DNA of 64,000 bases, taken from the NCBI GenBank assembly GCA_963969365.1, contig OZ017760.1:186001-250000 (forward strand), read 5' to 3'. Of this stretch, positions 1-64,000 are shown piece by piece. Made by a program: the position numbers and the translations under genes. This stretch comes from Asterochloris sp. CNOR1. Its lineage: Eukaryota; Chlorophyta; Trebouxiophyceae; Trebouxiales; Trebouxiaceae. A model generated the notes under the pieces. That model did not search any database. It had not been told where the DNA came from and saw only the letters and a program-made list of their open reading frames with translations. Numbering within the stretch: the stretch's first letter is position 1; every line of letters starts with the position of its first letter.

Positions 1-84
1 CGGCAGGCCTGTTGATGAATTCAAAGAGCTGACTACTCAACAAGCTGGGGCCAAAGGGAGCAGGTACTCAAAGGGCGGGAGCAG

Positions 85-2689
85 TCAATCAAACATGCCA
101 ATGAACATTTGCCCAAATTCGCCGTCTTGGGCTGGCGACTGTTCGTCAGAGTCACTTGAAAATGCAGCTTCACGTTGGCCTGCACCGCCCTGACTGTCAG
201 TTGCAGCACCAGCATCGGATGAAGTCTTTGCTGTCTGGGGTGAAGCAGAAGTCCTGGATTTGAACTCTGACAGAGCCTCATGTCTGAGTGTCTGCTGCAG
301 CGCTTCCTTGCGCAGGCTCTGCAGAAGCTGCTGGTCTCGCAGGCTTTCCTCGCGCTTCCTTTTCCTGCGCTGCTTGCGGGCGCTCCTAAGCAGCTCGTCA
401 TTTGCTTTGTGGTTGAGGTGCAGCGCATGGGTGTGACAGACTCGCAGCTTCACCAGGGCCTGCTTTGCCTGCCCAGCCTCTTTGTACTTGAAGTTGACCT
501 GCAGCAGCAACAACTCAGCCAGCAACTGTCAGGTTACCCAGCATCAGAGCCTGCTTCAGCTGCCTTGCCTCCTTGAACTTGCGCCTGATCTTGCACTTGA
601 CCTGCAGAAGCAGAGACATCTGCAGCATCTGGCTGCAAGTAACAGGCACCAGTGCCTACTGTGCATGCCCTGCCGCGTCAAACAGGATTGTGGCAGCTGC
701 ACTTTCAAGCAAATCAGCTCATTTCAGCAGGCGACTGCCTATCAAAAGCAGCAACTGCTTGTCCATGAGCTCTGGTGCTGCCCCTGCCCGCCACTCATGC
801 CAGATGGTGCCTGCATGCAGCCTGTCCTGGCTGCCCGCAGCAGTACCAACAATCCTCTCTCAGACCTGGCAAGGCAGGTTTGGGTTAGGATGCTGCCCGA
901 CCATGCCTGCGGCTGGTTGCGTGAGAGCTGGCAACACCTTCATGCTCTTTGCAGCAGGTTCACACTGCGTATACAGCAAGCCAATGCAGACCCTGCCAGC
1001 CCTTGCCTGTCACACATGACCTGCACCCTGCCTCAAGGCTGCCTGTTCTTCAGCTGCAGATGCAGCAAGAATCGTGCCACCTCCACAAACAGCTGACTTT
1101 AAGGCAGGCAGGACCTCTGCCTGTCAGCAGCACCAGCTGTTTATTGCCTCCAGCCTCCGTGGTGCGAGAGCCCCTGGCTGCCAGAAGCAGGCATGGTGGC
1201 TAGAACAACAGCGGCCACCACCAGCAGCAGCTGCTCACCTCAAAGCTGGCAAGGCCTCTGCGCTCGCTACAGCCCTTTGCTCCACAGATGAACTGGCCCT
1301 TGCCGGCCACAACCTCACGCTCTGTCCGCCAGCGCATGCCCACCTTGCCCTCCTGCAAACAATGGGCACTGCAGCTGAAGCAGATGCGGCCAGAGATGCC
1401 AACATGTGCACTGGCCTCTCCCAGCCACAGCTTTGCGCGTTGTCTGCCAGGCAGGCCCATGTTGTCCTCCTCCTGCAAGCAACAAATAAGTAACTTGTCG
1501 GAGCAGGTGCCTGTAGAGGTGCTGACACGTGCAACTGACTTGCCAGCCACAATTACATGTTCCACCAGGCAGAGCAGGCCCAGTTTGCCGCTCATTCCTG
1601 CAAGCAAATGAGCGGTTGTCCCCTTGCCTGTCAGGCCAATCCTGCTCTGCGTTGGGCATGGGGCCTGGCGCCCCGCAGCTTGTAAGTCGTCACAACAAGA
1701 GTTGCTTCCCTTAAGCAACAAATGCACATCCTTGTCAGGGCAAGTGCCTACCAGCAGGTGCAATGCAGGCCTGTGCATAGAAGGCCAGGCCAATGCTGTC
1801 GATCCCAAGCAGACCACACAGAATAGTGTGTGCGGGCCCTCCATGCGCATGTCGTCACTGTCTCACAGCCTCCCTGCTGTTGCTGAAATGCTGTTGCTCC
1901 CAGGCAGAAAGGCGCTGAGACGGTTTCTGAGAAGCTGTGCCACATCCTGCCCAACCACCATGGCTGCTCTGCCGAGGCACATGCGGGAATGGCACGTCCC
2001 CGCAGGCAGGTAGCCCTGCCGATACCATAAAGCAGTGGTCCATCAGGAAAGCACTGGCCCTCAAGCAGCAGCCTGCTTGCTAGAAGCTGCCAAACACTCA
2101 AGGGTTGCATCGCTTAACTCATATGCAGAAGCAGCACCAGCACGATACAAGGAAACTGGCAGTCACCTTGTATCGTGAGAGGTCTGCGATGCAGTACTCC
2201 TTAAACAATTTGGAGTAGTATCGTTTGGCTAGCCGGACCTCCCAGGTGTCCTCTTTGTCATCTGCCTCGTCTCGTATGAATCTGCAGCACAGCACGGAAA
2301 GGCTGGTGTGTGCACGCCAGGCCTGACTTTGAGGCAGTGCTGTGCTTGAACACGGGCACAGTGTGAGCTCCCAGTGCCACTGCTGATGGCGGTGACTCAA
2401 GCACTTGCCTGTAGTGCTCACGCAGCACATCCTGATCAGACTTTGTGTCTTGCTGGTTCTCCGGGAGCTTCCCTCTGTAGAACTTGATGTAGTCTGCAGG
2501 CAGCCACATACTTGGCTTGAAAATTGTTTCAAGGCTTGTTGCCATTCTGACTCAACAGCATAAAGTTGGGTGCAACCATGTGACCCTGCATATTCCCTTC
2601 AGCTGACCTGCCACGAACTTCTGGTGTCTCTGGAAGGCATTAAGACCGAGCAAGCGCTTTGTTTCACGAAGCCTGTGTACTTCCTGCAT
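85..2689 (-). CDS. FRA10AC1: FRA10AC1 homologue (folate-sensitive fragile-site protein family)
   Basis: Five exons on the minus strand: 2689-2608, 2493-2409, 2281-2167, 1352-1239 and 498-85, together about 269 residues, with every junction in phase. The family core is recognisable: LNAFQRHQKFV, then EDTWEVRLAKRYYSKLFKEY followed by CIADLSRYK, then KGQFICGAKGC (a CxxxxC pair), then QALVKLRVC and a Lys/Arg-rich stretch (RKQRRKRKREE) that could act as a nuclear signal. The C-terminus is acidic and ends in MFIGMFD, like the short hydrophobic end of animal members. Family knowledge: a conserved nuclear protein reported with spliceosomes; its biochemical role is poorly known. The intron after 2409 starts with GC (CAG/GCAAGT), and only this donor restores the conserved HYRFIRDE junction. 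The start at 2689 is the first Met in frame and could be replaced by an upstream exon. It is divergent from the kinesin-6 gene. Confidence 0.9.
1390..1725 (-). repeat. Decayed tandem copies of the 1352-1239 exon edge in a FRA10AC1 intron
   Basis: Upstream of the exon at 1352-1239, the intron holds at least two and perhaps three degraded copies of the acceptor plus the first part of that exon. The marker TCCTGCAA (acceptor on the minus strand) recurs near 1351, 1471 and 1596, about 120-125 bp apart, with a weaker match near 1705. Minus-strand translations still resemble the exon: TEREVVAGKGQF in the exon, LCLVEHVIVAGKS in a copy. Confidence 0.65.
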
Positions 2690-2842
2690 TGCGTAGCCTG
2701 CGAATGCGCAGCCGAGGCACTGCCTCTCAGTCTCGGCCAGGGAGCTGCACCTTTCTTTCCTTGCTCTTTTAGTTGACCTCCTTGGACGCATCCCTAACCA
2801 TACGTGTTGCATGTCCCAACTGTGAGTGCCCTGATTGGCACC
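2690..2842. promoter_or_regulatory. Short divergent intergenic region (FRA10AC1 / kinesin-6)
   Basis: Only about 150 bp separate the proposed start codons of the two divergent genes, so any promoter elements must be shared or overlapping. No clear TATA box was seen. This is inferred from layout; if FRA10AC1 has a further 5' exon the gap disappears. Confidence 0.35.
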
Positions 2843-5800
2843 ATGTCGGGGGGCTGGGACGGGCATGATTTGGAGTATGATGAAAGTGATCACAACAGGA
2901 TTTCAGAGCTTTTCCCAAAGTGAGCATCCAGGCCCATTGCGTGCAGAGCTCAGTGCAGGGTTGCGCGCATCTGCTCTGTGCTGCATGCATCAAAACTTGT
3001 GTGTGATCACCTGCAGGAACCTGAACCACCTGTTTGCCTCATCTCCCATGATTGGGATCAGGGCCGCTGCACATGTTACAGTAGCAAATGCTGAGGGACC
3101 CATGGCAGTGGCTGGCTCCCAGCAGATGCCAGAGCTGACCCTGGAGCGCATGCAGGTCAGCTTGGAGACTAGATGTGGTGCCATGTTCTGTTGAATAGAG
3201 TGTTCTCTTGAGCAAAGGGCCATCAGCTCTATTCCACAGAGAAGGGTGGCCTGAGCAGCAGATTCTACTGATCGCATGCCATGCAGCTCATCCCTGCCCT
3301 GGACCTATTTGTCGTGTAGCGCCTTGTAAGACATTCTCGCCAATCCACCCCATTCCCTCACCAATACGTATCCACTCTTCAGGCCCTGCAGGCATGCCTA
3401 CACATGTGGGGTGGGCCCTGCCTCACGCACTGGCTGTCAGTTGCGTACAGTACAACTCACCAAGTCACCTTTGACAATGCAGGTCTTGCCTGCATGTCCA
3501 CCCTGGCCTGCAGCAGGGCAGGGCCTGCCTTACACTGCGTCTGCAGACATGGGTCAATAGAGAACCCCCAACAATGCCATGCGCTGCCACACCATGTGTG
3601 CATTTGCATCCCCACGTAGCATGGCAGGCCCTGCCAATGCACGTGCGTCTTGGCCTTGCAGGGTGTGCGTGTGCATTCTCTGTGCACCACGTCTGGCCAT
3701 GCACCACCTTCATGCTGATCCTGTCGCTTTGTAGGTGTGCGTGCGCATCCGCCCCGCCCTGCAGCAGGGCCTGCCGCGCTTCACCGCAGACAACTGCATC
3801 CACGCTGCCTCAGCCTCCAGCATTGCCATCGCACCCCCCGAGGCCAGCCAGGGCTACCGCAATGGAGACCGCGGGCAGACTTACAACTTCTCACGGGTGT
3901 TCAGGGAGACCACCTCCCAACGGGAGTACTTTGTCGCCACCGCCGCGCCAATGGTCGGTCTTGCTGGCCGTCAGTCATGTTGCCCGTGCCCTGGTGCCAG
4001 TGTGCTGCTCATGCAGTGGTGCTCTGTGGTTGCTGCTGCTCTCAAGTTGGACTGCTCCAATGGTGCTTTGCTTCTACATGTGTCCTTTGTGCGGGCCTTA
4101 CTTGCTGCCAGCACACCACCCACCGGCAGGAGTTCCTTGAGGGTTGCAAACACACTCGTGTGCTGTAGTGTGTTGTGCACATGGGCAAGCATCAGCCCTG
4201 CTAGCATCATGCCACTGTCTGCCTGCCTTGGGGTACTGCTGGCAGAAGGCCTTCGTTTATGTTCTGTGGTGCTGGTCTCTGACCAGACTGTGCAGAATCC
4301 TCACTGCGTGCAGCAGATGGTGAGGCAAGGCAGGGACCAGCTGCAGCCCTGCCTGCGTTCAGTCCCCAAGGCAGCTCACTGTTCAACCCCGTGTTCACTG
4401 CCATGTGCAGGTGCAGCATCTGGTGGAGGACAGGCAAGCCAATGGGGTCATCATGGCCTATGGCATCTCAGGGGCAGGCAAGACCTTCACCATCGAAGGC
4501 ACCAAGGCCCAGCCAGGCGTGGTGCCGCAGGCGCTGGCCCTGCTGTTTGAGGTGGGCAGCTAGACACATGCATTACTGGCGCTGCACAGCAAGCCTGCAG
4601 GGCGCCAGACACACCTACTAGGCAAAGCAGCATCAGCATGAAGCTGCCCACTTGTCAAGGTCAGCTGATGCATCCTGTCTGCCTTTCATGCTGAGCCAAG
4701 CTTTGAAAGGTGCTGAGACAGCACTGCAAGGGCATGCTTTGCCAACGCAGAGGCCTCAACATGTCGGCAGAAGCGCATGTATGCCCTCAACAGACTGGCC
4801 AACCTTGTCTGTGCAGGAGCTGGCACACAAAGCGGATTGCCCCCTGGTGTGCGTCAGCCAATACGAAGTGTACAATGAGCAGATTTATGATCTGCTGGAC
4901 ACGGATGGAGGAGGACTGACAGGCGCCCGCCAGCGGCTGCAGCTCAAGGAGGACCCCCAAGGGCGGGTGTTTGTGGGCGGGCTATCAGAGGTGAGGCTTG
5001 AGGTTTGGCTCGCGGAGGATTTCCAGAGGTGAGGCTGGCGATTTGGCTCAGGGAAGATGCCCAGGGGGGGTGTTGGCGGGCGGGCTGTCAGAGGTGATCC
5101 TAGGGATGTGCTGCGTAATGCAGGGCCCTGCCAGACATGGGGTGCTGCACACTCCTCAAACGTCTGATGGCTACATTCTGTGGGGTGAGGTGCTGGCTCA
5201 CCTCACAGTCAGCTGCAACACACAAACGTGTGGTGCAGGGAGGCTCACATTAGCGGTGCAGGGAGGCTCATTGCAACCGGGGCAGCAGCTGCCCTGAAAG
5301 TCAGGCAACCAGGGGCCCTTGAAGCCTGTTGCTGTAGTTCACTGCTGTCGGCAGCACACTGGCCTCGCTTCAGGCGGGCAGCCAGGCAGTTGCTCTTGCA
5401 TGTAAGATGCAAGCACCAGCAATCAGCCTCTCGCAGGTGGCCACTGCAGAAGCAGCCCTGGGAAGTGTGAGGCAAAGAGCCATGCAGCTGCTCTGGCATC
5501 TTGCTTCCATGCACTGACGGTGATATGGCTGCAGGTATCTGTGACCAGCGCCACAGCTGCACTGGAGGTGATGAGGCGCGGGGCCAAGCAGAGGCAGCGT
5601 GCAGCCACAGCCATGAACTTCCAATCCTCGCGCTCCCACTCCATCTTCACAGTGAGCGACCGTGCTCATGACGGCCTGTGTTCAGGGATAGATGGATTTT
5701 CAGGCATGCATCGCACAATGCGCTTCTGCCATGATTCGACTGCACGTGCATGACTGACATGGGTGTGGAAGGCTGACACTGCAGTAACCATTGTTTCCTG

Positions 5801-8800
5801 CTGAGACCACCCCTACAGGAACCTTCACTTGGACAGTACGAGCAGCAAGGCCTTTCAGGCCTTCAGCTGTTCATACACACTGCAAGCAGGTCTTTGAGAC
5901 AGCACAAATAACACCAGTCAAACCAACTGGCCACTCGAAGCTCAGAAGCTTTTTCCCGGTGCAGGTGGTGCTCTATGGCAGGGCTGCTGGCGTCGTCAGC
6001 AGCGAACCCCAGCAAGAGCGGCTGGGCAAGCTGTCGTTTGTGGATTTGGCTGGCTCAGAGAGGGCAGCTCGCACAGGCAACGTCGGGGCTAGGCTCAAGT
6101 GAGCTACCAGAACCATTGCTGGCAGTGTGCGGCAAAGCCACCTTCCTCAACTGAAAGTGTCTGGCGAGCAGACCATGTAGCCAGCAGCAGGCAGACTGCA
6201 GTCACGACCCTTGCCGCACATGCACCTTAGAGGGGCAGCAAGGCAGCCAGGCGTGGCATGCCTGCAAGGCTACCTGTCTCAGTGACAAAGTCACCAGCAA
6301 ACCTTGGGCCCCTCAGCAACTCCAGGTTCCTCTGCACATGGGTCCTCTGCAGCAGCTTGCACCCTTCAACCTGGCCAGACAGGGCCATCTCCATAGAATA
6401 AGCTGTGGACTGATAGACACAGCAGCCCACTGACCTTTTTGCAGAGAGAGCGTAGCAATCCAGCAGCCTGACGACCTTCTGGCCTGGCAGCAGTTTGGAT
6501 GGCAAGCCTCTATATTGTGTGCAGGGAGAGCATGGCCATCAACAGCAGCCTCATCACCCTCTGTCTTGACACTCTGTCTTGACAGCAATGCTAGAAAAGC
6601 GAGTCCCTGACTTGTGTTCAGGGAGAGCGTGGCCATCAACAGCAGCCTCATGACCCTGGGGCGCTGCCTCGAGGCCCTGCGCTGGAACCAGCAGCACCGG
6701 CTGCAGGAGCCGCGCCTGGTTCCCTACAGGGAGAGCAAGGTGACCTGCGGCAGGGGTTTCATCCATGCCGTGAAGGGTTCTGCCCTTGCCTTGGGATGGC
6801 TGTAGGTTCCAGGTTTGTGCCTTGCAGGGAGAGCATGCGACGTGCAGGGGATGTCAGGGTGCTGGCCGCTTCTGGGGGCGCCAGACCCTGCGTTGAGCTT
6901 TTTCCCCCCGCCACCTGCAGGTCACCCACCTGTTCCGAGATGCGCTGCACGGCTGGGGCCAGATCCTGCTGTCGGTCAATGTCAGCCCCTGCGCCAAGGA
7001 GTACGATGAGACATCACATGTCCTGAAGGTAAGGCAATTCACAGTGCCTTATGGCTGGTGTATATCTCAGGGCCTGCAAAAGCGCGGCTCACAGGGGAGC
7101 AAGTAAGTGCTGGAGCAGCATGCCATGCTGCTGATGTGACAGTTGTGCTGTGGAGTTCGTATGTTGCTGCCAGGACAGACCATGATGAGATCTTCCGATT
7201 CAACAGCTGTGAGACTGCAGTCAGGCATCTGCGCCACCTGCGTGTGAGCGTCTCAGGCAGCATTAAGGCTGTCACATGTGGCTTGCCTGCAGTGGCTGCT
7301 CCATCTTGGCTCCAAGGCATGTAAAGCTAAGTGGGACATTGCTGGTGGCACAGCAGATGCCTGGCAACCTGGGATGCATGGCAGCGACAGGGCTCACCAT
7401 GATGCCTCTGTCTGCAGTATGCTGCCCTGGCCACCCAGATCGGCACAGCAGCACGAGCAGAGGCCCCGCTGCGAGCTGTAAAGGCAATGAGCCCTGCAAT
7501 CACAAAGAAGCGGGGAGCGGCCGGGCCTCCACAAGGTCCCAGGTGAGCTGCACAGCCACTGCCAGGGAAACTCAGGATGTAGGCTTGTTTGGTACCTGCA
7601 ACAGCACAGGCTGCAGCAAGCTGTGGCCTGAGTCACGTTGCCGAGGCAGCAGGTCACCTTGCAAAGGCAGCAGAGGCTGCTGCAGTGCATCACCTCACGC
7701 AGAGCTCAGGCAAGACACTTGCAGCCAGCACACTTATGGTTTAACTGCTGCCAAAGCAGGCAGAGCAACCACAAGGCCTGCTGGCAAATGCAGTTTGGCA
7801 AGGTCTGCTGGAGTGCTTGTGCATAGGACTGGTGGCTTGATGAAAGGATTACACTGTAAATGCAGTCCCAGAGCGTCCTGCAAGTATTGCTGCTTGCTGT
7901 GGTTCTCCATGTCCTTGCAGATGCACATGCAAACTGGCTGCCCACAGCAGCCCTGGGCCCATGACTTGCCTGGCATCTGCGAGCTTGCAGGCTCATCGAC
8001 TCCACATTGCCGCCTGCAGCAACCTGGGCCCGAAGCGGGTGAAGGCCTCAGACCTTCAGGCAGCCCATGCTGCCAAAGCCCCTCAGGCAGCAGCAAGGCC
8101 AGACGACTGTCAGTCAGGCCAGGCCACTGGGCCAAGCAGCAGCCTGGGTGCTGGTTGTGAGGATGCAGTCAGTGCGGATGAGCGTGCTGCGCTGGCGACT
8201 GACCTGGCACACCAGCGGGAGCGCTGCCAGGAGCTGCAGGGGCAAGTGGAGGACCTGCAGGAAGAACTGGAGGACATGCAGAGCCAGGTGGGGCACATAT
8301 CCTGTTGTGGCAACATGTACATGTGCTTACGTAGTGAGCAGCCATCTTGTGTAGGTGGAGTGGGGTGCTTGAGCACATGCAGAGCCAGATGGATCAGTCA
8401 ATATATGGCAGTGGACTGTCATTGTGGTCACTTGACATGGCAGCATGTGGGCTATACTACTAGGAAGTGGTCGAACAAGCCGGCAGGTTGCAGCACCCGC
8501 AGACCAGGAGCAGGCAGAGCTTGGGTACAGGCTGCACCGGTGGGGCATTCAAGGTGGCAGTGTGATTGCTGTCTAGACTTGATAGGATCACGTGAATACA
8601 AAGAGCAGCAAGAAAGGGTTTGATTGCTCTTGACACATTGATACAGTACACTGCTGGTCATGCAGTGTAGCAGTGCTGCAAAACAATGGACGAAAGCCTG
8701 CCTGCTGGCACTGCACCTTCTGCAGCTGCTGATCTGCTATGAGCACCCATGCCCTGCAGCGCAGCAGCCAGGCCTGCTACCGCCACCCAAGGACGCATGC

Positions 8801-11800
8801 TGGTTCTCAGCTCTGCTTTGTCTGGGCCTGTTAGAGTGCCTGCATGTACTGAGCAATTCGCGGCCCTGGAGGGGGCACCCAGCCTGCAGGTCAATGCTCT
8901 TAAGCTTGTGACCACCACAAGCAGGGCTGCACACCGCTAGTTTACATAAGGTAGCCGCCATGCAGGCAGTTTCAATAAGCAGGCAGCAGACGCTGCTGGT
9001 CAGACCCATTTCCCTGGTCCAGTATGGGAAAGTGGCCCTTATGCCGTGCAGCGCCTGGCCCATTGCAGCTACCCTGCATCTTGCAGCTGTGCCTTGCAGG
9101 TTGTGTTGGGCAGGAAGTGGCTAGCCTCACCCTTGCCAAGCACGCTGGCACACTGCCTGCTGCAACCAGAGTACCATTTGGCCTCCACAAGGCCTCTACA
9201 ACATGGTAGCCCGTACTTTGCAGCTTGCAGGCATCAAGAAGAGCCAGCTGAGCCTTCACCCGGAAACAGCTGCTGGCGTAGACTCTCTGACTTTGTACTT
9301 GCTGTGCAGCTTGCAGCAGCCGAGGAGCGCCAGGCTGCGACAGAGGCCGAGGTGCGGGACGAGGTCAGCGCAGAGATGGGGGAGCTGCTGCGTGACATGG
9401 AGGCAGGCTACCGGGTGAGCAGTCGGGAGGGGCTCAAATGATCACTTGTGGGCATGATTGACTGCACAGGCAGTTGTGCAACACGGAAGCAAGGCAAGGT
9501 GAGTAGCTCTGCTATCTGGGCATGCATTGCCTTGTTGAGTGAGGTCACCATTTGTTTGATGTCAAAGAAGCAACGGCCTCAGAATGAGCAGCATACAGGC
9601 AGGCAGGGTGCAGCAACGAAAGGCAAGGTAGTCAGGCATCATGCAGGGTTTGACATCTGGTAATGTGAAGTCTGGCAACATTGTTGCATCTTGTCTGCAG
9701 CTGTGCTGTGCAGAGCCCAGGCTGCTGTGCAATGTCTGGGAGATGGGAGGCTGCATCTCAAGTTTGGCTGTGGTTCAACTCCTGGGACAGGAGGCAGCCA
9801 ATTGCCAGATGAGACAGCGGCAGTCACCATCTGCTTTTCCACGATGAGCCAAGCAGCTGCTTTGAGGCAGGCCACGAACCCCTCTACATGTGGTTTGGCA
9901 CCCTCAAAGCTGAGCAGATGCTGTGCTTCTTGAGGTCCCTGCAGGCCGCCAAGGATGCTGCCCTGGAGTGGCAGTGGCACAGAGCTGAGCAGATGCTGTG
10001 ACCACCTTGAGCTGGTCAGCCGGTGCGTGCAGGAGCGCTTGGCAGCCGAGGTGGCTGCACTAGAAAGGAAGTATCACAGCACTGGAGCTGGACCGACTGA
10101 CAGCTGTGCGCAGCCCAGCGGGGCGTGGGCAGAGCAGCCTCAGCCTGTGCAGCCTCAGCCTGCAGAAGCGCCAGCTGCCACACAAGCCACTGGGGCAGTA
10201 GCAGGAGCCAAACCTGGCCAGGACAATATTGATGTGTCAGACCCTGCGCACAGAGTTGCTCATGCAGCTGGGCAGGCTGAGGGTTGTGAGCAGGATGCAG
10301 ACCTCAGGTAAGCTCATCGGAGGCGTTACATGCTGCAGCCTTATGTGTTTTGTTATGTGCATTGGCCTGGCCCTGGCTGGGATGCAGCTGCAGCCAGTTG
10401 GGGAGTGGCACGCAGCTGCACCCAGCAGGGGAGTGGCACGCAGCCCACATTCTGGACATCCCCACAGCAGCTGCCTGCTGGTCAGATGCAGTGTTGCTGG
10501 CAGCAGTGCAGCCAGCCATCCTCCTCATACCTGGCAGCAAGCTCAGTGTTGTTGCCTGAGCGAGGTGTTTGGAGCAGGCCATGCGGGGCAGTTTCAGCCA
10601 GTTTTACCTACCTGCATGGCAAGGGCCGAGGATGGCAGACCTGCACTGCAAGCTGTACGCCATCATGCATGGGCCTGCGTGAAGTCGGTGCCCTGAATGT
10701 GTGGATGCCTCCAGGTCTGCCCTGCACGCCGCACAGCAAAGGGTCATGGAGCTGGAGAGGCTGTGTCAGGCTGGAGCAGCCCAGCAGGAGACTAACAGGG
10801 GGGAGCTGCGTGCAGCCATGGAGCGTGAGCACGCAGAGCAGGTTGACCAGTTGCAGGTGGGCTCCATCAGGTTGTGAAGTGCCCATGAAGAAGTGCATGG
10901 GCAAGCCAGCGCGGCGGATCAGCAGTTGCAGGTGGTTCTGGTGTGCCTGCCCGGCAGACCAGGGGGTCAAGTCTGATGGTTGGCAAGGAAAAAGCGCAAG
11001 GGTCCCTGCGCTATTGCACATGACTTTACTGATGTAGCGCTGTGTGTGCTGTCCCCAGCCCCTGGGGCACTTGCATGTGAAAGACGATTGATGGTGCTCT
11101 CATACACTAGTTGAGAGCTGAGCCTGCAGCCTGAAACATCTGCTCATTGTGAGGTGCGTGCCATGGCCATCAACCTCTGGAAACCTCTGCATCTGCTGCG
11201 CAAGCGAGCTGCTAGGCGTGGCCAACAACATCTCATTAGAAACAGAACCATCAAGATGATTATGTGATGCGCTGGCATCGCTACCTGCAGGTGAACTGGG
11301 ACTCAGAGGTGCACATGCTGCAGCAGGAAGTCACCCGCGCACAGCAGCAGTGGCAGCACTCCCAGCAGCGCCTGGAGGGGCTGTTGGATGCCATCAAGGC
11401 AGCTGGTGTTGAAGGTGAGCACTGGTTTGGCGCACATGTGGAAGGAGATCTACATGGCAGGGTCACACTGCTGGAGTACTTTGCCTGCCTGCAAAAAGTT
11501 GTGTGCTGGCTTAGCAGCAGAGAGGCCTGATTGTGCTGCAGCAATTTGCCCGATGTTGTGGCACTTGTCTGAATGTTGCGGTGCTGCCTCTGCTGTGCAG
11601 GGGCTGTGCTCAACCCTGCCATGTTGGCAAAAGCGGGGCCAGGCAGCGCTGGGCGCATCGGTGCTGCACACACGCCCCACGCAGTGGCGCTGATGCGGGC
11701 CCGACTGGCGCTGCAGAGCTCTGTCCAGGTGGGTCTGATCAAAGCCTGGGCACCTCTGCTTTGTTGTCCCGGGTGCAGCACCTTGAATGGCAGCAATCTG

Positions 11801-14800
11801 TGCAGCCACTTGACAAACCAGCAGGGACAGCAAGTGGGGCTGCCTAACGCTGCAGAGCGCTGTACAGGTGGGTGCTTTGATGAATGAATCTCAACTCGAG
11901 CTGTGAATGCGAATGGTACCAGTGCACAGGCTCCATGTGTTGCTAAGCAGTGACAGTGTGCGGTCAGCTTTTCCTTTTGCATATCTTGAGCAAGGACACC
12001 AGACACCACTGATCCCTTCTTATGTACCATCTTGCCTGGTGAGGCCACAAAGCCTTAAACTGCACCAGGTAGTGCAGGTCCACTGAGGCATTGTCTGCAC
12101 ATACCCCAAGGACCTGCAGGACCAGGCTGCTGCAGTACGCACATCACCAATCTATGGACCTGTTATGCATTGTTGAACGATGACGGTTACATGGGAACTC
12201 TAACGTGCACACTGACACGCTGGAACCTTTGCTCCGGCATTGGTTGATGACTTTTGGCTCTGGACGTCCTCCCCTTTGTGCTCTGCAGCCACCCCAGTCA
12301 CGCAGGCTGTCAGAGCCCGCCCGGCTGCCTGCCGTGCGTGCAGCCTGTGCAGCGCTGCCTCAGCCAGCGGCCGAGGCTGTGCCAGAGCGGGAACCGCCAG
12401 GTGCAAGGGCAGATGCATCTATAACGATGCAGGCTGAGCAGGAGCTGCCTCATGATAAGCCAGGCCTCCGGCCAGGCATAGAGCCTGATGCACATATGGC
12501 TGATGCTCAGCAGGAGCTGCACAATGACGAGCCAGGCCTGCTGTCAGGCACAGCGTCAGATGTTGTCATGGTCGATGCTGAACGGGCGCTCCACACTACG
12601 GAGCCAGGCGTGCAGCCAGTCGCAGGGCCAGAGGCAGTCATGACTGATGGTATCAGAGGTGATGGCGCCTCAGCAGCTGCAGAGGCAGCAGTGGCTGCTG
12701 AGGCTGGCAGCAAGCAGGTTGCCTGCAACAAGGAGTGGCCGCAGGCATCTGCAGGTATTGGCAGCGGCTTACCTCTGGCTGAGGCAGCAGCACTGGGTGA
12801 GTCTGGCAGTGAGCCCCATGTGAAGGGGCGGGCAGTGGCCACTGCTGCCACCAGTGCTGCGGACCACCTGGTGGGCCCTGCTGCTGCAGACGTGTCTGGG
12901 CAAGAGCCCAGTCTGCAGCTGGCTGTGGGTGACCTTCACCTCCCTGTGCGAGGCATGCAGAGGCGAGGGGAGGATGAGGGGGCTGCAGCCAGAAGCAGCA
13001 GACCAGGAAGGGCGGCAGCTGCTGCTGCTGAGGCGCAGCTGCCAAGGCCTCAATCAGAGCTGGACCATGCCCAGCTTCCCTTTTTGGTGCCAGCACTGGC
13101 TGGCCCCACAGCACAGCCTGGACAGCAGGCCCAGGCTGCAACTCCACAGCCTGGCTCCGCTGAGGGTCCTGTTCAGGAGCAGGGAGCAGGCTGTGCGCAT
13201 CTAACCCGATCCTCAAACCGAATGGCCAGCTGCAGCGAGGCAGTTTTTGAGGGCGCTGCTCAGGAGCAGAAAGTTGTTCATGAGCAAGCTGCTGCTCAGG
13301 AGCAGAAAACAGGCTGTGAACAACCTGCTGCTGCGGAGCAGGACGCAGGCCGTGGGCAACCTGCTGCTCCGGAGCAGGCAGCAGGCTGTGGGCAACCTGC
13401 GGCTCAGGAGCAGGAAGCACGCTATGCGCCAGCGCCTCAGCCGGCAGAGCAGCAGCCAGAGGGGCAGAGCCGTCCGGGCAGGGCGCGCAGGTACACCCGC
13501 AGGATGACTCGAGCCGCGGGCACGGCTGGCGCTGCTGCTAACGGTGTCCAGGCCCTCCCTCGAGGTGCCAAGCAGCGGACATTGCTTGCAGCGATGGAGA
13601 CTGGAGGCGCTCCAGCAGCAGGTGGCTGGCAGACGCTGCAGCCTATCACAGAGGAGCCTGGGAAGCTGCAAGTAGCACAGCAGCAGCAGCAGGCCATTGA
13701 GGGCATTGCTGCTGCTGCTGTTGTGCAGCACCAGGTCGCCCCTGCAGCTGCACTGCGGCGGAGGTCCCGTGCAGCAGTGGCGGCTGGAAGCACTGCAGCC
13801 AGAGCAGCACCAGCCAGCAGCAGGCAGCTGATGCCGGGGATTGCAGAGGAGTCTGAGGCTCTTGAAGCTGATGCAATGCTGCAGCGTCAGCATGCTGATC
13901 AGGTGTGCGCCAAGCAGACTGGAACGCCACCGGGGCTCCAAGCTGGTGTGATGCAGCAGCAGGAGCCTGCGGAGTGTGCCTGCATGACACGGTGACTGCT
14001 TCCCCTTGCCACTGATGAGCAGGTCATGCACCAGCCTGACCCTGCATCGCAGCAGGAGGCATGCCAGCTGGCCAGAGCTGAGCGGAAGAGCCGAAGATGA
14101 TCTCCACGGCTACATTGTTTGGTTGCAGGGAGCAGTGCAGCAGGTGCTTGGGGATAGTCAGCGCGATACAGTCCCGGCAGCCGCTGCACTCAGGGAGCAG
14201 CCTCATAAGGCAGGAGGCTGCAGCATTGAGGCAATGCCCACCTTTAAGGGGACGGCAGCAGAGGTAAGCTATGCATGCCTTTCAGTGTCCCATGCTGCCA
14301 AGAGACACCACCGTTGCCCTCTGCTGTTGTGTGTTACACTGTGTGCAAGAGGGAAAAGACAAGGGTCCCAGAGAAATCAGGCTGTGCTGCACCACACCTT
14401 TCAAAGCTGCCAAGCACTTGTTTGTGCACATTCAGCTTGAAGAGAAGAGAAGACGACATGCAAGGACGTTTGACCCTGGTTTCCCCTTATCTCATTGCTT
14501 GGAGCGGCACGTCTGACGCTTCAATGGTGTCCGGCAACTGGTCGGGTGTCTGTGCAGGGTGCTGAAGGCTGTCAGCCAGTTACCAGAGCCTCACGCCGCT
14601 GCATCAGGGCCAAAACGGCAGCCACCAAGCGCAGAAAGCCCCATGACAAGGGCAGGCAGCCGCTGCAGCGCCTTCCACCACTCCCAGAAAAAGTGGAGGT
14701 GGCTGAGTCTCAGGCAGCTGCTAAGTCTCAGGCCGTCGGGGCAGCGCCCAGGGCTTCTGCAGAGCAGGCTGCGGCCTCGGGTGCGCCGCCGATGCCTAGC

Positions 14801-16131
14801 CTATGCTCTGCCGCAACTCTGCTTCATGGCTTTGCTTCCTTGTCATGGGTCGCTGCACTGCCTGCTTGGCAGGCTATGACCACAGGTTAAATGCCAAGGT
14901 GCAGCCTTTGCTCTGCTTCCTTCCTTACTCTGCCCCAAACTTCAGCTTTAAGCCCTGTTAGCTGCAGACCCCTGCAGCCCTCCAATGAGGTGTCGCTGCG
15001 CAGCCTCTGCTGTCGTCCTCATGCACACTACCGCCTGGCTGAACAACAAGCTTCAAGCCTCTCCCAGCTGGCAATAAGCTGCGCCATGACTGTGCAGGTG
15101 AGCAGTTGGCTGTGCATGAGCAGGAAGCTGCCGGGGATTCTGGCGCCGTCAGTGCAGCTCTACCTGACAGCAAAGGGCCGAAGGGACGCTCCAGCGGAAA
15201 GAGGCGGGGGTCGAAGAAGCGTGGCAGGGCTGCCAGTGCAGACAAGGAGCAGCAAGACCCTGCTGCCACTGCTGCTGGGGGGCGCAAGCAGGCGGAAGCT
15301 GCCCAGGCAGCCGCCAAACCTGCCAAGTGAGTTTGAGCCCTGCGGCCACCAGTGCAGACAATCAGCAGTTAGGGGGAGGAGCTGCTAGTGGGGCCGCCCA
15401 GGCTGCCGGAATTGCCAGATAATCTGCTAAGTGGGGGTATTGAGAGACTTCACAGGATGATGGTCATGCTCACAGGCTGCTGCTGCTGAAGGGGTTGCCG
15501 TCATCTGCCTTCTGCAGCTCATCCCTGAACATCTCTGCAGCACCCAATGGCTAGCTCTGGCAGTGGTATCCTGAGCTGAGTATTGCCATGGTCTAAGGCA
15601 AAGCCAGTGCCCAAGTGCTAGCTGCAAAAAGCTGCTGTCACCCCAACCTTGTGGCTAGCATGCCTTGAACTTGTAGTGCTGAGTAGACATCAGACAAGCC
15701 TGCCAATTCGTCTGAACAAGTAAGTCTTCTGACTGCAGAGGCAAGCAGAGTGACAGATTACCTGCCCATGCCCCTGGAGGCTGCCTTGCAGGAGGCCTAA
15801 GAGCAACCAGTGTCCTGCAACTTGCCGAAGAACTTGTGCTGTACTCTGTCTGCAGAGGCCAGCGTTGCACATTGCCTTTTCCCAGTTGTTGCCTGCAGCA
15901 GCCAGTGCAGGAGCTGTCTGACCAGGCTAGCCACACAGTTCAAGAGTACAAGAACTTTCTGATTGCAGAGCTAAGCGGCGTAAGTTGATGCCGGCAACAC
16001 CCATGGGGGCAGCCATGCGAGAAGCCTTGGGGCAGCCAGTGCTGGCTGAGGAGGAGGCACTGGACGAGCCTGCAGCACTTATGGCTGTGGCCAAGCGCAC
16101 TCGCAGGGCTACCAGGTTTCAGGGCGTCTAG
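2843..16131 (+). CDS. Kinesin-6 family motor (KIF20/KIF23-like) with long low-complexity tail
   Basis: About 21 exons: 2843-2919, 3017-3155, 3735-3953, 4411-4551, 4817-4990, 5535-5651, 5965-6098, 6622-6739, 6921-7028, 7418-7542, 8020-8287, 9310-9414, 10033-10307, 10715-10856, 11291-11414, 11601-11728, 12289-~13902, 14129-14263, 14558-~14885, 15098-15326, 15969-16131; roughly 1,620 residues. All listed motor exons join in phase. Motor landmarks: VCVRIRPAL; P-loop GISGAGKTFT (usual form GQTGSGKT); switch I NFQSSRSHSIF; switch II FVDLAGSE; INSSLMTLGRCLEALRWNQ and VNVSPCAKEYDETSHVLK, both close to KIF20/KIF23. Coiled coil follows (ERCQELQGQVEDLQEELEDM and later exons), then a roughly 540-residue Gln/Ala/Glu-rich exon with internal repeats, and a basic end (AKRRKLMP) that could be a nuclear signal. 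Kinesin-6 motors act at the spindle midzone and in cytokinesis. The exon structure between 13900 and 14130 is uncertain. Confidence 0.87.
4991..5100 (+). repeat. Decayed copies of the 4817-4990 exon end with donor site
   Basis: Just after the donor at 4990, the intron repeats the exon 3' end. Positions 5054-5096 mirror the exon segment encoding KEDPQGRVFVGGLSE plus GTGA, with substitutions and indels that break the frame. A shorter copy lies at about 5000-5030. Confidence 0.7.
6513..6562 (+). repeat. Copy of kinesin-6 exon 6622-6739 start, with acceptor
   Basis: A CAG acceptor followed by a near copy of the bases encoding ESVAINSSL occurs about 100 bp before the real exon at 6622. It diverges after roughly 40 bases. 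A third, shorter echo (GCAGGGAGAGCATG) is at about 6826-6840. The real exon is chosen because it keeps the frame through the kinesin motif. Confidence 0.75.
8362..8400 (+). repeat. Copy of kinesin-6 exon 8020-8287 end
   Basis: The bases encoding EDMQSQ at the end of the coiled-coil exon recur here (GCACATGCAGAGCCAGATGG), about 105 bp into the intron, without a good donor. Confidence 0.55.
11836..11882 (+). repeat. Copy of kinesin-6 exon 11601-11728 end with GTGGGT donor
   Basis: The segment encoding LALQSSVQ plus its donor (11706-11735) recurs about 136 bp downstream as GCTGCAGAGCGCTGTACAGG followed by TGGGT. It is a degraded duplicate, not needed for the reading frame. Confidence 0.65.
12428..12648 (+). 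repeat. 72-bp coding tandem repeat in the kinesin-6 tail
   Basis: Three consecutive units of about 24 residues, starting MQAEQELPHDKPG, MADAQQELHNDEPG and MVDAERALHTTEPG. They are acidic with a conserved EL/AL...EPG core, remain in frame, and differ by many substitutions, so the array is old. Function unknown. Confidence 0.75.
13255..13440 (+). repeat. 36-bp coding tandem repeat in the kinesin-6 tail
   Basis: About five units of 12 residues with the pattern EQxxGxxQPAAx: EQKVVHEQAAAQ, EQKTGCEQPAAA, EQDAGRGQPAAP, EQAAGCGQPAAQ, EQEARYAPAPQP. Units are highly similar in DNA (GAGCAG plus CCTGCTGCT), so unit number may vary between strains. Confidence 0.85.
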
Positions 16132-17253
16132 CCATAAGATGCAATGATGACATGCATTTGCTGTCTCTTGGCTCCATTGTGGAACTGAACAATTTGAGAC
16201 AACCGAGACTAAAAGTTGTGTTCCTATCACAGCAAGCCCAGAATGTCGAGGGGCTAATCTGGGCTCATGCACAAGTCTGCTAAAGCAGTGCACTGGAATT
16301 TGACCCTTTATCACAGCCCCTGACATTGCAAGAGGCTGCATCTGCAATATGCTGCCAGCATTCAAAAGCAGTTGGCCATGAGAAGAGCATGCTAAGTACG
16401 TGTGTGGCCAGTCTGTCAGCTGGAAGCCACCATGAGTCAGACAAGCCAGCCTTGTGACTCCAGGCAACAGAAGTCATGCTTGCAGTCAAAATGAACAGAG
16501 CTACCCAGTCCACAAATTGTACAAAAGGGAGCAGTGTAGCTCACACAAGACTTGCCGCATGAGGTCAGCTCCAGGCACACTTCTGCTGACCACAGGTGAC
16601 CTTCCACATGCAGCACTCGATGTTGGGAACGCTAGAATCTATGAGGCACCCTCCCTGAATGATGTATGCTGTTCACGGCACATCAGTGTGGGAGGCGTAC
16701 AACCCGAGTCTCTATTCCCTTGAGTGGCCATAGAGTACTGCCACTGTGCATCTGCACCCCCAGTGCTGCAGCTAGTATGGCTCCAAGTGAGCTGTGCCAA
16801 GAGCAGGTCGCAATGGCTGCCTAGCTGTGAATCAACGGACAGGCGCAGATTGAAGTCATGGCATGTTGACCCCGCTGAACACCTGAGGTCACTCACAAGG
16901 CAATGTGGCCTGGGCACTGCACCACTGCAGTGCCCACTAGCCATGTGCATGCTGCCAGGCTGTGGAACAGCAGGCTGTACTATCTCTAAAGCGGATTTGC
17001 TGTCAAGTTGCAGATGTTTCAACACTGGATCACCTCACCTGGCCAGCTCCCCGCCAGGCACTTCGAGATCTCCCTCATCGATACTTTCTGGCCAGTCGAC
17101 ACACGCCGCCGGGCAGTTTAATTCGTATGAGGTCATGTCGACAGCTACTTGAGCTACAGGTTGAACGCTGCTTGGCGGTGGAGTGGCAGTGGCAGTCAAC
17201 GGACTTAACCCATGTCGGGAGCATGATAAACAGCTCTTTGTGATAGCCAGGCC
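16132..17253. other. Intergenic region between kinesin-6 and kinesin-4
   Basis: About 1.1 kb with short spurious ORFs only and no recognisable protein or RNA. It probably holds the 3' UTR of kinesin-6 and the promoter and 5' UTR of kinesin-4. No TGTAA poly(A) signal, the usual green-algal form, was noticed close to the stop codon. Confidence 0.5.
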
Positions 17254-20200
17254 ATGGCAGATAGGGAGTCAAGGAGGCTGCGCCAGCAGCTGGCATCCCC
17301 CCCGCGTGCTCAGTCGGTAACAGCTGCGGCTGGTAAGCTGCACAGCCACCAGTCCTGGAGACATGGAGATGCTCGTCCTGGTGGCATTGTGCATGCTGTG
17401 GGCTATGCAAAAATGCTGCATGACCGGATAGCATGATACAGCAATGTGTAAGATCAGAGCTGGTGGTCCTGCAGTGCTTGAGGGTTTGCAACATTTAGAG
17501 TGATGGCAGCCGCCTCAGAGCACCAGAAGCACCTTGTTTTCGCCAATGCAGGCAGCTTAATCCCAGGCAGAACTGGTAAATCTGTGCTGTAGGGCGCAAG
17601 ACGAGCTCGCCTCGCACCACTGCCAGCAAGCAGCCGGAGCCTGACCTCCAAGGGCTTGCAGAGCGCAGCTGGTCCTATACTGCTGGCACCTACGGAGGGC
17701 CTCTCAAGTCCACCACTGGCAGGGCAGCATCAGGTAACCACCCTTCACCATCAGGAGGCGCTGTGCTGCGTTATTCAGCGCCTGCCACAAGGCAGTGGTG
17801 CCTCCTCCGCGGACTTCAGCTGGCAGACTTGAGGTGCTCTGCAACTGCACTCGGCACAGTGGCAGCACCATCCCCTACCCCAAGAGAGGTGCACCCACCC
17901 TTGACAGCGGCCTGCTGGCTGCTGTCCAGCTCTGCAGGGCCATGGATGCGATGGCCTCTGTGCCTGTGCTGCAGCCCTCAAGTATGGGCTTGGTACGCAG
18001 GGCAGAGTCTTGGCTGCAGGTGACCACATTGCTGCTCACCATGGAGGCAGCCGGCCGCCACCCCCCAAAGTGAGCCCATCCTGCAGCTGTCACTGCAGCA
18101 GATGTGCAGCGTGTCCTCCACAAGCTTGTGCCCCTGCTTTGAGCACCGTCTGCAGCTCAAGTATGGGCTTGCACCACCTTGCCTGCGCCTGCTGTTCACA
18201 TCAGCAGACACCCCAGGAAAGTTAGTCGGCCTGAGGGTGCCAGCTGCTGGACTATGTCGTTACCGCCCTGCAGCTGCCACTGTCCCCAGAGGGGCCCAAG
18301 TCGCGGCCAGGCAGTGCTCTGGGGAAAGCCATGCAGCTGGTCAACCCCCAGGGTGCAGCAGTCAAGGTGGTTGTCAGGTGGGCATGTCCTTAGCAAGGTA
18401 GCTGTCACCTCTATTTACCTGTGCATGGGGGCTGTCTTGACCCTGAATGTCTGGTGGGCCTGCAGCATCAAGTATCCTTGGATGCAACAGTCGATGTGCT
18501 GTCAGTTGGGCCTGCGCACCAACCCGCACAGTGCTGCAGTAAAAGTGGCTGTTGAGTTGGTATCATGCAGTGCGTCTACAGCTGCTGTATGAGAGCCTGC
18601 ATTTGAGTGAGGGCCAAATCTGTGCAGAGTGACCTCAGCACCTCTCTCACTCAGGCGGCTGCGCATTCTCAGCAGCGCCCTGTTGTCTGTGCAGAATCCG
18701 ACCACCTGTCTCTGCTGCTGAGGCCTTGTGGTCGAGCGGGCAGCGTGCAGTGGAGATGCATGCGCACAGCAATTCGGTGTCAGTGGGGCTCAAGCCCTTC
18801 CAGAAGACCTTCACATTTGACCGCGTCTTTGGCCCAGGTGTGCCTGCACCTGTTGCACTGCGTCCTGCTGCCTAAGGCTGGGAATCATGTGAAAGGCCGA
18901 TTGCATCGCGCCCAAGAAGAGTGGAGTTCATGCCCCTGGCAAACCCCAGAAATTTCTGCTGGCGGCTGCATTGTGCTGGCTGCTGGACATGTTGCACTGC
19001 CCTGCCTGCATGATGGGCATTCTAGGCTGCTGCAGTGGACAAGACATTCATTGACCTTAGTCCAGCCTTGGTATGCATGCACACCCATTACCCGACAGTA
19101 TACCATCCAAAATGTCCTGGTGGCGCACGCATCAGCTGACAGGCCCACAGTGCTTTTGAGTGCCCACCACCCAGCAGCATCTTGGTTTCCAAGAAATTGG
19201 GTTCCCTTTGCGCATAGTCTACTGCCTGTGCATGCATGCTGACCTTCCAGTCTTGCAGTGAGAATAACCAGGTTTGGGACTCACCTGAGGCTACCATGAG
19301 AAAGGGACCTGATCAGCTCTGCTGCTGCACAAATTGTGTATACTCCGCACGCAGCCTCTGCATGGGGCCACTTCTTGACGTCACACAGGGGTCCACACAA
19401 GCTCTTCGTGGTGCCCTACACAGTCATGTGATTGTCACATAACCTCTGGAAACTGCCATGCAGATGCCGCCCAGCAGGAGATCTATGATGGCTGCGTCCT
19501 GCAGCTGGCAGAGCAGCTGCTGCAGGGCTACAATGCAACAGTGCTGGCCTACGGCCGCACAGGTTCAGGGAAGACATTCACCATGGGCACTTCAGGTAAT
19601 GATTCTTCTGGCTGTGAAGGACTGAAGGTATCAAGCTGGCGGCAAAGCCCGTCTGTGGCAGGACAGGACATGGTGTGACAGCGTCGGGCAGGGGCATTGT
19701 GATGGGCAGGTCAGGTGCAGCACAGGCTCCTGAGCTTCTCGAAAAAAGTGTTTTGGACTGACTGATCCCCGCTCCTAGTCTCACATGTTGTGTGCATGTC
19801 GAGGCGATCTGGACCACAAGGCGGCGTGTCTCATCATCCAGGTGCTTAACTAGGTATGTTCTCTACAGCCTGGTGGCAGCTGTAAGCCTTCCAAGAGGTG
19901 CAGTGCCGTCCCCTGTGCCTGCAGCTCTGCAGAGGGGGTGTGGCTGCTGCCTCACTGGGGCCTTGCATCTTTCAATGTTCTTGCTGCGGTCCTTGATAAG
20001 CATGTGAATCTGCTGTTTGGCATGGTGCAGCATCTTTGGAAGGACTCCTTACTTGTTGCAGCCTCACAAATGGATGTGGGCCTGCTGCCCCGCGTGGTGC
20101 ACCGCCTCTACCAGGGAATGCAGGAGCTGCAGCAGCAGGCAGCCCAGGTGAGCTTCCACCACTACAACTTCTACCTGCAGCTGCCGACAGCGCAAATGGC

Positions 20201-23200
20201 AGTGATCAGACTTCTGACAGGCGTTGCACAGCACCTGCTGGCAGCCACAAATCCCCAAAGCCAGCCTGCTCGAAACAAGTGCTTGGACGTTTGCCCTCCT
20301 GGCTGCTGACAGTGCAAAGCAACTAGTCATCAAAGCTCACTGTGTGAACAGCACCAGGGGCTTGCGTCCAGAAATGCGCAGCCCTCTGATGCGTCTTGCA
20401 GCCTGATGGCAGTGCAGAGCGTCCAGGACTGGGCAGGCATCACAGTTCATCTGCTGCCTGTGAGGGCCTTCAGGCATTGGCTGATACTATGGCATGCGGC
20501 CCTGCCTGGTGCAGCATCAATTCTGCCTAGGGTGGTACCCTGTACCTGGCAGATTGTAGGCTGCTCTGCCAGTGGTGTCTGCGCTTAGTGCCGTGTCCTG
20601 GGCTGCCTCTGGGCTGTTGTCAATGCTGCAGCCTGCGCAGTGCTCTGGATCCAGTTCATATCCCCTCACTTCTGCTGCAGGCAGGGCAGGTGTGCGACTG
20701 CATCTTTTCTGACATCAAAGTCTATCTTTTGTTTAGCCAGCCCGTGCCAACCCTCTCTTTCCCCTGGGCTGTTGGCGGGGCAGAAGTGCGGCTTTGCACA
20801 GCCTGTGCATCACTTTGACAGCAGTGTATACCTCCTTGCCGCATGCTGCAGGCGGGACAAGAGTGTGTGTGTGACATCACTTGCACCTTCCTGGAAATCT
20901 ACAATGACGAGCTGAGGGATCTATTGGCAGCGCAGTCGACAGGCAGCAAGATTGGCATCAGGTGAGGCGGTTTGATGACAGGGCTGTCGGCTCAGCAGCC
21001 CAGCTGGGTGGGGTGGGCACGCGCCTTGAGGCAGGACCGCTGTCTGACAGTCTGGCAGGAGCAATGAGAAGCTCAACAGTACATCATGGCAGAGGAGGGA
21101 CTTGCTGGCAGCGCGGGCGAGGAATATGAAGACAGGTATCTGTTGGGGCGACATATGGCAGCACAAGGGTACAGTCGCTGCCTGGTCTGGGGTTGCTCTA
21201 TGGCAAGCTGGCATCTGATTGTGGCAAAGCTGGCAGCGCAGTCCAGTGACAGCAAGACTGGTATGGCTATCGGTGGCGGGCTGACTGGCATGGGTGGGGT
21301 CAACAGCAGTTTGGCAGGCTGGCATCAGGTCAGCACTGCAGTCGGCAGCAAGCTGGTGTCACATTTACACAGAGATGCACCACTTGCTGCAAATGTTGGT
21401 GTCACGTTCACACAGAGACGCACCACTTGCTTTGCTGCCTGTAGGGAGGCTGGTGACGGGACAATCTATGTGGAGGGCGCCTGCCATGCACCCGCTGCAG
21501 ATGCAGAGAGCATGATGGCTGCTTTCCTTCAGGGCAGTGCCAATCGCTCCGTGGGTGAGTCCCATCAGCATGATGGCTGCTTTCCTGCAGGGCAGTGCTA
21601 ACCGCTCTGTGGGTGTGTTCAGTCTCTGAAGGCCTACCAGTCATGCTGGTGTCACTTCTGCAGCTAAATCTTCCCTCATCTTATTGCTCAAGCGCCACCT
21701 CGTGTTGTTGCGTTCTAATGATGTTGGGGGTGCTACTTTAAAAGCACAGAACCCCTTTGCAGCCTGATTTGCTCATCCCTGGCCCCTCCTGAAGCCAGTG
21801 CAGCTGTCACCTGTGCACAGATAACATCCTTGAAGGCCCTGCCAGCACTGCACAGCTCGACGCCGAGCATGGCGTTTGCCCCACCATGGGAGTGATGCTG
21901 GTTGCAGGAGCCACGGCGCTTAACCTGCAGTCCAGCCGCAGCCATGCCATCTTCACCATCTTCCTGCAGCGCACCATGCTGGAGCCAGTCAGCGAGCGTA
22001 AACAGGTGAGCTATTGCTGCCAAGACCTGTCAGTGCTTTTGCCTCATTGCAGCCCTCCTGCGAGCACTTACAACAAGCAATTTGACGGCTGCCCAACAAC
22101 ACCCCATTCGACTGCCCAGCAACAAAGATTGCAGCAGCATGCCATGCTGAAGCCCACCAGCAGCTGCAAGCAGGAGAGACCCCTTGCCAACATCTATGGA
22201 ACAGCTGGCTTACTGCGATTGCTGCTGGCAGTAACCACCCCACACAGCAGGAGCACTGCTTGTGAAGTACATGGCTTCACTTGGGAATGCATCCTGCCGT
22301 CTCTGGCATCTCATTCAGCGGCTGCTGATTGCAGACATGAGCACATGTGGTGCCATGATGGGGCAGCCTCTTTCCTGCAGATGGAGACAGGATGTGCTGC
22401 AGCCCTAAAGGCTGGTGCCTTGATTGCAGGTCCTTGCCAGCAAGTTTCATCTTGTGGACCTGGCAGGCAGCGAGCGCAACAAGCAGACACACGCCATGGG
22501 CACCAGGCTGAAGGTGAGCAGGCCGTGACACCTCTGGCCTCTAGCAGGCTACATTACGCTGCTTGCCGGCCTGTTCTCCCTGCACCTGAACTACATCAAC
22601 ACAAGCCTGCATACAGGCAGCTGTGTACCCACAGCTGATGAGCTGCCTTGCTGCAGTCGACCCATCTTATCCGGTTCTAATCTTGCATTGCCGCAGCGCT
22701 GGTCATATCAGCCATGCTTCCTGCACTCCCTTCGCTGTGTGTGCTTGGACGCTCTGCCGATGACATCAACAACATCGGACTGCCCCACTGCAGGAAGCCA
22801 TCAACATCAACCAGGGCCTGCTAGCCCTTGGCAACGTGATCAGCAGCCTGGCAGATGCCCACCAGAGGCCTGGTGGCCACATCCCCTATCGGGACTCCAA
22901 GCTCACAAGGCTGCTGCAGGTAAGTCTGTGGCGCATCTGCTGCAGCCAGCCTGTGAGTTCACTTGCTGCAAGTTGTCAGACCCTCTCATGTGCAGCTGGC
23001 AAACTCCGGTGGTAGGCCTCCTATGAGCTGCTGGCAGAGTTTTAGGTGCAGCCACTGTAACGTGTTCCAGGCTCATGCCTGTGACAACACTGCAAGCCAG
23101 GCCTTGAGCGTCATCCTCTGTCCTCCTGCTGGACTGCAAGATCGCACTTGATGCCAGGTCACTCGCCTGCAGGACTCCATTGGAGGCAACGCCCACACCT

Positions 23201-26200
23201 GCATGATTGCATGTATCACCCCAGACCCAACATCAACGGACGAGACCCTGAACACCCTGCAGTATGCCATGAGGTGGGTGCTACGATACTCGAAATGGAC
23301 TGGGAAGGTCTGCAGCACCATTTCTGACATGTTTTGCACACTGCAGCTTCTGCACTGCTGCTTGATAAGAGCAGAGCCCGTGCTGCAAACTGCTGCTCCT
23401 GCCCTTCTGAGGTTTTGGAGCTCCAGCTCCATTAGCAAGGCACCGCTAAAATGTGGACCCAACCTCTGGAAAGCTGAGGGGCTCCCAAGCTGCGCAGCGA
23501 CATGCCTCCGTAGCGTGCCGTACTGTGACATCTTACATCGACAAGCTTGTCGAGGACAGTCCATCGTCAGCATGGGCCATCAGGCAGCTGGATCACTTCT
23601 GTTCTGGTCTTGCAGGGCCCGGGACATTCACAACAAGCCGACAGTCTCAGCCACAGTCACAGAGGGGGCCACCGTGGCAGTCATGCAGCAGCGCATCCTG
23701 TATCTGTTAGAGCAGTATCAGCTTGGCCAGGAAGGGGCTGCAGGCACAGAAAAGGGTGGCACTGCACACAAGGTGCGACAGCATCCCTGGCGTGCCTTCT
23801 GGCAGGCTGGCTGCGTGCACCTCCTGCAGGAAATTCTGGATCTGGCATTGTCACTTCCTTTAAGCAGCTCATGCCCTGCAACTGATGCATGCACCCAAAC
23901 TGCTTCTGTCAGCCCACTACTTTCGACATCCACTGCAGCTGCTTTGCAGGAGCCCAAGCTGCCACTGCCAGCTCCACAGCCAGCTGGGGAGGCAGCATCA
24001 GACACCGCTGACCAGCAGAGAACGGCTGAGCCAGGTGGACAGGACGACGGGCGTGATGCAGGCATTGAGGGCGCAGATGCAGCAGCTTCTGCGGGCATTG
24101 AGGGTGTAGGATTAGGCTCTGCTGGCTCTGAGGGCCCCGCACAGCAGTTGGCAGCGTCACAGCCAGAAAGCGCCCAGCATGAGGCTGCAGTATCATCAGG
24201 TGGCAGTGGTCTTCCAACGCCTGGTGTACCTCGCCCTGAACTGTCTCAGCCCGCCTACTGCAGAGCAGCACATGCGTGCTGAATGGCGGAGACTTGGATG
24301 AGCTGCTGTTGCAGGGTGCACACCAAGCTTCTTGCCTGTGCCCTTCTGTGTCAAATTTGTGCAGCCGTGCATCTGCCCAGGGCTGTTGGCAGGCTTGCAA
24401 ACAGGTAACTTCACCCATTGAGCACAGAATGCAAAGGTTGATAGCTAGCTTGCAGCTCTGCAGGTGGGCAAGCACGCGGCATCAGTGTCGTTATCTCTGA
24501 TGAGGACCACTCAGCACCATCTAACAGCGAGGACTCAGGCCCTGCAGCTGCCCAGGCGCTCACGGCTGTGGGGAATGCTGTTCTGGCCCAACAGGCCACC
24601 GTGCTGCTGTCCCAGCTGCACGAGGACGCTGTTTGGGATGTGTTGGTGGCCACCAAGGCAAACTTTGCAGAGGCGCTGGCTGCAGTCCAGGTGGGCCGCA
24701 GCACGCCACCATGTTGCACAGGGAAATCTACAAAGGCCTAGCTGCAGTTCCAGGTACGGCCCAGCAGGCCATTGCTGCCAAGGCAAATTCTGCAGAAGCG
24801 CTGGCTGCAGTCCAGGGTGAGGCCCAGCAAGCCATCGTCTCGCCGTCCCAGCAGCATGGATATGCTGTGTGAGACATGATGATGACTGCGATGGCAGTCA
24901 CTGACATGCTGGCTGTAGAGCAACTCAGACTCACTGCTGGGGTCCCATGGGTGTGCGGCAGTATTTTGTGATGCTGTGCCACATGCATATGCTGTGCAGG
25001 TTGTCTTAAGGCAACATTTGCTGAGGCAATGGCTGCGGTCCGGGTGAGGAGCTGCAAGCCACTGTGCTGCTATCCTCACGTGGCTGTGCCGATGTCCAGC
25101 TGCACAGGGGCGCTGTGCAGAACGTGTCAGTAGCCAATGGGGCCAGCCTCTGCAAATTCTCCTTGTCTCTCCACTGCAATATGGGGATGGTCTGTGGAGC
25201 CACTGGTTGACACTGCTGCCAGATCAATAACAGCCATGCTGCACTGTGCAAAACACATGCTTTGTAGCAGCTAAGGGTCGCCCGCAAAACGTGACTGTGC
25301 AAAGGCAGCTAGCCGGCTGCTCTCAGGTGGCCGCCCTGCAGGCTGTGCTACACTGCAGGGGTGCATCAGCTCAGCAGCTGCAGGCCACTACCCAGCGACA
25401 ACGGCAGACTCTGCACAGCCCTGCCCTGCAGATTGAGCTGCACTGCGTGGAGGATGCGATTCAGGAGCTGCAGATGGCTCGCAGCCGGGACTCTGCAGAG
25501 GCGGCAGCCCAGCTGCAGGCGACCCAGGAAGCAGCCCTGCAGCGCCTGCAGGCAGCCTCCCTGCGCAGCAGCTCTGTCCTGCAGCGAGCCGTGTCCATGC
25601 AGCAGCAGCGGCCGCAGGTGCAGGTACAGCTGCATTTCAGTGCTTGGACTGCGCTGCTGTCGCATGGGGTGCATGCATTCTTGTAGCGCATGGCACCCAT
25701 GCGGCAGCAGCAGCAGCCCGCCAGTGCAGGCGAGTGCATTGGTGTGGCGGGGGCTGCATCGCTGTCCATGGGAGTGCATAACGCAGCGAAAGCTCATGTT
25801 TCAGCACAAGGCCTCCAGGCAGCAGCAGCTGGTGCAGCTGCAAGCGAGTGCAAGGTCATCCTGGGGCTGCGCCACTCTCTGTCAGAGTGCATGTAGGGCA
25901 GCAGCTCTGTTCTGCATTGTGTGGCATTTGCGCAGAACCAACCTGAAATCGGCTTTGCATGCATGCAGGTGCAAGGGGACGACAGCAGTGGGGCAGCTTT
26001 GCAGCGGATGCAGCAGGCCCTGCAGGAGATGCAGCGCAGCGGGGTTCTCACCACCACAGTCGTGAGCCACCTTCAGCATGTCATGTCTGGTGAGGCTCAC
26101 AGGCTCTCAGGGTGCTACAAACCCTCTCCGTTGCCAAATTAAATCTACCCTGCAGAAGGGAGACATATAGGCCGCTGGCATCTGTGTGCCTTGCACTTGT

Positions 26201-29200
26201 TCAGGCAGTGCTGTTGGCGCTTTTGGCGCGTTGCTCAACTGGTACCCCACCTACATGCAAACCTTGTTTCAATCATCTGCTGTACTGTGCAATGGGTAAT
26301 TCTGCCCTGAGGTCTGAAGGGTCCCCTCCAGGTCTCTCCCAAAGGAACATAAAGCCAGAAACATGGATTGCTGCCCTTGTTTGCACTCTGCAGCTGCAGG
26401 CTGCTCTGTGACACCCATTTGCAACTGCTTGCACATGGGATGCTGCATCATATATGCGGCTGGAGCAAGCTGCAGTTGATCATGTTACGTAGGCACCCCA
26501 CATCTGCAGCCTACAGAGGAGTATGCGTGCCAGATGCAGGGTCGCATACAAACCTTACACCTGCAAGAGTCTGCAGCAGATGCAGACAGATTTGTCCAGA
26601 CTTGACACCTGGCTGCTGCTGCTTGCAGAAGAAGGCCAGGAGGAAGACTGTGCCTGGAGCGAGCAACAGATGCAAGCGCACCTGGCAGAGCAGACGGCAC
26701 AGCTGCAGGACCGGCAGCGCTCCTCCCTGGCAGCCCACCCACTGTCCGACTGGGGCAGCGACTTTGGCAGCATGACCTTCAGCCGGACCTCGTCTCTGGA
26801 CTCCAGCGAGGGCAGCGATGGGGCAGGCAGCCCCGGCAATGCAGAGGCTGCGAGCAGCAGCGGGCACAGCCGTGTGTTTGCAATTGATTGGGCAGGCAGC
26901 CGGGGCGATGCAGAGGCGGTGCGCAGCGGCTGGCACAGCCATAGAAGAGGTGGCAATCGCGCCCCAGGTGACGGTGCCAGCCAGACAGCCACAGCTGACA
27001 GTGATGGGCTGAGTGCGTCCAGTAGCTCCCCGGGGGCGGGGCTTGGGACGTCTGATGGCGACAGCTGGAGCCCAGCCAGCCCGCCGGCCAGGGCGTGGGG
27101 GCCGATGCAGGTGTGTCGCCGACAGCCTACAAGCATGGGCGCTGCAGCTCAGGTCTGGCGACAGGGCTGTGGTGGCTGCATGGTGGTGGCTGCATGTACG
27201 GCAGCAAGCAGCTGCTGCAAGGTTGTGTAGGATCAAAGTGGGGTGTCTGCTGAATCAGGGTTGCCTGGTCTCATGGTCAGGTGGCTGCACTCAACAATCC
27301 CATAGCTGTTGCAAGGCACACCGTCCTTGCCCATCACGTGTTGCTCCCAGGCAGCTGGCATTGCGCAGCGCCTGACCCCTGGCAGTGCCCCTCTAGGTCT
27401 GCAGCGTCTCAGCAGTGGCAGCAGGGCAGCAACAGAAAATGAGTCTGAAAAGTCCTGTGGTCGTGTGCAGGGATCATGTGATGGCAGCCAGGCAGCACCT
27501 GAACGCTGTCCTGGGGCCGCGTGCAGGGATCATGTGATAGCAGCTGGACAGCACCTGAGAGCTGTCCTGCGGCTGCGTGCAGGGATGACGTGATGGCAGC
27601 GGGGCAGCACCTGAAAGCTGTCCTGTGGCTGCGTGCAGGGATCACACGGGGTGGCCCTGCCTGCGGGCTTTGCGGCAGCGGTGGAGGGGGGCCGCCACCT
27701 GCGGTGGGGGGAGCCACATGCTGCAGAGGAGTACCCAGACCCTGAGAGCCCCCGCCCACAGCGCCCGGTGAGTGGCTGACAGGCTTGGCTCCCTGCTCTG
27801 AAGCAGGTAGCCCCTGCTCAAAAGCAGACCCCCACTAGGTAGCAAAGACCAAGAACAAACAATGAAATACGCAGAGTACCGTTGTTTCTCGTCCCTGTAC
27901 TTGTATTGCGCAGCAGTTCCAATTGTCGAAGTGTTTTGGAACACAGACACTTGGGTCAGCTGGTAGCTGCTTTGGAGTAGTTGGACGCTGCCATGGGCAC
28001 ATTCAGGTGTGCAGCGACCACTGAGTGCCAGGCAGGGTTGAGCCCCTGACGCTGCAGTGAGCGCATCCAGGTGTGTGGCTCTCAGTGAGGTGCCAGGCAG
28101 GGTTGAGCCCCTGACGCTGCAGTGAGCGCATCCAGGTGTGTGGCTCTCAGTGAGGTGCCAGGCAGGGTGGAGCCCCTTGCGCTGCGGTGAGCGCATCCAG
28201 GTGTGTAGCTCCCAGTGAGGTGCCAGGCATGGTGGAGCCCCTCATGCTGCGGTGAGCGCATTCAGGTGTGCAGCGACTGGTGAGTGGCCAGCAGCTTGAG
28301 GCCCTGACGCTGCTGTAAGCGAAATCAGGTGTACAGCTTTTGGTGAGTGTCAGGCATCCATGAGCCCCTGACGCTGCAGTGAGCGCATTCAGGTGTGTAG
28401 CTCCCAGTGAGTGGCAGGCAGGGTTGAGTCCCTGACCCTGTAGTAAGCGCATTCAGGTGTGCTGCTTGCTGCTGAAGTCTGACCTGGCTGCTGGCTGAGG
28501 AAAGCCTTGAATGGAGCATCTCCTGTGTTTGCTTGCAAGCCTAACTCCAGTACTGCATGCAGGCTGCCTGGCCGCCAGGCAAGTAGCCAACAACCAGCAG
28601 CAGCTTGCCTTGCATGGGCACCTGATTCCATCCCTTCTGCTCACAGGCGGCGGCCCGCCGGGGGCCTCGGGGCGGGGGAGCAGCCTCCCGCAAAGTCCTC
28701 ACCTCCTGCCATTGCTCATGAGCCCACCGCTGTCTGTCCATCTGCAGGCTGCCTTTCTGCCAGCTGAGGACCCTGCAAGGTTGCAGCCAGCACCCGGCAG
28801 CAGCCTCCCCCGCCTGCCGCTGGACCGCCTCGTGCGCACTGGACGGGACGGAGCTGCTCCCCACAGCCCACTGGACATGTCAGCCATCCGCTCGGGGCAT
28901 GCGGAGCTGCCGGCCAGCCAGCGCTCCCACCGTGCCACCCCCATGGTGCTGACAGGTGGGCGCAGCTGCGGAATTTTGCTTACTCACGGATGCGCCAAAG
29001 GCAGGCATGCTGCCTGCACCATGCAGGGCTGCTCAGAGCTGCTTCAGCGCAGGCTGTGCTGCACCAGCTTGAGTGCCCCAGAGGTGGACCACGGTCAGCT
29101 GGTGAGAGGAGCTCGCAGGTGTGTTGCTGAACATGCCGAAAGGTTCGCAGTGGCTGCAAGCAGGCTGCATTGTGGGAGGCTGGTGCACACCTTGTCATCC

Positions 29201-30003
29201 CTGCTGGCCGGCCAGTCAATGGCACTTGCAAGATGCCACCCACGCCATGCTGGGGGACAGGAGGGCATACTGCAGCATGCCTGCTGTCTGGGGATCACAT
29301 GGCACACCCCAGCTGGCTGCAGCATCTCAATGGAGTTCACACCCTCAGGCAGCCTCTGCATAGCTGCGATCGCCAGCATGCTGCCTGGTAAACACATGTG
29401 GAGCTGCTGGTCAGGCAGCGCCCTCGTAGTGCCACCCACATGGCGCTCATAGGTGAGCAGAGTGCATCAGAGGCGCTCGGTGCTGAGCATAGCATGGCCA
29501 AGCCGCCTGCATCTCTGCAACAGCCCACATTGCCAGGTGAGCAGCAGGCAATGATGCTGCAGGGGTGTCCTTTAGTAGCTGTGAGGTCATACGGCATCAG
29601 AACCTATCGTACAGGGTGGCTGCAAGTGACCTGTGGGGATCCAGCGCCCTTTGTGCTGTGCGTCTGCAGTCTTGCCCCAGCTGTGTCCCTGCGACTGCAG
29701 GAAGATGTACTCTTGTGTCGAGGCGCAATGTACACTTCCCCTATTGCAGGGCCCAACACGCCAGAGCTCGGCAGCTTGACCCGCCGAGCTCTGGACACGG
29801 GCACCACCGCAGAAGCGGCACCAGCTCAGGTTGCTGAGGCAGCAGAGGGGGCTGCTGGCCTGCCGCTGGCTGACCAGGCTGTTAGGTCCCAGACAGCCAC
29901 CAGCGGAAAGTTGCCTGAACACCCGCAGCAGAAAAGGCGCGGCGTGCTCAGGAGACTGCTGCGTCGGGCGAGCAGTTCATTTAGCACCAAGATACAGCAG
30001 TAG
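17254..30003 (+). CDS. Kinesin-4 family motor (KIF4-like chromokinesin)
   Basis: Motor exons: ~18244-18377, 18695-18837, 19464-19595, 20062-20147, 20852-20961, 21445-21554, 21908-22005, 22430-22513, 22794-22919, 23173-23273, 23616-23772, all in phase. Landmarks: VKVVVRIRPP across a splice, P-loop [31 protein letters not shown], switch [12 protein letters not shown], switch [25 protein letters not shown], and neck [11 protein letters not shown], which is typical of kinesin-4. Supported tail segments: 23950-~24189, 24264-24315, 24464-24690, 25327-25623, 25969-26089, ~26511-27110, 27351-~27470, 27639-27767, 28748-28955, 29750-30003. The tail is coiled coil ([17 protein letters not shown]), then Ser/Pro-rich, ending with a basic patch ([12 protein letters not shown]). 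Kinesin-4 motors act on chromosome arms, the spindle midzone or microtubule length control. The 5' part is less sure: ATG at 17254 ([13 protein letters not shown]) splices in phase to 17593-17736, implying an N-terminal extension before the motor. Confidence 0.85.
17968..18182 (+). repeat. Duplicated segment upstream of the kinesin-4 motor exons
   Basis: CTCAAGTATGGGCTTG occurs at about 17979 and again at about 18157, each preceded by a CTGCAG. This is a direct duplication with roughly 178 bp spacing, of the same style as those in the introns. Confidence 0.6.
20671..20730 (+). repeat. Decayed copy of kinesin-4 exon 20852-20961 start
   Basis: Acceptor and first coding bases (TGCTGCAGG, then GGGCAGGTGTGCGACTGCAT) mirror the real exon start at 20846-20900, about 170 bp downstream. 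Indels in the copy destroy the TCTFLEIY frame. Confidence 0.65.
21225..21270 (+). repeat. Decayed copy of kinesin-4 exon 20852-20961 end
   Basis: The segment encoding [11 protein letters not shown] is echoed here (GGCAGCGCAGTCCAGTGACA, then GCAAGACTGG), about 300 bp after the original. Confidence 0.6.
21490..21615 (+). repeat. Near-identical direct duplication across a kinesin-4 exon/intron boundary
   Basis: Positions ~21508-21556 and ~21566-21614 are almost the same: AGCATGATGGCTGCTTTCCT, then CAGGGCAGTGC, then CGCTC, then GTGGGTG. The first copy is the coding end of exon 21445-21554 ([14 protein letters not shown]). The second lies in the intron but keeps a better acceptor (TTTCCTGCAG) and a donor-like GTGGGTG, so alternative use is conceivable. 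Confidence 0.85.
24757..25052 (+). repeat. Two further copies of kinesin-4 exon 24464-24690 end
   Basis: The exon end encodes [12 protein letters not shown] before GTGGGC. The intron repeats it at ~24779-24824 ([12 protein letters not shown], followed by GTGAGG one base later) and at ~25009-25048 ([12 protein letters not shown], then GTGAGG). Divergence increases with distance. Confidence 0.85.
26818..26945 (+). repeat. 66-bp coding duplication in the kinesin-4 tail
   Basis: Two tandem units with shared GGGCAGGCAGCC...GATGCAGAGGC and GGCACAGCC segments, in the frame reading [17 protein letters not shown] and [17 protein letters not shown]. Part of a low-complexity Ser/Gly/Ala tail. Confidence 0.7.
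27464..27650 (+). repeat. ~59-bp tandem array leading into kinesin-4 exon 27639-27767
   Basis: Four units begin at about 27465, 27519, 27578 and 27635 with GTGCAGGGAT(C/G)A and include CAGCACCTGA and GCTGTCCTG. The last unit start is the actual acceptor plus first exon bases, so the array is a run of copies of a 3' splice site. Units differ by only a few bases, hence recent. Confidence 0.85.
27995..28470 (+). repeat. 64-65-bp minisatellite in a kinesin-4 intron
   Basis: Seven to eight tandem units. The marker GCGCAT (or GCGAAA) is at 28061, 28126, 28191, 28256, 28319, 28383 and 28447, giving spacings of 65, 65, 65, 63, 64 and 64. Each unit holds CCAGGTGTG, CAGTGAGGTG, CCAGGCAGGGT and CCCTGACGCTG. 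The first three units are almost identical. It lies between exons 27639-27767 and 28748-28955. Confidence 0.92.
29410..29457 (+). repeat. Copy of kinesin-4 exon 28748-28955 end with donor
   Basis: The bases encoding [12 protein letters not shown] plus GTGGGC at 28919-28961 recur 500 bp downstream as CAGCGCCCTCGTAGTGCCAC, then CCACATGGCGCTCATAG and GTGAGC. The copy has a better donor than the original. Direct joining of 28955 to 29750 keeps frame, so the copy is treated as intronic. Confidence 0.7.
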
Positions 30004-30990
30004 AGACTGCAGTCGGCCTGCCGATACAGACAACCCACTGCCACCTTTTGGGCTCTATGCAGGAAATCATATTCAGGCCCAATTAGCACTTCCACATCGC
30101 CGTGCCCACCCTTCAACCACCCTAGAATCCATTAATATCAATTGACAACATGCAGTTGTCGTAGTATTGCATGAACTGACTGAAACTCACAACATGGCCA
30201 GCTCAGCATGTGGCTAGCATAAGGCTCTGGTTGGGCATGATGCATGTCAAGCGCAGGCCAATGCTTCAACCACGCTTGACTGCAATTCTCTGACCCTTTG
30301 CATGCAGGTCCTAGTGCTCTGAGTGATATGCATATGCAGCTGGCCAAGGGGCAGGTTGTGTGTACACCACCATGTGGCAGCTGTGACCCAAACTCATGTC
30401 TGACTGCTAGCAGCTGATGGTGCTGTGCCCAACTGCAGCATCTCCAGGTCTCATCAAGCAGCCGGCAGAGCCTCATTGGAGGGTGTCAATTGAGTAGCTT
30501 TGAAAGGTACAGATTGCAGGAACCTTGAGAAGATCAGCCATGTCTCAGGGTCAACCCAAAGCCTGTAGGTCATGTTCCTGGGGGTGCTGAGAGGTCTGCA
30601 TGCCACATCTTGGGCTACAGCACCGTGGGCTCACGACATGGTGCAGACACCTGCTGACCTGGAAGTCAGGTGCTGAGCATGATCACTTTTGCCAATGTGG
30701 TGAGGCTCAGTCCCCAGATATGTGTTGGCAAGGCGCATCCTTGACGCTCGTTTGCTGCCCTGGGCTGGCTGGTGCTGCTTCATTCAGACAGCCTGCCCCA
30801 AGAGAACATGAGAAGCTCATAAAAACATGTATCAAACAGTGTCCGTGACTACAGGCATCATGACTGGCTCCTGCTGTGCAGCAGGCCTTTGAGTGTGACA
30901 CTATATTGCGGGGTGTATGGCTTAGTTGAGAGGTGCCAGACATTGCGCAAGGGGCTTGCTCTGTCAGCTGACAGCCAGCTGACAGCCCTG
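30004..30990. other. Intergenic region, convergent 3' ends
   Basis: About 1 kb between the kinesin-4 stop and the 3' side of the minus-strand kinase-like gene. Only short unconvincing ORFs on either strand; nothing else recognised apart from the hairpin at 30957-31005. Confidence 0.5.
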
Positions 30991-31005
30991 TCAGCTAACA
31001 GAGCA
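30957..31005. repeat. 18-bp inverted repeat (hairpin potential)
   Basis: TGCTCTGTCAGCTGACAG at 30957-30974 pairs with 30988-31005, one mismatch, loop of 13. The left arm contains the perfect 14-base palindrome CTGTCAGCTGACAG, and the loop carries another CAGCTGACAG. Role unknown; it may lie in the 3' end of the kinase-like gene. Confidence 0.7.
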
Positions 31006-34000
31006 ACCCCTTTGCGGCTCAGTGCTTACTTGCACTGGTGCATTCACCTGAGTAATGGAGAGTTCACACAGGCGCAACCAAAACTCAGCTGGGATGCAGA
31101 AGTGGTCCTTGTAGAAGTCGGCCGCTTGCAAAAGATTGACAGCCGCCTCCAAATGCTCAGGTGGGGAGACGCTGAAGCCTGTGCAGTCAACTGACGCACT
31201 GAGCTTCTCATCATGGACAGGTCATGCTTCTTGAGGATCAGTGCATGGGGAGTGGCGCCCTCAGGCCATTTGATAGTGCTATCCATGGCACTTGGGTACC
31301 TCACTTTGCCTTCCACGCCGGCCCAACCTAGATCCAGTATGCGAAGCGCCCAGGCGCCAGTCGTTGGGTATTGCCTGCATGCACAAGGGCATGAGGCCTC
31401 ACACAGACCACACAGCAGCTGCTGCAGCAGAGAGGCCCCCAGTGCCTCAACCTGGGTCTGCACATCGCGGCAACACACCCAAGACCAAGACAACAGCAGA
31501 TGCAGGGACTGCGCGGGGGCACCCCACATACCCTGGAGTATGGCCTGAGAGCTGGTGGGCAAGGCACTGACAGTGGGCAGCTTTGTGGTGTGCATGATGG
31601 GCATGGGGCAGAGCTGAGCCTTGCCTGGTAGCCAGGGCCAGAGGCTCCATCCTCCTGGTTGAAGTACCCACAGCTGCCAGCCAGAATGTTACCAGAGGCT
31701 CCCTCACCCTGGTAGGCAGTGCTTGCATGCCAAGGGCAAAAAACTGCCAGACACAATTGGTGGCACAGGCATGCAGGTCAAGCCCAAAGCTCTGTACCTG
31801 ACCATGACGTTGGGAGCGCGCAGATCCCCGTGCACACACACTGCCTCACCAGCCCCCAGATGGCAGGGCTGATGCAGCTGGAGCAGCGCATCCTCAGCCA
31901 GAGCCCCAAGCTCTGCATCAACGCTGGTGACCTGCAGCCAGTGCAACTGGTGCATGGGCTGTGTGCAGCACACAGAGGCGGGCAAGGTCTAGCTATAAGC
32001 ACCCTGCACATGGGAACGCATGAAGTGATGAGGCATGGCTACAACTTCAAGGACAAGCGTGCAATGCCTCTGGCACCAGCCATTTGTTTGCAAGTGTGAG
32101 CTGGTGATTGCTCTTGACTCGCACCTTCTGCAGTGTTTGCCACCCGTGGCTTGGGCTAGGTAGTCCATGAAGACAAGGCTCCAGCCGCCAGGTACATAGG
32201 TGACTTCCTCCCCATCAGGCGGCGTCCTGAGCTCTGGCAGGAGACCACGCGCAGCCCAGCAATGATGTACTTTGCGGGGGTAAGGGTGTCATGCAAACTT
32301 GGCCACACACTGCTTGCCATCCAGAGCGACGCAGTGAACCTCGTGGTGGCTCTTCAGGCGCTGGGCACTGTACAACACCAGCATCAGTTGCGAGATTGGC
32401 CTGGCACTGCAGGCAGGCTGCAGCTGAAAGGCAGCACAGCCTCATGCTCAGCAGACGGGACCACCAGAGCCAACCTCACCTGCATGAAATGCTCAGGCAG
32501 CCCCGGTCTCCACAAAAAATGCTTTGCAGGCAGGCTTGATGTGCAATTATTGTGCAAGCGTACTTGTGGCCTCGACAGAAGATGGCCTGGTGCAGCATCA
32601 CACCTCATGCCCCAGAGCGCTTGCGGGATGCCGTACTGCAGCTCCGCGCTTGTTGGCGTGAGGCCCTCACCAGCAAGATGCTTGGTATGCTCCTGCTGCA
32701 GCAGCAAGGTGACCTCCGCTGTTGCCTTCAGCAGACGCACCAGGCTTGCCAAAGTTGCAGACGAGACTTGAGCCATGTCCAGCAACGGCATCAGAGGCGT
32801 CAGTGGCTCACAGCACACCTCGCCAGCCCGCCACAGGGCAGACCACCTGCAGGAAAGCTGGCCACGATCATGCGTACAGCAGCAGTGATCTGCTTGTAGT
32901 CTGTGGGCGAGCATCAAGCCAAGATCAGCAAACATCATACGGCTTCTGAGCCTGCTGATTTTATGAGTGTCAAAGGCACAATTTGGCGTGGAGGGCTGCA
33001 CATGCCATGTGGGCATGATGATGCGCATCGTCTCCGCTTGCCTCATGCATACGTCCTGCACCTCCACACCTATCGCAGCCATGTTGCTGACTGTCACCAT
33101 ATCCTGGGCAGCTTTGCCCTCAATCAGAGTGGAGCAGTTTCAGAAGTTTGGATAGTAGCTGTCGTCTTCGTCTTCCAAGTGTCCTTCTGCATGTAGTGAT
33201 GAACAGTCCGTGAGCTCTCCCATACATCTTGACGTTCGGCAACCTGGCAGCTAGCCTGCCCTTCTGGCCGCAAGTCATTGACATTGGCAGTATGATGACG
33301 AGCATGTGCCAAACCGAGTCAACCCAGGTGCAGTACCTTGGTTCAGGTTCAGCTAAGCCTCTGTGCTGACCCGTGCTGCATGGGCATTAGGGCCAGTATT
33401 TCTTGGACTGCAGGACTCACCCTTCATTACAAGAGCCAAGGCCACAGGTCGCATAGTCTTGGGGTCCTGGATGACGACTGCCCCATCTGACTCCCAGTCC
33501 TTGTCCTGAAGCAGGGGCCTGCTCTCAGCTGCTGCACTGGAGCAGCCCCCACCGCCCCCAGAGCTGCTGGACGGTGTGACGCAAAATTACCGGTCATGGC
33601 AGCACGAAAGGCCAGCGTTGATGGTGGTGGCAAAAGCAAGGTCTGACAGACCCCTTGCCTGCTTGTCTGAAGCAAGTGTCAGGCTGCATCTGCAGCACCG
33701 GCCCTGTGCAGCACTCTGCTTGCGCAAAGTGCTCACCAGTGTGCTTGGACAGCTGCACAGCTTGCCAAGGTTGTGAGCACACCAGCATGTTCAGCTGGAC
33801 AGCCAACCCACCATGACTGCCTGGGCCAGACCAAGGGAGACCGGTTTCCCAGCCAGCTTCACCAGGTACTCCTGAAGCAGGGCTAGAAAGGTGGACATCC
33901 ACAAATCTGGGATTCCATGTGCGTTGCCTGTCTCTCTCAGTCGCTTTCTGGTCATGGTAGCAAGCTCTGCAGCACGTGACAGCAACTTGCTGGGCTGCTC

Positions 34001-35602
34001 CATCACGTCACAAAGTGTAAGCTGGGCAATGCCATCTAGAGGCAGCAGCTATCTTGCAATGTTGGTGCACGTCAGCCCTGCTCATCCAACAGCAGCAGAG
34101 GTGGACTGTCCACAGACATCCAGGGCAAGTTGGTCAGCAGTGCTCGCAGTGGTCTGCGCAGCTGTCAGGTCAAAAGACATGACATAATGACCTCCCATGC
34201 TCAGTCTGCGATCTGCCTTTACCTGGACGCTGGACTTTCTGGCACATCCACAAGTGTTTGGCCATGGCGCCCACAATTTCATTTGCCAGATTACCTGATT
34301 CCACGGCCGTCTCGCCTCTCAGGTATGCGTCCATGAACTTCCCGAAGGCGGCATGCATGAGGGGCTGCAGCAAGGAGCAGACAGGATGCGAGCCCACCAT
34401 GACAGTAACCAGTATGAACAGCAGTCTGTGTCACTTTAAAGACACATTTGCAGCCACCTTGCTGTTGTGTAGTGCCAAGCCTTCATCCAATTCACTCAGG
34501 TTGACATCAGCTGGCAGTGTGCCTCATGTAGTCGTCAGCAGGCTGGCCTGCATCAAGCAAATGTGTCAGCAGGTCAGCGCAACACAGCCTTCCCTTGCAG
34601 CATCTGAGTCCGTGAGGTATGCATATATGGACCCATTGGCGTCCCATCCATGGTCATGCCTTGCCCAGCTCACACAGGAGAAGCACTGCCCTGGTGCGCA
34701 GCGCAGGTGGCTGTCCCTTGAGCAGGATAACCCCTGAAGGCTCCAGCTGTTGCAAGCCTGTGCATGCCTGGACCAGTCGTACTGTCCAGTATTGTTTTGC
34801 GTATGAGTTGCCATGAGAAGCATGTCCAGCCCCCATATCTGCCGCCGGCCATTGCGTTGGCCCTCTCTGTGCAGGACAGCAGCAAGCCCTCTGCCCAGCT
34901 TCAAGGACGAGACACACCCATGACGCACCTGCCTATTGCGACTGCTGGCTTTGCCGCTAACGATTGACATGCCCTGCCACAACATGCAGCCCAGAAAGCA
35001 CACCGGCACCACCGCCTTGTGCAAGCTGAGCAGCGTGGGTGAGATGGCGCTGGCAGGCGCCTCACACATACATACACACGTACATATGTATGTACATCAC
35101 TTCTGTGACTGCAAGACAAGACTCCCACAGAGTGGAGCGTGGCATTGACAGTTCCTGGGCGCTCAGGCTCCAAGGCATCCACCACGAGTGCCAAGGCCTC
35201 AACATGCACGCTTCTCAATTTGAGACAGGCTGACTTGAATGACTGCTCACCGCTGCAGCTCAGTCATGCAGCCCTGGTGTCGTGGACACAGCAAGCGCAG
35301 ATGTTTCTTGGTTGCCCAACTTTTAGGGCCTTCGCCAGCCCTGGCGGGCAGGGCTCTGGACAGCGCCTCCCGCAAGGCGCACCACCTGCTGCCGCACGCC
35401 ATGCAGGTCAAACTTTGCAGCCTTGATGGGGGTCGTCACCTCCAGCCACCTGCTGCTTTTGGAAGCTGTCCAGCCGCTTCCTTTCCTTCCTCCATATGGT
35501 CTAAAGCTGTGATGCTTTGACAGGATCCGCCTCAGCCAGCCATGCTTCCCTGGCCTCCTTCACGTATCCCATCAGCTTCTCCTCCAGTTGCTGAGCATCC
35601 AT
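30991..35602 (-). CDS. Kinase-like protein with HGDLRAPN catalytic loop; possibly degenerate
   Basis: Minus-strand gene, many exons, incompletely resolved. The likely start at 35602 begins MDAQQLEEKLMGYVKEAREA. Supported N-terminal exons: 34364-34295, 34212-34091 (MGGHYVMSFDLTAA), ~34045-33812 (MTRKRLRETGNAHGIPDLW), ~33560-33421 (SDGAVVIQDPKTMRPVALAL). The kinase-like part follows: ~32400-32125 with HEVHCVALDGKQCVAKFA (putative ATP-binding Lys) and WSLVFMDYLAQ; 31931-31798 with VHGDLRAPNVMV (catalytic Asp, Asn); 31374-~31205 with ILDLGWAGVEGKVRYP and IKWPEGATPHALILKKHD. This resembles the atypical kinase-like domains common in fungi, oomycetes and algae that use DxDWAG-type metal-binding motifs. 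An in-frame TGA at 32289-32291 sits between the Lys strand and the next helix, the 32125/31931 junction is out of phase, and the frame shifts near 31205 before a plausible C-terminus (PEHLEAAVNLLQAADFY) ending at 30991. The N-terminal part matches nothing I recognise. Confidence 0.6.
35059..35098. repeat. Simple ACATAC/TGTATG-rich tract
   Basis: A run of alternating purine-pyrimidine repeats (CATACATACACACGTACATA, then TGTATGTACAT) within the kinase-like gene, partly self-complementary. Confidence 0.75.
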
Positions 35603-36273
35603 GTCTGCAGACCAGCATTAAGAGAGCACCAGATGGTACTTCAAGCCTCCATGTCCTTAGATGTATTCCATGCACTGACGGCAGATCATGCGCACCTGCA
35701 CAGTTGCTTTGGATGGCTCAAACTTTACTCGCAGCTGACACTGCTTGGTGACAGTGCTTAGTGGTGACGCTTTGTGATTAGGAAAGAAGTGGAAGGTGCA
35801 GAGAGGCTGGCAGCGCTGCAGCAGAATGTGTAGGCTGTCTCCCTGCTGCCACACAGGAAGCAGAGCTCACACCAAGGACACTTTGTTGCCCTGGGGCATC
35901 ACCTCAAGGCTTGCTACCCCTGGTTTCTCAACGGTGCCACTGTACTTTCGGGGCCCAGACAGAGATTTCTGAGCCTGTAACGGCCAACAACTTGTGCAGG
36001 AATGGGAAGATTGCATTGCTTGGAAGAAGGCCCAGTGACTTGGATTTTTCGCGCCACATGAACGAACCTCAGACAGCAACAGAACTCCGAGAGTACCCAA
36101 AATGACATGCTGTGTGGATCCGCTGCATCAATAGTCTTCCAGGGGGGCAGGAGCCAAGGTCGACCAGATCAGCTGCATGCCTGCTTCAGGCAAGTGGCAA
36201 TGCTGGTCAGGGGCCAGCCATTATCAGCTCAGCCCAGAATCCATAGCATGGCAGCCAGTCGTGTTCCCGCATC
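35603..36273. promoter_or_regulatory. Divergent intergenic region (kinase-like gene / kinesin-13)
   Basis: About 670 bp between two divergent start codons, no convincing coding potential, presumably holding both promoters and 5' UTRs. No specific element was identified. Confidence 0.35.
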
Positions 36274-46142
<9,869 letters not shown>

Positions 46143-46253
46143 TTGCCGGCAGCATTTAATCTGGGCGAGCAGTCCAAGTCTTTGGCAGGCCCCAATACAT
46201 CAACACACACAGTGACTTGAACGCCTGAAGTTTGAGTCTTACTGCCAGGAACC
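46143..46253. other. 111-bp gap between convergent genes
   Basis: Only 111 bp separate the stop codons of kinesin-13 (+) and the FKBP gene (-). Their 3' UTRs very likely overlap as complementary transcripts. No obvious poly(A) signal was seen on either strand. Confidence 0.6.
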
Positions 46254-49080
46254 TCATGATATTTTCTTGACCTCTATGTCCATGAGCAGGGTCTTATCCT
46301 GCAGTCAGACATGTGTATGAGCAATTAGCACCAGATTGCCAGCCACACTTTTGCTGCACCTGCATCTCAGTAACACTTACTATGAGGCCCTTGTTTCGGA
46401 GCACAAAGTCCAAAGCTCTCTCGCCCTGCAGCAGCACCAGCTTGTTGAATGAGCAGGAGCACTCAGATGCTTGGGGTGAGCTGAGCATAAGTCCACAGGC
46501 CTACCGAGAAGTTGCTGGGCTTTGGCCCCGCCTGCAGCATGGCAATGTACACATTCAGCAAAGACTTGTTCTGGCAGCAGATGACTAGCACGGGCATGAA
46601 GCGACTGCTGGAATAACATGCGTGCAGTGCTCACCTGTCTGAAGTCATTTTAGGGGCAACCAACTGTACAAGACCAGTGTGGGCATTCAGGGACTGCTGA
46701 AGCAGCTTGCATCGAGCGCTCACCTGTCTGAAGTCATTGTTGGGGTACCCAAGCTCTGGAGGCACTATGAGCCTGCGCACCCCGCCTTCTTTCATGCCGA
46801 GGATGCCCTCCTCAAAGGCTGGGATCACCTGGATGTGAGCATTGGCATGGCTATTTGTAGCATGGATGTGGCAGAGTGGGAGCAGTGCTGGGGGTTCATT
46901 GAAGTTTGCATGACTGGCAGCGCAAGCTGATGCTGTGCACCTTTGCGTCCTGAAGGCACAGGGCTCAGGCCAGCATCGCTGCAAATGCCCCCTGATCAGG
47001 CAGCCCCCTGCATCAGCTGGTTGCTGTAAAACAAGCTGTGCCTGACATTCTCGCTAGCACAAAGCAGCCTGTGTTTCGGGAATCGCAGCACAAGCTGGCA
47101 CGCATGGCGTGTCTGTCCTGATGCATGGCAGATACTAGAGGTGTCTGCTCCAAAGTGGTTGCAGTGCACTAGCTCAGCTCAAGCTCCAAGACGCTCGCAA
47201 AGCTGGGGTTGCCTTTGGGTACGAGACGATAAGCACACGGGCCAGCTGTAGGCTCCCAAGCACTTCCTCTTCACCGTATCAAGCAGCCCCACCTGCTGAT
47301 CACCAACTCGGAAGGAAAAGTAGTCTTTGTCTGCTGCAAAGGCTCCTCCCTTGGTCTTATTTCTGGCTTCAAAGGGCCGGCCATAGTAGCCTGCAGAGCA
47401 GGGCGGCCTGGCCTCTGCTTGACCGTGCAGTGATTTTTGGACGCATGGGAAGTCTCTCTCAGGCAAGTCTGGCTGCTCTGCCTGCCCTTTTATAAGGCAA
47501 GCAGGGCTGCTCTGCTTGAAGTGACCAAGACACAGACCGGAAGGAGCCGCCTGCACACTCCGGATGCAGGCCATGTCAAAGTTAAAGCTGTCTAGCACAC
47601 ACAAAGCGGCAGCTCTCTGCAAGAAGGCAGCCTAATTCTTGACACCCACACAAAAAATAAACAGGCTGTCCACAGGCTGAATTCTGAAAGCCCAGTGCTG
47701 AGCGCGCACTGCTGCTTATACGGCGATTCACTAAGTTTGCAATGAGTCAGGCTGGCTGTTCAATTCCGTACAGTAAGGAGGCAGGCTGGCCCTCGACACA
47801 GCCCACCTATCTCAGGCCACCTGACAGCTGCACAAGGCTCTGAGCTGGGTGCCCTTCTTGCACGCACTGCTGCCTGAGCATCCATCACAAACATTCCGCA
47901 ATGGGGCAGGCTGGCTCCTCTTACTCACATGGTAGGCAATCTCACTGCCCCTGGGCAAGCCAGTTATCTCATCCTCTGACAGGCGAGTGAAATTTGGGAT
48001 CATAGTCAAGCACACACTGGTTGAAGCACCCAGTGATTGCTTCCCGCACCCAATATTTTGCTGGGTCTTCATGATTGCGGCAAGCAAGAGGCCTCTGCAC
48101 CGACTGGGACATACACTCTCAGCACACAGCGCTGCCTGAGCACTCACCGATTGTGTACCCATCCCAGTCCACTGTCACTCTGTCGCCCTTCTGAATTTCC
48201 CTGCCTGATCCCTCCCTCAAGTCCTGGTATTGCAGGCCTGTGTCTGTCATGGCAAAATCTGGGTATTTAGTGCGCCGCTTGCCATAATCCTTGCCTGCAG
48301 GCAATCATCTGAAGCTGGGCATGGAGATTGAAAAAAATGGCTTCTGTCATAGCAGAGTCTAGGAAATTAGGGCGCGCATGCCAGAAACCTTGCCTGCACG
48401 CAAAACAGTTGGGCTTGACAAGGAAGTGAAGGGCCTCTGCATCTGCAAAGCTGCCAGTGCAAGTACATGCTGATGCCTTCATGTCAGGAGATAGCTGCAC
48501 GAAAGTTAAAAAAACCATCACAAGCTTTCATGAACCAGTGTATGTCGTATCTAAACAGCTTGACTTGCTGCTTGCCTGCACAATTGGCAGCATGCTGCCT
48601 GCTAAGGAGGGCCACACAGTGCTCAACTTTACAGCATGGCGATATCACAACTTCAAAGCATAACATCACCTGCAGAAAGGTGGTCTGCCAAAACTTACCT
48701 TTCAGTGGGTCCATCGTCTCGTACTTGGCTTCCTCTGCAGCTGGCGTTTGTGCCCATGCTGCAGGCGTGGCAGCTGACACCATCAGTGCCATTGCAGCCA
48801 ACAAGTCCCGCCTACAGGAGCGTGGGCAGGCTGAGCATGGCAATCTATTTGTGAACAGAACTGGATGAAACCGCCCTTGCCTGCTCACAATCTGCTGGGT
48901 CTGCTGTGCCTTTAGACAGGCACTGATGGAACTACCATGTCTGAGAAGCCTAAGTTGTGTGTCATCCGGCCACAAAGAGATCTTCCCAGAGTTACAAAGT
49001 TGCCTGGCTTTGCCGATTCGCACATGTCTGTACAGCACGCAGGCCATGTCTGAATGCAGGACACCAATCTTCATGGACAT
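46254..49080 (-). CDS. Thylakoid-lumen FKBP-type peptidyl-prolyl isomerase (FKBP19-like)
   Basis: Exons on the minus strand: ~49080-48699, 48294-48148, 47390-47293, 46828-46724, 46531-46505 (a 27-nt microexon, AGPKPSNFS), 46425-46381, 46298-46254; all downstream junctions in phase. The order of motifs follows plant FKBP19: KDYGKRRTKYPDF, TGLQYQDLREGSG, RVTVDWDGYTIG, YYGRPFEARNKTKGG, VIPAFEEGILGMKEGGVRRL, IVPPELGYPNND, ERALDFVLRNKGLI, DKTLLMDIEVKK. Before it, CRRDLLAAM followed by a hydrophobic stretch ending AWAQ looks like a twin-arginine thylakoid transfer signal and cleavage site, so the protein probably folds substrates in the thylakoid lumen. The transit-peptide exon and start codon are uncertain: 49080 is simply the first Met of the open frame, and an upstream exon is possible. 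Confidence 0.88.
46621..46668 (-). repeat. Copy of FKBP exon 46828-46724 end with donor
   Basis: GCTCACCTGTCTGAAGTCAT on the plus strand marks the donor end of the exon at 46719-46738 and recurs 90 bp downstream (in gene direction) at ~46629-46648, followed by similar but degraded sequence. Confidence 0.85.
48318..48402 (-). repeat. Decayed copy of FKBP exon 48294-48148 start
   Basis: The plus-strand sequence CTGTCAT(A/G)GCA(G/A)A(G)TCT...TTAG(G/T)GCGC...CC(T)TGCCTGCA, covering the acceptor and the segment for KYPDFAMTD, occurs at the exon (48243-48300) and again at ~48345-48402. Confidence 0.65.
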
Positions 49081-50083
49081 GTTGGCTTCTTGTTTCTGTC
49101 TTGCTCAACGCTGGATCCTGACAGAGCAATCGCCAGCAACACACATGTGGGCCACCACTAGATCCCAGCCAGGGCGGTCAGAACCCCTATCCAATCACTT
49201 CGATCTTGAAGCACAGCATGCTGCGCATGGGACCAGCCCTTGACAGAGATGCAGCTGCTGGATGGTTGCTGGGGAGGCTGACTATGACGTTTGCCTGCAT
49301 AGGTTCTCTTCATTCAGGCTCTCTGGGGGTGCAGACAGACAGTGTCATCCCGCAAGTGCTAAAATAAAAGAGTTCTGTCTTGAGCCTGTGGGCAGCTGAG
49401 GGAGGCCAACTGATTGTTCTACGACAGGCGCAACAGAGCAGCTGCAAGCAGGCCTGGCTGTTCATGGCCCAGCAAAACGCCCCAGGCCCATGAACCTGCG
49501 TGGCAAGGCTTTCAGCGTTGCCTGCTTGATGACATGCGTATCCTGCCCTGGGATGCTCACTTCCTGATGCAGTTGTGCGGCATGTTAATGAAATATACAA
49601 GAACAAGATGGGATACAGTGTGGCTCAGACTGTCGGAGTCCCTGAGAGAGGGGTGAAAAAGGAGCGCTTCTGATAGGTATCCTGCAGGGCACACGCACGC
49701 ACCACTGCCTACTTGCTGCTGACCAAGGCCCAGCAAAACCCCAGAAAGCCCATGGACCTCCATGCCAGTAGCATTGCCGCCTTCAGAAGACATGCAAGCT
49801 ATGACCACTCCCTGAGTGTCTACTGGATTTGACATGAATTGTGTACAAGTACGCACTTCCAGCCAGTCTCAGACCAGCAAGTTCCTTCAGGGAATACACA
49901 GAGACGAATAGGAGAGAGACTCAAACCATTCTACGCAGATGTCACAAATTTATGTTTCGTCTGAGGCTTGGCCAGGTTCCAGGGCCAAGGCTCAGGCACC
50001 CAGGCGTCAACTGCGCCAGTCACAAAGATCTCTGTCAGAAGACGGCTACTGGTCCTTGCCGCTCTTGCATGCCTCCTTGACGT
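49081..50083. other. Region without a recognised gene
   Basis: About 1 kb upstream of the FKBP gene and downstream of GPC1, both on the minus strand. It may contain an undetected FKBP 5' exon. A direct duplication is visible: GGCCCAGCAAAACGCCCCAG at ~49467 and GGCCCAGCAAAACCCCAGAA at ~49728. Confidence 0.4.
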
Positions 50084-53000
50084 TCAACGGATCCAGAGAC
50101 AGCGGGGAGGCTGGCGGCATGGACTTTTGACTCTGTGCCATTCCATTTGTGCGGGCAGCATCTCCAGCAGGTACCTGCAGCGTTTGGTGAAGACCCCCAG
50201 CTGAAGCTGCTGTGCATCATGGACGGTGAATTGAGTCATGCGTCAGGGCAGTGATTGTTTCAGTGGTTTGAAATGTGGTGATCCCTGCAGACAAGGCACA
50301 CCCATGCAAGAAGCCCAGGTCAGACATATGCAGTGCACTGAATGGCAGGCATCTGGCCCAGTCACCTTTGAGGTCTGCTTGCTGAGTGGCTTGCGCGGCA
50401 GGCCCAGCGCCGCCACATAGCGGTGCGCAAACACCTCGAAGTAGAAGCTGGCGCCTGCGCAGGTCAGCAAGGGTCAGCTGCTGCCAAGCCTGACTTCCTT
50501 GCCAAGTGGAAGAGGTTCTTGCACATTGACTAGGTGAGAGATTCTGCTGGGATTAGCTTTATTGTCTGGGCGACATGTCACAAAAATGTTCCTGAGGGCA
50601 TCTAAGCAGTGCATTGTAAGCAAAAGGTTTGTTGCAGAGGATGATGCCTGACAACAGCCTGCTGCCAAGCATGGAGGCAAAGCCCCTGCCAACCATCAAC
50701 GACACTATCGGGGCCGGGCGTCACAGGGCCTGCACTTGTGATGGGCAGGCGGCAGGCTGCACCAGTGACCAACAGTGCCCTCCGTGCAGTCATCAATCTG
50801 CACCCTTTGTCAGGCAGCGCTGAACTGAATGCATCAGCATGGCAAACCTTCCCAAGCTGAGACATACGGCATGCACAGCAGATACGGCGTGCACAGGAGA
50901 CATCCCAGAAATAAGGGTACCAAAGTAGTCTACTCAATTGTCCTGGCGGACATATGCATACAGTGACACCCAAGCAGAGAACAGGACCCGAACTAGGCTG
51001 CTCCCGTAGGATGGCTCCCTGTTGCAGGCTGACACCACTTACAGCGCACCCAGCCCACACAGCTGGTTTCCAGAGGGCGGCCCCAATGAGAAACAATCTT
51101 GCAAGCTCACCTGTCCTCAGGAAGGTCACACACAGAGCTACGGCACTCCAAAAATGCAGCCTTCAGCATGTGACGCGCTCAACACAGGATGCTGGGGGCT
51201 CACTGGTGCAGGCTGACACCAGGCACAGCGCACCCAGCAGGGTTTCGAATGTCTCGCTAGGCAAGAAAACAGCCCAACTGCTCACCTATCCTCCAGACGG
51301 GTAGACAAAGAGCTACAGCTCCTCAGCAGGGTAGCCCCAGCAACCAGGCACAATACTTGGGATGCTCCCCGAGCATGGCAGGCAGCCACCAGGCACAGCA
51401 GACCCAGCGCACACAGCAAGGGTTCCGAGTGGCTCCCTGAGCATGAACCATGCGACTGCTCACCTGTGTAGGTGAAGAATCATTTACAACTGGGTCCCTC
51501 ATGAGGCAGCCTCGGCATGAAAAGCACACCACCTGAGATGTTCCCTCAGCATGGCTCACCGTTCCAGGCAGAGATGCACAGCACACAGAGCAAGAAGGCT
51601 GTGTGTGCGCGGCAGCTCATCCACCAGATTTTGCAGACGGCGAACGTGGCAGCCGTCAGCGAGATGTGCAGGCCCATGTAGGCCAGGGGCTGCAGAGCAA
51701 CAAGTGCGTCAGGACTGGCAGTGGCAGAGCTGCTGGAAGCCAGCGAGCCCAAGAAGTGCAGGCTTGCCTCGGCAGAGGGCAATCCACCATCCAAAATTGG
51801 CCAGGCATGCAGACAGGATGTGGCACGTACCGGTTGAAGAAGTGCTTGGTGCAGCAATAGAGGGGCGAAGCAGGCAGAGGAGGCTTGACATTTTCCTAGG
51901 GATCATCGCACTCCAGACCTTCTGCCTAGCCTGCCTGTTTGCTCCCTGATGGTGCTCCTTTGTCAAGTGTCAAGAACCATGTAACCCCCAGCAATTGCTG
52001 CATAGCCTTGAGGCACCTGAGGGACCGCCACGACTTGTGTCTGACACTGAGGCACCCAGGTGCTGAAAGGTCAACTGACGTGTGCAGGCCCACCTGCAAC
52101 TTGGTGGGGAACTTCTTGACGAAGACGGATATGGCGCTCTTGGGGTTGGCTGTTGTGTACTTGAACAGGGTGTCGTACCCGCGCTGCTGGATGCGGCGGC
52201 TGCTCATCACAAAGATCTGCAGACAGGGGCAGCATGGTCAGAGACATGCAGGCCAAGGAGGAGAGCTACATGCACAATGCTGGGCACCCTGAGCGTTGAG
52301 CAGCTGCCCCAGGTTTTAAGACCTAAAGCAATCACTGGCTGTTGCTCAGGAACTCAATCACAGGGTGGCTCACATGAGCGCATTTGGAGAGGTCTGACAG
52401 CAGCAGCTAGGATGCCACGGGCACCATCATCCTGGAACATCACCTTGTCAACCCTGAACCCTTTGCTGAAGCAGCAGCTCAGCGCACCTTCAGGTGGTAG
52501 AGCACCGCCCACAGCAGGCAGAGCGCCTGGGCAGCACCCACAGCAGGCGATGCATGATGCCCCGCCAATTTCATCAGTACAATCTCACAACTACAAAACG
52601 CTGAGGTAATCAAGCATAAACCACAGGAGGTGGGGCGCCATGAGCAGCGCTCACAGCAGGCCACAGGAGCCCCACAGAGGTTCTTGTCAGCACAATTCCA
52701 GCCTAACATCAGGTAGCACAGCATTGCCACTTGCAGGTAGGGCAAAATGTCAGAACCCACCTTCATGGGATGCACCCTTCTTGGTTGTCAGCATTTATTG
52801 CAGAACCATATACCGTCAAGCCAAGCCAGCTTTTGGTTTGTATCAAAATCTGCCCTCAGCTTCAGGGGAGAGAGATTATGCACTAGCTGGCATCACATCT
52901 GCTCAGGTCATGCTCCATACTTCAGGTTGGTCAGCACTAAAAGCACCCACCTTCAGGTAGTAAAGCAGCGCCCACAGCAGGTAGGGCGCCATGGGCAGCA

Positions 53001-56000
53001 CCACCAGGTCCCAGAGCGAGGCGTTGTGCCACTCCTCCATGGCAGCAGTGCCTGCCTTCCTGTTGTGCTCACGCACATGCACGTCGGGGTGCCAGCGCTC
53101 TGTCCAGGCCACGCAGGCTGGGAACCAGTGCAGGAACAGGCTCGTGATCTGCAGAGCATGCAGAAGCGCGTTTGATCGCAGGATGGGGCAGAGGCGCACC
53201 TTTGCCTGGAAGGGCAGGTGCCACTGCTGGGAACCATTGAAGGCTGTCCAGGTGCAGAGCAAGCAGAGCAACCTGCACTGGCTGCTGCAGTGCCAGCTGT
53301 GGACATGAGACATCTGCAAACACATGCTGCACATCTGCCCGGAGGAGAGGGGCACATGTGGGGGCACCACTGAAGAGTCCTGTACGCACCACAGTTTGTA
53401 TGAGGCTGGCTGATGCAGGTAATGCCTGATGGCATGCCGCAATACAACATGGCACACATGCAGAGAAGACTGATGACACAAGCATGCGTCTGGGAAGCTG
53501 AAATTTGAGCGGGGCTGGTGAGACTGGAGCAGGCAGACAAGTGCCCTCGACGACTGCAGTCCAGCAGCGTGCAGGGCACGCTGCAGCAACAGTTTGCATG
53601 AGCACTCAGCTGAGACAGGGTCAGGCACAGCCACTGCACCAGCTTGTGGCAGCAAACGCTGCTGGATGCCAAGCTGACACGGTGTTGTAAAAGAGAAAGG
53701 GCCAGATTGCGGCGCTTGTGCTAGGAGAAGATTCATGCTTTTACATTACCTTGTCCACAGAGTGGAAGACCAACGAGTTGCGGAAGGCGATCACAGACCA
53801 CGCCAGCGGGCCTGTGGCATATGCAAAGGTGACCTGCAGCCACACCCAGGACTGCATCAGCCTCTGCTGCCCAACCAAGTTGTCCAGACAGGCCCCCTCA
53901 ATGGATTGCGCTGGTGTGAGAGACGGAATACTTCTGACCATGCACTATCACAGGCGAGCACCTCTGGCGCTGTGCTGTTGCTGCACTGTGAGTGTGGAGG
54001 CAGTACACCCACGCTTGGGTCGCATCATACAAGAGAAGGGATGAAAATGTCGACAGCAGCAGCTGTGAATTTTGTGCGGTCGGCAAGGCATCAGGGGACT
54101 TGCAGCAGGAGCTGGGGGAGCACTGCTGGCCATAGCAAAGCTGCCCCCGTGCAACAAGGCTATGTGTAAAAGGGCTTTACAGCCCCAGAATGGAAGCGCT
54201 GCCAACGCACATCACAGAAAAGGGTGGTAAGAGTAGGCATTGCCTGAACCATTCACAACACCCAAGGGGGCACTCCTGCCAAAAGCAGAACAGCACCTGA
54301 CCTTGTGCAAGAAGGCGCTGTGAGGGAAGACCCAGATGTGCACCAGCAGGAGCACATTGGCGACATAGCAGAAGTCAAACATGTAGTAGTGCCACCTGCA
54401 GCCAGAAGGGTGCCCATAAGTTCACTTGCCCACCTACCCATGCTGCAGGCATGGGCAGACGATGTCAGGCTGCTGACAGCAGGCTTGAGTGCCATGCTGC
54501 ACCCACTTCCAGGCTGATGACAACCACGGGGGACAATCCCCAGGGAGGCAGCCAGCATTGCTGGACGCGGTCAAACCCCAGCCAATGTCTGTCCAATGAG
54601 CTGCACTTGCTATGCAGGCGGCAAGTGGCTGCCAGACCGGCCTGTCACATGCCTGCTGCCGGTATGCTGCAGGAACAGCAGAGTGCTGTGGCACAATATT
54701 GGCACCATGCTAGGGCTTCGCCTGTGCCTGCCACGTGCTGTGCCAGCCCATGCAGGACCGTCAAGTCAACTCACTTTTTCATGCGGTACATGACCCAGCG
54801 CAGCGTGAACAGCACTGCGGCCTCGATGGTGTACACCCGGTAGAAGGTGGTGGGGCTCCACCCCAGCCAGTACGCGCTCAGCCTGCAGGCAAGGCATCCT
54901 TGTGCAACGCTCACAGCAACAGCTGTGGCTGCCTCAGGCAGAAGGTGTTGGGCGTCCAGCTGGGCCAGTCTGGAAAAGGGCTTTCGGCCTGAATGCAGAA
55001 GGGTTGCTACTCCTCCTGTCTGCTTCCTATATCAATGTTCTGCCGATCACATGACACATAAATTCACTGCACATCATGCGGCAATATTGCCCTCAGAAGT
55101 GAAAGCTTCATGTAAGTTTGCGCTCGGAGCTGGGGGATCGGGGCATCTGCAGGGTTTAGGACATGAGCCTATGCAGCAACAAGAGCTGAACATCCCAGCT
55201 GCAGAGAGACAGGTGTGCTGGGTGTCGGGTAGGCTGAGTCTCCATGCCGATCACATGCACCGTGCACACGTGGGCTCCATAGCACAGATCTCAGGTGCTT
55301 CACTAGTCATGCATGGTGTCTCATCCCCCTGGCAGGGAGCAGTCACAGCTGAGCCTGGCTGAGGACCATACCCTAATCCCTGGCTTTGGTAAAACACACT
55401 CGCAGCTAAGGGCGTTCAACCCCTACATGTATCGCACAGCCCCCATCCTGCTCACATGGCCATGACTGTCCCCAGGACGAAGGCTAGCTTGTCGCGCAAC
55501 AGGATCTTGTTGGGGGTGACCTGCTGCTTGATCAGCTCTCGCACTTTGGCGCGCGTCAGCAGGCTCACGTCCACATCGCCAACATCCAGCTGCAGGCGCA
55601 GAATACACAGTTTGCAAGACCTCTCACGCGGTAGACAAGCTTAGTCATCACAAACAGTGATGGCATGACCCGACCCCGCTGTTCAAGCATGGCAGTTTTG
55701 ATATTCAAAGTGAATTTCACATTGCCATGCGTTGCTCTGCTGGCGTACAGATGGCATGCATGCTGCAGGAGCGGGAAAACGGCTGACAGACTTGGGAGCG
55801 GCTGCCAGCAGCAGCTGCCGGGAGTCTGCTCACCTGCTCATACTCGTCGAGGTCTGAGAGGCTGACGCTGGGGGCAGATTCAAAGGCTTCATTCAGCCGC
55901 ATTTCTGTGAGGTCGCTGATGGTGTGGCTCAGGAAGTTGCCTGCACTGGGGGCAGGGTCGACTTGGCTGCATGAGAATGTAAAGCTGTCAAGAGTGTGCC

Positions 56001-56095
56001 TCATCTCTTTGAGGAGAGACTCAGAACTGCCTGCATGACTCAGATAAGTCAACACTTGGTGTACCATCTAATGCAGCGAATTCTGATGCCTGCAT
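50084..56095 (-). CDS. GPC1: Glycerophosphocholine acyltransferase (GPC1 / DUF2838 family membrane protein)
   Basis: Exons on the minus strand: 55966-55834, 55589-55456, 54882-54775, 54395-54302, 53833-53750, 53148-52951, 52216-52094, 51689-51560, 50454-~50370, all in phase. Family signature in order: VRELIKQQVTPNKILLRDKL, RVYTIEAAVLFTLRWVMYR, KKWHYYMFDFCYVANVLLL, YATGPLAWSVIAFRNSLVFH, SVDK, SLFLHWFPACVAWTERWHP, APYLLWALLYYLK, YDTLFKYTTANPKSAIS, PLAYMGLHISLTAATFAVC, ISAWNGASFYFEVFAHRY. Several segments are strongly hydrophobic, consistent with a multi-pass ER protein. The yeast and plant enzymes acylate glycerophosphocholine to lysophosphatidylcholine with acyl-CoA, part of phosphatidylcholine deacylation-reacylation. 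Both ends are uncertain. The first exon may start at 56095 (MQASEFAALDGTP), but its donor was not found. The 3' end assumes an exon 50207-50084; reading on without splicing would stop at 50243. Confidence 0.86.
51005..51600 (-). repeat. ~180-bp-spaced decayed copies of the GPC1 exon 51689-51560 end
   Basis: The exon end plus donor (plus strand GGCTCACCGTTCCAGGCAGA, then GATGCACAGCACACAGAG) is echoed at ~51370, ~51197 and ~51010, for example GGCTCACTGGTGCAGGCTGA, then CACCAGGCACAGCGCACCCA. That gives one exon end and three degraded copies at about 175-190 bp steps into the downstream intron. Confidence 0.7.
52475..52650 (-). repeat. Decoy copy of GPC1 exon 53148-52951 end
   Basis: The exon end encoding LLWALLYYLK with its donor (plus strand CACCTTCAGGTAGTAAAGCA at ~52949) recurs at ~52485 as CACCTTCAGGTGGTAGAGCA, reading LLWAVLYHLK in the same orientation. 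A weaker echo (GGGCGCCATGAGCAGC) is at ~52634. Splicing 52951 directly to 52216 keeps frame, so the copies are intronic. Confidence 0.8.
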
Positions 56096-56825
56096 GGGAC
56101 TGTACGTGGGCAGCGGAAGTAGCCTACTGCTGTAAGGTGTGCAGTTTGCAATGGCCCATGTACAGTGGTCTGGGCAAGCAGGCAGACGCCAGCGATGGTC
56201 TGCTGCCATCTGGACAGCTGCTGTAGTCGCACTCAAGCAGAAGCGGCTGGCGCGCAACCTGCTGGCTTTCTGCCTGTTGTGCACCATTCCTCTGCTGGGA
56301 GGACCGGCAGCTTTTAGAAGAGTCTAGCTTGGCAGGTGATGGCACATAACAGCAGCGCCTCCTGAGCAGCAGCTCAGACACGCAGCAGCAGAAGGCTCTC
56401 CTCGGCAGCTGGCCAAACACCACATCGCAAGTCAGAACAGGAGTGGGCCACCAAAATTACAGCAAGCGTTTTCACCTGAGCCATCATCCTCCTCGAGTGC
56501 ATTTGGCAGAGCTTCTGCCACTGCAGGGTGCCTGGTCATTGATGGAGCCCTACTCATGGTGTCTTCGCAATGGTGCCTGTGTCTTGCAGGCTATCGTCTA
56601 CATGACTGCTGGCCTGATGAGTTGAGTTGTCTTGATGCTGGCTCGTCCCTTTTGCAAAAGGCCATGGCTGCGGCAGGCAATCGTTCAGATGCTCTAGATG
56701 TCCCTGTGTCTGGAAACTTTGCAGTGATCAGGGAGTCTTACTTCAATCTGATGTTCTTGATGGCAATGGCAGTGACACCGTTTCGAGAACCACCGCTGAG
56801 CCCGCCACACCTTAGCCAGCACACC
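56096..56825. promoter_or_regulatory. Divergent intergenic region (GPC1 / RRP8)
   Basis: About 730 bp between divergent genes with no convincing coding exon apart from possible 5' exons of GPC1. It presumably holds both promoters. An in-frame Met upstream at 56664 (MAAAGNRSDALDVPV) could extend RRP8. Confidence 0.35.
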
Positions 56826-59800
56826 ATGGCTGCTGAGGACCTCATGGAGGTACCTGACTGGGGGCCCTCCCTGGAGGGCCCTGCAGACTATCCCTCCCTG
56901 TCTGTGAAGGAACTGAGCAGGAATAGGAAAACAAAACGCAAGCACAGGCATGAGGACCTGGAGCTGGCCAGAATGGCAGCTGGGATGGTGCAGATCGACT
57001 TTGCTGCCACCCCAGGTGAGCAGGCAGGCCCTTGAGCTAGCGTGGCGCCTGCTGGTGCTTTCCGATAACTGGCACATGGCCAACTGGCTCTGGGCCTGTC
57101 TGCAGATGCTGCTGGCCAGTCTACAAAGCCAAAGGCAGCTGCAGCACAGCCTGAGCAGGCTGACGCACCTGCCAAGCAGCACAAGCAGAGCAGGCGCAAC
57201 AAGTTCAAGCAGGCAGGGGCGGGGCCGCCGCTTGGGCCAGCCCAGGGTGGACCTGCCGCAGAGGCAGCAGAGCAGCCAAGGAGGGCTGCCGGGAAGAGGA
57301 AGCAGGCGCCATGTGCACAACCTGCCAAAGCAGCAGAGCTGCCTTGGCCAGGCCAGGAGCCACAATCCGTTGCCAGCCGCGGCCCGGGTGACATGAAGGG
57401 CCTCACAGCAGTCCACACCGGGGAGGGCACAGAGACGATCACAAAATCGGGCAAGGAGCCAGCCAAAGGCAAGGGCAGGGCTGCAATCAGGGCCGCAGCC
57501 AAACACAAGGTCCTGCAGCAGCATCAGGGCTCTGCCCTTGGCAACGGCGCTGTGGCTCAGACTGGCAGCAGGCTCCAGGCGTCAGCGGAGGATCCCACTG
57601 GGCTCCTCAAGGGCAAGGGCAAGGGCAAAGACATGGCCGTGCTGCAGCAACCGGGCCCTGCCCCTGCCGACGGTGGTTCCACGCAGACCAGCAGCCAGCC
57701 TGCCACGCCAGGGCAGGCAGTGGCTGGTGTCAGGGGCAAGCGCACCCAGCAGCACCTGGGTGTTGCCCCTGCCAGCAGCAAGCCAGCCTCTGTGAGCCAG
57801 GCTGTGGTCCAAGACACGGGCAAGGGCAGGGCCCAGCGGCCAGAGCAGGGTCCTGCCCCTGCCAGCAGCCAGCCGGCCTCGCCACGCCAGGGGGTGGCGT
57901 CGGGTGCGGACGGGGATGCCCCACTGGGAGCGGATGACATGTCCTTCTTGCAGCAGCTGGCGCTGGCTGCTCAGCGCCACCGCTGCGGCTTTGAGGCGGC
58001 TGAGCGTGCTGCAGCTCCTGACGCCGCACTGGATGCGCTCGCAGACTTGGGCTCCTCTGGGGCGGCTGACCCTGCAGGTGAGAACTGCAGCCCTGCTGCT
58101 GTCGGAGCGCGGGGGCCAGCAACAGCATACTGATGCAGAGGAGGCTCCAGCCTGCCAGGGCAACTGCCGCTCTGAGCGCGCTGTAGCCTCCGCCTCGGCT
58201 GTGCCTGTTGACATAGGCTGCACTGAATGTGCCTGTGGACATAGGCCTCTCTGGGGCTTGCAGGAAATGTGAGGAGGCTGCAGCAGCCTGCTCTGCCAGC
58301 TGAAAGGACTTGTCAGAGCACCTGTTCCTTGGGCTGTAAGGCGGTGGAGCGTGCTGCAGCTGTTATGGTGTATCAACAGCTTGCCCCTTCATTTCTACAC
58401 AGATGCGGGATGGGTTTACCGCTCAGCTTGCAGCCACCGGGCATGCATAACGCAGGCCTTGTCTCACTGTGTCTGCAGTTGTTGTGTGTAGAGGCCCCTG
58501 CCAGGGCTGAGCGGGCAGCTCCCAGCCACTAGAAAATGTGACTTGAGCACTGTCGCTGTGTGCTGAGGATGAGGCCTGGGCTGAGCAATGCCAGTAGCCA
58601 CCATTCATGCAAGTATTGTGCCCACCACTCGCCTGTCTTGTCATGTACGGGGGGTCAATCCCAACAAAACCTGAGGCAAGCCTCATGCCTGCCCTCAGAA
58701 GATGAGGCAGCTGGGCAGAGCGGCGGCTGTCCTGCCATCAGCAAGTTTGACATCGACCCTCAAGTTAATGTGCCTGCTCTTTGCGTGTGCAGAGGATGAG
58801 GCTTGGGCCGAGCGGGCAGCTGCAGAGGCGGTGCAGCGGGCAGCTGAGGAGTGGCCTGGCGGCCTGCAGACGGCTGCAATCCCTCTGTCCAAAAAGGCTC
58901 GCAAGGCCGCACGTGCCCAGGCCACAGCTGCAGCTGCAGCTGCAGAGGGGCCAGACAGAGCGAGGCGGGCGCCCACCCTGCAGCAAGCACAGCCTGCTGG
59001 CGCTGAAACGCTGAAGCAGGCTGCGGTCGAGGCGGGCGCGGCATATAAGCGGAAGCACAAGGGCGGTCTGCTGGACCAGATGCGGGCCAGGCTGTCTGGG
59101 GGGCAGTTCCGTGCGCTGAATGAGCAGCTGTACACGCAGCCCGGGGGCGAGGCCTTCGCCCTCATGCAGGGCAACCCTGGGCTGTTTGACCTCTACCATG
59201 CGGTAAGACTTCTGAGTCGGCCACAAGTGATGTGGTGGGGGTTTGTGGCACGAGAGGGGAAGGTGTGGGCTGTGGCTTCTGTGACCTGTAGCATGAGGTG
59301 AGGCTCTTCAGTGGGACCCGCAAAGATGTGAGTCATGTGCAGGTGGCAGCCCAAGCCTGCTTGATTGAGGTGACCGGTGTGTGTGGGCTTCGGTGTGGGA
59401 CGCCCCAACATGTGGAGTTGTGTGCAGGTGTCTGCCCAAGCTTGCCTGGTGATGTGTCCAGTATGTGTGGGCTTCGCGGGCGGGACACCACAGGTTGTGG
59501 GTTGTGTGCAGGTGGCAGCCGAATCTGATCAGTGTGCGCAGGCGAGTGCCTTCAGTCGGGCACACCCTTCTGTGTGTATGTAGGTCTGTATGTTTGTATG
59601 TACTTTTGCACATCTGTATGCTGCTGTGCAGGGCTTTCGGCAGCAAACGCAGCACTGGCCGGTGCAGCCAGTGCAGCAGGCCATCGCCTGGCTGAATGGG
59701 AGGCCTCACAGCTGGGTGGCGGCTGACTTCGGGTGCGGAGATGCGCAACTAGCTGCCAGCGTGCCCCACAAGGTGCACAGCCTGGACCTGGTGGCCAGTG

Positions 59801-60712
59801 GTCCTGGGGTCATCGCTTGTAACATGGCAGACACGCCTCTGGGTAAGGCACAAGGCACAAGCGCTCAGGCTGCTGAGCTTGCGTGCCAACAAACTCTCCA
59901 TGTTCAGCCTTCCCTTCAAGCTGGCTCTGGCTGGCAGCGTGCAGCCCGCCAACAGGGCTGTGCGTGCTGCCTGGGTGAGGTCTGTTCTTGCTTGCTCCAA
60001 GGCTTCCTGCAGGACGTGGTGCAGGCACTAAGCGCAAGCCCGGATTTTTGCAAGCAGCACAAATAACTGGCATTTTGCTTGTTCAATGCGGCTCTGGCAG
60101 TCAGCATGCTGCCTGGGTGAGGCCTGGACTGGCTTACCTGAGGGTCGCTTGCAAATTCGTTGGCAGCTCCAGCTGAGGGCGTGCACGTGTTTTTACTGAG
60201 GGCCTGAATCAGTGTGAGCAGGCCTGCGAGCTTGACTGCGCAGCGCCCGCAGCGCCGCAATGCCAGCAGCCAGTCGTGCGCTCTGTGGTGTGCCTGAGTC
60301 AGTTGCTGGATGTGTGGCTGCCTGCTGTTCAGTCGTGGTCACGCTTGCCTTGTCTCATTCTGATGCAGAGGATGGCTCCATGGACGCAGTGGTCTTCTGC
60401 CTGGCCTTGATGGGCACAGATTATGGCAGCTTCCTGGAGGAGGCACATCGAGTGCTGCGTGTGGAAGGCCACCTGTGGATAGCAGAAGTGCGCAGCAGGT
60501 TTGCCAAGGGTGTGGAGGCTCTGAAAGGCAGTGAGGGCCAGGAGGACCTGCAGCCTTTCCTGAAGGCGTTGCAGCAGCTGGGTTTCAAGATCCTGCAGAC
60601 AGATGCCTCAAACAGAATGTTTATTACTATTGAAGCACGCAAGAAACAGACTCAGGGTACGGTCCCCAAGCGCTGGCCCAGGCTTAAGGCTTGCCAGTAC
60701 AAGAAACGCTGA
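56826..60712 (+). CDS. RRP8: RRP8 ribosomal RNA-processing methyltransferase (nucleomethylin family)
   Basis: Five exons: 56826-57015, 57106-58077, 58793-59202, 59632-59842, 60369-60712; about 708 residues, all in phase. The C-terminal third is the conserved domain: LLDQMRARLSGGQFRALNEQ, LYTQPGGEAF, NPGLFDLYHAGFRQQTQHWP, then the SAM-binding motif VAADFGCGDAQLA, HSLDLVA, VIACNMADTPL, GSMDAVVFCLALMGTDYGSF, EAHRVLRVEGHLWIAEVRSR and a short basic end. RRP8 methylates adenine N1 in the large-subunit rRNA in the nucleolus and, in animals, also takes part in rDNA silencing. The N-terminal 450 residues are Lys/Arg/Ala/Gln-rich and probably disordered (KQSRRNKFKQ, AAGKRKQAP), like other RRP8 N-termini but longer and repetitive. 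The start was chosen because MAAEDLMEVPDWGPS leads an uninterrupted frame; an upstream in-frame Met at 56664 exists. Confidence 0.93.
57520..57905 (+). repeat. Degenerate ~30-residue coding repeats in the RRP8 N-terminus
   Basis: Three or four units with the pattern LQQ...P(G)xAPAxxxxxxSSQPATPxQ followed by GKG or GKR, for example GPAPADGGSTQTSSQPATPG, GVAPASSKPASVSQAVV and GPAPASSQPASPRQGV. DNA similarity is high around TGCCCCTGCCAGCAGCAAGC. Confidence 0.75.
58550..58595 (+). repeat. Decayed copy of RRP8 exon 58793-59202 start
   Basis: GAGGATGAGGC(C/T)TGGGC(T/C)GAGC occurs at 58565 and at the true exon start (58793), 228 bp apart. The upstream copy lacks a CAG acceptor (GTGCTGAGGATG). A partial echo (GGGCTGAGCGGGCAGCTCCC) lies at 58504. 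Confidence 0.8.
59290..59545 (+). repeat. 84-bp tandem repeat in an RRP8 intron
   Basis: TGTGCAGGTG recurs at 59337, 59421 and 59505 (spacing 84, 84), each followed by a CTGCCCAAGC or GGCAGCC type segment and GTGTGGGCTTCG. About 2.7 units, moderately diverged. Confidence 0.85.
59576..59626 (+). repeat. TGTATG-rich simple sequence before an RRP8 acceptor
   Basis: Pyrimidine/GT-rich stretch (TGTATGTAGGTCTGTATG, TTTGTATGTAC) directly ahead of the acceptor at 59631; it may serve as the polypyrimidine/branch region. Confidence 0.55.
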
Positions 60713-61194
60713 GTGCGAGAGGACGTCCTGCCCCTTTACTTTTTACTCGACCCCTTATGAAATCTGGCAGCCTGCAGCTGGTGCAGGCCGGGCTGCACAC
60801 CCGCATGGTGCTTCATTGACTCTGATGGTGCACCATCGACTGAAGGTGCCTTGCATTGCCCTTTAAGCAGGAGTACATGTGGTGCTCAAGGACATGTGGC
60901 CCTGCTTCAGCACATGCGCAGCCAGGCGTGGCAACTTGCAGCATGCAGAGCTCATGCACTGCTCCTTCTGTGACTTGGCTCTACACGGGCAGAGTAGGCC
61001 TAAGTATGGTAGCTAACCTGTGGTGGCAAAGTACCAAAAGCACAAGCATTTCATAGAAGCCTCTGCTGCTGAATTTGCTGATGTCTGCAATACTCAGCAT
61101 GCTGACTGACCCCAGCGCTGCAGTGGGTGTCATCAGGCTGGCACCCAGAATATGTCATGTGCTGTGTTTTAGCTGGTAAGGCATGGGTTGTTTC
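60713..61194. other. Convergent intergenic region (RRP8 / RING gene)
   Basis: About 480 bp between two convergent stop codons with no coding or RNA signal recognised; presumably two 3' UTRs. Confidence 0.5.
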
Positions 61195-63894
61195 TCAAGA
61201 ATAGATTGCCTTCACTGTTGCTCTGATCAATCTGCGGCAGAGCGGGCAATGCAAATTGCGGTCCATGGCAAGACAACCATCAACTCCATACTGTTCTTCT
61301 GCACAGCGCAAACACGCAACCATATGTCCGCAGGGTGCCAAGAACACTGATTTGGGCTGGTCCATACAAATTATGCACTCCTGCTGACATGTTAGTTCAG
61401 CTGCATCTGCAGACTCCACCAGCGGCGCTGGCACATTTTTGCGACCACCAGCTGACTTGGGCCTGGGCTTGGGTTTAGGTTTTGAATTTGGTTTTGCTGA
61501 AGGCTCCATCGGTTGCTGGTCAGGCAGCTCGTCACCGGTGGTAACAGATCCGGGACCGCTGCGGGAAGGATGGCTACGTAAGCCAGCGTCCAGGTTGGCC
61601 GGTGGCGGCCGTGAGCCAAGCTCAGATGCCCACACAGCAGCAGCAGCAGCTGGCGGGTTGAGCTCGTTCTCCAAAGCAGGGGCAACTGGCTCCCTGTCAC
61701 CGATGTCCAGTGGTGAGCTTCCAAGCAGACGCCTGCTGCTGTCTACAGCGCTGGGCTGCTCCTCACCTGCCGGTGCTGTGGCGAGCACCACTGCCTGACT
61801 GCCTACTCTGTGGTCATTGAGAGAGCCTGCAAGCCATTAAAGATCTGGCTTGTCTTGTGTGCCTTGTACAGAGGTGACAAGATGGGCGGCATGATGCCAG
61901 GCAGTGTGCACTGGCAGGTCACAGCAAACATGTCAGCTGAGGTTTTAGCCACATGAGTGGTGCTTTGCCAGGCAAGGTGCATACATGCTGCTGTAGCAGG
62001 CAAGCAATGCTGAAGGTGCGGCAAAAGCGAGCCTGAAGCTCACCAGGGATGGAGGCTCCCAGGTCTCTGCTGCTGAATATATCAGCCCTGATCTGCAGCT
62101 TTGCCCCGTCCGCATGGAGGAGCTCGGGTGAAGGGCTCTGTGGCAAGGCCAGCAAGTGCTGATGAGGCCTGGAGCAGGCAGGGGATTGTATGTTGATGTT
62201 CTCCCTCAAGGCCATGAGTACTGAGCAGGGGCTGATAGACGTAACAAGCAGTGCAGTTGCAGGAAGTGCCTCTCAAATGAGTCACACAGCTCGAGGGCGC
62301 CTTGATCCCTGCAACGAGATCAAGCACTCATTAACATGTTGCAGCTGCCTGATACAGCAAGTCTTGACGCCGCACCACGGCTCACCTTCCACCAAGATTC
62401 AGCAGGTTTAGGGTAGACGACACATTGCGCTCCTCGCCGAAGGGCTGCTTGCCGGCATCAAGAGTGCTTGGCAATGCACCCTGCTCCTTGCCCTGTGACT
62501 TGTTTATGAGCCTCTGGCGCTGTTTTGACTCATGGCGTCTGCGCTCTGCAAGCTCCTCCTGCATAGGCAACGACAAGGGCTGGTGCTGGCTGAGAGCTGC
62601 GCGGACCTGTTTGTGTCTGGAACAAGAAGGAAAGCACAGCACTGTGCACCACCTCAAGCACTCCATCAAGCCTGTTTCTGGGCGTTGACAGCTGCGTGAG
62701 GCAGCTCGCAAGACTACGGGCACAGTGAAGCATTCAAGTGCACACGCAGAGGGCAAGTAGTGACCCTCACCTCCATCAGAAGCTCCTCCTGTGCTCTCTG
62801 TGCCTTGGCAAGCGCAAAGTCTGCAGCCTTGGCGTCCAACTTGTCCTGCACGCGTCATCAACCGTCAAACAGGACAGAAAAGGACTTCCTTAGGCAGAAA
62901 CAGTAGACGATGTGTTTCTGAAAACCATGATGCTTCTCAACAGCCAGTGGCCAGCAAGTTATGCCTGTTGATTAGTGCTCGAGTGTGCTGCACTGATGCA
63001 GCACAGGTACAGCGTGCACCATCAGCACTCCTTGCCTGCAGAATTGGTAGCACAATTGCTGTGCCAAGGGTGAACCCAAAATCAACACTTGCCACAAGCT
63101 GCAACTGAGAGTCCAGGTGGACTACGGCCGCATGCACTTGTTCCATGCGCTTCTCCACATCTTTTAGCTGCCTGCAGATCAAGTGACACTTAATGAGCTC
63201 ACAGGCAAACACAGATGCCACAGTCCTTCGTGGTCCAGTTGCAGTGCAAGTCTGCTTCAAGATGGGTTGGTGTCTACCTCGGAACTCCGGGTGCAGGCAA
63301 GCATGGCAGACCAAAACACCCCACAGCTCTCACCCGTCAGTCAACTGGCTGTGTCTGTTGCTGTGCAGCTCCTGCAATCTGTTCAGAGTTTCAAGAGCTG
63401 TGACAAGATTCCTGAAAGCTACACTGCGGGTGTCTATCTCTCTGCCTGCAAGATGCAAACAAGGAGGAGCTATTTTTGGGTCTAGGCACTGTGAGCAGTG
63501 TTCTTGGTGCACCCCAGTGAAAGCCTTCATTGAGGCATTGCATTCATCTCACCGATGTGGTATTGCGCAGCACAGTGCGCCCAGTGGGCTTTGATCTGGT
63601 GCTGCTCAAACACAAGTTTGAGAAGCAGGGGGTAAGGGTCTCCGTGCCCTTGCCACTCTTGCAGATGGCTCTCTTGCTCCTGTCCCTGCAAGGTCAATCG
63701 AGATTAATATGTTGATGCAGCACAGGCAAGCTGGTCTGCAATGTCAGACAGGCTGGCACACAGAAGCGATGGGAACATCAGGGCACAGATCACCTCACCT
63801 CAAGGTGCTGTACCAACGATGTATTCAGCTGAAGATGTTCACCATCTTCAGGGAGGGTCAGCAGATCAAACTCCTGCATACTCTTCCCCGCATC
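61195..63894 (-). CDS. Coiled-coil protein with C-terminal RING-HC finger (probable E3 ubiquitin ligase), possibly 5'-partial
   Basis: Nine exons on the minus strand: 63894-63799, 63685-63553, 63445-63334, 63171-63096, 62845-62771, 62606-62386, 62308-62222, 62168-62044, 61826-61195; about 518 residues, all junctions in phase. The middle is helical and charged (NLVTALETLNRLQELHSNRH, QLKDVEKRMEQVHAAVVHL, EELAERRRHESKQRQRLI), so coiled coil is likely. A Pro/Ser/Lys-rich linker (KPNSKPKPKPRPKS) precedes a C3HC4 RING: CIICMDQPKSVFLAPCGHM, ACLRC, then CPLC near the end. C-terminal RINGs of this kind usually recruit E2 enzymes and ubiquitinate a partner bound by the N-terminus. I could not assign it to a named subfamily. 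The first exon listed opens with DAGKSMQEFDLL and has a good acceptor (TTCAG), so an earlier exon probably lies beyond the window; an internal Met there is the alternative start. Confidence 0.82.
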
Positions 63895-64000
63895 CTGAAT
63901 TCGTTGCCACAACACAGTCTAGCTCAGCAATGCAGGCAATCTGGCAGACACCACAACAAACATCTCAGAAGAGCTCTTGAGACCTACAAGCCTGTGTCTG

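Follow-up and report, generated by a model that had tools for sequence, protein, structure and literature searches.

The window examined here, the whole stretch of 64,000 nucleotides at positions 186001-250000 of contig C15, comes from a genome of 56.38 Mb in 21 contigs and was compared with a genome sample of 200 kb drawn from ten other contigs (264 kb in total with the window). Proteins predicted in it match the Pfam families Fra10Ac1, FKBP_C, DUF2838 and Methyltransf_8, together with three Kinesin motors. Elsewhere the genome encodes an rbcL whose best matches in the PDB, 8q04 and 1gk8, are green-algal entries, in line with a green-algal host. The gene models are predictions of a self-trained gene finder from sequence alone, in which neighbouring genes can be fused (2843-30003 is given as one), some exons are mis-called and one model (61195-63873) contains an internal stop. 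The finder predicts 710 introns of median length 183 bp and mean 230 bp, an ordinary size given the mean of 240 bp stated for Coccomyxa, also a green alga (PMC3446292). Predicted acceptors in the window and L002-L021 are, in the self-trained model, nearly uniform TGCAG (T 86%, G 92%, C 97%), with a scant pyrimidine tract.

Stretches resembling the edges of neighbouring exons recur beside and within many of the window's predicted introns. The original prediction had cited 18 places at which an exon end with its donor, or an exon start with its acceptor, seemed to be copied into the adjoining intron, and 16 of these hold a local same-strand match of score at least 18 (ungapped direct matches scored +1/-1, at an offset of 20-1000 bp and no more than 40 bp from the cited interval); the same 18 intervals placed at random reach this score 4.2 times on average (maximum 9, 41 placements). 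The places that stay below it are 20671 (best 15) and 39665 (best 17). The features are given below by coordinates and strand; per-site alignments used HSPs of score at least 20 and offset at least 25, leaving out starts in 13255-13420 and 27984-28480.

1284-1589, minus strand: FRA10AC1 gene (Pfam Fra10Ac1); direct copies of exon 1239-1352, now decayed, lie at 1402-1450 and 1539-1589, and the gene finder makes parts of both into exons (1404-1472 and 1566-1597)
4957-5110, plus strand: first kinesin motor gene (Pfam Kinesin); exon end (4990) and donor, 4957-5007, copied at 5060-5110, with an extra pair 4986-5040/5024-5078 at an offset of 38 bp
6473-6657, plus strand: acceptor and exon start 6568-6657 with a copy at 6473-6560, nearly head to tail (offset 95, gap 7); ungapped match 6502-6560/6599-6657
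11697-11873, plus strand: exon end and donor 11697-11734 copied 139 bp downstream at 11836-11873; finder exon 11856-11867
20925-21264, plus strand: second kinesin motor gene; an exon end recurs 306 bp downstream without its donor; the predicted exon 21112-21328 that holds the copy is doubtful
21509-21618, plus strand: 52-bp segment in near-perfect tandem (offset 58, 90% identical); the finder calls part of the second copy (21591-21612) exon and none of the first, which on our own reading would be the real exon end plus donor
24653-25070, plus strand: exon end repeated downstream at distances of about 63, 125 and 353 bp; finder exons 24768-24816 and 25000-25043
27452-27645, plus strand: array of a 56-bp unit, 3.4 copies, overlapping predicted exon/intron boundaries; the cited place 27464-27650 corresponds to this tandem array
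27984-28461, plus strand: array of a 65-bp unit, 7.4 copies, flanked by conserved exons; the small exons that the finder places within it are probably false
28898-29458, plus strand: exon end and donor 28898-28961 copied 497 bp downstream at 29395-29458 (64 bp, 78%); finder exon 29419-29452
42656-42985, plus strand: third kinesin motor gene (Pfam Kinesin); a segment of 36-69 bp recurs in decayed form at 42656, at 42822 and at 42911-42985, where it carries an acceptor
45195-45305, plus strand: exon end and donor 45195-45222 copied 78 bp downstream at 45273-45300
46583-46752, minus strand: FKBP gene (Pfam FKBP_C); 81-bp segment of exon end, donor and intron in tandem, 46583-46663/46672-46752, offset 89
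48243-48403, minus strand: acceptor and exon start, with a copy some 99 bp further upstream in the transcript
50979-51592, minus strand: DUF2838 (GPC1-like) gene (Pfam DUF2838); mesh of decayed local copies, in which the pair 51105-51161/51280-51336 holds a donor, the copy lying upstream in the transcript
52485-53035, minus strand: DUF2838 gene; repeated segments mostly inside predicted exons (coding repeat)
58468-58821, plus strand: RRP8-like gene (Pfam Methyltransf_8); acceptor and exon start copied 227 and 301 bp upstream

Because the gene finder calls several copies exons, exon and copy are not always separable without RNA. At the cited place 52475 the match pairs two predicted coding exons. 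Coding repeats are also seen at 12433-12649, in 72-bp units (a multiple of three), and the first half of the RRP8-like gene (57500-57900) has degenerate repeats within its coding sequence.

Copies of this kind extend well beyond the cited places. In an annotation-free scan for ungapped local direct matches (offsets 15-1000), controlled by matches at a distance of 5000-5985 bp, by inverted matches and by local dinucleotide shuffling, the window holds 80 local direct matches of score at least 20 against 0 distant, 2 inverted and 0 shuffled, and the 200 kb of ten other contigs hold 160 against 0, 7 and 0, respectively. Local direct duplication is thus genome-wide within the sampled contigs, the window being about 1.6 times denser than the 200-kb sample partly because of its tandem arrays. 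A small excess of inverted copies is also present in the window and the 200 kb, and E. coli K-12, scanned for comparison, has one local direct match of this score in 50 kb. When gaps are allowed, pairs of score at least 22 number 186 locally, 1 at a distance and 0 after shuffling across the 264 kb. The expectation that local copies would exceed a shuffled control is therefore borne out, as they far outnumber the shuffled, distant and other-gene controls, all of which are near zero, and chance or composition is ruled out as the source of the matches.

The excess is local. The excess of 10-mer pairs is 14- to 37-fold at offsets below 40 bp, about 7-fold at 40-59 and 8- to 17-fold at 60-129, where the 60-69 bin is raised partly by the 65-bp array that feeds it, and has dropped off to 2-fold by 350-399 and to 1.4-fold by 500-599; inverted 10-mer pairs at offsets of 60-129 are at 0.7- to 2.1-fold. 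Offsets of the gapped pairs of score at least 20, with arrays and exon-exon pairs left out, likewise have their fullest bins at 80-139 (49 of 150). Single-base autocorrelation is slightly raised between non-exon positions (about 0.002) and between exon positions (about 0.005), with no clear excess between exon and non-exon, indicating that the signal rests on detectable pairs and not on the bulk sequence.

Mobile introns (introners) or dispersed repeats could also give rise to similarity within introns, and the window does contain dispersed sequence. The interval 31537-31722, within a predicted intron, is a mobile or dispersed insertion of about 180 bp that is absent from a paralogous stretch on contig C14 and has one other copy, on C12 (94%), among the matches listed. 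The segment 20000-39999 has at least 46 dispersed matches in its own genome, of which 3 of those listed fall in its first 10 kb, a kinesin gene, and 36 fall in 34837-35802, part of a dispersed family. Next to that family member lies the predicted gene 30832-34985, which is without a Pfam match and has a relative at 73% on C14. A search with the first 18 kb against its own genome gave at least 4 matches outside the query, of which one lies inside the window. Two places about 44 kb apart, 16575-16623 and 60445-60493, have 49 bp in common in inverted orientation with 90% identity, and 61193-63984 belongs to a gene family whose copies on C7 and C11 align through introns and exons alike at 74-79% identity. 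The exon-edge pairs, however, are local and gene-specific, none of the same kind being present at 5-6 kb, and among the matches listed the kinesin genes have few dispersed matches and no near-identical introns shared across many genes. Introners and dispersed repeats are accordingly rejected as the source of the kinesin-gene pairs, and as an account of the similarity at large we consider them extremely improbable. The 65-bp array, searched against its own genome, has no second place in it.

The original prediction went further in seeing a mode of copying specific to exon edges. Several observations favour a process directed to exon edges or splice sites, such as repair coupled to splicing or to AGGT junctions. 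From the 710 introns two sets were filtered by exon and intron length, one of 265 and one of 249 that was filtered additionally by distance from contig ends. Of the 265 introns, 18 contain a copy of their own donor flank and 15 one of their own acceptor flank (score at least 16), compared with 0.2 donor and 0.2 acceptor flanks of other genes per 265 introns, 0 and 0 inverted flanks, and 0 and 0 flanks from the same gene more than 2.5 kb away at the same score. Donor-edge probes match in 14 of 186 introns, probes of equal length from the intron interior in 1 of 186. Along the gene, probe matches keep to a background level of about 2-9% at most offsets when both directions are summed, and peak at the edges: downstream copies at the donor are found in 17 of 249 introns at -20 and 13 at 0, followed by 8, 4, 5, 13, 3 and 5 at +20 to +120, and upstream copies at the acceptor in 21 of 249 at 0 against 7, 5, 8, 8, 7 and 11 away from the edge. 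Relative to intron means of about 6 (donor) and 8 (acceptor) per 249, this is a peak of about 2- to 2.7-fold. Matches cover 66 of the 710 predicted donors and 63 of the acceptors, compared with 31 and 29 sites lying 30 bp into the intron.

These figures do not single out the edge itself, as sites 20 bp inside the exon are covered about as often as donors (70 versus 66 of 710), and pairs of score at least 22 cover exons as they do introns (11.3% of exon bases, 10.6% of predicted intron bases). When the 314 matches of score at least 18 were set against circular shifts, pairs of an edge-spanning and a non-coding segment numbered 64, the null being 63.9, while exon/exon pairs (67 versus 29.1) and pairs spanning an edge on both sides (30 versus 16.6) were raised and pairs non-coding on both sides lowered (82 versus 116.2); the unit of this test is the HSP, which is not an independent event, and tandem arrays are included. 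The excess of pairs spanning edges on both sides is a point in favour of edge preference, for which exon-exon repeats and copies read as exons by the gene finder account only in part. A simulation of blind tandem duplication with conserved exons and purging of exon-internal events, in which the rates and the purging rule are our own assumptions, nevertheless yields a donor peak equal to or larger than that observed, 2-fold at a divergence of 0.1-0.3 and 5- to 8-fold at 0.2-0.4. No edge-seeking process is therefore needed for the peak, and edges would look favoured because intron-intron pairs decay on both sides. In most measures there is no edge preference beyond that of the model, and the copies look to fall throughout genes and not at exon edges in particular. 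The edge-specific part of the original prediction is not upheld, the both-edges excess remaining on its side; an edge-directed origin is rejected as the main cause on the circular-shift equality and the simulation, and we hold such a process to be improbable.

What became of the copies bears on their possible function. In 85 HSPs between exon and non-coding DNA the mismatch rates at codon positions 1, 2 and 3 are 0.204, 0.196 and 0.292, and the offset is divisible by three in 36 of 122 mixed pairs and in 16 of 25 exon-exon pairs. The mild third-position excess and the free frame of the mixed pairs fit one conserved exon and one unconstrained copy. Copied splice sites, which the original prediction had described as decoys, do occur: 65 of 1420 predicted sites (35 donors and 30 acceptors, of which at least 6 lie within the 65-bp array or next to it) are copied in nearby non-coding DNA with a score of at least 17. 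Acceptor copies lie upstream in 26 of 30 cases and donor copies downstream in 26 of 35, a bias due in part to the requirement that the other copy be non-coding. The copied dinucleotides are retained about as well as their neighbours or slightly better (GT 0.80 and 0.91, AG 0.90 and 0.87), a retention biased by the score threshold and by the way the sites were predicted. Such retention, and the acceptance of several copies as exons by the gene finder, might suggest that the copies are functional alternative or mutually exclusive exons. Two constrained copies would however give a stronger third-position excess than the mild one seen, and the frame is free, so that coding function of both copies is rejected as the general case, as a class, on the codon-position mismatches of the 85 HSPs and the offsets modulo 3 of the 122 pairs, and we regard the functional-exon reading as very improbable.

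The orientation of the pairs is as expected for small tandem duplication, direct matches outnumbering inverted ones by 80 to 2 in the window and 160 to 7 in the other contigs, and clear head-to-tail cases are seen at 21509, 46583 and 6473. Many pairs are nevertheless spaced. At offsets of 60-500, an unmatched spacer of at least 45 bp separates 52% of 29 non-exonic and 56% of 107 mixed pairs, and 81 pairs of score at least 22 have such a gap at an offset of up to 500, including some of the most similar ones (gaps of 259 and 369, 90% identity). The flanks of these 81 pairs have hardly any similarity to one another, the mean score being barely above the control (6.67 versus 6.35; score at least 12 in 3.7% versus 0.5%), and anchored extension of the flanks found none (0.50 versus 1.07 in the control). 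This could mean that short segments of 30-70 bp were copied, with their orientation unchanged, to a site some 100 bp off through template switching or the templated filling of gaps, and were not duplicated in tandem. Templated filler is expected in both orientations. The scarcity of inverted copies of score at least 20 thus counts against such local copy-and-paste, as do the head-to-tail cases and a simulation in which old tandem copies with large indels approach the observed picture, if only at high divergence and with a somewhat lower identity. We regard copy-and-paste as possible but unlikely; tandem duplication is the likely founding event.

Comparison with related sequence did not supply a single-copy ancestral state: the window's copy of the 61193-63984 family has no ungapped pair of score at least 19, the paralogous stretch of L014 (three matches in the paralogue search) offered no strong local pair for comparison, the corresponding search with L016 gave one 56-bp match, and searches of viral_contigs and genome_contigs gave no kinesin relatives from another alga.

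The age of the copies was estimated from 110 pairs touching non-coding DNA (offset 40-500, arrays left out), a set that omits 11 exon-exon pairs, none of which reaches 90% identity. Only 4 of the 110 are at least 90% identical, where a constant-rate simulation expects about 20 (18.1% in its edge version, 22.5% in its neutral version). Full head-to-tail copies of at least 95% identity with units of at least 12 bp number 13 in 264 kb, against 0 after shuffling, and apart from one 65-bp array their units are of 12-39 bp. Perfect head-to-tail duplications of 13 and 14 bp lie in predicted introns at 6559-6584 and 27169-27196, and are young small duplications. The steady, ongoing process originally proposed does not fit, as near-identical copies of the class of about 100 bp are too few and the young units are short. 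In the 264 kb, and on a simulated clock, small tandem duplications look recent or current and the 100-bp class mostly old, a claim we make with moderate confidence.

Taken with these data, we think it probable that the pattern reflects blind small local duplications, probably in tandem, which were tolerated where splicing hides them. Such duplications would hit genes regardless of exon structure, at offsets mostly of about 60-140 bp with a tail to about 450, by a founding tandem step that would probably be staggered-break repair or slippage. Where a duplication spans a donor, splicing would keep the first donor and leave the second copy inside the intron; where it spans an acceptor, the inner acceptor would stay in use and the outer copy end up inside the intron. 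If splicing still uses the original donor or acceptor such events would be nearly neutral and the intron would lengthen, the intron copies presumably being silent, while events within an exon would survive mainly when in frame. Selection would keep the exon copy as the intron copy decays, so that exon-edge pairs would stay recognisable for longer than intron-intron pairs. This account of blind duplication draws on the local direct excess, the offsets, the free frame and the decay pattern, all directly observed; against it stand the minority share of clean head-to-tail pairs and the excess of pairs that span edges on both sides. It is also conceivable, though unlikely, that an ancestor of this alga underwent a burst of short-range copying on the same strand, typically reaching about 100 bp, that turned roughly a tenth of both exon and intron sequence into pairs still recognisable today and later slowed down for copies of this size; the many short, sharply bounded copies would then speak for direct-only templated copying rather than tandem duplication.

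For introns themselves the consequence is likely to be growth, and this part of the earlier interpretation stands, with 10.6% of predicted intron bases lying within the pairs of score at least 22. Duplication of AGGT-type junctions as a main route to intron gain does not. Its signature, in which the donor and acceptor flanks of one intron are mutual copies at an offset equal to the intron length (score at least 14), is present in 4 of 658 introns filtered by length and distance from contig ends, against 0.4 expected from shuffled pairings; the signature of a new intron exists but is rare. If this account of blind duplication is correct, it puts numbers on intron lengthening without transposons in a gene-dense alga, through blind local duplication and splicing tolerance, with conserved exons acting as the reference that keeps old duplications visible, and an exon-edge pattern may arise without any edge-specific process.

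The pattern is real and well supported, and the kind of event is already known. Among the papers listed by the literature searches, none concerned an exon-edge copy pattern in a green alga. Introners and introner-like elements, the subject of PMC9860276, are likewise a source of new intron sequence, but their copies are spread over many genes, whereas the copies here are local. Tandem duplications that cross exon-intron borders have been described, as has the gain of introns through tandem duplication (Ma et al. 2016, PMC4974935; Yenerall and Zhou 2012, PMC3443670), and intragenic duplications are cited there as commonly observed; the copies here also lie inside genes, and as in those cases the duplicated stretches cross exon-intron borders, as the potato duplication does, and copy splice sites. 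Unlike those cases, existing introns appear here to grow, and the donor-acceptor signature of a new intron is rare. Repair of staggered breaks produces small tandem duplications, which Schimmel et al. (2021, PMC8355091) present as the most frequent kind of short insertion (<100 bp) in the human genome; the copies in this alga resemble them in direct orientation and short units. They differ in that the copies are mostly decayed, their offsets peak near 100 bp and their adjacency is often lost; any likeness of mechanism would be by analogy.
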